From NCBI GenBank assembly GCA_033439295.1, contig JAVTLE010000008.1, positions 2,604,001-2,668,000 of the forward strand: 64,000 bases of DNA. Direction: 5' to 3'. Origin of the DNA: Deuterostichococcus epilithicus. Taxonomy: Eukaryota; Chlorophyta; Trebouxiophyceae; Prasiolales; Stichococcaceae. Within the stretch, counting starts at the first letter, position 1. Each line of letters begins with the position of its first letter. A model generated the notes under the pieces. That model did no database searches and was not told where the DNA came from. It saw only the letters and a list, made by a program, of their open reading frames with translations. The translations under genes and the position numbers were made by a program. This document shows, in pieces, positions 1-64,000 of this stretch.

Positions 1-3000
1 CGTGGCCGTCGAACTTCGCCAGGTTGGTGGCCACCACCTCGTCGATGGGCTCCGTCAGGTACAGCACCTGCGAATTGGAGCCTGGAGGCATTACGATCGC
101 TGTAGTTGCCTCACCACGAGGGCGCAAAACGTCAAGTGCAGAGTGCAGCTGTCGCTTCGACATGAGGTGCTGCATGCTTCTGCCTTGTATAGCTGCGCCG
201 CATTCCTCTGCAAGGTGTGAGGTGGGAGCGGGCTGTCTGGAGTGCGTGGCACAACAGTGCACAAGGCGCCAAGGGTGGAGGCTGGACAAAGGCCACTGTC
301 CAGCGCCAGCCCATTGCCGACGCCAGCCGCTGCCAAAACCCTGAAACAACATCTGGGTTTTGGAATCACGTACCTCATAGCCCTTGCGGACCAGCTGCTC
401 GGTGAAGGGCGCTGACTCGGCGGCCTGCTTGGAGTCCGCCGCCAGGTAGTAGATTCCCTTCTGCCCCTCCTTCATCCTGTGTGCGCAGGGCGGGCAGACG
501 GGTCATGCGCGGCTGGCACCGCTGCCTGGCTGCCGGCCGCAGGCGCGGACGGCCAGCAGCAATTAGGCGGCTCGAAGGACTGAGGCGCGGGAGTAGAGAA
601 CGACCGGCGTCAGCCACTGCAGAGCGACATGGTGCATCGAAATTGGCGCCGCCGCTGCCGTCGCCGCTTGCCGGAGCGCGTGAGCGTGACACCCCGGCCA
701 GCAGGCGCCGCGCAGCCGCTGTGCAGTCGGGAGGCATTGCACGACTACGTTGGTAGGAAGTGAAAGGCGCACCGGCTGACGTAGTCGGCGAAGCTGGTGG
801 AGTCCTCGCCGGACTTAGAGGACGGGAAGCGCAGCAGGGCGGCCAGCGTGCTGCGGTTGGGCTCGTCCTCGATCACACCCATCTTCAGGTTCCTGTTTCC
901 AAGCGCAGAGGAGCTTAATGGCAAGGGCAAGGAGGCCATCAGCAGCTTGCTCGACCGTCAATGTCGCGCGTGTCCTCGGTGTCGGCTGGCCGCCGTGTTT
1001 CGCAGCTCTGACCAACTGAGCGCAGTACAAGGGTATCTTTGTCCCCTGCCATGTCCCTCACCGGCCAAAGGCCTCCCAGAAGGTGTCGTAGTCGCGCTTG
1101 CCCTCGGCGTTGGCAGGCCGGTTCGCAACCTCCTTGAGCATGTCCAGCGACCGCTTGACGAGCTGCTTGCGGATGACGCGCACCACGCGCGACTCCTGCA
1201 GTTGTGCATGTTGTGACGCTCAGGTTTCGCAATACTTAGGGATCCGCAGGGGCTGCAGGAGTCGGCAGCAGAGCCGCCTGCTCCCGCTGTAGAGAATGCC
1301 AGCCGTGACACGCTCAATGAGCTGGCCTGCGGCTGATGCGCTGTTGCTGCTTCCTGTCTGCAGGGCCGGGTGACCTGCAGCGCCATGACGAGCGCTCTGC
1401 ACGGACAAGCATTCACGGATGCTCTGGCTGCCTGTCGGTACAAGGCGCATCGCTGAGAACGGAGCCAGCGGAAAAGGTTGGTGTTCTAGGGTTTCCGCGC
1501 CTGCAGGATCTCGCGGGACACGTTGAGCGGCAGGTCCGAGGAGTCGACGATGCCCTTCACGAAGTTGAGGTAGCGTGGCATCAGCGCCTCGTCGAACTCG
1601 TCGGAGATGAAGACGCGCTTGACGTACAGCCGGATGCTGCGGCTCTTGGCCATCCAGTCCTGCGCGGAAGACCACCAGCGGACATGAAAAAGGCGGCACT
1701 GAGTCGTGCAGCCGGTTGCTGCAGCTCTTGGAGAATCAGACCTGCAGCAACACTCGGAAGAAAAGGTAGGCCCAGCCATCATTGACGCCTCCACGCAGCA
1801 TCCATCAAATGCAATGCATCATTGAACCCACTGCCTACTGGCGGCCTTCGAAGGTCCCACCATCAGCAGACCTGAGGCAGTGGCATAGGGTGCTGATGCA
1901 CACAGGGTTGCAGCTGTCGCACTCGGGGAGGCTGTCTGACAGCCCAACACAAGAAGCCCCCTCGTCAGTCGTACATGCTTGTACTGCTGTTGCATCGACA
2001 CAAGGTCTACGACCTTGAACTCAGTGACGTACACGATCGCAGTCTGAATTTTGGGTACGACAGGGTCACTTTCGGTCAGACCTGAATCATCGAACAGCCA
2101 CCAGTCTGTCCCATGCAGAGACTGACTAGTCCGCCGGCTGCAGGCAGTGGCGGGTGACAGCAGAGCCCGGCAGGAGCTTGTGGGCGCTGGGCGGCTGGAG
2201 GCAGCGCTGCTCTTGCAGACCTGCGCTCCCTTGCAGCCGGCGCCAGACAGCCGGCGCCAGACAGCCAGCTGCAAGGGACCGCCGCGCCTGCAAGAGCGGC
2301 ACTGCCCTGCCGCGCCGCGTGTCCACTTCTGGGTCGGGAAGCTGCACAATTGCCGAAATGCCTCCTGGGGCCCAAGTCGGCAGTAAAGGATGGGCTGCAA
2401 GAAAAGGAGCCAAAAGGGCCCAAAAGGGCCGGCTGATCGAGGGGCGCCATGCCGGGTACCAGGAGCCCGGAAAGGGGTGGAAAAGGGAGGGAAAACGATG
2501 GCAAACAGGTGGGAGACCCAATGGGGGACGAGGGTTTGGGGTTTGGGGGCGCGCCTGCTGCTCGAAGGGCGCCATGCCCGGCACAAACATGAGAGCCCGG
2601 AACTCGATGGTGCCCTCCACGTTGAAGTGGGCGGTGGCCACCGGTTCCAGAAACTCCTTGAACGTCAGCTTAAAAAACTCGTCGTACTCCTCCTTGGTCA
2701 CCTGGGGAGTGCGCGGAGACCGGTGTGTAGGAGTGCAGAACTGATTGTTCGAATCCAAACACGTGTGCAGGAAAGGTCGGCTCGAGGTGCTTTCGTGCTC
2801 CTCCTCCTTTGCCTGCGGCGCTACGCAGCACAATGCTGATTCAAGGCTTCCCCAGGCACGCTCCATCCATGTTGCCGGGGCACAACAGAGATGGACTGCG
2901 ACTTCCGTCCGGCCCCACGTCTTCAGAATTTTCGCTGCCCCACACAGCATGCCAAGTTCTGAAGAAGCGGGCCGGAAGGAGGTCGCAGTCCATCTTGTTG

Positions 3001-6000
3001 ATCAATCCGGCAGCATGGATGGGGTGCAGGTTCATAGTCCAGGAGCAGGCAGACACACATGATTGTTGGTATGGCCGTGGTTGATAGCTAATGCCGGTGG
3101 CCCGGCCAGAGCACCGGCTGCTGACAGGGATCTGCAGTGCCAAACGAGCAGCGCCTGGGCGCGGGGCTGGCGCAGGCGAGGCCCGATGCAGCCCATGCCG
3201 CAAGCGGCGGCTGGAGGCACATGCACAGACACAGCGCTACGCGTCTTCTCAGCGCATTGCGGCAGCGGCAACCTGGGCCGGATCACGTGGCGCCGCAGCA
3301 CAGGGCAGGCTTCGGAAGGTGACAAAAGGGGAAAGAAATAAATCGCACGTCCTTGGGGGCGCGCGTCCACAGCGGCTTGTTGTCGTTCTGCACCGCCCAG
3401 TCCTGCACCTCCTTGCTCTGCGACTTCATCACCGGCGCCACCGGCTTCGCCTCCTCACCCTGCAGGGGGATCGAATCGACCACTCGGTGCCCTGGACGAG
3501 GTCCGTGCGCCAGCGTGCTCGGCGCCAGGCCCGGCGAGCGCCGCAGCAGGACGGGCTGGCACTCCTGCGGCCCGCGCGAGGCGGCCCGCTGCGTCCTGAA
3601 ACTGCGGCCAACGGGCGCTGCCAGTCTCCATGCCTACTTGAATAGAATGGACATATAACGGCCCAGGCTCACCTTCTCCTTGGCCTCCTCGTCGGCCTTC
3701 TTCTGCGCCTCCGCGGTCGCCTCAGCATCCTCCACCTGCTCGGTCTCCGACCTGCAGGTGAGATTGGGTTTTGGGTTTAGGGCTTCAGCAGGCTGTTGAA
3801 GTTTTGGAACCCCTTGGCCCGCCAGAGATGCTGGACCGATGGCGCAGCTGCTGTGCCGCTCCAGGGAAAAGGGCCGCTGCCCAGGCCAGTGCGCGGTCTG
3901 TTGCCTCCCGCCTCCCCTTCATGTGCGGGCGCCGCACACACCAAGCCCACAGCTTGAGGGGGGGGGGGAGCGGCCGCAGCCAACTCAATTCTTGGCCCAC
4001 AGCTTGATGGGGAAACAACTCACTTCTTGGCCCACAGCTTTGAGAGGGGCTCCGCGGCGGCCGCAAACAACTCACTTCTTGGCCCACAGCTTGATGGGGA
4101 AGGCGATGAACTCGGAATACTGCTTGATAAGCGCGCTGAGCTTCTTGTCGTCGGCGTATTCCGCGGCATCCTCCTTGAGGTGCAGCGTGATCCGCGTGCC
4201 GCGCGCCAATGGTTCGCCGTCCGTGTCCTCGCGGATCTGCACACAGAGCCTCCACACTTAGCCTCCACAATCCGTGCACGCTTTGCATTCAGGTGCGGCG
4301 TGATCCGCGTGCTGCGCGCCAACGGCTCGCCGTCTGTGTCCTCGTGGATTCGCGCACCACGCCTCCACCACCGATACGTGCTTTGCATTCAGGTGCTGCA
4401 TGATTCGCGTGTGACAAGCACCCGCGGCCTCCCCCGCTGCGTCCGTGCAAGATTTCAGGGTTCAAAATTTCCGCTGCATTCTCAGGTGCTGGTCCAGCTC
4501 AGCGCATGCAGCCGACTTCAAGGCAACCGACTGGCAGGTCCCGGCTGGCGCGGTGGCTCGAAACAGCTTTTGCCAGTGAGCCAGCATATATGATATCCAC
4601 GCAGCGCAAGCCTGTCATTCCTGCTTCAGGTCTGCGATCAGAATCCCTGTTCTTGCCCCATCCCGGAACCGCGGCTGGCGCCGCCAGCGCCGCAGCTTGC
4701 AAAAGCACTAGTTGTTTGCCATGCTGTGCGCTTCGCCGATTGCATGTCAGACTCGTGGCTGGCGGGGAATGCCTTCAGATGCCACACGTTCGTCCTGGCC
4801 GCGTGTGCTTGACTGCATCGTGGTTGCGGACCCAGAGCCATTCGATACGTGGATCAGGATTATGCGCATCACCGCCGACCTTGAACTGGTGGCTGCCGGC
4901 GGCCGCCTCCCAGCGCCACTGCTTGTCCTCGCTGTGGTTGCGGGACTGCACCACGACTCGGTCCGCCACCAGGAACGAGGAGTAGAAGCCGACGCCGAAC
5001 TGGCCGATCAGATTGGCATCGCCCTTACCGTCCTGCACGTTCGGTACAGGGTTTCACATTCGATACAGGGTTGCACAAAATTGAATCCCGTCACCAGCAG
5101 CAGCGGCCTCCGCCGAGTTCAGCTGCCGCTCCCTGCCGTCTGCGCCATGGCAGCCGCCGCTGGGAGGGCCTGCAGGAGGCACTCCCACTGGCGCTGCAGC
5201 CCGTGCTGTGGGGGGACTTGCAGTGCATGGGCCCGAGGGTGTTCGCGGTGCGGCTCGGCACTCGGTGGGGGCTGATGGCGCTAGGCTCCCACCTTCATTG
5301 CCTCGGCGAACTTGGCGGTGCCGGAGCGCGCGATCGTGCCCAGGCTCGACAGGATGTCGTCACGCGTCATGCCGACGCCCGTGTCCCTGCGCATTCACGC
5401 AGCGGAACCGGTCAGCGGCCAGGACGACTGGCGTTTCATGTGGGCGAACGGGGCTCAGACGCTGCCATGGGACGGCAGCAGGCGCCTGGGCCCGGAAGCC
5501 CTGCTGTTGAACGATGATCCCTGCACCTGGAGCCTCCTGCCGGCGGCGGTGGCCGCGCGGGCCTCAGCGCAACGCCGCCGCCGCCGCTGCCGCCGCCGCC
5601 ACAGCATCGGGCGCCCCTGACATGCCCGTGCCATCCACCAGGCACGTCCATGCAGGATGCCAGCAGGGTGTTATGCCTTGTCATTCTTGTGCCGGAATGG
5701 TGCACCGCATGCCGCTCACTCGATGGTGATGGTCTTGGCGTCAGGGTCCGAGCGCACGCGGATCTCCAGGTCGGTGCCCGCCGCCAGCGCCTTGGCGTCG
5801 GACAGGCCCAGGAAGCGGATCTTGTCCAGCGCGTCCGAGGCGTTGGACACCAACTCCCGCAGGAAGACGTCCCGGTTGGAGTACAGGCTGTTGACGATCA
5901 TGTCCATGAGCCGGTCCACCTGCGCCGCAGGGTTTCCGCAGCAGGGTTTGCAGCGGGCAGGGTCTAGTATGTGCAGCGCGGTCCTCACGTCGCGCGGCTG

Positions 6001-6700
6001 ACGGGGCGGGCTGCGCGCTGCGGGCTGGCAGGCTGGGCTGCGGCTGGTGACGGGCCGCGCCTGCTTTCACCGGCAGTGGACCGCTCGCATGCGCCTGCCA
6101 GCATCTCACGCCGCTGGCCTGCTGCAGTCTGCTGGTGGTTCCTATAACCCGCACGAGCAGTTGGTCGGGGTGTCAGTGCGGCACCAGAGAGTGCACCGCC
6201 ACTGCTCAAGCGCATCCGCTGCACAAAGGGCCCGAACAATGTTCCGGCAGCAGCGGGACATGACCGCAAACCCCCCCGTACTGTCAAAGCGCTGCTCTTC
6301 AGCCAAGCCATCTTGATGGACTGCGAAATTGGGGACAGCGCTCCGGGAGGCAAGTGGGCTTCCAGCAGGCGCTCACCTCTGCCTGGTACTGAAAAGTCTC
6401 CTCTGGAGCCTCAGCCGTCGCAGCAGCCGCCACGACGGTGTGCTGCCGCTGCTGCTGCCGGCGGCCGCCGCGCTGCAGCAGCTGCGCCCATGCGGCTGGG
6501 GCCGCGGGCCGCGCCGCCGCGAGCGNNTTGCGTTGCAATGCCGCAGCCGCGGCCGGGCGGGCGCCGGAGACCGCGCATCGTGGCGCAGCGGCGGATGTGC
6601 ATAGCGAGGCGGCGTAGACAGCGCTGGAGCCGGCACAGCGTGCACGCATCTGCGCACCACATCGTGGATGATCACATGGTGGATGAGTTGTGGCCAGCAT
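1..6700 (-). CDS. HSP90C: Plastid HSP90 chaperone (HSP90C type), 3' end outside window
   Basis: ATP-dependent chaperone of the HSP90 family, probably in the chloroplast stroma. Exons (complement): <1-67, 374-476, 773-892, 1062-1195, 1501-1659, 2555-2701, 3349-3459, 3673-3751, 4076-4236, 4880-5032, 5293-5386, 5720-5919, 6377-6700; all phases agree. Exon 1 encodes an Ala/Arg/Ser-rich transit peptide followed by [20 protein letters not shown]. The N-terminal ATPase domain shows [15 protein letters not shown] and [20 protein letters not shown]; an acidic/Lys linker lies in the exon at 3673-3751; the middle domain has [10 protein letters not shown]-like [15 protein letters not shown] and [11 protein letters not shown]. 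The dimerisation domain and C-terminus are off the window. Two introns use GC donors (2553-2554 and 1499-1500). Start could be 6700 or the in-frame ATG at 6649. Two N bases (6526-6527) fall in the transit peptide. Plastid assignment rests on family resemblance ([15 protein letters not shown]) and the presequence; a mitochondrial paralogue is less likely. Confidence 0.93.
3941..4049 (-). repeat. Tandem ghost copies of the HSP90C exon 4076-4236 donor end
   Basis: The exon 3' end with its donor (4068-4100, plus-strand core cttggcccacagcttgatgg) is repeated downstream in the intron at 4016-4049, 3981-4014 and, more decayed, 3941-3962. The nearest copy keeps an intact AAGAA|GTGAGT donor; the next has lost it (GT to TT). 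Spacer fragments (gcggccgca) are repeated with the units. Confidence 0.9.
4291..4418 (-). repeat. Ghost copies of the 5' end of HSP90C exon 4076-4236
   Basis: Intron sequence directly upstream of the exon repeats the exon start. The unit 4178-4290 (exon start plus intron flank ending ctttgcattc) recurs at 4291-4390 and begins a third time at 4391-4418. On the gene strand the second copy still reads [20 protein letters not shown] against the functional [20 protein letters not shown]. The acceptor of the copy is damaged (gcag to gcga), so it is probably not spliced. Confidence 0.9.
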
Positions 6701-8522
6701 GCAAAGGTCACTCTACTTGCCCGGCGCCAAAGGCCCGGTTTGTGCCCTCAGCAGGGGCTAGCTCCCACTTTCCTTCGCGATTGTGCACAAGCATCGGCTA
6801 TATGTACAGGCGACCATGTGCCACTATATGCTGTGCCCAGGGGACGGGTCAGTCTTCATACATGCAGAGACCCAAGACGTGTCCCGAATCCAGTGCGAAC
6901 AGCGGGTCATATTTTGGTACTGACAGTCATTGCATCATCATCAGCTGGCCACAGCTGGAGTAACTTCATTGCCTTTTCATCCGTCCGCGTGTAACGAGAG
7001 GCAAATCTCGCCGCTTGCACCAGCCTCGAGCCCACAGCAAAGCATTTGGCAAGTGCAACGGACTGATCATGCACCTTGCTGCAATCGCGCCATCTTAACG
7101 AGAATCTGTCAAGACTACAATCGCTGTCAGGAGCAGCATGCCGCTCAAAGGTGCGCACGCGGCGCCTCACCTCAACCTGCAGACCGGAGGTGGCTGTGCG
7201 AGTTAGCATTGTGCGCAGCGTCGTGCCAAGCAGCGTTCGCATTAGCGAATACAATTGTCTAACTACACGCTGACCGCTATCGGAACACGACTTTGGTCCG
7301 TCCAAATGCGCTATCACACCTGTCCAACTGTGCAAAGCCGCCGAAACTCCGATACTCTAGAGTCCAGAAGCTTCCTGGGACCGAGGGTGTGATCAAATAC
7401 TGACGGGGTTTCCGGTGCTACGAGTCATCCGCTGCCCAGCAAAACCCGGCAAAACCCTTTCCTTCTCACGAGCCAAAAATATCTCTGTCAGCGTCGGCAA
7501 CGTGGCAGCCGGTCAAAGCAGCTTCCCCAGATTGTTTGCGCGAGCGGACAAGAAGCCAGGTCTTGTTTTCAGATCTCAGGAAAACAAGACCCCCCGACAA
7601 CCCCGGCGGCCGGGAGCACCTGCAGCCGATCAGTCGATCAGCTGTCCACGAGCCGAGGCGTACCCGGGCCAGCAGAGTTCAGGTTGGCCACCCACTAAAG
7701 GGCGCTCAGCTCACATGGGGTAGCACCATCACCCTTCCCCAGAGAGCCTTGGACCCAGTAATGGGCTCTTATGAGACATTCAGGCGTCCTGCAGCAGGTC
7801 GCGCTGTGCGGGAAAAGGGGGTGGCTGGCCTGTACGGGCTGCTTTCCTTCCTTTTGCCTCCCAGTAGGCCGGGTTATAGCGTCGGTTACACCAGTTCACA
7901 CTGTACTCGCTGTGCGGCGCTGCTGCCTGCGTTGTAGGATCAGCCGAGGGAAACAAGCAGCCGGCGCGCACTTTTTGTTAGGGCCACGCAGGTGCCCCGC
8001 TGCTTCGCGATCAGCTAGCCTTAGCATGGGTGTTTACTACGGGTAGATGTTGTTTGGCAAAAGTCCGTGATCGATCCTGCGCGGAAGGGCCCGTGGCAAA
8101 GTGCGCAGGTAAAAGCGCAAGCTGTCACGGTGCCCTTTTTGAAGGGTCAACCCCACGTAACGCGAGTCGCTCGGCGGCTGTCTGGCCTTGCACTGCAGAT
8201 GGCTGGCGCTGAGTGCTGCAGATCAGCCTAGCTGACTGTCGGCTTGTCCTCGGGTCACGCCACCGTCAGTGGCCCGCTGCACGGGTGGATGGCCACTGCC
8301 CTGAAGTTTAACTTCGAGCTGTCGTCCTGCCTGGGGCACTGGATTGAGCAAGTGTAGCAAATGCGAGGGCCGATGGGCAGTGCTGACTGCGAGCAGCCAA
8401 ATTCGTCAGTGTGTAGCTTGCGCATTTGACTTCCTCTTCTTCCCTGAACAGGTACCTGCGACATGCCCCCGGGTCTTGGGGTGGCAGCAGGTGGGCGGTA
8501 GTAGACGGCCCCTTCTCGTCCT
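6701..8522. promoter_or_regulatory. Divergent intergenic region HSP90C / U2AF65-like
   Basis: 1.8 kb between two divergently transcribed genes; presumably holds both promoters. TATA-like words (tatatgtac near 6799, ctatatgc near 6832) lie 100-130 bp upstream of the HSP90C ATG, and a minimal GAAnnTTC palindrome is at 7367-7374. No convincing coding exon, RNA gene or mobile element was seen. Confidence 0.4.
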
Positions 8523-9529
8523 ATGCAGCACATTCAAGGTAACGAGTCACTGCGGGCAATGAATGCGCTCGGCACTCTCAACGTGCGCCCTACGGCCATG
8601 GATCGTCTTTCGCATGTGGCGGCGCGCGTGCTGCATTGGATGCGCTGGCTTGTCTGTAAAGCTCGATACCTGGCATCTTGGTTACCTGCGTCTCAAATCG
8701 GTATCTGATCGATCTCTGTATGCTTGCGGACTGCCCACCTTGCTGACAAGCGCTTTACTCTGTGCCCCCTTAGGGCAGGAGCACTCAGCTGAGCGGGGCC
8801 AATCTGGGTCCGGCTCTGGGTCGCCCTCCGTTTCGCCGCCCCATGGTGGCTCGCTGCACCTGCCGCCCACGCTCAGCCCGCCCGTCTCGCAGCAGCTGTC
8901 GGCCGAGATGGCGACGGTCACTGCGGATGCGCAGGCCGGCAGCCTGCAGCAGGTCATAGGTGGCACACTGCCTGGCGGGGCAGTCGGCGGCGGCAGCCGC
9001 GGTGGCTCCGCCGGCTCGCTCACGGGCCACGGCGGCAGCCTCGGCGGCGGCCACGGCGGCAACGGCAGCGGCAGCCTCCCGGGCATGCATGGCAGCGGCG
9101 GCGGCAGCGTTGGCGGCAGCCTATCGGGTTTAGATGACATCAACGCACGCATGTCGCACTTCCAGCTGGCTGAGCGCTTTGGTAAGTTTTTGCATGGTCA
9201 ATCTAAGAAAGCTTTACCCCCAGGTTCTGCGCAGGGAGTGCCCAGACTGGTCTGCTGAGCCTGAAGCTGGTCTGCAGGTTGAGGCGCCAAGTTTGAGCGT
9301 CATGCGTGGCACGATACCTGCGCGTGTGCACCTCCGCCTGATGTGCTCGGGACCCTGCATTGGTGGTTCCTTGGCGATCAGTGCTGACAGCACTGATCAT
9401 TCTGCCGTTTGAGTCATCGATATACTATTCTGAAAGTGCTACTATTTCAGCTGAGGTGTCCGATATCTCAGCCGAGACTTGCTGTGCAGGCGCCCAGTCA
9501 GGTCAGCACATGCAGCACGTGGCCTCGAT

Positions 9530-9575
<46 letters not shown>

Positions 9576-12500
9576 CACATGGCGGGTGGCGGCGACTCGA
9601 GGCTCGCAATGTCTGCTACAGCCGCCGCCTCCGCCGGTCTCGCCGGGCGGCGGCGGCGGCGGCGGGCCATACGCTCTGTCGCCGCCCCCACCGCCGCCAC
9701 TGCACGTGGCGGCGAGCATGGGGCCTGCCTTCCAGGAGCAACTGCGCTACCGCGACGCCCAGATCGCCAAGCTCGCCGGTGCGCGCTTAAGCTGGAATTC
9801 CTGTTCGGCCTGAACTCCGAGTCTAGACGCGCTGTTCACGCATTAGGGCTCTACAATGCTCGGCTGTGCCCGTGCTGTGTGCCTGGCTCGTCGCAGACTG
9901 TAAAGTCCATCCCGCCCGCAGCGCTCTCCGTTTGCCAGGACGCGAGCCAATACACCTGGGCGCTGTCCGCGAGCTTTCACTCTACTGGTCGCCAAAGCCC
10001 CTCTGATGGAGGCTGATGGGTCCTGGCGCCTCTGGCGCAGGCACGCTGGCGCACTACCGGGCGTGGGCGCAGCAGGTGCAGGCGCGGTACCAGATGTTCA
10101 ACGCCGAGGCAGCCCGCCCGGCCCGCCGCATCTATGTCGGCGGCCTGCCCGCCGGCACCCAGGAGGTGGGTCGCACTTGGCAGTCTGACTGGCTGCTCCC
10201 TGGACTCTACCCCTCAAGGTTTGGTGTCCAGTTTGACACCAGAGTCGCACGGCAGGTGCGATCGTGCGGCGCAGCAGCATGCGGCGCGCTGCGCATGGGA
10301 GTATAACGGTTCCAGGCCCGATCTTGCTGCCAGCCGCCAAAGGGGATGCGCAGCAAATGCTCGTGGGGGCCAGGGGCCCGGGCACGAATGCGGCAGGCTC
10401 GCTGGGGTTGTTGACTCTGATGGGTGTCTGGCATGCTGCATCGCGCCGGGCGCTGACGCGCCGAGTGCTGATGCCCCTGTGACGGTGCCGGCGCAGCTGG
10501 AGCTGCGGCAGTACGTCAGCGACCTGCTGATCAAGACGGGCGGCGCCGCGGCGCCCGGCTTCCCCATCAACTCCTGCAAGCTCTACCCGGTGAGAGCCGC
10601 TCAACACGCCCCTGCCTGGGGCCTGCCTGCAAGTGGCACTTGAGCTTGTATGGTTTGTCTGTCTCCACTTGGGCATGGAAAGATTCAGCGGTGTTGCCGC
10701 CACCACGACAGAGTACGGTCCCTACTTGGCGGCATCTTAAATTCCCAGTCGTTGCTTGTCCCAAGCGAGGCGCGGGATAATTGGATGGCTCAGGCAAAAT
10801 ATCGGGGAATGTGCAGAGCCCTCTGTAGATCGGCAGCGGACCCGTCCGGCAGCTGCGTGAATTTGTCGTACGTAATCGATCACTTTTCCGGGTGATCACT
10901 GCCAAACATGTGATCGCCTGACATTCGATCAGTCAAGGCTGGCTGCACTTTCGGCTCGATGTCACTTTTTGCAATTGGCTAGCTGGCCAGCTGCTATGCT
11001 GTTTCCCGGGGGACAAGGGTTTTGCCAAGGGTGGCGACTGAGGGTCGTTGAGTCGATCACCCCTATTTCCTCCATCATCTTCTCATCTGAGCTCTCACTG
11101 ATCCTTCTGAGCTGTCTGGCAATGACAGCGACAGGACTTCCTGCAAGTCCTTGCACTGCCTTGGCAACTCCAGCAGTGCCTTGGCCGCCGGAGCCGGCGG
11201 CGGCGCCTGCTGCGAGAGTGGAAGCCGCTGCACCCCCTACTCTGGAGTCTCTCGCAAGGCTCCAGCCCAGTGCTCGGCACCGACGATGCCCCAGGCACTG
11301 ACGCTGTGGAAGTCCTAGCTCGACGTGTCGCCGCGCAGGAAAAGAACTTTGCGTTCCTCGAGTTCCGCAGCGTGGAGGAGTCGTCAAACTGCATGGCCTT
11401 TGACGGCATCGCCTTCCGGGACTGCTACCTAAAGGTATGGGTTCAGGGGTTCAGGACTGCCGCGCCCCCTGCCTCCTCCCTGCCGAGCTCCACGCAGGAA
11501 CGGGAGTTGCTGCAGGAGGAGCATGTCTGTGGCGCATGTTTCGGATGGCATCACCCAGGGCCGTCGGATGACATCGCCCAGACAGGCTGCCGCAACTTTC
11601 AGCCGCGCCATGGTTAGCGCCTTGGCTGGGCAGGTCAAGGTTCCAACACGACCAGTTGCACCCCTGCGGTGCCCACAATTCAGCAACTACGAGCCGAACA
11701 CACGCGCTCATGCCGTGCCCGTTTCAGAGCACGTCCTGACGCGTCTTCCCGTGCGCTCCTCTCCGCGCAGATCCGGCGGCCGAACAATTACGAGCCCGAC
11801 GTGTGCATCATGCTGGGGCCGCCAGACCCTGACCCCACCATGGACCTCAGCCAGCTGGACATTGTGAAGACCGTTGTCATGGACTCCCCCAACAAGCTGT
11901 TCGTCGGCGGGCTGCCCTGCGACTGGTCCGAGGAGCAGGTGCGCGGGTTCAGGGTCTATGGCTTGCCACCTCTGCATCCCTCTGGCATGTCGCACATGGA
12001 GGGGCGTGCTCGTGAGGCGCGCATGAGTCGGGCGTGGCGCCTTACTGCGCCGGAGGCCTCCCGGCTGGGTGGTTGAGGCCGCCACTGCCTGAGATGCGGA
12101 CGCCCCAGACGCCTGGTGCCTGCAGTTCACGAGTGCCTGCTGAGCTGGACTGCTGAAGCGGCCAGCTCGGACGGCCCGCGTCAAGGCACAATACCCGTTG
12201 CCGTGCGGCGTCTGTTGCTTCCTGGCGCTGACGTGCCGAGGTGCCTGCTGGCTGTCCAGGTGAAGGACCTGCTGCTGCCATTCGGCGTGCTGAAGGCCTT
12301 CAACCTGGTCATGGACAAGAATACGGGCAATTCCAAGGTGAGCACTTTGGCGCAGCCGCCCCCCGAAACCCCTGTTTCCATGCAAGCCAGCGCACCAATG
12401 CCTGCTCACAAAGCTGAGCCACGACCCCCCGCCGCAGCAGCCGCTAGCTGCCTAGCTGCTTGCCTTTTTGTCTTCATGCTGCAACCTGCGTTCTGTTTCC

Positions 12501-12796
12501 AGGGACTCTTCACCGTTTGTGCACAGCAGCGATGCTGCTGCCGCTGACTGTACTGACTAACCCACTCCCCCACCCAAGATGGTGCACCCGACCGAACCCA
12601 CCCCTAAATATAGTGGAAATCCACCAGTGGCCGCACTGCGTCGCAGGGGTACGCCTTCTGCGAGTACGCAGACACGGCGCTGACCAACTACGTCATCCAG
12701 GCCCTCAACGGCAAGCCCGTCGGCAACAAGTTCCTGACGGTCAAGCGCGCTCTGGCGCCTGCGTCCGGCGGCCCGTTCGACCCGCAGCTGATGTGA
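8523..12796 (+). CDS. U2AF65-like splicing factor lacking the C-terminal UHM domain
   Basis: Homologue of the large subunit of U2AF, which binds the polypyrimidine tract at 3' splice sites. Exons: 8523-8538, 8774-9181, 9502-9778, 10041-10165, 10497-10589, 11339-11434, 11771-11938, 12260-12337, 12647-12796. RRM1 has RNP2 RRIYVGGLP and RNP1 KNFAFLEFRS; the linker has IRRPNNYEPD; RRM2 has KLFVGGLP and KGYAFCEYAD. The protein stops 18 residues after the last RRM2 strand (KRALAPASG...PQLM stop), so the UHM domain that binds SF1/BBP in animal and plant U2AF65 is missing; nothing like it was seen to 15 kb. The N-terminus is not an RS domain but a Gly/Ser-rich stretch, a Gln run and a Pro/Gly stretch ending in a short helix (QEQLRYRDAQIAKLAG). 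Exon 3 has a one-base frame conflict (see findings). The tiny first exon (MQHIQ) is inferred from phase only. Confidence 0.85.
9531..9576 (+). repeat. CAG microsatellite encoding poly-Gln in the U2AF65-like gene
   Basis: About 13 uninterrupted CAG units followed by CAA CAG, in the frame carried over from the previous exon, giving a Gln run. Confidence 0.95.
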
Positions 12797-15184
12797 AAGG
12801 GCGGTGGCGGCTGCGGCGGCGGCGGGGGCCGGCGCCGCAGCGCAGCGCCCTTGCATGGGCGGCATCGGCACGGGCTGGGCGGCTTCGCAAACCTGGCGCG
12901 GTATCGGGGGCGCAAGACGCCCTGCGGGGCGATGGCCAAGGGCTGCAACAACTATGCAGAGGCGCATGAGGCAGCATGCGCCAGACGCTGCCAGCTCTGC
13001 CATGGGCATGTCATGCGGCGGCTGCCGGAAACCGGAGCCGTGGATGCATGGCTGCCTCAGGACTGCCCGAGAAGCGTAGGCAAAGGCATGCTGAGCAGCT
13101 GCTGCTGCAGTTCCGTGCGCTGCGCCGCAGCCACCAGAGGGGCCCCAGCCCGGTGCTCGCCGGCACTTGAGTGCGCACAAATTTTAGGTTCTCCTTCTTT
13201 CAGAGGCAGCCGCTCGCCCGGTGGGCCTTGAATCTCTCTCTCCTAGCAGTCTCCACTCCAGGGGGGCCACCAGCGCCCCCCGTCCCTCGAATTCAGTGTT
13301 GGGGCATCGGGTGGCCCTTGCTGGGCCCTCCCCCTTGCACCAGCCCTCGCACGTTGCCGTGCGTTGGCCATTCTTGCTTCGCCACCGTTTCTCTGCATTT
13401 CTGATTCTTTTCCGTGCCGGAAGCGGCGCTGCTGTGAGGCTGCACAAGCACGACCGGACGCTGCGCTTGTGTGCTGCCTTCAGCAGCCCCGCTCGCCACA
13501 CCGTTTCTTGGTTTTTTTTCCGAGGATATTTCTCCTTGGGTGTGCGGGGGAGGGCACATCCAAGTCCAGCAGAGGGTGGAACTACTTCGAATCCCAGTGC
13601 GTTGAACGGGGAGACACACAGTTTTGACAGATCTGGTGTTCTGGTTCGCGTTGCGGGAACAGGATTGTCTGCCTTTCCTCTGTGTCTTCTGTTGTTGATT
13701 GTGGCAGCCCATATCAACACCTTTTTGTGTGCTGATTTGCTGCGCCAACACTGTGTCTGCTGTGCAGCCTGCGTGCAGGCAAAATTCGTATTGCCTGGAT
13801 GCACACCATCAGCTTTTAGGATGACCTCATTGGTTAATCATCATCTTACCTGCATGCCCCGGTAGTCGGGAACCCTTCCCAACTACCTACGAACCTTGCC
13901 TCACAGGACGATCAGTCTCTCACACCATCCATTGGTCCATTTCCACCCGTGTTGCTCCACCTTCACATTATGGTACGTCATATTTCTTTCCCTCCTTGCT
14001 TCCTGTCGTTCTGGCACTGACTTGTCTTGCACAGTAACTACCCTCTCAGCTACTCACTTCCGATGCAAACCACCACCAGCCGGTATGAATCACCGATATA
14101 ATGCCACCAACAGATACCTTGTCCCAGCACTGCATGCCAGATGTGTTTCCAAGATGCACCACTGCTGCCACCGTCGCAGGGGCGCAGTGCTACCGTCGCA
14201 GAAAGCGCAGGCCCCTCGTAGCGCCACGCAGCAGTGCGCCACCGCCACCAGCCGTCACCGATGAGGCTCTACCACCGTCATCGAGAATGCCGCCGCCGCC
14301 AGCGCCGGCGGTTGCGCCGCGTGCCAGCGATGCCGCGGCGATGGGGTCGGACACATGATGCGAGGCAGCGTCCACCTGCGGCCGCATTCCCCTCAACATG
14401 AAGCTCGACACGGTGCTGCCGAGCCAGAGTCTCGCTCCGAAAACTCCTAACCTAGCATGGCACAAGCATCAGTGGGCTGGCGCCCGCCCTGTGGTGCAGT
14501 TGCCAGAGAAGCGCATTTGGGGTCGTCTGCGAAGCACTGCGCCCGCCAAGGCAGCAACAGGGTGGCTGATTTCCCCATGTTGCTCCCTCACTCAACTCGT
14601 GCATCTGCTGCGGTGCTGGAGCAGGCAGCGTCAAAGCAGGATTTGTGGTTGTGACGCTTGCCGCTCTACGCTCTCGCCTCGTGCCTCAGGCGGTGCTGCA
14701 GCAACAGCAGGCAGCGCGCCTCGCATATCCACAGACTTGTGTCGAGATCAGGGCTTCGCATCCTTTCTTGGGTGAAACCCTAACCCTTTGAGCATTTTCC
14801 CACCTCGTGCACCATGTGGTGCTGTAGCGCACACAGGCGCTCCGCGGCGGAATGGTGGTGCGCCGCCCGCGACAGCAGCGCAAAAACCTGCGGAAGAAGA
14901 GGGGCGTGCGACGCAGTGAGAGGCCGAAGTGCAGCGCGAGCGCGAGCGCACAGAGGTGCAGGCCGAGCCGCACGGCCGCGATCCAGCACGCGGCGCGGCC
15001 GGTGCAGAAACGGCGCAAGTGCCCAGGAGCCCGAGCTCGACCCGAAGCGCGGGCTGCAGCGGGTGCCAGCGGCAGGCAGCCTGCCAAGGCAGGCGGGATG
15101 CATGGGGTGGCCCGAGCATGCGAGGCAAGCGCTGTGCCCTGCAAGGTGAAGAAAACTGAGACTGGGCCCTTGAGTTTCAGCACG
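12797..15184. other. Convergent 3' region U2AF65-like / CASP
   Basis: 2.4 kb between the stop codons of two convergent genes. A GGC/GCG-rich start, then a more T-rich stretch (13200-14100) that looks like 3' UTR or spacer. Open frames here are compositional; no exon with family similarity or consistent splice phases was found, and no UHM domain for the upstream gene. Confidence 0.5.
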
Positions 15185-16787
15185 TCATGGCGGCGCGAGC
15201 GGGGGCCCCACCAGGAAGTGCAGCAGTAGCGTGTAGATGCACACGAACAGGCGCGCGGCCGGGTGGGCGGACACGAGCTGCGCCGCCGAGTACAGCAGCC
15301 TGCGATACGTCAGAACAGTCGTCGAAGTCGTGCTAGTGAGCGACCAGTTGTTTCTTTTTGGTTTCCTATGATAGTTTCGTTGCAGAAAATTCGTGGCCGA
15401 GTACAAAGCAGCCTGCGCGGCGGGGTGCCGACACAGGGCTTCACTTCATCGGCGGCAGCGCATTCTGCGTGCACCGTCTGCTTTGCAGAAGACCGGCTGC
15501 GCCGCCGGGCACGGCAGCCCGCATCCTGGACGGCGCTGACACAAGGCCGCTCTCAAGCCACAGGCTCAAGGGCAGATGGTTGGACCAGGTTTCGAGGGAC
15601 CAGGCCTGCAGCCATGCCCCGCCGGGGGATCGCGTCTCGGGCATTCTGACATCCCCGATGCGCCAGCCGCCCGGCTGGCTTCGCTTGTCAGCCGCGACAC
15701 CGGAACACAGCGCCGGCCGCGCAGGCCCTACCCTTGCAAAGTCCCACTCCCGCAGCGCCGATGCGGCTCTCGCGAGTGAAGGGGCTGGCGGCTGTGGCGG
15801 AACTGATATACTGCTGCGGCAGGAGACTGCTGGGCTGCTAGGTGACAGAGTGCAGGGCCGGGCCACCCGCCTGTCGTGGATGCCCATGGCAGCTCGCCGC
15901 TCGTCCGCCGCGCGGGCGCGCCACACGGCGAAAGGGTCCACGGAGGCCGAGTAGCTGGCAGCGTACCTGGCCTCCACCGCCCCAGCGCCAGCCTCTGCGT
16001 CGCCTGCGGAACACAGAAGAACACAGGAGCTTGGGAAAGGATCACAATTTGCAAGCCTGCTACAGCCCCTGAAAATCCAAAACACCCTGCGGGGGTGTTT
16101 CAGACGCGTCTCCAGGGCCACGATCTCAGCTCCAACACCGCGCACGGTGGCCTTTGAACCTCATTCACGCACGGGGCGACGGGTCTCGCCTGAGCGGCGG
16201 CCGGCAAAGCCCTGCACGTACTTCAGGCGCTCCACCAGGGCCACGTTGTCGGCGCGGGCGGCATCCAGTTGGGCGCGTGCTTTCGTCAGCTGCTGCCCCA
16301 GCGCCGCCGCGCCTGAGTGACAGAATTCTGTTGCTCGACAGGCATATCAGCCGGCATCCACTGGCGTCAAGGACTGTGGCACAGCAGCCAGCGCACTTGC
16401 ACTCCGCCGGCCCCGTACCTGTTGTCTTTTGTGCCTGCCGCCCCCAGCAACGGTCCACCGCCGGCGAGGCGACAGCAAACAACATGAAACGAAGAGGAGA
16501 ACACAAACATGACTCTACAGCGCTGCTGCTGCAGGCGGCGTTGTGCTGTGACGCGGCGCTTCACACGCCCATGCACACTCCCCGAGCTCGGGCTAGATCT
16601 CTGCTGCGTTCTGTGCGCATTGCATGGCCAGCACAATCTCTGAACTTCAGCGCCCGGCACCGTGACTGCCGAGTGGGAGGTTTGAATTTGGAACGCGCCT
16701 TCCTCCAGGCGCGCGGCGCGCTCCCGCAGCCTGTCCCGCTGCGCGCAGAGCACCTCCACCATCGAGCGCTCTCCGGCAGCCGCTTCC

Positions 16788-16818
<31 letters not shown>

Positions 16819-19800
16819 CAAAGGATGCAGACACGGCGCCCAGCACGCCGTCGGCGTCGCCGGTGCGACTGCTCGGCTGCCCGCCGCCACCTCCGCCGCC
16901 GCCGGCGGCGGCGGATGCTGCCGCGAGGTCGTCCTCCAGCTGGGTCGTCAGGCCCTGTAGACGCGCGACTTCCGCCTCCAGCTCCGCTGCGCGGGCGCTG
17001 GCCGCCTGCGCCTCGTCTGCGTACAGGGTTGAAGGTTTAGCTGCCTGCTGCGATGCCAATGCTTCCGAGTCCAGCAGCCGAGCTCAAAGGCCCCGGATGG
17101 TCGTGCCCCCCATGTGCTCATGTGTTGCAGCCCCGTTCCCCCATGTCAGAAAAAGGCGGCATTGGGGGCACACCCTGTAAGAAGATCAGCCTGTTTGTGC
17201 AGCAGGCTCCGATTGCGGCTCTTGCATGCAGTGCCGGCCTCCGCCGCTGCCACCCACGTCAAGACTGGCGGTGTTCCCTGCGCAGCGCGGCAGCAAAAAG
17301 TCTCAGAACCTGCCTTTAGCCTCTGCGGCCGCCAGGCGCGCCACGGTCGCCTCATGCTCGCAGCGGCGCGCCTTGTCCACGAGCATGGCCTCTAGGCCGC
17401 CGGCGCTGCTGCTTCCGGCTTCCTCGGCGCCCAGCCCGCTCACTACCTGCAGCGCGCGCAGCTGCAGCCGCAGCTCCTGCACCTGTCGGAGAAAAGCACA
17501 GTCACGGTCACACTCGACGTGTGCAAACTGGACACACATATAGATGCATCATGAGAAGGGATGTTTCGGTTCGCTGCTGTGGCGGACCTTGACAGCTAGG
17601 ATCCACTCTGCCGGACATGTGCCATCCTCAATCTCGAAGCTGACACGTGCAGGGGGAATTGAGTTCGTAGTTCTGTAAATCAAAAGGCCGTTATACAAGT
17701 GAAAAGAGCGGTCATGCACATGCCACCAGGTGCTGCAGCGATCTGGCCGCGTGCTGTGTGGCTGAGGTGCTGTGGTGCTGCTGGGCCAACCTTTGCGCCC
17801 ACAGCCTTGCAGCGCCCTACCACCACTGAGGCAGCATGGCAATTGCAGCCCAGAAACCGTACTGACGACCTGCCGCGAGGACAGGGGTGCGTCTCTGTGG
17901 CCCAGCTTGTAGGGACCCGAAGCAGGCGGCTGCCCGCCGGATTTTGGCCGCTGGTCGATCACTTGACCCAGCCGCTCAGCATAAATCTCTGCCATCCCAA
18001 CGGACGCTCAGATGACTGCAATGCCGGGCGAAACGTCTGTGTTCTCTCGACACTGAACGACATCGCACCTCTGCAGGGGTGGCACGCGCCGCCAGGGCGG
18101 CCTGGAGAGCCGCAACTTCCTCCCCTCGCTTTGCTACTTCCACCTGCCAGTCCCGCTCCGCCGCCACGGCCGCCGCCGCCTGCTCCTCCGCGGCCGCCGC
18201 CGGCGCCGCCGCCTCGGAGCGCAGCGCGCTGACAAGAGCCCGCTGCGAGGCGAGCTCCGAGCGCAGGCGCTGCTCCGCGTCGGCAGCATCGGCCGCCGGG
18301 GCCTGCGCCGCGGCGCCGCCACTGCTGCGCATGCGCTCGACCTGCACAGGGTCGCCGACAAGAAATCTCACCTGCGGGGTTCAGCAGCTGCATGCACACG
18401 CTGCCCTTGCAGCCAGGGCAGCCAGCGCCGCTACAGTCCAGCAATCCCAGAGCAAGGCTGTACAGAATTCGATCATATTGATAATAAACACTACAAGTTT
18501 GAAAATTGTGCACACCTGCGACAGCAGCGCCGACTTTTCTGCCTCCAGGCCGGCAAGCCGCCGCTGCGCGGCATCCACCTCCGCAGCCGCCATGTCTGCC
18601 TCCTGCGCCCGCCCCGTCGCCGCCGCCTCCCGGTCGTTTTGCAGCGTGAACAGCTGATTCTGCGGTGGCGGGTCACGGCTCACATGGAGGATTCTGAACT
18701 TGGAGTTGCCCCAGACAAGCAGGAGACAAGTAGGTGATCGGCCCAGCCCTTCGACAGATGCCTTGACTCGGATCTGCGACATCTGCCACCAAACAGGCGA
18801 GTCGTGCAGGAGCGCATTGCCGCCGGCTCTCTGCCAGCTGGTGAGCCTTCCATCAGCACGTGTGATTGGTGAGCATGCGCACATGCAGCTAAGCCTGCGC
18901 CTCGCATGGCTTTGCGCTAAGCCTGCGCCACGCATGGCTTTGCGCCGGCTGAGTGTTTGATCGTCGACTGGTTGCCACATGATCATCGGTCATTCCGCAT
19001 GCTGGCGCACAGCATCATGTTGATCTCTGTCGTCACGGATTGCGCTGTTGCTCCTCCTCTGCAGCTGGAGCAATCCGTTTGCCGTACAGCCTGGTGCAGG
19101 TCACACATGCATGGCACCTAGTGACACTCAAATTCCGCCTCATAGTTAGGAACTAGCAGCTGGGAAGAGCGCAATCTACTGAGCTTGCCTGCGCGGCCTG
19201 GTGCAGGCGGCGCATGGAGTCCAGCCCATGGCGCGCTTCCGTCAGCGCAGACTCCAGCGCCGCTTCCCGTTCAGCCACCTCCTCCGCACTGGGCGCATTT
19301 GCTGGCGCCGCCGGCGCCGCGGCAGCCGCCTCCAGCTCCTTTTCCTGCAGACGCAATACAGAATTGGCTTCGTGGCTTCAGGGGTGCATTCGCTCTGCCA
19401 CCTCCTCCGCGCTGGGCACTTGACGGGCGCCCGCCGGCGCCGCAGCTGCCGTGGCACGTTCGTTCTCCGGGCGCGGCCGAACGCAGCGTCGACACCAAGC
19501 ACCGTGGCGCGCCTGAATCTTCGCGCAGTGACAGGAGAGCGTGCTTTCTTCGCCAGCTGGAGCTCGAGGTCCCTGCCACCCTTCCCCAGCCGGCGCGGCG
19601 TGAGGTTTCGGAGGCATGCAGCAGCGCCGCTGTGTCCTGACACCTGGCCTGCTGGTCTCCCCAGCGGCCCACGCACCTTTTCTGCCAGCCGCGCCTCCAG
19701 CACCCTGCTCTTCTCCTCCAGCCGCCGCAGCGTGAGGTCCTGGTTGCGAAGCCCAGCTGACTCCGCCTTGAACTCCGCCAGCTCCTTTGCCGTTCGTGCC

Positions 19801-20924
19801 GCGGCCGCTTCCGCCTCTGCGGCCCGCCCAGCGGCCTCCTGCGGCAACCGGAACGACTGCGGTCACGTGCCGTCAGAGCCAGCTCTGACCACAGCCTCGG
19901 TCCTGCCGCCCCGACGCCGCCCCTGGTGTCGAACCATTGCCTCCCTGCCTGAGCACTAGTTGTCTATGCCAACACGGCCCATCCGGCGAGCCGCTCACCA
20001 GACCCGTGGCAAGCGCCGGAGCGGGGTCCGGCGCCTCGTACAGTTTCTGGTACACGTCCAGGAACGCCGCCTCACCGGCCTTCGCACGCCCGCCCAGCCG
20101 GTCTATCTCCTCCTGGTACGCCTTCAGCAGCGGCGCCACCGCTTTCGCCACCTCCGGCGACGCGCCCTTGCGGAAGCCTGCGGGCGCAGGGCATGTTTGG
20201 AAGCGCATCTGCCAGCCGAACAGTCGCATTCGCCATCTCCGGCGACGCGGCACTCCTGGAAGCCTGCACCTGCAAAAAATTTGCAGAAACGTCCTCGAGA
20301 AGGGCGTTCGCAGTGCGCAGTCCCGAAGGCGGCAGAGCTGCTTTGCTGTTAGACTCGTTTTTGGATGCGCCTGCTTCAGGCCCCGGTGCCCCGAGGCTTT
20401 AGCAGCTCTTGTTCTACCTTCCCACTCGTCATCTCCTTCCCATGCAGAGATCATGGCTGGTGTAGGACAACCGACTTGCGTGCAGCCGGCTTTGCACCGC
20501 CCCCTTGCACGCACTCTTCGTGAGGTCGGCCAGCTGGCGGCGGCCGTTGAGGCTCGCTTCCTGCGCCGCCGCGATCGCTAGGCCTCGATCATCGAGATCT
20601 TTCCGGTAGACATCCAGTCCGAAGCCTGCGTTGCCGGGAACAGTCGGGTTTTGGGATCTGGTCAGCCATGCACATGTGTTTGCAGCTCGTGCCAAACTGT
20701 TGCAGGCATGGAAGTGACGGTGCTGCGGCGCGAATTGGCCGGATGTCAGATATTAAATGTTGACCCAAGACGAGTTGCCTGCAGCTTTCCTCAGCATGAC
20801 GGCTTTGTAATGCACGTAGAAGAGGCCATTGCAGTGGCGGCTTATAAGCAATCCATGGCAGCGCGCCTTTCCAGAAGTGGGCGCAGACGCTTGCTGCGGC
20901 AATGGCGTCATGTGGCGTGTCCAT
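15185..20924 (-). CDS. CASP: CASP homologue, Golgi coiled-coil tail-anchored protein
   Basis: Golgi membrane tether related to the CUX1 splice product CASP, about 646 aa. Exons (complement): 15185-15299, 15871-16003, 16190-16312, 16699-17016, 17314-17482, 18069-18341, 18516-18659, 19189-19344, 19677-19838, 19999-20177, 20515-20625, 20867-20924; phases agree throughout. N-terminus has the family FWK followed by FGLDVYRKDLDDRG, then AYQEEIDRLGGRAK and FLDVYQKLYEAPDP. A long Ala/Glu/Arg coiled coil follows, interrupted by two poly-Gly runs (near 16900 and 16800). The C-terminal CASP domain shows MVEVLCAQRDRLRER, ADNVALVERLKYVQG, YAASYSASVDPFAVW and a final hydrophobic anchor (RLFVCIYTLLLHFLVG). 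Six of 11 introns have GC donors, including the first (20865-20866). The poly-Gly runs and the short tail after the anchor are unusual. Confidence 0.9.
19391..19458 (-). repeat. Ghost copy of CASP exon 19189-19344 5' end
   Basis: Intron copy of the exon start at 19271-19347. The copy still reads PSAEEVAER on the gene strand, matching functional PSAEEVAER, then runs out of frame; the same Ala/Pro-rich GC stretch precedes it. Confidence 0.85.
19546..19620 (-). repeat. Ghost copy of CASP exon 19677-19838 3' end
   Basis: Downstream intron copy of the exon end. Gene-strand reading NLTPRRLGKGGRDLELQLAK parallels functional DLTLRRLEEKSRVLEARLAE. The donor GT is lost in the copy. Confidence 0.88.
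20224..20273 (-). repeat. Ghost copy of CASP exon 19999-20177 5' end
   Basis: The plus-strand segment at 20141-20189 (core cacctccggcgacgcg) recurs as catctccggcgacgcg at 20224-20273, with the following gaagcctgc acceptor region. Encoded ASPEVAKA versus ASPEMANA. Confidence 0.88.
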
Positions 20925-22878
20925 GCCTCTAGGGATGGGCACTGAGCTGACAGCCAATTGCCGGCTCAGGTGCTGGACTCAAAGCACGACGGCAGCGGCA
21001 CCGCTGCAATGAAGCGCATCCGCCAGCGCCGGAGCAGCCTCAGGCCGGAGTGGCCGCCAGCAGCCTGAGCGATGCGTGCTGAGGTCTGATGCAGATGCTG
21101 TTATGTGGGAGTCTCAACCAGCGACCGAGAATCACACGCGGATCTGTCGGAGATCTAAGGCCGAAACAGGTTGTGGACTTTTGCGTGGAAATGTGTAAGA
21201 GTAAGCGTCACACCCTCGCAGACCCAGAGAAAGTTTTCGCGGCATGCGATTTGGTGAGCTTGTATGTTGTATGAACAGCTCAATCTTGCCGAGTAAGAGG
21301 GGATGCAAGCATGTTCTTGCGAGGTTTTGAGCATCTGCATCTGTCCTGATGCTGGTACACATCTTCATGTACGGCTGATCCAGAATGCCATGCGATGTGC
21401 AGTGCTGAAGCTGTTTTTGTGCCCCAAGCACGTTGCCTGCAGCCCCAAGCATGATCTGCAGCTCGAAGAGCTGCTTCTGCACGGCGCTCGGAAGCCCATG
21501 CCACAGGATCGCACTTCCTGCAGCTGAGTGTCTTCCGTGGAAAATTCCGTATACGCAAATGGACCGCTCGGGACCTGATGACGACGGAATCAGCCCCTGG
21601 ATCAAGACAATTGGGTTGGCGGTCCTCGCCATGATGGCCACGGGCAGCTAGGCGGCAGGCCTGGCCCGCATAGAGCAGCACAGTTGCGCTTGGTGCACAA
21701 GATGACACTTCGTCTTATGGCAGTGGCAGTGCTTGAGAGTTGATCTAGATGTTCGCTTGCCTCTGCTTGTCGTTCGTGGAGCCTGCGATCAGTAGTAACT
21801 GGCCGCGCCCTGTTTTAGGCGCAGCAGCGAGTGGGGCGCTTCCGCATTGTGCAGACCGTTGACTTGGGTGCGACAGCCCTCGAGGTGCTGCTCGTCACCG
21901 GCGCAGCCACAGTGCACGGGTAGTGACCTGGTGGCAATGGCGGCAGCAACAGTGGCCTGGTAGCATAGCAGCCAACTGCCGGTTTTCCCGCATCACAAGC
22001 ACCGACCTGTCGACGGGGTTGGCGAGTGGGCTGGCGTCAAACTGCCGGCAGCAGGCATGCGGCCTGGCGGGGACGCTGCTGGTGCCAGAATCAAACGTGT
22101 TGCAGGCAGCTAGATGCCTCATCCCGATGTATCAGCAGTATGAACATTTACATGTTCGTTAGTGAGAACATGAACATGCAGATAATGGTTAGCTGTTCTG
22201 CGTGCTTAGAACTGCTGACGGAGGCCATCGCACAGAGCGCAGAGCAGATAGAGTGATCACGACTGAGCCAGTGGTGGATGAAGCATGATTTTCAGGTAGT
22301 GCTGCACGTGTTTGGGTTGGTTATCTTCCTGCCACACGCTGCCGCGCATGCAGGCAAGCTCAGGTTCTGACCGCAGCGTCAGCAACCCTCTATCTCTCCA
22401 TTGCTGGCGCCATGCAGGAGCATATATAGCGTCAGCATGTCTTTTTGCTTTTGTTCGTTGGATCCACCCGCCTTTGAATCTCCCACCAGGCAACTTCAAG
22501 ACTGTATGTGGCAGTGCCAGTGTGGCAACAATGCTCATCTACGTGATTCACAGAACAAATCGTCTGCGGAATGCCATCACTGCTCAATTCGAGGCATCCG
22601 ATAAAATCGAGGCACGATCGAGCTGGATCGCGCCTGCCTCGACACAATGCGACCGGCAAACCATAGCAAAAAAATGTGTCGAAACTGCAGCAGCTGAACT
22701 TCTGGTTCGTAAAGCACAGCAACTTTCATCGTGAACATTCGTGGAGTTAGTGCTGTTGGGGGTGGCCTGTGACTGTGTCTGTCCAAAAGAACAACCCGGA
22801 GGCGACATCGTTAGCACAACCGGATTATGCTCTCAAGACATTTGCACCACCACTCAACGGCCTGCATTCCCGATCGAC
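20925..22878. other. Intergenic region upstream of CASP, lower GC
   Basis: About 2 kb that is visibly less GC-rich than the surrounding genes. Contains the CASP 5' UTR/promoter. Short open segments at 21560-21652 and 21830-21925 look protein-like, but no phase-consistent gene model could be built. Confidence 0.4.
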
Positions 22879-23752
22879 ATGGCAGCACTGTTGCTCCTTG
22901 CTGCGGCTGGGGCCGCAATTATGGCCGCCATGCAGCAGCTGACACAGAGCAACAGGTGTTGCATGCAGCAGCTTTCTGTATCATGTCTTCATGCACGCTC
23001 CGATGCGATGTTTCCAGCCTGGGCTGCGTGCGTGAGGTATCGGTGGCATCAGGTTGCAATAATTTTGCGACAGGCACTGAGTCATTTCTTTGGGATGCAC
23101 TCATGCATGTGTGCAACATGACTCTACAGGACCAAAGCCGACGGCAACGATGGACAGCCTGGAAAAGGAGGGGAGCACAGCAAAAGAGGGAGGCTGTTGC
23201 CTCCGCAGAACCGGGCGAAGTGGGCGCTGCCGGAGTTGTGTGACGCATACCGCTACTGCATGGACTCCCAAATGCCAGCTGCTAAGGCGCCGTCCAGCAC
23301 CAAGGCAAGTGAAACCTGTACATGCAAAGGCAGACCTGAAGTCATGCATGCTGCAAAGCTACAACTGGCGACAAAATTCGTGATATGTGTTCCTGCATCA
23401 CAGCCGCCTGTCCGCCTGCTGCAGACAGGCATCAGCAAGCCTGAAAGCTGCTGCGGCTGCTGCCTGCTATGAATGTGACGACAGCAAGGTTTTTGCGAGG
23501 ACACGTTCCTTTGCATTGATTGCTGGGATGAGATCCGACTCCATGACATGCTGACGCCGCTGAGCGCAGGTGGCGCCGCAAACACCCGAAGCAATGGATC
23601 TGCTTACGCCTCAGGCAACAGTCAAGCGCATCGTCTGCAAGCAGCCTCCCAAGGACAACCTCTCCAATTGGCAGAACGACTTTTTCTCCCAAAGAGCCGT
23701 GCACTTCCAGCGTGTTGCCACTTTGCAGCGGGCCATGGCGGCGATGAGATAG
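22879..23752 (+). CDS. Unrecognised small protein with N-terminal membrane anchor
   Basis: I do not recognise this family. Three exons, 22879-22955, 23130-23304 and 23570-23752, fit together in phase (2, then 0) to give 144 aa from ATG to TAG. The N-terminus MAALLLLAAAGAAIMAAM is a hydrophobic segment (signal anchor or signal peptide). A basic, Gly-rich stretch follows (RTKADGNDGQPGKGG), then WALPELCDAYRYCMDS, and a charged helical C-terminus (NWQNDFFSQRAVHFQRVATL). The second intron has an AG|GC donor (23305-23306), the same variant seen in neighbouring genes, which supports the model. It lies alone in a low-GC stretch between CASP and the next small gene, which is on the other strand. Confidence 0.55.
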
Positions 23753-24205
23753 ACGTCATGCCGCAGCTGTGCGCCACGTTGGTGCCATGGTATTGGTGAT
23801 GCCGCCGTCGCTGGGCCATCAGTGGAGGCGCAGGTATACACATCTAGTTGACGAGTTTGTGGTGACGTTAATCACCAGCACCACCCAACGCCAATGATGA
23901 ACACAATCGACTACCAGTACTTGCTTTTGTCTGATACGCAACTGCTGCCTGGTGGAGGCCTTTGCTGTAACTGAAAATGGTAGTGGTAAGTCAACAACTC
24001 CGCTCCACTCAGCTCGTTGCAGACATTGAGCAACGCCCTGCCGTCATTGCTGATTACGTTCATCATGCAAAACACCAAAACTCGGGTAGAAAGCTTGACC
24101 GATGAAGTAAAACACGCTCATTCACCATTGCGTTCCCGCAGAGCACTACACGTTCAAGATTCCGAGTGACCCTGCAGCCTGTCCCTCCTATCTTCCTGCC
24201 GCATA

Positions 24206-24998
24206 TCATGGCCGCCAACGCCGGCGCCGCCGGCGCCGCTTTGACGCCTTGACCTCTTCCCTGTCCGCTGCCAGGTGGAATGCCTCCGTCATGGTGTTGC
24301 TGAACTCGTCCTTCCAGTCGAACCTGCCGCGGCCGCGGCGCAACGCCGCACGCTGCCGGCGTCGGCGCTGCTCCTGCTCTTCCACCAGCCTGGCGTGCTC
24401 GGCCTCAACGGCTGCATCTGTGTCAGCATCGCTGCCGCCTCGCCGCTTCCTGCGGCAGGGCGGTGAAGTGAGGCGAGTTGAAATGAATGTGGACGGATGG
24501 CGGGTGCTGGTTAGGATGGCCTGCCTGTGACTGCCTGCACTATACTGTGCATGGCTATGGCATGCTCTGTTGGCAAGCTGATCAAAGCGGGTGCATGAAT
24601 CTATGTCGCATAACGTGATACACGAGCACAAGGATGTGGTGATGCGTGATGGCAACAGCTGCTAGCTGGGTGGTCTCCCGTGCCATCAAGTGCCGCCCAT
24701 ACCTGATGAAGTGTATGAGCAGACCGCCAGCCACCACACTGGCGCCGACCGCTACCTTTGCCAGCATCGGCACGCCCGCAGCCTTTTTGTCGCGCCAGGC
24801 ACGGTGGCGGCGACCTTCCGCCTTGCCCACGCCTCTAGTGTCATTATCATGCAAGATCTGCGGTGATCCATCATCATCGCCGTCCGAGTACTGTGGGTGC
24901 TCCTCGGTCTCACAGGCACGCGCCGTAGGCTCCTGTTTTGCCGTCTTGGCAGGGGCGTGGCTCCACCACTCCTGCCGACATGCCAGAGCATCCGCCAT
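24206..24998 (-). CDS. Unrecognised single-pass membrane protein, basic C-terminus
   Basis: No family recognised. Two exons (complement 24206-24449 and 24703-24998) join in phase 2 to give 179 aa. The N-terminal half is hydrophilic with an acidic patch (YSDGDDDGSPQ); a single membrane segment follows (VAVGASVVAGGLLIHFI), then immediately RKRRGG, a Glu/Arg-rich helix (AEHARLVEEQEQRRRRQR), RFDWKDEFSNTMTEAFHLAA and a terminal Arg run. The positive-inside pattern puts the C-terminus in the cytosol or matrix. The start at 24998 is the first ATG in the open frame; an upstream exon cannot be excluded. Confidence 0.55.
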
Positions 24999-26470
24999 TG
25001 GTGCGCCTTGCCTGGAAGCCAGGAAGACATATGGCAATGATGCATGAATGGTGTCAGGAGCTTCTTTACAGCAACTGGGTGATAATTTCTCTGTACTGCA
25101 GCGGCATTGATGCTGCAGAGTCAGCATAGCATTGCAGCCGCCCAGCTGCCATGCGTAGGACTGCGGCTCGCAGCTTTTTGGCACTGCAGCCATTCGGATT
25201 GTGCACCATATGAGACTTCTGCCGTTGCGTTTGGCGAATGAAGAGCATCCTATCAACAAACGATGAATGTGGGCTTGTGTGGGAAACAACAGACCTGGGC
25301 TGCTCCAAATGGTGTGCCGAACTGCAGCAAGGTGCATGCCTAGCCCTCCCGCAGAATGGCGTGCCTCCTCGAACGAATGGACTGCAGTCAATACGAAGCA
25401 AGTATCGATTATGCTGAATGTGATATGTGCGCAGATGTCATGCGCAAATGCGCGATCTCCTCGGAACGTTCGAGGCACTCTGCTTGGGGAGATCCGTGAT
25501 GCTGGTGACATGGACAGGATTGTGGATCTTCTAGGCGTTCAGCCCACTTGGCGATTCTTTGAATTTGTCTGCAGTCCATGCTTACAACTGACGAAAAAGT
25601 CAGTGCATGCTGCACGGACCTTATTTTCTAATATTTGACACATCATCATCAATGTGCCATTCCCGCACCGGCTTCCACCAATCACATTTCTGCTGAAGAG
25701 GGCTCGTCGGTAACTGACTTGCATCCCTGAGTGTTGCAAAAAGGTTTCTCAAACGCGTGCAAACACATCCAGCCGACTGTTTGACCAGCTGTAGTGGGGC
25801 AGCAGCCAGCGGCATGGGTACCTATCTTCTCACGCCACGGCCGTCTCACGACGGAAACCTCGCACTGTACCACAGCAGATGTTCCTCGACTCATGTGCGG
25901 GTGCGGCAACATACCAGATGGTGTCCTGGCCTGCACGCGAAACGCGTCGGCGGTTGCAGCAGTGCGGCGGCGGAGGTGGCGCCAACGGCGTCCTTGTGAT
26001 GGGGCCATAGCGCAAAAAAAGGAGCCAACAGCCAGCGCGCATTGTAGCGGGTGCTGGGCAATTGCCTGTCTGAAAAGTGGAAGCGGATGGGGAGAGAGCA
26101 GGCGCAGCTCCGCCATTCGCAACTGTGATGGGCTCGGATCTTGAGTGTGATTGTCAGCCAGCCAGCGACAGCCAGCAGGCAGTTGCTGGCATTGAATACT
26201 CGAAGATGTACCTAGATATCGTCGAGACTACGACTTACTAATCGGAGGGTGCTGATTGCTGGTGATGTTCTGCAAGCAGATTTAAGCAGTTGCGAGTTGT
26301 GATATGGGACTTGTTCCTGCTGATTTCTGTGCGATCCACCCGCTCTAATGCTGCTGCCCACAAAAAGAATTGGGTTCCAGCAGCCAGGCGCTCTGTACCA
26401 TCAGCCTGGACTGCTAATCTTTGACCTAGGTTAGCGGCCCAGTGTCTCTCATGCACTGCCACCCGGTGCA
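24999..26470. other. Intergenic region, no gene supported
   Basis: About 1.5 kb between a minus-strand small gene and the 3' end of the M16 peptidase gene. Open frames exist (for example complement 25682-26122) but show no domain, no matching splice phases and no composition like the neighbours. Confidence 0.4.
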
Positions 26471-27280
26471 TCAAGCAACCACGGGTGCCGCTATGGGCGT
26501 CGGCTTCGGCGCCGGCCACAGCTCCTGGCCGCGCTTGAAGGCCCAGATATCAATAACCACCAGTGGCGCCGGCGTAGCCGCCGCCGCCGCCGCTGCCGCC
26601 GCCGCCGCTTCCGGGTCGGCCTTTCCATCTGCCGCAACCGTGCCGGTTGCCACTAATGGACTGGCCTTGCTGTCGGCCGCAGCCGGCGACGCGGCGGCGC
26701 CCGGCACAAACTCCGGCGCCGCAGCCGACAGCTTTGTGGGCGTGACCGGTTCGGCCGCGCCCGCGCCGTCCGAGCCATCTACATCAGCTGCAGCGCCACC
26801 TGCGGATGCGGCGCTGTCTGCTGCCAAGCACGTGTCTGCAGCCGCCTGTTTCGGCGGCGCCGGCGTCGGCACGTCAACAGGCAGCACCGCAGCGTCTGGC
26901 GCCTGGCCTGCAGCTGTGCCGTCCGCCGCTAGCACCGTGGCAACCGTTCCGCCGGCTGCCGACGCATCGGCAGCCACTGCAGCGGGCTCCTGCGCTTTGC
27001 CTGCCGCAGCTGCGGCCTCCGCTGCGTCTGGCGTGGCGGCGGAATCCGCCTCTGCGGCGCCTAGGACGTGCACGCTCAGCTTCCGGCGCGAGGCGCCGCC
27101 GAGGACCGCCTCCTGAGGACAGCAGGCGTTCAAACATGAGCACTGGTGCTGCTGCCTGTGCGAGGCTGCTGCTGGTTCGCCTGGCGCCTGCTGTCAGCCG
27201 CGAATCCGGGCTGCAAGGAACGCCGACTTCGCAGGTTCACGAGCTGCAGCTGTGCCGTCACAGGCCTGTTGGCGCCAGCN

Positions 27281-27354
<74 letters not shown>

Positions 27355-30300
27355 TCGGTTGACAACCGCCGTCAGCATTGCCAGCCGGGTGGTTTTTGCA
27401 CCATCTCGAGCCTGGCACTTCAATCACCAATCTCAGCCCACCTCGTAGAAGGCCTTCAGGTCGGGCAGCGCCAGCCGCCGCAGCGCCGCGGTCTCCGCTG
27501 CGGGCCGGTCCCACACCAGTGTGCCCGCCTCCAGCTCGGACCAGTGGCGCGCCGCCAGGTCGCCCAGCCGCTTGGGCGGCTCCAGCTTGGACCGCGCCAG
27601 CTCCTCCATCTGCAGGCGGGTTCGTGCAGATGTGTTGGCTCGGTGCCTCCATGGAACGTTGCCGAACAGAGCGTCTGGCTGCTGCTGCTGCTGCTGCTGC
27701 AAGGGCCTCCCAAGAGCCAGCCCGGATGCTTGGGCGGCAATGGCTCCCTCCAGCAGCAGAAGCGGATGCAGCACACGCAGCGGCGCCGCACGTAGGGGCG
27801 CCATCTGCTTGGCTGCAGGGCTGTCCAGCGGCACACATGTCCGTGCGGCGCCGCGCGGCTTGCCGACAGACGGCCGTCTGCATGCGAGCATCAGACTCGG
27901 CTGCTCTGAGCACCCTGCTCGGCCGAGGCTCTCCAGCTGGGGCTCGGACAGGACTGCAGCGACGGTCCTTTTCTGAATCCGCCACTCTGCATTTCGCTGT
28001 CGACACCAGCCCGCAGTCCAGCATCTTCGAGAGTTCTGCCGACAGATCAAGCCCACCTGCTCGGCAAACTCCTCCTGGCCGAGGCTGTCCAGCCGAGCCC
28101 GGAAGGTGTGCAGGAAAGCCTCCACTGCGTCCTCGAGGTGCGCGGCCGGGAACGCGGTGGACTGGATGATGAAGATCTGCGGCACAGCGCAAGGCTGATT
28201 TTTCCAACAGACACACAGGAGCCCTGCAAGGGGCCGCCAGCGGGAGCCGCCGGAGGTAGATTCAGGATCAGGGAGCGGCCCCGCAGCCGAGCCGCTGTCA
28301 CGATGCTGCACGAGTCAGCGGCTTGTTGTGACAGTTGGGCCTGGCCTTCGGCCTGTGTCGGGTAGGCCGCAGGCCTGGCACAGCCTCACCCAAGTCACAG
28401 CAATTCGGAACTCGGTCTGGCATGCCTTTCGAGGGATGCGCCGTCCTCCTGTGAGTTTCAGATCGGACAATTCGACTTGTGTGGGATTTCGACCCTTCAC
28501 ACCCACCAGGCTGCGCACGGCCAGGTTGCTCCAGGGCGACAGGTGCACGAGGTAGCCCAGCTGCTGCTCGGTGCGCAGCGCATGGAACGCATCGCGCTGC
28601 GCCAGCTGCACCAGCAGCTGCCCCAGCGCATTGCGCCGCAGGTCGTCCGGTCCAGTCTGTGGGCAAGGGACACTCGGCATTTGATAGTAAATCAAGTCCG
28701 GCTTGTGAAAACACGAAGCAACTGCAACAGTATCACAGCAGCCCCTGGCCCGCTGCGCTGCTGCTGGTCCCCTGGCCCCATCTGCAGACATTAGTTCCGG
28801 CACCGCGAGCAGGGTGCCGAGCGCCCAGCTGCAAGACACCAACCGGCACAGGCGGAGCTGCGATGCTGTTGTTCCGAATGCCCACGCGGCTGCCCTCGCC
28901 GATGCTGGTCAGCTTGCTCGGCGCCGCCCTTGCCCGTGCTCCCTGCCCCAGGGTGGCTGCCGGGGCTCGGCAGGCGTGACGGCATGCAGGGTGCTCCAGG
29001 CACCTGGAAGCTGATGGCGACGGCGGAGTTGGCGTTGGCCGGGTTGGGGCTGCGCTGCGCAAACAGAGTGCCGCGGCCGGCTGGCAGCTTCACCACCCGC
29101 CTCTCCTGCGCCTGCATTGGAGGCCGCAGAGGTCTGTCTGCTGTTTGCTGCACCTCACAAATCTGAAACAGATACCAAGGGTAGACGCGAGAGATGTAAC
29201 GTGTCCATGCAGCCTGCATGAACCACTTTCTCACTGGGTAGTCGACTGACAGTAATGCTGCCCGCGGCAACGCCGGCGCTGCCATACAGTACCGCTGGCA
29301 TGTCCGGCTTTTGCCTGCAAACCTTAACCTGGAAGGCCCAAGCCCTAGATCCTACGCGTGCGGCACCACACAGGCACAGCGAGTGTGCTCCGCTCGGCCC
29401 ACCTGGCTGACGAATGGCGGCCGCGTCCCCAGCTGCTCCGACAGCAGCGCCTGCACATGGCGCGCCAGGCCGGCGGCGGCTGCAGTGTCCACGTTGCCGG
29501 TCACATACGCCGTCACACGGCAGCGCCGCAGCAGCCGCGGCACGAAGGCCTGCGGTTTCAGGGTGCGAGGTTGGCAGATCCTGTCGGATGGGCGTCGTGT
29601 CGGTTCTATGGCGTCACGCGGCCGCGCCCCGGCAGCCACAGCTTGACTGCTTGCGGTTGGGCCCGCGTCCAGATCCGGACTGGCGCGCCAGCGCGACAGG
29701 CGGTGAGTGTGCCCTGTCGAGCGCAAGGCTTCGGGGTGACTGGAGCAGATGCCCTGCAGTGGCCCCATGCGGCATGTCGCCCCTCCGGCCACCCTGGGCA
29801 GCCAGCGCCCCCGCGCGGCATTGCACCGCCCCTCACGCCATCTATACCCGCCCATGATGCCCTTGCAGCGCATGGAGGTTGCGATACAGTTTATGAATGT
29901 TGGCCATCATACGGGCCATTACATATACAAATACACTTGCATATACATGCATAAGTATATGTGTACGTGAAGGCTGCGGTGCTAAGGTGTGACTGTCAGC
30001 CCTGCTCACACTGAACGTACACTAGTCGCCTTGACATGCTCACCGTGACGCCGCCAACGACCTCCTTGAAGTCGTCCACGTGCCATTTGTGCCCTCTCCA
30101 GCAGCCGCAAACCCAGGCCACGGATGCCAGCGTGTGCATGTCTGGCCTCACGAAAGGTTCGGGATTCGAAATCAACCCCACCTTGACGTCTGCCGTCGAG
30201 ACGCTGCCGATGATTTGTTTGTACTCGTCCACGTGCCACTTGCGCGCCTCCAGCAGCTGTCCTGCGGCATACAGCGCGATCTGGTACGCCTGGTCGTAGT

Positions 30301-33300
30301 CCATGGCTGCGTAGTCTTTGGCCAAAGCCTCCCGCACCACCTGCGGCATGAAAGCTGGAAGCTGAAAGAGTGGGAGGTTAGATGTTGCGGGCGAGTCCAG
30401 CGCGATCTGGCAAGCATGGTTGTAATCCATTGCCGCATGGTGGCTGGTTACAATCGTCCACACTGCCTGCAGCGGCAGTTGCGAGTGGGAAGACGGAAGG
30501 TGTAGGACTACAGCAAAACGTGATATGCCTGGGCTCATCCCATTGCCATAGATTCATCTGACAGTCACCTCCTGCACATGTCGTGGGAAGATAGCCATGG
30601 TTTAAGGCATTCATCTCTTTGCTGTCTCCAGGCTGCCGGACATCGACAGGGTGAAGTTGTGCCACCTGAGCAGCACTTCACCACTGCCGGCAGCCTGCAG
30701 CATTTCCTGACGCCAGACACTGCTGGCGCCGCGCTGGGCCCGGTGTGGCCCTTTTGAAGCGCCTGTCACAGGCGCCAAGAGCCGAAACGAAGACACAGGA
30801 TGCGACCCGCAAGTGCCGCTCCTGAGTGCGTCTGCGCTGGTCAAATAAAACAACTGAAAAGCACGCCAATAGGCTGGGTGGTAGGGCACTCACCTGGAAC
30901 CGGTCCTCCGCGATGTCCAGCGCGGTCGCCTTGTCCAGAACCGTGCGCACGAGCTCCAGCAGCTTGTGGGAGAAGCCGGACGCCGTCAGCTGGAAGCCGC
31001 CGGTGCTGCTGTCCACGCCGCAGTGCAGGCCTGCGCAGTGTTTGCATGTCAGAATCAGCCATGCCGCGACAGCTGTGCCGGAAGTTTGGGTAAAGCTCCA
31101 GCAGCTTGTAGCTGCAGCCAGACGCCGTCCACGGTCGTGCTGCTCACGTAGTGAGGCAGGCCTGCACGGTGGCAGGGATACAAGGATTGCACACGCCAGA
31201 GTTGAGAGTAAGGGGCGTGACACAGCCTGAGGCTGATGCCAGGTGTTTGCCAGGCATTGGCGCATCATTGCTCGCAGTGCTCTGCAGCGCACTGCACTGG
31301 ATGGGCGACAGTCGCGTAGGGCGCCCCCACATGGGGCGATGTTGCAGACGCCATGCAATGGAATGCGGCTCTGGTGATTCTCTAGATGGCACCAACCTCC
31401 CTAATCAAGCACGAGTCAGCGCGTGCAGCACAGGCGCGAGGGTGTCGCATGTGCCAGCATCCGGAATGCATGCTGTCGTCACAAAAGGCGCATGCCACGT
31501 CCATCCTGAATGTCTCAAAGTCGAGAGGCCCAGCAACGAGAGGTTGCAGAGATTGACAGCTGGCAGCGCCGACCAGTGATATCGGATCACTGGGCACGAC
31601 GCCAGCAGCTGCACAAGCGGTACTGATTGCTGCAGTGCAGTCCTGATGTACATCATTGGCGGCATCGGGTACATGTGCACGACCTCCATGCACAAACACG
31701 GCAGAAGAGCCGGTCAAGCCACAGGGTGTCGGGAGCTCGGCCTCGTTACAGCCAGCAAGCGTGCCATAGATATGTCGATGTTGAAAATCGAGTTCGTGGT
31801 GCTTAAGGGCAGGTGCTTAAGGCACCTGCCAGGCTGGCGGGGTAGGCGATCTCGTTGAGCGCGTCGCCCAGCAGCCGGACGAACAGCTTGGTCAGCACCG
31901 CCGCCTCGGGGTCTGCGTATGCCGCCGGCGAGGCAAAGCCCAGAAACACCGCCGCCTGCGCCACATATCCCAGGCGCCAGACCTTGGTCGTGCCAGACTT
32001 CTGGTTTCCATTGGCATGGCAGCACAGCAGCCGGCAAGTGGTGAACAGCGCAGCAGACTGCTGGCTGGTGCTGGCATCATGGTCAACTGCGGCAAAAGGC
32101 ATGTGCGGCGGCACAGGATCCAACAGGAAGGCGCAGGAAAGACAAGGAACGATCCCACTGAACGAGCCCACGATCCCAACGCAAACGGAAGACGAGAAAT
32201 GCTATGTAGTGGGCCTCCTGAGAGTTTCAATGTGGTCAAATTCTTCACCTTGGGGCGGCCGAAGGAGGTGTCAGGGCGGCTCCACAGCGTGACGAGCGGC
32301 AGCTCCAGCGTCTTGCGCGGCTCTGAGTCTCGGCCCCAGTCCTCCTTCGCATGTGCGGCACCCGGGAAATTCGAGAAGAGCGCGCGAAACCTGTTCTGAT
32401 CCGCATGATGCACAGACGCACAACCGCGGCATCCTGCAGGGCGCCCCTCGTCGTGGAGGTTGCATGGAAGGCAGGGGCATTCCGACAGCAGCATCACCGC
32501 CCAACCCGCAAGCGCCTTTTGGATGCTGCGCAGCGTCACCGATGGTAGCGGCATGCAGACAGCACCACACCAGCATTCAACCTGGTGGGAGAAAGCGCCC
32601 TCGTGGTGCAAGGGATACAATTTCCAATAAAACCCTTATGAACATTAAAATAAACGGAGAGCCCCTACCTTTTGGAGGTCAAAGTCCGTGGACACGAAGG
32701 GGTTTGCCACCGGCAGGTGCAGCTGCGGATTGGGCTGCGGCGCCTGCCACCGCGCCAGCCACGGCTCCGGCACCCGCTCCGTCGAGAACTGCGCCTTGTA
32801 GTAATATTCCTCCTCTGTCGTCTGGCCCTGTGTCAACATGGTTTGACAAGCGCTCTCGAGGGATACCCCATCTTCAAGTCACGTCAGTGCAATGGTATCG
32901 GAGCCCATATCCTTGCTGCACCCTCGCAGCTCAGCAGTGGGCGTACCTGCGTCAAGGCAAGAGCACCGTGGATGTCGGGGACGCCCACACGACGAGCGCC
33001 CGCGACCGCGATGCTGTCGAATGTGACAGGCAGCGACCCTGTCGAGCTGCACTCTGTTCAAAAACTGCAGCCGGCGCAGGTGCATCGTGGAGCGCGCACC
33101 TCGAAGGTCTTGGAAGCCCACATGACGCGCGCGGCGGCGGGCGTCATGCGGGCCAGCACCCGCGCGATGGCGTCCGGCTCGAAGTCCTGCGGCACCTGGT
33201 GCATTGCCAACAGCAGGTCCCTGCGGGGGTGGGAGGACACGATGTGGGGTTGCCGAGCAGGTTTTTGGGGTTTATTGCCGACTGTTTGCGCTTTTGTTAC

Positions 33301-36300
33301 CATAGCGTGCACGGGGCACCTTGTAGGTGCGGCCCCCGCAGGGTGTGTGGCGGCCCTGCTGGACAGACCCGTGGCACCTTGTGGCGTCGCTGGCGGGTGT
33401 GACTGCACGTGGCAGGGCGCACACAGCTGCCACTGCTCGACGGCCAGCCTATCTGGCGACAGACTGTGCACCGCCCGTAGGCAGTCTTGCGGACACAAGG
33501 AAATATTGATGACGGGGCGCCCCGCCTTCGTTTCCGCAGCAGCCTGACCCTTTGTGAAAAGCCATGGCGATTTGGGCGGCGGGAAACAAACCGTCGGGTC
33601 GAGGGGTTGGAAGCTCCGCACACAAAACAAAAACAAAGTCAAACTTGATTCAATTTTTCTATAAAGTACCTGTCGCCGTAGTCCTGCATCGCGTGCGCCA
33701 GCGCCGTCGCGGCGGAAAACGGCTGCAGCCGCTCCGAGAAGTTGAAGCGCAACTCGCACAGCGCCCGATTCTCCTCCCACACCTGCTCCGAGATTCCGCC
33801 ATCGCCCCGCAGCACCGCCAGATAGTCGAACACGAGAGCTAGCACCTCGTCAATCTTAGCATGACCTGCGCCAAAGGGCACACACAGCATGGACAGCTGA
33901 ACTGCTGCACCTGCACAGAGGCGCACAACACATGCTTGTCAGGGGCCGGCCTGACGCCAACGCCTCGTCAAACCTGGCGTGGCCTGCGGCGGCAGTGGGT
34001 CGTCATACGATGCGCAACTTGGTTGCGTGAACGGCACCGCAGCAGATTGTGAGATGGAGATGTTCAGCTTGCAGCCCACTCGACAACTCGCAGATGCAGA
34101 ACGCCGCCAGCAGAGCAATCGCCGACCCTCAGCCTTGCGCCTATGTAGGCGTGCTTTGAGCACACTGCGGAGCGTGAGTCCACTGCGGCGCACACATGCA
34201 GGGCAGAGAGCAGCAGGAGCATCTGCTGGTGGCTGCACTCATGACTTTCGAACTTTGCACGCTGCGCCGCAAACGTGTGCACGGCAGCCACAGTGGCTGT
34301 TCTTATGGCGATGACTGGGAGAATAGGCCACAAAGCCCGTTAGTTGTCGAGTTATTGAGGCACGAGCCCAGAAGGTATGAGGAGTTTCAGCCCTGTGTTC
34401 CAATGACGCAAGCAGTCACCAGACATGCCCAGTCCACCCCCTGCATGTATTGAGGAGGAGCGACGGTCCGTGATGCCCGACGGGACGATCAACCAACATT
34501 GTATGTATCAAGTACCAGGCAGCAGAAAGCGGCGCCCTTCTCGTGAACAGAGCAGGCTGGCGCCGCACCCTCGTCGGTGAGCACGATGCAGACGGAGAAG
34601 AGGGAGGCGCCGCTGAATGACAGCCCGCTCTCGCCGGCAGACAGCTCCACCGCCAGGCCGTTCGCTTTCAGCAGCGCAAACACACTGCCGTCGCCCTCGT
34701 GCCTGCAACAGCGAGTGCATTTAGCAAGTGTAAACCACTCTCTCCCTTCCTGCGGTTGGAGTAGGCACAAACATCCTGCGCATCTCGCCAAGCTGAGCGC
34801 CTCGAGCGCTGGAACACGCTGCATTCACCACAGCGCCTGCAGCGGGAACAGGGGCTGTCAACGTTGAAAAGCAGAGAGCGTTGCTAGGCCCGTCTGCCAG
34901 GCAGCATGCCTCGATCAGCACATAAACGATGCTGCCACCCTCGTGCCTGCAGCAGGTGGTGTAACGTTAGATCTAGTTTGTAAGGCGAGGTGGACTGACG
35001 AGCCTGCCAACTGCTTCAGTGCCAGGCCTCTCGCCTCAGCGCAGAAACGCTGCCATCACCTTCCTGCCTGCAGCAGCATACAAGAGCATGATTGCGAATG
35101 AGATGAGGCGCTGGCAGGGCTCACATCATTTGCATTCCAAGCGCAATGTTGTTGCCCCGTGCCTGCAGCCGCTGGTGTGTCAGCCCTGCCAGAGCTTCAG
35201 CAATCGTGCACCTGACTCGGAAACTCGCCAACCTGCCTGCATGCTGCTGGCCTTCGCGCATCTTCGTGCAGAAAACCCGCTGCTCCGTCCCAAAAAATGC
35301 CGTCCTAATTTAGGGTCCAACCCGAGCTCATGCGCAGGGCGGCCCGCGGTTGGCCTCCACTTCACTTCTGGCGGCACAGGCCAGTGCGACTTCTAGATGG
35401 TGCACTACTCACACAAGTCCTGCGTTCTGTCGGCACTTGCTTGCGCGATCGTGGAGCCCACCCTCACAACTACCAGACCACTTGTCAAACCCACCCGAGC
35501 AGGTGCGACAGGTAGCCGCAGGGCTGCGCGCGGTAGGCCTTCACCTCCGGCGGCACCACCCAGTGCAGCTCCACCGTGTGGCGGTCGGTCTCGGGCACCA
35601 CCTTCAGCAGCAGGCCCCCCTGCTCTGGCGTTGCGATGTCGCCTGCGTGAGGCAGCAGGCGGGAGCTCACTCGGACCGGAGGCGGGAGAAAGCAGGCGGA
35701 AGCTCGGACCGGAGTCAGGTGGCTATGGTGGCGGGTGCTGTCTAGGGGCAAAGCGAGCTCCGGGGGAGCCTCATATGCGCTGCTGTGGCGCGGCAGCGGC
35801 ACCCGCAGGGTGGGACCTTCAGGCTGTGGGAAAGATGCACGTGAGGGCCTGCGGGTGCTCGCGAAGCGAGCCTGCGAGACCATATTTTGCCCTGCAGCAA
35901 GCCCTGCAGAAAAACTGCCTGCTTTGCACATTTGCATGCCGTCCCTCTTCAAACCAGGCCGCCCCTCACCCGAAAACTGCGGCGCCGGCAGCTTCTTGTC
36001 GGCGATGCCGCCGAACTTGTCCCGCGCCAGAGCCTCCAGCTCGTCCAGGGTCTGGCGGCCGACGAGCGCGCCCCGCATCAGGTTGGCGGAATATTTCGCC
36101 TCCCAGAAGCGGCGCACCTCCTCGTGTACTGCCACCGCCAGCTTCTGCGTTTCTAAAGGTTTGACATGTTCACTGCCAGGCCCCGTCTGATGCAAAGCTG
36201 TGCAGACCGGCGGATGATGTACGCCGGTCAAGCCAGCATCGGCCCAGTCATGGCGGCAAGCACATGGCCAGCTGCTCAAGGCTGCCGTCAACAGATCCTG

Positions 36301-37915
36301 AGTGACGCTTGGTACTCCCTGCCGCAATTTGCTCTCTGCATCCCTCGATTGCAATTGGCAATCCGATACTGATGCAATACGGCATCCATGTGCTGCTGCT
36401 GCTGCTGCTGCTGCTGCTACATGGTTCGCAGATGACCAGTCACGCCGCACCTTGGGCTTGGACATGAGGGTTTCGTAGTTGCCGGTGTGGAAGTGGGAGA
36501 AGGGATGCGAAGGGGCGGCAGCGCCGCGCCACAGCTGCATCTGGCGCCAGGCGTCGCTGTTGATGTTCTTGCCGTGCCTGCGGCGGGGGGCCAGGCTGTG
36601 ATCCGGCACATGGGCTGTGATCTGGCACACGGGCCAGGCGGGTGCATGATTGGGTGCTGCCAATTGAGCTCCGGATGCATCGCTGGCCATGATGCGCAGC
36701 TGTATCTGCAACAGCCGCCGTTGTGATAATGGGACGTGGATCGCCAAGTGACTCTGGGGAGAATGCGTTAAGGTGACAATGGCCATCGATTCTGGGAACG
36801 GGAACGCACTCAGAGTCCACTGCCTTGACCTCGCGCTCGACGCCGTCCTCGGAGATGAGCGGCGAGATGAAAAACTGCATTACGAAAGGTGAAGCACATC
36901 ACGATGTCTCATTGACACAAGAGCAGAGTCTGGACAGTCACATGTGCTGAACGGTGCGACGTAGTGGCGGAAGCAGAAAGGGTGGGATGGCTTCCGCTGC
37001 GAGTCGCTAGCAGCTGCAAGCTGACATGCAAGCCAAACGTGGGCGTCCATGAGCACGACGGCTGCGCACAAAGCAGTACCTGGACGAAGCGATCGAGCGC
37101 CGGCTCGAAGGACTGGTAATTGACGTCAAAGTGGTAGTTTGTGCTCTCGCCTGTAGGTCATCTAATATTGAAATTATTCTGATTCGTCTTTGTCATGATT
37201 ATGTGTCAATCTCGCGTGCGGCAAGCGTCAGGTACATTGGCAATTGCAGTGGCAGTCACTGACCTGACGTGTAGGCGTTTGTCATGCCGCCACGGTCTGA
37301 GATGAATCTGCATTGGTCAGCCAGCCGACATTGGAGTCATGGTCATCGAACGGCGAGATTTGCGACCACGCATCCACAGCTCAATTTCAGTAGTGAACAC
37401 GAACAAGTGAGAGCACAAAACATCCTCACTTTGAGTAGGCGTCCTCCTGCGGGTATTTCTCGCTGGCGTAGAACAGCATATGCTCCGTGAAGTGCGCCAG
37501 GCCCGGCAACTCCGGCGGGTCACTCAGGCTGCCGACTCTCACCTGTTGGCAAGGATCCCCTGATGTTCTGGGCCAGTTTATTGGTGTTTGTTTGTTGCTG
37601 GTGTGTGTGTGTGGTGTTGGTTGTGTTTCTGTTCCGGAGTTTGAGTCACCCTAGACGGCGCCAGGGCGCCGCCGAACAGCCAACTCCACCATGCATGCCC
37701 GAGTTGAGTCATGCCACCGCCGCGACAAGAATGACAGCAGTGCGGTAGCTCACATCAACGGACGCCGCTGCCTTGTCTGTCCCCTCGTCATGAACCAGAA
37801 GCACATGCATGCCGTTGTCGAGGCGGATGCGCCGGTAGTCAAGGTCGTCGGACTTGGGCTTGACCGGGGCCTGGGGGCTCGCAGAGCTCATGTGAGGCGC
37901 CTGCATCGCCACCAT
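26471..37915 (-). CDS. M16 zinc metalloprotease, insulin-degrading enzyme type
   Basis: Full-length homologue of insulin-degrading enzyme/nardilysin (pitrilysin family M16A), about 1123 aa in 22 phase-consistent exons: 37754-37915, 37430-37542, 37264-37307, 37080-37150, 36810-36874, 36451-36577, 35970-36144, 35495-35642, 34569-34702, 33670-33865, 33100-33220, 32669-32827, 32249-32344, 31826-31955, 30894-31030, 30182-30340, 29403-29549, 29004-29111, 28507-28656, 28057-28176, 27442-27609, 26471-27112. The inverted zinc site HFTEH is in exon 2, with the distal Glu region [10 protein letters not shown] in exon 5. Later landmarks are [42 protein letters not shown] and [10 protein letters not shown]. 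The last exon adds an Ala/Pro-rich stretch of about 120 residues between [10 protein letters not shown] and the closing [13 protein letters not shown], absent from the animal enzyme. No clear targeting signal; all introns are GT-AG. Confidence 0.95.
27283..27354. repeat. GCC microsatellite in the last intron of the M16 gene
   Basis: About 70 bp of nearly pure (GCC)n next to an N base at 27280; lies in the intron between exons 27442-27609 and 26471-27112. Confidence 0.9.
30041..30116 (-). repeat. Ghost copy of M16 exon 30182-30340, 3' half
   Basis: Downstream intron copy of the exon end. It reads [15 protein letters not shown] against the functional [15 protein letters not shown]; the plus-strand core gtcgtccacgtgccat aligns with gtcgtcc-type sequence at 30226-30240. 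Confidence 0.9.
30396..30444 (-). repeat. Ghost copy of M16 exon 30182-30340, 5' half
   Basis: Upstream intron copy of 30271-30322: the core cagcgcgatctgg is identical and the copy reads [14 protein letters not shown] against the functional [14 protein letters not shown]. This exon therefore has ghosts on both sides. Confidence 0.9.
31094..31168 (-). repeat. Ghost copy of M16 exon 30894-31030 5' end with acceptor
   Basis: Plus-strand gctccagcagcttgt is shared exactly with 30954-30968, and the copy continues through the exon start to an intact-looking caggcctgc acceptor on the gene strand. Confidence 0.88.
34885..35072 (-). repeat. Two or three ghost copies of M16 exon 34569-34702 5' end
   Basis: Functional exon start reads [17 protein letters not shown]. 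Copy 34885-34955 reads [17 protein letters not shown] after an intact ctgcag acceptor; copy 35018-35072 reads [15 protein letters not shown] after ctgcag; a fainter third lies at 35138-35172 after ggctgcag. Confidence 0.85.
36392..36418. repeat. CTG microsatellite in an M16 intron
   Basis: Nine CTG units in the intron between exons 36451-36577 and 35970-36144. Confidence 0.9.
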
Positions 37916-38672
37916 GACGAGGAGCACGGCGCAGAGGCGCACTCCACCAACCACCTCCCGATGCAGCGTTGTGCTGTCGCTGTAATTTTCGTCGACACAC
38001 GGCTACAGCAGCACGGGCATTGGGCTCAAAACGTCCAGTCAGTTTAGACTCTTGTCTGGTGCGCTGCGGTCGTGCAAACGCAATGATGGCCACGAAAACG
38101 TTCGAGAATGCTGTGTGCCGAAAGGGAGGTTCATCGCCTTTCGCTGTGGTCTTCTGACTGGAGTCCCCGTTCGCCTGAAGTTCCCTTCTAATTGGGACAG
38201 GTGAAGTCAGGCCAGGTTCCCAGCTACCTGACACCCGCCGAGGGGGTCCTTCCATTCGTGTGCACGAGCGGTGGCGTCCCATGAAGTGCACGGGAGGTGA
38301 TTGCACCAGCGGATGTCAAATCCAAGCTGATGTCCTTGCTGAACTACGCATGCACGCTCGACGCACTCACACGATCTATGACATTTCATCAAAACGATAC
38401 ACGATCCCCGAAGCGCTAAACTCCAAACGAACAATTGATCATGGTCCCTCTGAGCCTCTGGTACCGTCAGGCTCCCAGCGGGCAGCGGCACCCGCCGCCG
38501 GACACTTCCGCAGCTCTGCCGCGAACCGCAGCGCCAAGCAGCGCTCACGAGCGCTGCCGCTTTGCCGGCGGAGCCTGCAGCGCCGGCGACAGAAGATGAC
38601 TCCGTGTGGCCACGAATCTGTACGGCCCCGCAGGCTGCAGGCATGTGCGGCGCTTGCCGCCGGGCGCCCGCC
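37916..38672. other. Spacer between NAP1 3' end and M16 5' end
   Basis: Both flanking genes are on the minus strand; this 0.75 kb should hold the M16 promoter and the NAP1 3' UTR. An upstream M16 exon with a different start cannot be excluded because the open frame continues past 37915 without ATG. Nothing else recognised. Confidence 0.4.
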
Positions 38673-41600
38673 TCATTGCTGCTTGCACTCCTGCGGCTGC
38701 TGCGCGGTGTCGGCCGCGGCGGAGCGGCCCTTGCCCCTCACCTCGCCGGCCTCCTCATCGTCGTCCTGCGGGCGCCACCAGAGCCGGCGGCTGCGCGGCC
38801 TCAGCATGCTTGAACGGAGGCAACAAGCACATTCCCAAAACAGGTCTGCCGCCCGCCACTGCGAACCGACACCGACTGCCAAACACGCCAACCGGATGCA
38901 AGGGCTTGCCAAATATTGCACCCTTACGGGTTGTCACCCTTGAAAGGCATCCGACAACAACGCAGCGACAACACACCAGCAGCAGCGCGGCCGGTGGGTG
39001 GGAAAGGAGGTGGCGAGAAAGATGGCGGTTCCTCCAGGCTCCGCAAGGCGCACAAGCTACAGAGACTGTAGCGACGGCGCCCACCTCATCATCGTCATCC
39101 TCATCGTCATCGTCTTCGTCGTCGTCATCCTCATCGTCGTCCTCGTCATCGTCCTCATCGAAATCCTCCTCCTGCTCGATGGCGTCCCCCGTGTACCAGG
39201 CCACCGCGTGCGGGATGAGCTTCTCTCGGATGATGTCCCTGTGTGTGACGGACGAGGGGTTTAGAGTATCAGGGTAGATTTACAATAGACAGCTCTGATG
39301 AGAACTTGTGTGTTCGGCATGGCACTCTGGTGGCTGGGGTGAACCTTCGCGAGGAAAGTCACTTGTAGGGCACGGCCAGCAGGAATGGAGCACCCGCAGG
39401 ACACTGGTGACATCCAGGTCCGCTGGTAGTTCAGCGACCTTCTAGAAGCGGAGTCTGTAGAGCAGGCCTGCATCTCTCGATGCTGACGGCATTGCAAACG
39501 CAAAACATGGCCAAGCGCCCTCATTGATCTGCTGCCATTGCTCAATTAGCCGACAACGACACTGCTGCTGCCGGTGCAGATCTGTTATTTAAAAATGTCA
39601 GCAGCAGCGGCCAGCAGCAGTGGCAACGGCGACTTTGGGGCAATGGCGGCACCAGCCAAACGCTTGACCCTTAGGGCGCATCCAACTTGGCAGTCCTCCA
39701 AGACATCCTCCAGGACGACAGCTGTGCACGACCTGCAGGCGCCTCGATCGCCGCCTCAGGCGCACAGCCCAGGACCCTGCTGCAGCCGCTGCAGCACCCA
39801 AATGACCCTAAACCCTACAGACCCCCCTGAAAGCGCACCCCATCTCGTAGTCCTCCTCGATGACGGCCTGAAGCTCCTCGATCGCGTCCTCCGTCAGCGT
39901 CGCGCCCTGCTCGGGCACCTCTGGCGGCGTGAAGAAGTCGAAGAAGCTGGGCACCGGCTCGAGCTTGGTCTGCGGCTTGGCGCCCGGCTTGGCGCCCTTC
40001 TTCGGCTTCTTCTTCATCACCTGGCGGGCCAGGAATGAGTGGGATGAGGATGCGATGGTGAATCGACAGGCAGGGCGGCAGTTTGCAGGCTTGCGCGCCC
40101 TGCTTCGGGTCCTTCATCACCTGGCAGGAAGAGACCGCGGCTGTCAAGAATGGGGAACGGAAGGTCTTTGATGAAACCTGTGTCACCAGGTTCGCCAACA
40201 CCAGGCGGATAACACAGGACAACTGCGGCTGTCAGGTCTGCCGACTGCGCTGTTTCCGCGCCAGCAGCTGCGCAGGCAGGGCGCTGTGGCAAAGCACACT
40301 GGCATGCTCTCTGCTGGCACCCCTCCAGACAGCCCTCCTAGCATTGCCATTACAATGGTCTTGACCTGACAACCCCACCATGATTACAGGAGACAACAAG
40401 GAGTACGACGAGAACAGCCACGCGCCCTGACAATGGGGTCGGTGCCGGCGTCCATGTCAATGAACTAGCCAGCCCAAAAGTCCACAGGAGCGACCACGCA
40501 CCTTGCCGGCGTCAATATCAATGGAGCAGCGAGCTTGAAAGTTCACAGGCGCGACCGCGCACCTTGACGGTGGGGATCAAGATTTAGGGTTTGGGTATCG
40601 CGCACCTTGACGGTGGGGTTCTTGCCGGCGGCCCACTCGATCTTGGTGCCCTCCGCCTTCTCCAGCACATTGTCCTCATCCTCCGCCATGTGGTACGTCT
40701 TCGTCTAGCGCAGACACGCCAGAGGAGAGGCGCGTCAGCAAACACTGGTGTATGGGCAAGATGCGGGCAGAAACACAGGATCCGGACAAGTCAGCAGGCG
40801 CAAAGTCAGCAGGCGCAGTGGCGGACTCTGCAGTATGTTGCGACTGATCTGGCGTCCAAGGAACCGGGGCCGAGTGGGGACCTGGACGACTGCAGCGCAC
40901 GGCACGCAGCGCAGCGCCGTGCGCCGCAGGCGTCACATCGTCGCCGCCTCCCCTGGGTGCACTTGGAATTGACCCACGTATGGAACAGCTGCAAGTGGAG
41001 GCGCTTCTCGACAGGCTATTGACGAGGCGTGCAACGGTGGCACACTCCCAGGTCGGCAAGGCATAATCCCGAGGCGCACAGCGGCCTGACAGCAGAACGA
41101 TTCGCGACTCCAAGCAGGGCGGGTGCGGCGGTCGTGTGACACTCAGCGAACCCCTGGAAGATCACGTACTCAGAGGAGCACGCACCAGCGTCTCGTGCGG
41201 GAAGAAGGGGTTCTTGGCGAAGTGGAAGGTCAGCCGGAAGCCGTACTCGCCCTCCTCCGGGTCCAACTCCTCGTCCGTGATGTCCGTCAGGAATTCCAGC
41301 ACCGCCTCGTCCTTCTCCGAGATCTGTTTGGTAGAAAGCAGGACACATCGCACAACTCGCAAGCAGGTGCTCGGTCTATTCTGTCGATGCTTCCCATCAC
41401 GAGCCAATCGCTGACTTGTCGTTGTGGATTCGCATGTAAACAGATCGCAACCACGTTTGTTTTCGATGATGCTTTCCCAACTGCACCACGTCCATATTCC
41501 CCGTCAAGAACATGAGAGATTGTTGCAGGCGACGCCAAAAATGCACACACCCAGAGGCACCATGCCTGCCCTCAGCACGCTGACAGTTGACGACGCCGCC

Positions 41601-43535
41601 AGCGGACAACACATTGATGGGCGCTCACAAAATTGCTCCGCTTGAGGTCTGCTGCCGACTGACAGCGTCAGCGCCACCCCAACATAGCTTGCAACACTGG
41701 CCCGCTCAAAGACCCCCCATCATAAGTCGCACCGCCAATCGCTCAGGCAACCTGCGATGCTTTCCGAAATGAATTTGCAGAAGGTTGAGCGCACCTTTTC
41801 CCCGATCTCCTCGTAGTTGCGCAGCACGTTGAGCCAGAACTCCGGGATGCCTGCCGGCACCTCGGCACCGCCGCCCTCCTTTCCAGCCTCGCCGCCTTCC
41901 TCCGTCTCAGCCTCCTCGCCCTCCGCAGGCGCCGGCGGCTCCTTCTTGCCGGTCACGATCTCGGTGCGCTCGGCAAACAGGGGCTCTGCGCAGGAGGCAG
42001 CACAGCATGGCGCGCAGGAAACAGCACAGCGTGGAGTCGCCTGACTCGCAAGATGGCAGTGGCGGCTCCGGGAAAAAATGTCTCCTCCCCCGCAGCGCCC
42101 CCACACAGATGGCAGACAAGACCACCGTGGTGAACGGTTCCTGCCCTCACTCATTGATCAAAGCCTCGGACTCTCTCGTTGAGGGAAGCCTCGAACAGCG
42201 CCTTTGTCTTCTTGGCAACGAGCGCATGCCTCGCCAAAACAGCTCCCGAACATCCTTCAGTCCGCTTCACACTCGGCCAGCAGCGCACCATGATCAGTTC
42301 CCTAATGTCCTGCCTCAGACTATAGCGACGTGTATGAAACATAGCTCCAGCGTGACGCACCGTACTTGGCGCGGTACTTCTTCTCGATCTGTCGCATCTC
42401 CTCCTCGAACTCCTCCTCCAGCTCGTCGTGCTTGTCCTGCAGCGACTCCAGGTACCGGATGCGCCGCCGCACCTGCGCCAGGTGGGAAAACCCTCCGTCC
42501 GGACTGCAATGTTCTGCAGCACCTGTCGGCTGGCATTTGCAGAGGAGCAGCGACCAGCGGACAGCAATTGGAAGTTGGCGACATCCGAGAAGCCCTGGCA
42601 ATGTCCGAGAGAAGCCTGGGGTCTGGACCTGTGGTGTCCAGCGAGTATTGCCAAGGAATTGCTGCGGCGCTGCGGCGCTGAGCAGTTACGGGGGTCCAAG
42701 GCGCGTTATGATGTGGCAAGTTTAGTGGCTGGCCAACCGGCGTACCTTTGCGGGCAGCGACTCGATGAAACCCGATGACATGCCGACCATGTTGCCCAGG
42801 CCACTCTGCACAGCAGCGATGCACAGTGGTTGATGGCGCAGGTTCACAACCGGCTCATTAGTAGGGCAATAGACAAACACAGCCGGGGCAGGTCAACAGC
42901 AGCATATGCTCTGCATCAATAGGATGCACAGGTTGTGAAGTCAGTCACGAGTTGTTTCGCCGATGCAGTTGACCCGCGTGCCATACCTGGAGTGCCGCTA
43001 GGATGGCGGAGTTGCCGCCTGCTGCCTGTGCAAGCATTGCCGCTGCCTCTGCACTAGCAGAGAGACAGCTTCAGCAGCACTTAAGCGGCAGCCGCTGAAT
43101 TTTAATGGGGACACCATCCGCAGAACGCGCATGTGCAGCAAGGTGCTTCAGTTGGCAATAAACAGAGTGTATGCGAGCGTCGAGATGCTGGTTCTGAGCA
43201 TGCAGTGTATGTTGATGGCTGTCTTGGTAAGAGTGTGCAGTGCAGGCTGCAGTCCAGTAAGAGCACCGAGACAGTTGCAGCTGTTGCGTGAGGCCCTGGA
43301 CCTATCGACAAGCCAAGCTTATCGTCCAGGGCAATGACAGCGGCCGCCGAAGTGGTTGCACCACCCCGGTGGGCGCCTTCGAAAGTTTCCACAGTTGCTG
43401 CAAGACCTGGGAGACCGACGTGATCGTGCAGCTACCGTGCTTACCTGGAGTGAATTGTGTGTCGCCACCGGCTGTGTTCTGAATCTCCTCTATGACCTCC
43501 GCCGTGGGCTGCTCTGCCTCCTTCTGGTCGGCCAT
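38673..43535 (-). CDS. NAP1: Nucleosome assembly protein 1 (NAP1), CKQQ-terminated
   Basis: Histone H2A-H2B chaperone, 384 aa. Exons (complement): 38673-38765, 39085-39238, 39839-40020, 40606-40704, 41186-41323, 41795-41985, 42361-42472, 42746-42805, 42987-43021, 43445-43535; phases agree. The N-terminal dimerisation helix is RYLESLQDKHDELEEEFEEE; the NAP fold has IPEFWLNVLRNYEEIGEK, YGFRLTFHFAKNPFFPHETL joined to TKTYHM, and VPSFFDFFTPPEVPEQ, then IIREKLIPHAVAWYTGDAIE. The tail is a long Asp/Glu run followed by EVRGKGRS and ends PQECKQQ. C-terminal CKQQ is the farnesylation motif known in plant NAP1 proteins. An acidic Glu-rich insertion (AEGEEAETEEGGEAGKEGGG) sits inside the fold. The second exon uses the downstream AG of a tandem acceptor, chosen because only that keeps the frame. 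Confidence 0.95.
40096..40128 (-). repeat. Ghost copy of NAP1 exon 39839-40020 5' end
   Basis: Plus-strand segment cttcatcacctggc with its acceptor, at 40012-40025 in the functional site, is repeated about 100 bp upstream in the intron together with a decayed gccctgcttcggg piece. Confidence 0.8.
40421..40598 (-). repeat. Tandem ghost array of NAP1 exon 40606-40704 donor end
   Basis: The exon end and donor (plus strand cgcgcaccttgacggtgggg at 40600) recur at about 40556, 40497 and 40424, with unit length near 60-70 bp. The spacer text (gaaagttcacaggcgcgacc / aaaagtccacaggagcgacc) repeats as well, so the unit includes intron. Confidence 0.88.
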
Positions 43536-43846
43536 CACTCCTGCCTCGCGCTGCGCTGCAGTGTCAGAGGCGATTCAAAGGTGTTTTGATGGTTTAGCAA
43601 GCTTCCTCAGGATGCAGATACTTGACGCAGGATGAAAACGCGCACTGCAAATTGCAGTTGGCATTTTCGAGAAATGCTGCCCTAATAAACATGGACTAGC
43701 AACGCTAGCTCGTGTGCATGTATGCTGTACTGTACACATCAGCAGCGAATAGAACGCGATCTACAGCTTGTCGAACAGCTTTATAGAGGATGACTTCTGT
43801 CCCAGATGCGCACACATTGGCGTCGCGCGAGTAGCGTCTTCTGTTG
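43536..43846. promoter_or_regulatory. Bidirectional promoter region NAP1 / NYN gene
   Basis: 311 bp between two divergent start codons; lower GC than the coding flanks. No specific element can be named with confidence. Confidence 0.45.
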
Positions 43847-45597
43847 ATGGCAGCGACTTGCACGGCAGCGCTGCCAAGCGTGATGCTTCAAAGAAACCCC
43901 CTGGATGCGGTCCAGCTTGCAGTTCGTCCTGGAAGTTTCTCGAACTACCATGATTCGCTTTCCACCGGCCGAAGGGTCCGCAGGAATACGTGCAGATGTC
44001 TGGTGGTGGCTGAAGTTCCACTTCCCGCGCGATGCCCCTGCATGGCTGCGCACAGACTTGTGTGCAGATACGCTGCCACAGATGTCCCAACCGCGCTACA
44101 GGAAGACTCTCAGCTGCTCGACCTCCTGATATTGTGGGACCTTGACAACCTCACACCCAGCATGAGGAATGCCGCGCTTTGGGCTGCCACCCTCCAGGTG
44201 TCGCCTCACCCATGCATGCCTGCGAGGTGTTTCACTTTGTAGTAGGATTTATATGAACCTGCGAATGTAACCACTTGAAGAATCATACTCTGTACTTGCA
44301 GGAGGCTGCGTCGCGACTTGGCGGTCGCCTACATGGATTTGAAGCGTTTGGGAACCCCGCAACGCTGAACAGGCACCCCGGGCTGCAGGACACTCTCGCG
44401 GTGGCGGGTGTCAACGTCATGGAGGCTACCTCTAGGCAGGGACCTCCTGATCGAGTCACTCAGCGCAGCCTTGCTGCAAGTCGAGCATCATGCTTTGAAA
44501 TTCGGCAGCGAGAGGCGGGATATGCATGCCGCGCTCGTTTGCTGCACACCACTGACTTCACCGCTGTCCGGCACCGTTCTCAGATTAGACGTGAGCTTAT
44601 GTCGCCTGCGCAGTCCTCAGTCTGCGGACCTGCTGATCACATCGGCTGCGACACGCTTTGCAAATGCGCGCCGCCAGAGTGGGCGCCTGGCCATTGCATC
44701 GAATGACACAGGTGAGGTGCTCGGCAATGTGCATCTGCTGCTGATCTGCATACTGTGCAGATATTCAGGATGCTCAACTGCTCAGAAAGTGACGCTTCAC
44801 ATGCGTGCTGCAGGCTTTGCATCGGTGCTCTCATATGCCGCCGCTTGCGGCTGCGACACCATCAGCATAGGTATGCATTCCACTCGTAGAGCACGTTGTG
44901 CAATCATGATGTTCGCTGTTATGCGACCGCCTGACCCGGAGCACACCGCCGCCAGCCTGCCCCACAGCGCATGTCTGTTTATTCCAGAGACGCTCATATG
45001 CCTTCCACACACGCACTGTCCGCTGCTACAGGCACATGGCACCGGCAGAAGCGGCACAGCTCGCGGCTGCTGGGCTGGACGCGCCACCCCCTCGCGCAAG
45101 CGGCCTGTGCGTCGGTGCTGTGGGGTCGCACGGAGCCGTCGACAGGTGTCGTTCTTCTTCCTGGTCTCGTCAAGGAGAGCTGGCAGACGCGCATGTTCCG
45201 TCTCGTCACTCCATCTTGCTGTCCTGTCTGGCCTGCTGTGCGTGGCCACCTATAGACAATTTCGCACCACCCCAAGAGGCAGAAGAACGGCACCTGGTGC
45301 ATGCTTGAAACCCACCACAGGCTCAGTGGTGGTATGTCCGTCTTGCAGAGCCCAACTTCAGCCGCAGCAGGCCGGATCGAATGTGGCAGCGGCTGGCCAG
45401 GTCGCCAGGGAACAGCAACACCGTCGACGACAGTGGCACCGGTGTCAGCGTCAGCGGCGGCGGCAGCGTGCCTTACAGCATCTGGCGGCGCGGCGGCGCC
45501 AGGCTTGCAGCCTCTGGCGTTGCAGGCACAGGCACGGCTGCCGGCGCCGGCAACAGCGGCGATGGCAACAGCGGCGCCGCGGCCGTGGTGGGATGCT
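43847..45597 (+). CDS. NYN-domain (PIN-like ribonuclease) protein, 3' part uncertain
   Basis: Putative RNA-processing nuclease of the NYN/limkain type. Phase-consistent exons 43847-44197, 44302-44435, 44614-44711 and 44814-44870 give an Arg-rich presequence-like N-terminus, then the NYN core: LLILWDLDNLTPS (first acidic motif), RLGGRLHGFEAFGN, SADLLITSAATRFANARR, LAIASNDTGFASVLSYAAAC and GCDTISIG. In NYN domains the third motif is usually SxDxDF; here the second Asp is Gly (NDTGF), so catalysis is doubtful. The second intron has an AG|GC donor (44436-44437). Downstream of 45034 an exon beginning GTWHRQK is possible, and a Gly/Ala-rich low-complexity stretch reaches 45600, but the frame there could not be decided. 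Confidence 0.65.
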
Positions 45598-45719
45598 AGT
45601 GGACGAGGCTGGGATGCCTGCGGCTCGAACGAGGCCTGGCGGCAGGGCAGCGGAAGGATGCCGGGCATCAGCCTGTGGTAGGAACAGCTATCCTGTCATG
45701 CACTCCCCTCTTGACTGAG

Positions 45720-46512
45720 AGGCACCTTCAGCAGTAAATATGACATGTGATTGCATGCGCCTTGTTGTTGTCTGCAGAGTGCTTCGCCTCATAGCTGCTG
45801 CGCAGCCTGAACGAGGGCAGAGGTCTGCAGTGTGATTTTCATATCGAATGCTGCGCAGGTTCTTAATTCGTGAAGTCGAGAGGCCGTCTTCCGATTGCGC
45901 TCTGCTACCGCACCCAAAGCCCAGTCAGAAGCTACGACTGACGTCCAGTACCTAGGTAACAGGTTCTTGCGGCACTGCAAGTTGTGCGAATTAGTGTGGT
46001 CCGTCTTCAGAAGCTTTGTCATGTTCCTACCTATATAGCGTTCAATCTGCGGCTGTTGGGGACAAAGCCGCATCGACCGCATCAGCCTCGCGCTACACAA
46101 GCACACTTCACTGAAACCGCTTGGTGCTCACTGTACACCAGTGGCCCATAAGCTCTCGACCACCACCCACAGAACTCCGGCACCCCGAAGCTTTAAAATC
46201 GCCCACTTGGAATTGGAGGTTGCAACACACCAGCCCCAGCTGCTCATGACTGCCGCATGCCTCCATGGCTGCCATATCTGGCGCAAATGCCAGCTTTGCT
46301 GCTGGCCACTCTTACCTCTGTCGCCATCGTCACACCCGCAGGATCTGCGTCTTGTTTCCTGCGGGTCGGTGGCATGGTCCGGTCTGAGCAAGGTCCCAAG
46401 AGTCACCGCAGAGGCGCATCCTGCACTCGCTGCGCTTTGGCATACATGTGCGGCTGGAGCACATCTCATCCAGAACATCACATCCAATCCAGATGTCCCA
46501 TGCAACTCTGGC
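45720..46512. other. Convergent 3' region NYN / LWD1-like
   Basis: 0.8 kb between convergent genes. Moderate GC, no exon or RNA gene recognised. Confidence 0.4.
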
Positions 46513-49500
46513 TCAGATGCAGAGGGCGGCCGCACCGAAGTTAATGGCCACCCAGTCTGGCTGTGTCGTGGACCACTGCAGCTGGTTGATCTCCGCCCCC
46601 GCGCTGTACGCAAGAATCGGGTCTGCGCATGGGAGGCGCATGGCGGTCAGACCCGGGGCACAATTCTGAGCTTGCGGCTGAAAGCTGCGGTCGTCCGAGA
46701 CGACGGACGAGCAGCATTTGTGTCACACTCGCCAGAGGTCCAGTCCGCACTGGGGCTGGCCAGGCAGGAGTGTAACCCCTGGAAAGTGCCACTCAGCGCA
46801 GCAGATCGCCATCAGGTCTTGATGTGCATGGCAGGAACACGCACAGCAGCGTCCAGAGCGACGGGCACCAGCACAGGGTGTGTGAACAATGCGTACCCAG
46901 GCCCTGGTCCATGGACTGGCTCATGGAGGACAGGTCCCAGATGAGGGCCTGGCTGTCGTCGCCGGCGGTGCAGATGTGGCAGGAGGAGTGCGGCGCCCAG
47001 GCCAGCGCATTGACGCACGCCTGGTGCCGCTGCAGCTCTGCGACCGGCAGCGTGGGGAACCGGATGTCCAGCACCACCACCTGCGCAGCGGCGGCGGGCG
47101 CCAATGAGATGATGGATGCTCCATTCTGGCTCAGTGATGACTGGGTGATAGAAGAGGTGAAGAGCAGAAGGAGGTGAGCCTGGAGCGATGGTCGCGTTGG
47201 GGAGCGAGTGGAGATGGTGTGAAACCCACAACTAATATGCAACTTGCGCTGGGATTTATAGCCACACATGACCCTGCCCACCTACTTGCCTGCGATGCAT
47301 GCACATGACACTGGCTGGTTGCCTGGGCATATAGCTGCAACCGGCAGAGGGTTTACCTTGCTGGAGTCCATGAGGATGGTGGCCATGTAGCGCGGATCCT
47401 GTTTGTTCCAGCCCAGCCGCAGCAGCGGCGACCCGCCGTCGCCGCTCTCATAGATGATAGTGCTGTGCTCCTTGTCTCTGCAGGTTGGAAAGGCAACCAC
47501 ATTGGCGTGACCCCAAGTGTGTTTCGAAGGAACTCCGGGCTTCTTGCCGGCCGCAGGCCGCGATGGGGCTCTTGGCGTCATGCCGGCCGCTGACCGAGTC
47601 TCGATGCGGCTGCTGACACCAGCGCACAAGCCTGTCTGTGCGCCGGCGCACAAGCGATCTTGATGCTGGAGCAGCTCGGCATGTGCCAGGGTGCTTCAGC
47701 ATGCTACCTCAGGGCAGACACCCTGCCGCCTGTGCACGACCCACAGACCGGCAGGCCAGCACCCGGTCACATGCTGGAGGAAATGACGCTTCAAATGCAG
47801 CCTCCCAGGGGTGCGCTGCTCACCGCAAGTCGAAGACGCGGACGGAGCCGTCAGCAGAGACGGAGGCAAAGACTCCGACGCCGCCCCACGCGATGTCGTA
47901 CACCTCCTTGTCGTGCGCTATGAGCTGCGTGTCCACCACCCCCCGCTGCAGGGGGGAGGTGAAGTAAATTTGCTTTGAAGATGTTTCCAACGAAAGCGAT
48001 TGGGGAGCTAGCGCCGTCAGCCTCCTCGTCGGACACGCCATGAGCTGCATGTCCCGACATCCCGCTGCAGGGTGGTGTACCGATATTGAACGACGCAGGC
48101 AAAGAACGGGGACTGCCATTGTTGTGCAGTGTGCATACATCACCAGGCGCATGTACCCCTCCCTTCGCGGGGCATCAAACGGAAACTCATGGGCCACATC
48201 GTCAGTCGAAGAGCATGCCACCCTGCAGTGCTGCCGTCCGCGCTCGCGATGTCGCGCGGGCGGGTCACAGCGCCCCTCTGACACTCTTTCCAACGCAGCG
48301 GCCGCGGGGTCGCCGCTGCCTGCATGGGCGCAAACCGCGCGAGCACCCCGAAGCCGGGCGCAGACGGCGTGCCTTGCCGCAGGCGGCGCGGCAAGTCACA
48401 CCGCAGGCATGACTTGCCGCAGGCAAATGTGTTTTTCTTTTAACTTTTTTGCAGGGCGCGGCGCGGCGAGTCACACCGCAGGCAGCGGGGGGGAGCAGAC
48501 CTCTATGTCCCAGATGGTGCAGGTCGTGTCGATGGAGGAGGTGCCCAGGCGCTTGGGGTCCGTCTCGTTCCAGTCGAAGGACGTCAGCGGTGCGCAGAAC
48601 TCGCTGTTCTTGTTCTGCAAAGGACCGCACAGGGTGCGCACGTCGGACGGACGACGCCGGCATTCGACGGCGGGTTCTGCATGCCTGCGGGCTGCACCCG
48701 AGGGCCTGGGCGCCGCACGGTCCTCATGCAGCGGTCTGTGCGGCCACGAGCAGGTCAGCTTGGCTGCATGCGCCCGCTGTGCGGTGCCGCGGCGGTGCAG
48801 CCTGTGACACAGCAGCCATGTTCGGGATGGCCAGCAGGGCCTCCCCGTGGGTGGCAAGCAGCAGCAATGCAGCAGCCGCCGCGCTGCCGCGGCTGCACAC
48901 TCTCGTGATGCCGCGCAGCTCCTGCGGCGGGTGCACTCGCAAGGTCGAGCAGCAGCTTTAGAAGCGGCAGCAACCCACATTGTTGAGCAGCTTCTGCAGC
49001 TTGACGCCGTCTTCGGTGAGGTGCCAGAGGCGCAGGTAGTCCGCCGTCGTGGCCAGCAGGTCGGGGTGGCCGGTGCCCTCCTTGTCCGGCATGAACATGA
49101 TCTTGGTGGCTGGGTACGGATGCTGGAAGCACAGCCGCGGGTCGGACGAGAACTTGCCCGTCTCGTCGTCCACTGCGGCGGGAAGGTTGGTTTATCTAGG
49201 GCCTATGCATGGGTGCTGGAAGCAAAGCCGCAGGTCGAGACTCGAGCAGCAGCAAGGTCGCTGGGGATGGGGCCACCCACGCAGGGCTTGGCTTGGCATG
49301 CCGCAGTGCAGATGCTACGGCTCAGGCAGCGCACACGTCCAGATGGCAGACACGTCAGAGGTTATCACGAGGGACTGCCCCATGCATGCATGGGGCGGCC
49401 CTAGTGCCCGTGAAGGAGATGCGAGGGGCATCAGGTGGAGACAGGAGACGCAGCCAGCATCACGACAGGAAGACGCGCGCACATGTGATGATCTCGATGC

Positions 49501-50044
49501 GATTTTGGTACTCCTCGATGAAGCTGCCCACCGCCAGCCGGAAGCGGTGCTCCTGCCGATTCTGCACGCCGCAAGGCATGAGCGTGTGACGATGAGCTAT
49601 AGCAGACATAACGCAATGCTCACGTCCCAAATGAACGGGCGGCGGGCGAGTCGTTTGATGCTTGCAGGACCAGTGCATCCAGTGTTGTGCCTGGAATGCA
49701 CGGTGCTACATTTGCGGACCGCAGCATCGTATGGAGGTCAACATCAATCATGCCATGCAAACTGTTGCCTCTCCCAAGATCGCAGCATCTGGTGCTAATA
49801 ACAATACTGGCAATGGCGCATCAAGAATGGCAGTCTTGGGGACTCACGCTCCAGTTGAGGCCATACACCAGGTTTGATGATTCGTAGGTGTATATCTCAG
49901 CCCGCTTGCCTGTCGCAGAATCGAGCCAATTAGATTGATGTCACAGCACAATGGTGGGCCTGTTCCAGTGGCGCAGTGACGTCAACCCCACGGAGGCCTT
50001 TGCCGATTACCTGTGCCGATGTCCATGTTCCGCTTGCCCTCCAT
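46513..50044 (-). CDS. WD40 protein of the LWD1/AN11/DCAF7 family
   Basis: Homologue of plant LIGHT-REGULATED WD1 and animal DCAF7/WDR68, a conserved scaffold; in plants LWD proteins act in the circadian clock. 339 aa. Exons (complement): 46513-46622, 46897-47080, 47357-47477, 47824-47945, 48501-48614, 48979-49172, 49483-49561, 49848-49909, 50011-50044; phases agree. Family landmarks are [115 protein letters not shown] and [17 protein letters not shown]. The C-terminus ends FGAAALCI instead of the usual NxxxLLRV-like ending. All introns are GT-AG. It is divergent from HisG across about 1.1 kb. Confidence 0.95.
48014..48078 (-). repeat. Ghost copy of LWD1-like exon 47824-47945 5' end
   Basis: Functional start region 47897-47955 recurs upstream in the intron; shared plus-strand core atgagctgc.tgtcc..ca.cccgctgcaggg with an intact acceptor on the gene strand. 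The copy is frameshifted relative to the exon. Confidence 0.85.
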
Positions 50045-51185
50045 GGCCGGCCCCTGCTGATGACTGCCACGACGCCAACACTGCCACCGCGCTCTGATAG
50101 CAAGATTAACACAGCCGCCCACCGCCGCCACTGCTCCTGGAGCCGCGCTGAACCAGAAGTTTGTGCCAGCGGCCTGGCCCTGCTTTGGGGCTAGACGTCA
50201 CAGCAGCGGGCAGCCGCCGCCAGGCCGGCTGCGCTTTTGGCTCTAACCGCCCAAGCCGCGAGCAGTAGTCGGTGACTGTCAGCTGCCGACCGGGGGCCTT
50301 CGGGCCGAGCGGCCAACCGGAGCCCGCCGGCGCTGGCACCGCGAAGCACAGTGCTGCAGGAAAGCACGGTGGTCACCGCGGAGGCTGCACGGCTGCGCTG
50401 CGCCGCGTTGCACGCGCTGCCTTTGGCGGATCAGACCAACGGACTGGCCTGCCACTGGCGGTGGCAGCGGCTCTCCACCGTTTTTTGCCTCCTGGGTCTG
50501 CCGGGAGCTGCAACTGCCGGCTGCTGCTCCAGAAGCCGCACAATCCCGCTGGGTGTACAGTAAGGAGGGTGGCCTGAGGTTCCCGGACCCTGCAAATTGA
50601 CGCCTGGCGAACACGGCGGTGCGCGTGCGGTGCTGACCGTCCTGGCTGAAACGAGTATCGATTTGACCAGGCTGCACGCACGGGTCTGACCTTGCCGTGC
50701 ACCTGCTCGCTGCACAAAGGTTCTGTGTCGGATGCAATGTCTGACAGGGTTGTTGCTTGCTCTCTGACGAGGTAACGATGGTCCAGCTCAGCGCCAGCTC
50801 ATCCGGATGCGGCAGATACTTGCAGACACTTAGCTCGCGCAGCCGGCATCGACTGCCCAGAGTTGCCTACGGCAATTCAAGACTTGCTTTGCCTGGAGCA
50901 GCCTCCGGACTTGCCGACAGCACATACGAGGCCGGCTCGGAAACATGGCGGCGCAAAGCGGCGTCTCTTGCAGGTGCAGCTGGCCTTCCCGACCTACGAC
51001 CCCGGCAGGAAGTTGTACAATGATCGTCATAAGTACCATCTCGGTCCTCGTGCCGCTCGGAAGTCCGTACCTGCTTCACGCCAGCGCCTGCCTGGCGATT
51101 GATTTCGTGGACGATCCGCAGTACGGCAGATGAATCTGTAGGGCTGTGCGCGGCAGACGAGCTGACAGAACAGGTGTCTCGTCAC
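50045..51185. promoter_or_regulatory. Divergent region LWD1-like / HisG; may hide HisG exon 1
   Basis: About 1.1 kb between divergent genes. The first HisG coding exon must lie in or near here because the frame of the first recognised exon has no ATG; the ATG at 50778 is a candidate but no phase-consistent donor was found. Confidence 0.35.
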
Positions 51186-51201
51186 GTTGCCTCTTTCTCA
51201 G

Positions 51202-53775
51202 CTGATCCTGGTGCCGCGCAGGCCCGCAATCGGGCGCAGCTGCCTGCCGGCACACACCTGCGCCACGCTTGGCGCACCTTTCCAGGCTGCGGCATTGCGC
51301 CACCGGCGCCCTGCCAGCTGGCCTACGGCAGCCCGTGGACCGCTGAAGATACACGCCGTTTCCACAGCGGTGCCTGCGGGTCAGACGGCAGATGCGGCGG
51401 CGCTGAACCGCGCATTCCGCAGCGGCGATGCCGGCGACGGCGCCCCAGTCGTCCGCTTTGGGTGAAACGTCTGCATGGCTGATATCATGTATACCGCGCC
51501 TGGTGAACGGTTCGAGTCGAGGCCGAACTCCAGCGTCCGGTTGGTTCCCTCCAACGTGCAGGTTCCCAAAGGGCTCGCTGCAAAAGAGCACCCAGGACCT
51601 CTTTGCGCGGGCAGGGTTCAAGCTCAACATATCTGAGCGCGGCTACTTTCCTAGCATTGATGATGTGGAGCTGTCGATGGTGCTTTTCCGCTCCCAGGAG
51701 ATCAGGCGAGTGTTCCGCTTCCCGCCTGCTATCTTTTGCACAACCGTGTGTATGGTGCACTCCTTCGCAGCTCCGGCTATGCGACACTCACAAGCGCATG
51801 GTGGTTGCAGCCGGTACGTCGAGGACGGCGTGCTGGACTGCGGCATTTGCGGCAAGGACTGGATCGTGGAGTCCGGCGCGGATGTGGTTGAGGTGTGACA
51901 CTTGCTTCAAAGCTCCAAGCAAACACCGCGCTCAAGTGGCCTTGCCGCAAAGACGTGAGAAACCTTGCAAAGACGAGCGAAAACAGTTCCTTGCTGCCAA
52001 CGAGCCGGCGTCCAGCGACATGCCCGCGGAGTCGGCTTTGCTCTGCCGAATCACTCCGCACGCCTCCCGCGCTGCAGGTGTGCGAGCTGCGGTACAGTAA
52101 GGCGACCAGCAACCCAGCGCGCTGGGTGCTGGCGGTACCGGAGGACAGCCCCGTGCAGTGCGCTGAGGACCTGGCCGGCACCATCGTGGCCAGCGAGCTC
52201 GTGGAGACCACAAAAAAGTAGGGGCCGCCCCTCCTCTTGCCTCGAAAGCTGACGAAATCTGGACCCGAAATCAAATCCGAAAGCGAAACCGTTACCTGCT
52301 TTGTGGTGCAGCAGTGCGGCAAAGTTTTAGCGATGCTGAGGTCGAAAAGCACAGGGGCACTGCTCGCTTGCTCATTTCGATCGAGCTCTGGTCTTGCGCC
52401 GCAGATTCTTTGCAGACAGGAACATCGCAGTGCGGAAAGTCGAGTTCTCATGGGGCGCAACAGAGGTGGGCATGGCTGACAGTCCTATGTGGCTCGAGCC
52501 TTCCAGCCCAGTACTGTACTTCCTGTTCCAACCCACGCTCCTGCTATGCCTCGCTAGTGTGCGCTGGCTCTCCTCCGACTTCAGAAGTGCATTTGCTCGC
52601 CACTGTATGCATCAGAGCAACTTTGACGTCGCCGTGCAGGTGAAAGCCAGCCTGCCGGGCATTGGCGGCATTGTGGACATCACCGAGACAGGCTCGAGCC
52701 TGGTCGCCAACAACCTCAGGGTGCGGCTGGTCTGAGGCAGCTCTGAGGACTTGCAAACATTCCATCAATGCAGTTTGTCCTGCCGGTGGCTCGGACAGTT
52801 GCTGCTTCACCAAGCATCGCAAGCCTGCTGCGGCGATGTCGCCGTGGGCCGCCCTCACTCGGCAGGTAGTCCTGGTGTTGATGCCAGACGCGGCCGCGTC
52901 GCAGGTGGTCGACACCATCCTGAGCAGCACCACACGGCTGGTGGCGAACAAGGCGGTGTGGGCAGACCCCGCCAAGCGGCAGAAGATTGAGGACGTGGCG
53001 CTTCTCCTGCAGGTCGGGCCTTCCTGCTGTGCTGAGCATGCCATGTCAGGTGAAAGGCGCAGAACGGCTGGGCGTGGGTGAACGCACGGAAAGGCCGTCC
53101 TGCAGGTCCAGTCTCCAGGCGAGGTCGTGCCCTTTTGTGCGCGGTCGTTCACATTGCTACACTTGTTGGACAGGCTGCCATCGACGGGCGCACGAAGGTC
53201 GGCCTCAAGATGAACCTGCACAGCAGCAAGCTGGGAGAGGTGAGGACGAATTCCGTCCTGATTCTGAGAATGCACATCCTGCTTCCGAGCGATGCATTTG
53301 ATACTTTGTTGAACTGGTGTCGTATCATGTGCCACGCTCTGATCGATCGGAAGACACTGATACTACTTGCGGCTCAGGTCACCGCCGAGCTGCCGTCTTC
53401 GCAAGGCAAGCAGTCGCCGACCGTGAGCCCGCTGCTCGAGGAAGGCTACGTCGCGGTGCGAGACCAGTGCCTCCAGCTGCTGCTGCTCGCCACACAAATG
53501 ACCGTGTCTGGTTTGCGTGCTGATTTGCACGGCATCAGGCTGCGATTTTACCCTCCTAGAATTTGGACCCGCATCCTGATCAAGGTTCTGCAGGTCGTGG
53601 ACGGCTGTCTCAATCGATCTGCGCTTTACACTATTGCGAACAGGGCACTGACCGTGTTGCCAGTGCACAGGTGGAGATCATCGTGGAGGAAGCGACTGCG
53701 CGGCGGCTCATCCCATTCTGCCGCCGTCTCGGAGCAACAGGAATTTTAACATACCCCATCCGGATGGAGTGCTGA
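51202..53775 (+). CDS. HISN1: ATP phosphoribosyltransferase (HisG), plastid histidine synthesis
   Basis: Catalyses the first, feedback-regulated step of histidine biosynthesis (ATP + PRPP to phosphoribosyl-ATP). Exons: ~51202-51461, 51562-51705, 51811-51892, 52078-52217, 52405-52465, 52640-52720, 52905-53012, 53174-53239, 53378-53455, 53671-53775; phases agree from the first donor on. The first exon gives an Arg/Ala-rich presequence ending APVVRFG, which splices into [19 protein letters not shown]. Then come [37 protein letters not shown], the PRPP loop [11 protein letters not shown], and a C-terminal HisG_C-type regulatory domain ([41 protein letters not shown]). It is thus the long, histidine-regulated form. 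Intron 2 has a GC donor at 51706-51707, the only choice that keeps the frame. The initiating exon is not identified. Confidence 0.92.
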
Positions 53776-54377
53776 TGCCAGAGGGTGTCTGGCCTCGAGA
53801 AATTTGTGAGTCTGGGCGGTGTCTGGTTCTGTGCTGGAACACTCGATGCACGACCAGCGTGCAACAATTTTGCTGTACAGTAGTGGCAGCGGCAGCGATA
53901 GTGCACGCTGCCAATGTGCATTCGTGAAGCGAAGTCGAGACCGTCAAGATATTCACAGTCGGGTGGCGATGTCCGCACCGCAACGCAGATGACACGTCTT
54001 GGAGGCAGCCGGCCTACTGCAGCTCGGTGGGCAATTTTTGCATGTCCAGAGAAATTGGCCGCCCTGCAATGCACAAACAAGCCTAAACCCTTTCCTGTCA
54101 GAGCAAGCCTTGCGAATTCTGGAGCCTTCACTTTACCAATTCGCAAGTGATTTGATATAAATACTGCCAGTTGGGTATTGAACACCTCTAGGCTACTTTT
54201 GGTGACGCTTTCGCTGTTGGCCTCCGAGTCTGACCGGTTTCCGACCATTCTTCCTTGCAAACCGACCGGCAACTTCAATCATCTAATTGCTGGACTGCAG
54301 CAGAGCTACAGAGCACTGCGCTCCGCAAGCTTTGGCTTCGTAACGCGCATCTACCGACCTCTGGTCGGCGCTGCGGC
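53776..54377. other. Spacer HisG 3' end / PSMA7 5' end
   Basis: 0.6 kb between two plus-strand genes; holds the HisG 3' UTR and the proteasome subunit promoter. Nothing else recognised. Confidence 0.4.
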
Positions 54378-57158
54378 ATGTCTCGCTATGACAGAGCCAT
54401 CACAGTCTTCTCGCCAGACGGGCATCTGTGAGTGGTCGCCGCGCTCCCGCCTTGCGCTTTCTGCATGCTGTGTGTCACCCGTGCTGAGCGAGGCTGGCAC
54501 CCGTGCTGTGTGCACACCATCCGGACACCGACCACATCCAAAACCATTGCTGCGTCCATGTGCTGCAGTCCCACATGTATCATGCACTGCTCAGAGCAGT
54601 CCAGTGATGCTGAAGTCGTGAGCGACCTGTTCCTCATCGAAGCCTCCTTCCACATGCAGGTTCCAGGTGGAGTATGCGCTCGAGGCGGTGCGGCGAGGCA
54701 CTCTGGCAGTCGGAGTGCGCGGCACCGATTGCGTCGTGCTAGGTGGGCCGTTTTTCTGGCTCGGTGCAACATCAGGATGCAGGTCTCAGCTTCGCATGGC
54801 CACAGGCTTGCACCCGCGACGGCTTGCCGACACCCCTCCAAGTTGTGCATCCATTGAGTGAAAAACCCACGTCCACAGCGGCAGGGTGACGTCCCGCGTT
54901 TGGGAGCGACCCATGCTGTGAGGTGCACCACGGCGAGATGCAAAGAGTGTACTGCGCAGGCGCGGAGCGGAAAAGCGCCGCAAAGCTGCAGGACGCCCGA
55001 AGCGCGCGGAAGATGGTGAAAGTGGACGACCACATCAGCCTGGCGTTTGCAGGACTTACCGCAGACGCGCGTGTGCTCATCAACAAAGGCGAGCGTGCAT
55101 CGGCTTGTGGACCTGCGTTTAAGGGACGAGGAGAGGGGAAAAGGGGATTAGGGGGGGNCTGCTCTGAGAGCTCTGCGAACGGTCCGGCAGGCCCCCGTGC
55201 AGCACATGCACCATCTGGCTCGCTGATCGGTGCGCCTGGGCCCGATCCGCAGTGCAGCATGCGCCACAGAGCTGCCGGGAGACGCTGGGCAAGCCGGTCA
55301 GCGGCTTGGTTTGCGGCTGAGCCAACCTCCGCGCGATTGCCTGCAACCAGTTGCAAGCCCCTGTCCTGGGATGGCGCTGGAGTCGCGCAGCATGGGTGGT
55401 GTCGCACAGTCACCGGCTGATGCTGGAGTAGTGCTGGAGCTGGTTGCTGAAAGGCCCGAACCTGTTTTGTTGCCTGCCTGTGTCCCCCTGACACGAACTG
55501 GCCTCGGGCATCGCGCAGCACGGGCTGCCGGCTGACCGTGGACGACCCGGGTCGTGTCGAGTGCCGGGCCCGCTACATCGCCGGCATCCACCAGCGACAC
55601 CGATTGGTCACCGACCTCATCAATTGTGTTGGCATCGCGCAGCGCGGGTGGAGTCGCAGAGCTACCGGCTGACGCTGGACGAGCCGGTGGGTGTGGAGTA
55701 CCTGGCCCGCCACATCGCCGGCATCCAGCAGAAGTACACACAGTCAGGCGGCGTGCGCCCCTTCGGCATCTCGACACTCGTCGCAGGTGGCGTGTCGGGA
55801 TCATCTGTTGGAGCTTCCTCCTGTGAAAGCAAGCCACTCGAGGGGAAGGCAGCTGGCAGGCTTGGGGATGTGTGCTTTCGCGCTCCCCCAGGGTGGGCAC
55901 CCACCCCCGGCGCAGGCGCAGGCCGAGATTCAGCTGCACGTTGTTTGTTTCACCGGGAGGTGCCCTGCTGGCACGCACCCGATCTGCAACAGCGTCAGTA
56001 CAGCAGTGCACATGGACGATTTGCAATGCGCACGGTCTTGCTGCATTGCCGTCGCACACCCGGGCCCGCACGGCAACAAGGCCGGTCAATGCCAGAGCGC
56101 ACATCGAGGCGAGAGTTCCGAGTTCCGGAGTCCGGAACGCTAAACCCTAAACTCTCCACGAGCAGGGTTCGACCCGGAGGGCAAGCCGTGCCTGTACCAG
56201 ACGGACCCCAGCGGCACCTTCTCCGAGTGGACCGCCAACGCCATCGGGCGCAACTCCAAGACGGTGGGACCACCACCGTCCATTTTCGCAAACCTCCACA
56301 TGCGCCTGTTTTGCCGTCCATTGGTCTCGGCAGACGCGCAGCCGGTCGACCGGAAAACTTCATTTTAAAATTGGAAAAAACCATGTTTTTCGGCGCAGTC
56401 AGGCCTTTTTCCCCAGGCCGAGCAGCTGGCTGCCGTGTACCGCAAATGGCGCAATCTATCAGATGCACATGTTGAGCGGCGCTGGTCCTGGGTCTCCGCA
56501 GGTGCGCGAGTACCTGGAGAAGCATTACGAGGAGACGAGCGGCGACGCGACCGCCAAGCTGGCGCTCAAGGCGCTGACGGAGACAGTGGAGGCGTCGGCC
56601 AAGAACATCGAGGTGGCTGTCACCACCAAGACCGGCGGTGAGCGTTCGGGACTGGGGATCATCCGTGTGCAGTGAGTGTGTGGTTGATGCGTTTATTTCT
56701 GTCATCCTCTGTTGCGGCTGGCAGGTTGCAGGTGGTGGGTTTAGGGTTTAGGATCTAGGGTCGTGACGAGCCGGCGTCGGCACAGCGGCGGCAGCCTGTA
56801 CATTGGGCAACTACCGGCGCAGAATCCGAGCGCCTCCGCCTCATCCCAACCAGAGGCCTGGACACGCAGGGCCGTCGCTGTTTGGTGCCGCCAGTGGCCA
56901 CTGCCACCACCGGGCATTCCACGGCTGCAGGCCTGCGGTCAGATGGGACAGCTCAAACAGCCTCCCATCCCGAAGCTAGCCAGAGCCCTGAACCGCTACA
57001 CCCTGAACCAAAAGCAACCTTGCGATGCAGGCCTGAAGTTTCTGTCGGACGAGGAGGTGGATGCGCTGCTGGAGGCCATCAAGTCGGAGAAGGAGGCGGC
57101 AGACGCGGCTCGCCGCGGCGGTGGCGGCGGCGCCACGACGCCGGCGGCGGGCAGCTGA
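54378..57158 (+). CDS. PAD1: 20S proteasome subunit alpha type-7 (PAD)
   Basis: Structural alpha-ring subunit of the 20S proteasome, 255 aa, the expected size. Exons: 54378-54427, 54660-54742, 54960-55088, 55643-55786, 56166-56263, 56502-56637, 57031-57158; all phases agree. The alpha signature [19 protein letters not shown] spans the first splice. Further landmarks are [93 protein letters not shown] and a C-terminal helix ([19 protein letters not shown]) followed by a short Gly/Ala tail. Intron 3 has a GC donor (55089-55090) and contains an N base (55158) and ghost copies of exon 4. Confidence 0.97.
55265..55600 (+). repeat. Three ghost copies of PSMA7 exon 55643-55786 in intron 3
   Basis: The acceptor and first half of exon 4 are repeated upstream: 55506-55600 (best; shares catcgcgcagc, ccggctgac, ggcccgc and catcgccggcatcca), 55372-55441 (older; shares tcgcgcagc, accggctgatgctgga) and 55265-55303 (faint; gagctgccgggagacgctgg). 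The best copy keeps an AG acceptor but has lost 12-13 bases and is out of frame. Confidence 0.92.
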
Positions 57159-57996
57159 CCGGGAGGGTCGGAGCGCGCCGCTGCAGCAGCGGCGGCGCTG
57201 CAGCGCCCGGCAGCCGGCAGCTGGTTTTACTGTCCGTTCTGCATGTGACGCAGCGATGCCCCACGCCGGCAGCCGCCAGCTGTTGGTCAGAACACAGCGT
57301 AGCAGATGCACGCGGCGCCGCAGTGGTGGCGGCGGCGGCGGGCAGCAGCGGCGGCGGCCACCGCCAGCTGACTCCCGGTCGGGAATGCACGCGGCGTCTG
57401 TTGTTGCCGCCAGACAGCGATGCCGGCGGCTGCGCGGCATTCCGCTGGGCCGCCGCAGGGCCAACTGTTGCCGGCTGGTGCATCCCGCTGCTGTTGTCCT
57501 GACACAGCATGGTGGCATCGCCATGCATGTTGGCACTGCTGCCTGCTACGCCATTGGCCATGAACACTGCTGTGTCTAACATTCTGGTTTACAGCAGAAC
57601 CGGCTGTTTTGTGTCCGGTCGGCAGCGGAGCCGGCGCTCCTGTGCCCTCACGGACTGGACCCCACGAATGGAATTCCTCGGTTGCCCGCTGGATCCTCTG
57701 GTACTCTGGGGTTGCACGTGCGGTTGGAATCGGAAGCCTTACGACTATCCCAGGTGCTCCAGCTCGACAATTGCAGGAGGTCAGATATTTATAGGTGTAT
57801 GAAGCCGGACAAAGCCGCAAGGCCCAGGCATAGCGCAGTGCAACAAGCAATTCTAGGCAGTGAAGGCCACAATCCAACGCTGCAGGTACTGCACCAGAAA
57901 GTGAATAAGTAGGTCGTGCAACCTACAAAAAATCTGAGATATACAACCTTCTCAGGAGAGTCTTTAACCAATGGTAGGCAGTGTGCTGCCGCCGCC
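57159..57996. other. PSMA7 3' region
   Basis: 0.8 kb after the PSMA7 stop; GGC-rich first half, then mixed composition. No exon recognised. Confidence 0.4.
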
Positions 57997-58407
57997 ATGG
58001 ACAAAAGCGAGGCGGCGGCGGTGCTTGTCAGTCTTCTCGCATTACTTGGCTACACACTTGCAGCGCTGGCGCTGCAACGGGCACTCCCTGCATCGACTGC
58101 GAGAGGCCTTATCTCAGGGGTGCGCCCCCAGGAGCAGCCGGAGGCAGGCCAGGGCAGTTGCAGGGGGGGACTTGTTTGTCTTGCAGTCCATCATGCGCCC
58201 TGGCCCAGCAGCTTGGCCGACCAGACCTGCTGCTTGAACTTGGAGGCCCCCGCAATCGGGTTGTCCCACTCCTGCGTCGATCATGAGCGACGTTATTCAC
58301 AGCAGTGCATTGTGTGTCCATTCTTTGCCGCAGGACCACAGAAGGCCACAACGTGCTCCATTATGCATCCCACAACAGCAGGGACTGGACGCAGGCGACT
58401 GCCGTAG
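57997..58407 (+). CDS. Possible small protein with hydrophobic N-terminus
   Basis: Open frame of 136 codons starting in a strong context (gccgccATGg). The first 35 residues (MDKSEAAAVLVSLLALLGYT then LAALALQRALP) look like a real membrane segment; the rest is unconvincing and may be intron, because a better peptide (GHNVLHYASHNSRDW) lies in another frame after an acceptor at 58331 and stops at 58430. I could not find a phase-consistent spliced model. No family recognised. Confidence 0.3.
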   Translation: MDKSEAAAVLVSLLALLGYTLAALALQRALPASTARGLISGVRPQEQPEAGQGSCRGGLVCLAVHHAPWPSSLADQTCCLNLEAPAIGLSHSCVDHERRYSQQCIVCPFFAAGPQKATTCSIMHPTTAGTGRRRLP

Positions 58408-58477
58408 CGGTTTCGAAGCATGTCATTTAGTGCAGCCACGTGACGTCAAGGCAGCAGAAGGGGTTGCCAATGCGTGC

Positions 58478-61400
58478 TCAGCAAGCTGGCGTCAGGGTGC
58501 AACTCCTTTTCCTTGGCTTGCACACCTGCAGCATGCCGTCAAGGGCCGCCAGCATCTTGCCCTTGTTGGCGCCGCTGTGCTGCCCCAGCATCTCGCCTGC
58601 GCAGCACGCGTCACAGCCGCCAGTCACCGCACTGTGGTCAGTGGCCGTCTCGCGAGGCGGCAGGCACCGGAGTGCATTTGGGTTTCGTCAGTGGTTCATT
58701 AATGTCCCGTGCGCACCATCTCGCCAGAATGTGAAATGCGGCGTCAGCGGCACCTGCAGCCGCTGGAAGATGGCCTGTGCAGGATCAGGATGCTGCCGTC
58801 AGGTCGTCTGGCTACTGTTTAGTTCCGTTGGGGGATGGTTGCCACAGCACTGCGGCAAGACAAGCGCTGTACAGTTGGCGACTCCTGGTCCGAACGCCAG
58901 GAGTCGCCGTCGGCGTGCATGCTGCAGAAGGACAGCCTAAAGCCAGGCGCCTCCGTGCAGGTGTCGCACCGCATTGCAGTGCGGTGAGCCAGAGACTGAG
59001 GTGCATGCTCTGCTCACCTTCGTGTTGGCGTTGGAGTTGCCGTACAGCTTTAGGAATATGGTCTCTGGGTACGCCTCTGCGAATTTCTGCGCCGTTGGCA
59101 TAGAGCCTCAGGACGGTGCTTATGCTTCCGATTGCACAGCAGCCGACACGAGTTCTTCACCGGAATGCCACCAACAGACCTGCCGGCGCTGTGGCGTCTC
59201 TGCTCCCTTGTCTGTGTGCGGCTCAAGCCCCCCGAATTATGCAGCCCAGCCCAGGTGCCGGAGATCTCAGGGGCAGCCTCTGCGCCACAGGTGTACATAG
59301 CGGCGCCCCCCACCGCCCTGGTTTCGCGATTGGCCACTTCGGCGCACCATTTTCTGGAGCTGGCCGAGTTGCAACACATGGCACATTTGCGCTGGTCTCA
59401 CCGCAGCTGCTTCGAGCAGGCTGTGTGATGTCCACCTCGTAGGACGTTGCCACAGTCCTCGAGGGGCGTCACCAGGACGAACGAGCAGTTGGAACGAGAA
59501 CGGGCACGGATGCACAACCGCCGCACCTCGTACGACTTCGCGAAGCCCTTGCACGGGCGGCACCAGGTGAAGGAGGCCTCCAGGACCACTACGCGCCGCG
59601 GGTGCGCCCCCGAGAGGGCCTTGAACTCCTCGCCGCTGAATATCAGCATCACCTCGCCGGGCGTCCACTGCACAAGTCGGTGGGGGAGACTTCAGGGCAG
59701 ATCCGAGTGCACCTCACCCCGGACAGCGCCTCGACTTGGAACTCGCAAAGAGACCAGCCTCGACTGCCTCGGCGCCCGCTACAACGTGGGAAGAAAGCGA
59801 GGTGATTGCACCGCATGCCATGCCAAGACTGGCAAACACCTGCAGCAAGCAGATGCGCAGCTGTTCTGCCTCTGAACGCTGCCGAGGCTGCTGCTTCTCG
59901 TGAGGGCTCCTAGCAGCTGGCTACAAGAGGCCACCCCACGCATTGACCGAAAATCGCCATGATGACAAACTCCCTGCACCCTCCCCCACCTCGATGAGCG
60001 ACGCCTCCCGCCGCTCCGGCAGCGCCGCATCCGAGGCCCGCAGCTGAATGTAGTCCAGGACTTCCTGTGCTTCCAGCAGGTCCGTCCGGAACAGGTCCAG
60101 GAAGTCATTGAAGCCCAGCTGGCCCTGTAGTCGTAATGCCATCGCAGTCAACCAGCCTCCCAAACTCTGACACTCAGCCCAATGCGGATGAGCTCAGCAT
60201 GAACCGGCCAAACCACAGAAACCAACTGCGCTGAAGAGGAGCCGTCCACCAAAACGCCAGGCCAGGAACGTTCTTCATGGCGCCAGCGGCCGCGGTCGGA
60301 GCAGGCAGGTTCCAGACCTGGAGCCGCACAGGGCACATGCATTGCTGGCACTCATTCTGAAGTACCGCCACCGGCAGTTCCCTAGAACTCACCGTGCCGG
60401 CGGCATCAAACCGCTCCATTACGTCAAACAACTTCTGGTCCGTCAGCGGGTGCCCCAGCTCCTCAAACAGCGCCCGCACCTCCGAGCCACCTGCGGCGAG
60501 GGCTTTCCGGACTGGCAGACTGAGCTCGTCACAAGGGCGGACAGATTGGCGTGAGCACATGGGATGTAGGAGCAGCCTTGGCGCAGGCTACAGCGCCCAG
60601 CAGGTGTTTGGCACGTTCTGCTGTGGAGTGCGATGCCGTGCACCGCAGGCGCAGACTGCAGCCATGGCGCCGTGCCAAATCCCACACAGGAACCCTACCG
60701 AGGGTGCCATTGCCGGAGGTGTCCACCAACTGGAATGCATTTTGGTACTCCTTTAGCTTGCCGTCCAGCAGCAGGCTGTCCTGCATCTGCGCAAGCAGTC
60801 CACGGGAAACAGTCGGAAGCATGCGCAATGCAGGCTGTAGCATGTCGAGCGTATTGCCGCGAGTCGCGGAAACGGCGAGCGGCGCGGCCGTGGCGACATC
60901 CGTGCACGCAGTGCCGCACGATGCTTACATTCACACACCATACCCCAGGCATGCGTTGATGAGACCTTGGCAGCACGCATCCTGTGTGCCTCCCCGCCGT
61001 TGGGCAATTGTCAACAGCCAAGCGTGCGGGCGCGCCAAGGGTGCGCAGCGTCAACGCCCAGACGGCAGCAAGAGCAACTCACGAGGCGCGTGAAGTCGTC
61101 GAAGCAGATGGTGTTGTTGCCCTCGCTGTCGAAGGATGCCATGACAGAGTCCACTATGGCGTCCACCACCCAGCCTTGCGCCGTCGTCGGCTGCTCGGCT
61201 CCTGTCACCGCCTCCAGCAGGCTGCGCAACTCGGTCTTGTCGATCACGCCGTTTCTGCGGGGCGGCAGCAGCGGCGCCTTCAGGGGTTGTGTTCTGGAAA
61301 AGGAATCGTACCACCGACCAGCACAGCTACCGCAAGCCGCGGCCGCGGACACCTCGTGGACATGCTGTTGCCATCATTGGTGCGGGCGGCCGATCGCCAA

Positions 61401-61878
61401 AGCTGGCCGTGGCGCAGGGCCATGGCACGCCGGCTACATACGCATAGCCGTCGAGTGTGTGGTGGAGATCACGGGTGCAGGATTGCACAACGTCAGGGTC
61501 GAGGTTGGATGGGACCGATGACGCAGCCGCGCACCCGTCAATGTCGAACTTGCTGAATTGCTCCTTGAGCTCTTGGACGCGGTCCTGCGACATTGCCCCT
61601 GTCTTGAGCTCCGTGGCCAGCTCCTGCTGCTCGGCGAACACGCTGCAGCGCAGGCTGTCATGCCTGTGTGGGGCCCAGGCTGCCGCGCTGCTGCTGCACC
61701 ACAGGCTCGAGGAGCCCGGCGGCACTGCGCGGCTGCCACTGAGCACGTTCGGTGCTGCCAGCACCATCCTGCGATGCCGCTGACATCGGCCGCTGCTGCA
61801 CCTACCCGCTGCAGGTAGCATTTGCTGGGTAGGGCTGTGAAAGCGGTGCATTCCTCCCCGACACCTTGCCACCACCAT
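58478..61878 (-). CDS. CRX: Calredoxin: EF-hand/thioredoxin fusion, plastid
   Basis: Four EF-hands followed by a thioredoxin domain, the architecture of Chlamydomonas calredoxin, which couples Ca2+ to plastid thiol redox control and reduces a 2-Cys peroxiredoxin. Exons (complement): 58478-58596, 58717-58774, 59018-59086, 59527-59667, 59990-60124, 60393-60490, 60699-60786, 61083-61254, 61535-61878; phases agree. The first exon carries a Ser/Arg-rich transit peptide. Loops: EF1 DIDGNGVIDKTE, EF2 DSEGNNTICFDD, EF3 DTSGNGTLGGSE and the weaker EF4 DAAGTGQLGFND; three of the four are split by introns. The thioredoxin part has VVVLEASFTWCRPCKGFAKS, YPETIFLKLYGNSNANTK and VPLTPHFTFWRDG with the cis-Pro. 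The active site is WCRPC, not the common WCGPC. I let the last exon run to the stop at 58478; a further 3' exon is possible. Start 61878 or 61821. Confidence 0.9.
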
Positions 61879-62420
61879 CGGAATTGTGACAGGCGATGCA
61901 CTCGTTGATTTAGCGCCTACGTCAAGAGCTGCGCAGATCGAGTGGGCCCTTCCGAAGAGGCCGATGTATCCTAGCCTAGCTTCGCATCAGCGTCAACTTG
62001 GCGCTTCGATAGGAACCTGCAATTTGCTTCGTGCATAGGACATGCAATTACGGTGTCGGGCAATACAGCAAATCTGTCGGCCAAATTGTGATCTGCCCAG
62101 AAGATTGAATACTTTCGTTTTCAGACCAGCAAACCTACCCGGTACAGCGTCCTGCAGCTTCCTCCTGTGCTTCCCCGTACTGCGGCGCTGTTTTGTTTGT
62201 CTGTCGACCTACTTTCTGTCACAGTTAAGGTTTGGAATGAGACTTCAGCTTCGTACGACGCAATGAAGACCGTCTAGAAACTTGGAACTGCCGATACATG
62301 CAATTCGCATCCCATCCTCCTTGAGCACTGCCATGCCGTGCACCGTAGATAGGGATTGCCGATGAACCGGACGTGAAACAGAACAGCACAGAGACGCGCT
62401 GGAGAGCGTCAGCAGCCACG
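61879..62420. promoter_or_regulatory. Bidirectional promoter region calredoxin / DNMT2
   Basis: 542 bp between divergent start codons, less GC-rich than the flanks. No named element can be supported. Confidence 0.45.
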
Positions 62421-64000
62421 ATGACGCACATCAGGGCATTCGAGTTTTACAGCGGCATCGGCGGTGCGCAGCATCGCCGGGCTACGAGCTCATGTTCATC
62501 GAGGATTCGAACTTCTCGGCTCTTGCATACCGTCCTGCAAGGTCCTGCCAGGTATACAGGCCGCCTCAATGCCTGGCACGTCCAGTGCCACACGGCGGCG
62601 GCTTCACACCTTATTGACGCCACTGCTGCAGGCATGCACCACGCGCTGGCGGCGGCCTGCGCACACGCCGAGGTTATGCGCGCCTTTGATATCAACCCGG
62701 CGGCCAACGACGCCTACGAGGCCAACTTTGGCTTCCGTCCCTGCCAGGCGCGCACCCTGCAGTGCCTGCATGCACACCTAGGCCCACAGGTTGAACGACG
62801 ATAAGAAGGTGTTCAGCATCAGGCTGCGGACCCGCCTGTCATGCAGAGGTGTCAGCGCTGACGCCTTGCCGCCCCGTTTCGATCGAGGCTCCATTTGACT
62901 GTGCCTGCTGCCGTAGGGCAACATTGAGGCCATCCCCACAAGGTTGCTGGACGACCCGCGCATCAACATGTGGCTCCTAGCGCCGCCGTGCCAGCCGTAC
63001 ACGCGGCGGGGGCTGAAGAAGGGCGCGGACGACGGCCGCGCCGGCAGCTTCCTGAGCCTGCTGCGGCGGGTGTCAACGCTCAAGGTGCGCTGCTTCCGGT
63101 GCATCCGCTGAGACCCGATGTGTGTTGAGTGAAGTTCTCCAGCGACTGTCGGAAAAGTGTCAGCGCAATATTTTATGGGATCTCGAGATCACATAACGGA
63201 CACTGGTGCCACACGATGCCACACAGCGCATTGCCACGGCACCGCATTGACGCCATGGCCTGGGCCGGCGTCATTGGCTTGCTGAGCACATGCTGTGTGG
63301 TGGCGGCAGTTCTGCCCTGCTCATGGACGTCTGCAACGTGCTAGGCAACGCTGTCTTTTAGATGAACTACTTGCTCGTGCTGCTCGTTGCACTCCTGACC
63401 GAAATCCCCCCCAACCCATGCACAGTCGCCGCCTGCGTTCCTGCTGGTCGAGAACGTGGTGGGCTTCGAGACGTCTTCGACGGCTGGAGACCTGCGGGCA
63501 CTGCTCGGGCAGCAGGGCTACGCAGTCCAGGAGTTCCTGCTGTCACCAACGCAGCTGGGGGTGCCGTACTCCCGCCCCCGCTATTTCTGCCTGGCGCGCA
63601 AGGTGACGGACAGGCCAGTGACAATGCAGTCGCGGTCCCCGCACCCTTCCCAGCCTGCCGCCTTGCTAACCGGCACTCGCCGACATGAGGCGATCGCACA
63701 ACAGCAGAAACATTGCTGATGCAGCTCAGCATGCTGTCCGGGGAATTTGTGGCACGTCTGCTGAAGCCGCCAGCTGGCTGAGCTCGGCCCTCGCATGCGC
63801 CGCAGCTTGGGCCGGACGGCGGCGGCGCATTCCCGCTTACCACCGCGCCCGGCAAACCGCTGACGCTGCCGCCGGGGGACCTGCTCCGGGCACATTCCGC
63901 TGCTGCCGCCGAGCAGGACACCCTGCAACAGGACGGCGGTGGCGCGGCACGACCGTCAGACCGCGACGGCGCTGCTGCCAGCGGCTCTGGCGGCGGCGGC
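62421..64000 (+). CDS. DNMT2: DNMT2 (tRNA Asp cytosine-38 methyltransferase), 3' end outside window
   Basis: m5C methyltransferase of the DNMT2/TRDMT1 family, which methylates tRNA rather than DNA in most organisms. Exons: 62421-62463, 62632-62747, 62917-63084, 63426-63602, 63806->64000; phases agree. Motif I is FEFYSGIGGMHHALAAA, the next strand is VMRAFDINPAANDAYEANF, motif IV is LLAPPCQPYTRRGLKKG with the catalytic Cys, and motif VI is FLLVENVVGFETSS, followed by LLSPTQLGVPYSRPRYFCL. The family CFT motif and motifs IX-X lie beyond the window. Intron 2 has a GC donor (62748-62749) and a TAG acceptor. The last visible exon is low-complexity (Gly/Ala/Asp-rich), not seen in compact DNMT2 proteins; it could instead be an intron read in frame. 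Confidence 0.92.

Follow-up and report, generated by a model that had tools for sequence, protein, structure and literature searches.

Decayed copies of exon ends in introns of Deuterostichococcus epilithicus are probably fossils of an old wave of short tandem duplications

The window analysed here, a stretch of 64,000 nucleotides from the genome of the alga Deuterostichococcus epilithicus, raises the question of why introns in several of its genes contain degenerate copies of the very exon ends which border them. We studied such copies, in the following called ghosts, in the window and in five 40-kb pieces of the same genome, i.e. in 264 kb out of a total of 46.8 Mb, which is assembled into 21 contigs with CCCTAAA arrays at contig ends. 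All gene models are predictions of a semi-Markov gene finder which was trained on these same 264 kb and which converged on (C/A)AG|GTG(C/A)G as donor and YGCAG|G as acceptor. The training genes comprise 386 introns with a median length of 291 bp, and the median exon measures 126 bp. Downstream we used the 382 introns from predicted genes scoring at least 20; 378 of these, each at least 100 bp long, entered the test of exon ends against introns, the remaining four being too short. A Pfam check of four of the eleven window predictions returned NAP, Proteasome plus HisG, WD40 and DNA methylase domains, all of them plausible; a single prediction fuses HisG with PSMA7. Among the best 120 of 397 matches, the top named match of the M16 protein is from Myrmecia bisecta (53% over 99% of the query), followed by Coccomyxa (51-52%) and Trebouxia (50-51%), all of them trebouxiophyte green algae. 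Two further genes we take to be HSP90C and CASP, names recognised from their sequences, and the gene with the exon copy at 59524-59567 is presumably EF-hand/thioredoxin-like, as read from its predicted translation.

Local copies clearly exceed all controls. Smith-Waterman (SW) comparison at a score of at least 72 reveals 85 local direct pairs in the 264 kb, as opposed to none at offsets of 4-4.8 kb, three at offsets of 9-9.8 kb and one after dinucleotide shuffling. BLAST at 30 bits finds, at distances of 20 to 1000 bp, 98 direct versus 8 inverted pairs and none in shuffled sequence. The copies are therefore direct, local and in the same orientation, as expected from duplication. Since BLAST appears to suppress pairs near the self diagonal, short offsets are under-counted in its repeat lists. 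Low-complexity filtering reduced 94 BLAST pairs to 86 and the 85 SW pairs to 82. Within five further 1-kb distance bands BLAST yields 2 to 9 direct matches in four of them; the 32 direct matches in the 2-3 kb band presumably belong to a separate repeat. When each exon end is aligned with its own intron (score of at least 40, 378 introns), 20 donor-side and 27 acceptor-side matches are obtained, so that 47 of 756 junctions carry a ghost. The comparison with shuffled introns proposed in an earlier note on the window, here run on the full 264 kb, gives no match at all; the reverse complement gives none at donors and one at acceptors, and exchanged exons give one and two, respectively. Together with the distant offsets, these controls exclude chance and low complexity as the origin of the ghosts, and assembly duplication is excluded by the identity of the copies, which lies between 70 and 90% in 59 of 61 exon-intron pairs. 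The phenomenon is thus confirmed to be real; it is present in all six pieces and rare in two of them.

Based on the letters of the window alone, the earlier note had counted at least 12 exon ends with intronic copies in six genes, located on the 5' side, the 3' side or both, with up to three copies per exon end. Each of these statements holds. At a score of at least 60 the window contains 25 exon-intron pairs which belong to about 20 exon ends, distributed over HSP90C (5), CASP (3), M16 (6), NAP1 (1), the LWD1-like gene (3), PSMA7 (1) and one other gene (1), and three-ghost arrays are present in PSMA7 and M16 (Table 1). In the M16 array TGCAG|GCA is retained in four of four copies, and the tiny M16 exons which the gene finder places at 34829-34836 and 35212-35236 probably do not exist. 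At a score of at least 72, 16 of 198 window junctions carry a ghost. As the window represents only one of six pieces yet contributes 16 of the 47 ghost junctions, the sample has to be regarded as partly chosen for the finding.

Table 1. Ghosts of exon ends in the window (positions count from the first letter of the window; SW, Smith-Waterman score).
Feature	Position	Strand	Exon copy	Offset (bp)	Basis and remarks
HSP90C, ghost of exon end	963..992	-	1091-1120	128	SW 70
HSP90C, ghost of exon end	1705..1745	-	1623-1663	82	SW 84
HSP90C, ghost of exon end	2428..2472	-	2553-2602	125	SW 80
HSP90C, two donor-side ghosts of exon 4076-4236	3945..4049	-	4057-4101	87 and 52	Copies 3970-4014 and 4005-4049; SW 162, repeat family D6
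HSP90C, acceptor-side ghosts of exon 4076-4236	4288..4411	-	4175-4311	113	SW 224; second, more decayed copy about 4365-4480; families D7, D12; alignment
CASP, two weak ghosts	15396..15522	-	15277-15304	111 and 219	SW 62, 68; predicted 20-nt exon between the two
CASP, ghost	19391..19451	-	19268-19328	123	BLAST 82%; SW 78 over shorter stretch
CASP, ghost	19545..19606	-	19679-19738	134	SW 72
CASP, copy of first predicted coding exon	20225..20267	-	20140-20181		84% identity; directly upstream of predicted start; outside the exon-intron counts
M16, weak ghost	27921..27959	-	28077-28113	156	SW 60
M16, ghost	29612..29658	-	29511-29557	101	77%; BLAST only, outside the SW list and the tally of 20
M16, donor-side ghost of exon 30182-30340	30044..30105	-	30197-30257	153	SW 100
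M16, acceptor-side ghost of exon 30182-30340	30398..30436	-	30272-30310	126	SW 86
M16, ghost	31094..31129	-	30952-30987	142	SW 94
M16, three acceptor-side ghosts of exon 34569-34702, ~120-bp array	34850..35215	-			Alignment; SW 98, 70; third by BLAST, 35155-35178
M16, ghost	35333..35387	-	35517-35566	184	SW 90
NAP1, ghost	40088..40128	-	39986-40028	102	SW 84
LWD1-like gene, ghost	48021..48075	-	47903-47956	118	SW 90
LWD1-like gene, donor-side ghost	48383..48409	-	48458-48484 (19/27 bp intronic)	75	96% identity; BLAST and SW
LWD1-like gene, ghost	49211..49237	-	49118-49144	93	SW 78
PSMA7, three acceptor-side ghosts of exon 55643-55786, ~130-bp array	55267..55594	+			55267-55298, 55383-55427, 55524-55594; SW 78, 110, 164; alignment
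EF-hand/thioredoxin-like gene, weak ghost	59433..59476	-	59524-59567		SW 64; gene outside the earlier note's list

The duplicated unit is narrowly defined in size. Offsets to the nearest ghost pile up at 80-150 bp (median 118 bp, interquartile range 94-135 bp, n=47), and many of the larger offsets are multiples within arrays. Simulated unit sizes drawn uniformly from 80-150 bp fit the offsets (KS P=0.43), and broader distributions, namely log-uniform 20-500 (2e-8), uniform 20-400 (1e-21) and shifted exponential (4e-4), all misfit, each model having been run in two replicates. An array of five copies near 32 kb of piece C1b displays a dimer-level repeat which, in our reading of the alignment, points to successive rounds of duplication. 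Near-complete head-to-tail units which include intron sequence are seen at position 4175 in HSP90C as well as at 25082 and 25753 in piece C1c. Altogether, the alignment extends over at least 70% of the unit in 10 of the 53 pairs spaced 60-160 bp apart, the intron parts of the others being strongly decayed; a head-to-tail arrangement can thus be seen directly in the smaller part of the pairs.

Introns harbouring ghosts are longer than others (median 440 bp, n=37, versus 277 bp, n=345; P=2e-8), which agrees with the suggestion of the earlier note that ghosts could be the way introns grow here. One of 93 introns of 180-260 bp contains ghosts, as do 14 of 43 introns above 520 bp. Longer introns leave more room for ghosts, a bias which is only partly answered by the density per kb, amounting to 0.05 at 180-260 bp, 0.21 at 260-340 bp, 0.35 at 340-420 bp and 0.44 above 420 bp; introns of 60-180 bp break this trend slightly (0.26 per kb, ghosts in 2 of 54). 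The birth signature of an exonic tandem duplication is carried by a single intron out of 382 (C1b 38662, 135 bp, 88% identity; none in the null). Generally, the ghosts do not show the pattern of AGGT-type intron gain (1/382), in which the first part of the intron repeats the beginning of the downstream exon and/or its last part repeats the end of the upstream exon, and sit inside longer introns.

In our judgement the ghosts are probably fossils of an old wave of tandem duplications of about 120 bp which lengthened introns. Units of about 80-150 bp (median 118 bp) would have been duplicated at positions roughly independent of features, on the order of once per kb in the sampled DNA and mostly in one old episode, whose age would correspond to about 0.3-0.5 substitutions per neutral site. 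Where such a duplication spanned a splice junction, the outer site would have stayed in splicing use, and the inner copy of the exon end, stranded in an intron which had thereby become longer, would have been left to neutral drift. Exon ends would be conspicuous because the exonic copy is conserved and the pair diverges mainly on one branch; equally old intron-intron and intergenic pairs would mostly have decayed beyond recognition. A likely cause would be fill-in repair at staggered breaks or at paired opposite-strand nicks. The central idea of the earlier note, namely that short stretches spanning splice junctions were repeatedly duplicated in tandem and that the duplicates then decayed, is supported.

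The same note had considered the copies a reservoir of alternative or poison exons, and retention by function in this role or as decoy splice sites is one of the alternatives to be weighed. It is contradicted by the mode of decay. In the 61 of 86 filtered BLAST pairs which consist of exon and intron, pairs within one array being non-independent, mismatches are distributed almost flatly over codon positions 1, 2 and 3 (135/864, 124/859 and 174/859, i.e. 15.6, 14.4 and 20.3%), and 21 of the 32 indels are frameshifting ones of 1 nt. Such figures are typical of a ghost which drifts freely while its exon acquires an occasional wobble change; the ghosts are dead copies, and the coding constraint on a second copy which marks tandem or mutually exclusive exons is absent. 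As far as splice sites are concerned, the junction position was usable in 28 of 36 acceptor and 14 of 20 donor matches. AG is retained in 18 of the 28 ghost acceptors, somewhat above the neutral simulation (about 0.48 at ages t=0.3-0.4 and 0.34 at t=0.5), which speaks for function, but GT is retained in only 4 of the 14 ghost donors, below the simulation, so that no consistent signal of selection on ghost splice sites emerges and the sites presumably go unused. In view of the near-flat codon positions and the 1-nt indels we reject functional alternative exons, regard a functional role of the ghosts as very improbable and find the reservoir idea unsupported. Even less credible is an origin from mobile introner-like or other dispersed repeats inserted in introns. 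The intronic location and the splice signals carried by the copies would suit such elements, but in a search of the 46.8 Mb with two ghost-rich introns, those of M16 and PSMA7, in which the best candidates were scored and common words skipped, both introns matched their own locus only, revealing no near-identical copies at unlinked loci. The near-absence of pairs at distant offsets (0 and 3 versus 85 local ones) points in the same direction, and mobile repeats are excluded on these two introns.

More serious is the possibility that copying is targeted to junctions, with breaks or nascent-strand template switches preferring exon-intron junctions, for instance at R-loops. Of the 53 pairs at 60-160 bp, 39 combine exon or junction with intron (about 15 expected at random placement), the others being intron-intron (4; 15 expected), intergenic (5; 15 expected) and of other composition (5). 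Such targeting would also account for a fall of ungapped similarity at the splice site (0.64-0.79 at positions -4 to -1, 0.18-0.46 from -7 outward, n=28) and for two ghosts of high identity in piece C1b which lack flank homology, one at 31255 (98% over 46 bp, with an unrelated 47-bp spacer) and one at an offset of 260 (96% over 68 bp, flanks sharing little). These few ghosts, closer to their exon than the flanks allow, suggest short-tract conversion or templated copying if not junction targeting itself. Telomere-like words, which are visible without a conserved partner, are likewise close to exons, at a distance of 21-33 nt in 7 of their 11 intronic occurrences. None of the 11 is near a ghost, however (0.9 expected), and we discarded the idea that they served as filler between copies, for which C1b 31255 is the one suggestive case. 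We simulated random tandem duplications of 80-150 bp (about one attempted event per kb, one run per age), purging them inside exons, conserving exons and letting the rest drift; the ages obtained in this way depend on the rates assumed for indels (0.12 per substitution) and for wobble changes. Ghosts, intron-intron and intergenic pairs then occur at 51:12:7 for t=0.35 and 17:2:0 for t=0.45, bracketing the 39:4:5 of the real data, and at t of 0.25 or below intron-intron pairs are about as common as ghosts or commoner. Real acceptor ghosts resemble those simulated at t=0.4-0.5 in exon identity (0.85 versus 0.84) and flank identity (0.35 versus 0.39-0.35), ages at which 28-11% of ghosts are still detectable. 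As old random duplications give a similar class ratio, a process specific to exon ends is not needed, and the bias can be explained by differential survival within an old cohort. Since these simulations reproduce flank decay as well, and several units are nearly complete head to tail including their intron part, we consider junction targeting unlikely. Steady, ongoing duplication, with constant births and introns decaying at about three times the rate of ghost exon sequence, is in turn an improbable reading. If uniform ages are assumed, the two intron flanks resemble each other less than they should after a simple tandem duplication (mean flank percentile 0.12 for the 18 of 27 acceptor matches and 0.10 for the 9 of 14 donor matches which are comparable), and letting intron parts evolve at the threefold rate renders the percentiles unremarkable (0.54 and 0.48, respectively). 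Also in its favour, when only the exonic portion is scored, 9 of 42 ghosts (5 of the 28 at acceptors and 4 of the 14 at donors) attain an identity of 0.90, over 17-68 nt and in some cases over only 17-27 nt; over the whole alignment, however, just 1 of 61 exon-intron pairs exceeds 90%. At best, steady births would yield 19 ghosts together with 17 intron-intron and 12 intergenic pairs, in place of the 39, 4 and 5 observed. With class-specific detection rates, two epochs of births, an old one and a later one with few births or none, outperform constant births taken alone by 16.6 log units (-7.1 versus -23.7), and from this poor fit of constant births we infer an old pulse. The best two-epoch fit implies about 390 events in the 264 kb; with about 115 bp per event they would account for roughly a sixth of the sampled DNA, a model figure and not a measurement.

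The uneven density of ghosts speaks against our preferred explanation, an old wave of duplications. Ghosts per 100 junctions range from 0.7 and 0.9 in pieces C1a and C3a (one ghost junction each) to 17.1 in C4a (P=0.0003), and their density also differs between genes (P=0.009). A uniform pulse does not lead one to expect this; regional hot spots, the expression of the genes or the degree of exon conservation may all contribute. A bolder version, which we put forward as a conjecture more doubtful than not, would invoke a single agent peculiar to this lineage, e.g. a nicking enzyme or abortive target-primed retrotransposition, whose stagger is fixed at about 80-150 bp. In one episode it would have generated about a tenth of the sampled DNA, if not more, and the ghosts of exon ends would be fossils from which the growth of introns can be dated. 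Its breaks may have favoured the neighbourhood of splice junctions, where telomere-like words cluster.

How introns grow in the absence of mobile elements is usually deduced from indirect evidence. In the present case, conserved exon ends serve as clock-bearing tags of duplications which are otherwise invisible, so that a single genome suffices to read how frequent small tandem duplications are, how large their unit is and how old they are. The comparison of exon ends with their own introns is applicable to any annotated genome, with the caution that an apparent targeting of exon ends can be survivorship. Should pulse and narrow unit hold genome-wide, a large part of the intron length of this alga would have been left behind by repair.

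The earlier note knew of no named system of this kind. This is correct insofar as no genome-wide survey of exon-end ghosts was found among the matches listed in the open-access literature; repair-mediated duplication as well as duplication across an intron-exon boundary are, however, published. In vertebrates, Pace et al. 2009 (PMC2671141) describe repair-mediated proximal duplications with a human median of 147 bp, which resemble the algal copies in being short, local and inclusive of exons together with intron splice sites. Their intensity falls over time, and two complete exon copies which were tested show no detectable constraint. The vertebrate copies lie on average about 1.2 kb from their donor, where a peak, as the authors warn, may be an artefact of method, and copies within 50 bp were left out as tandem; the algal copies lie near their donors, their unit measuring about 118 bp and their frequency being estimated at about one per kb. 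A possible route is outlined by Schimmel et al. 2021 (PMC8355091), according to whom fill-in at staggered breaks creates small tandem duplications in mammalian cells, and such duplications are the most frequent kind among the short insertions (<100 bp) of the human genome. Fill-in of this type could generate short head-to-tail copies independently of homology; the algal units cluster at 80-150 bp and their breakpoints are decayed. For rice, repair-type duplications of 10-1000 bp are reported (Vaughn and Bennetzen 2014, as cited in the review PMC7407515). Intron gain by exonic tandem duplication of the Rogers type, with cases in Drosophila (PMC2891723), likewise combines tandem duplication with splicing which turns the duplicate intronic, and the 135-bp intron at C1b 38662 fits it; unlike this type of gain, the algal ghosts lengthen existing introns and create no new ones. 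The tandem duplication across an intron-exon boundary in the potato RdRp gene (Ma, Lan and Niu 2016, PMC4974935) spans, as in the alga, an acceptor and an exon start, a second one of 83 bp being located in the first intron of the potato gene. There, one gene is concerned and an extra exon and a new intron were made, whereas tens of junctions are affected in the alga, where the old intron apparently carries the inner copy as mere ballast. No new machinery is needed to account for the ghosts; the process looks like the known repair-mediated tandem duplication, and what appears to be new is its density, its narrow unit and its age structure.

Ghosts, i.e. decayed copies of exon ends within neighbouring introns, are distributed unevenly. 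They are found at 13 of 76 junctions in the 40-kb piece C4a (C4:600001-640000) compared to 1 of 140 in C1a (C1:200001-240000), which amounts to an about 20-fold difference in density within the same genome. In the window, HisG (ATP phosphoribosyltransferase) and PSMA7, the latter harbouring three ghosts, are arranged head to tail and were merged by the gene finder into a single fused prediction. One PSMA7 intron may begin with GC instead of GT.

A candidate for intron birth by tandem duplication, the only one among the 382 introns, is present in piece C1b, where the 5' start of a 135-bp intron duplicates the start of the downstream exon. The match comprises 40 bp, of which 33 bp are located in the intron start, and shows 88% identity at an offset of 135, which equals the intron length. 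Two near-identical 46-bp copies in the same piece flank an unrelated 47-bp stretch that includes CCTAAACCCTAG; the arrangement looks more like a copy with added filler than like a simple tandem duplication. Local repeats with an offset below 60 bp (all six pieces) are intron-intron in 8 of 11 cases, in contrast to the 60-160 bp class, and probably reflect a separate, younger slippage process. Direct BLAST matches lying 2-3 kb apart are in excess in the 264-kb sample (32, versus 2-9 in four other distance bands).

Positions of the individual features
Feature	Piece	Position
Telomere-like words (among others)	window	3773, 39805, 56140, 56737
	C1b	28036
	C3a	32502, 33652
	C4a	33386
46-bp copy pair, 98% identity	C1b	31255-31300, 31348-31393
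Candidate newborn intron (+ strand)	C1b	38662
HisG and PSMA7	window	50945-57158
PSMA7 intron, putative GC start	window	55095

Introns of the 264-kb sample hold 13 occurrences of the telomere-like words GGTTTAGGG/CCCTAAACC, intergenic DNA has a single one and exons have none (anagram control mean 1.2). Seven of the 11 separate intronic sites are located 21-33 nt from an exon. Just inside donors, AACCCT and AGGGTT are enriched about 5-6-fold, and just upstream of acceptors AAACCC and AACCCT show an about 5-fold enrichment. The acceptor-side words may represent a branch-point-like CTAAAC. In human and horse, telomeric repeats are reported to have been inserted in the course of break repair (PMC7215372).
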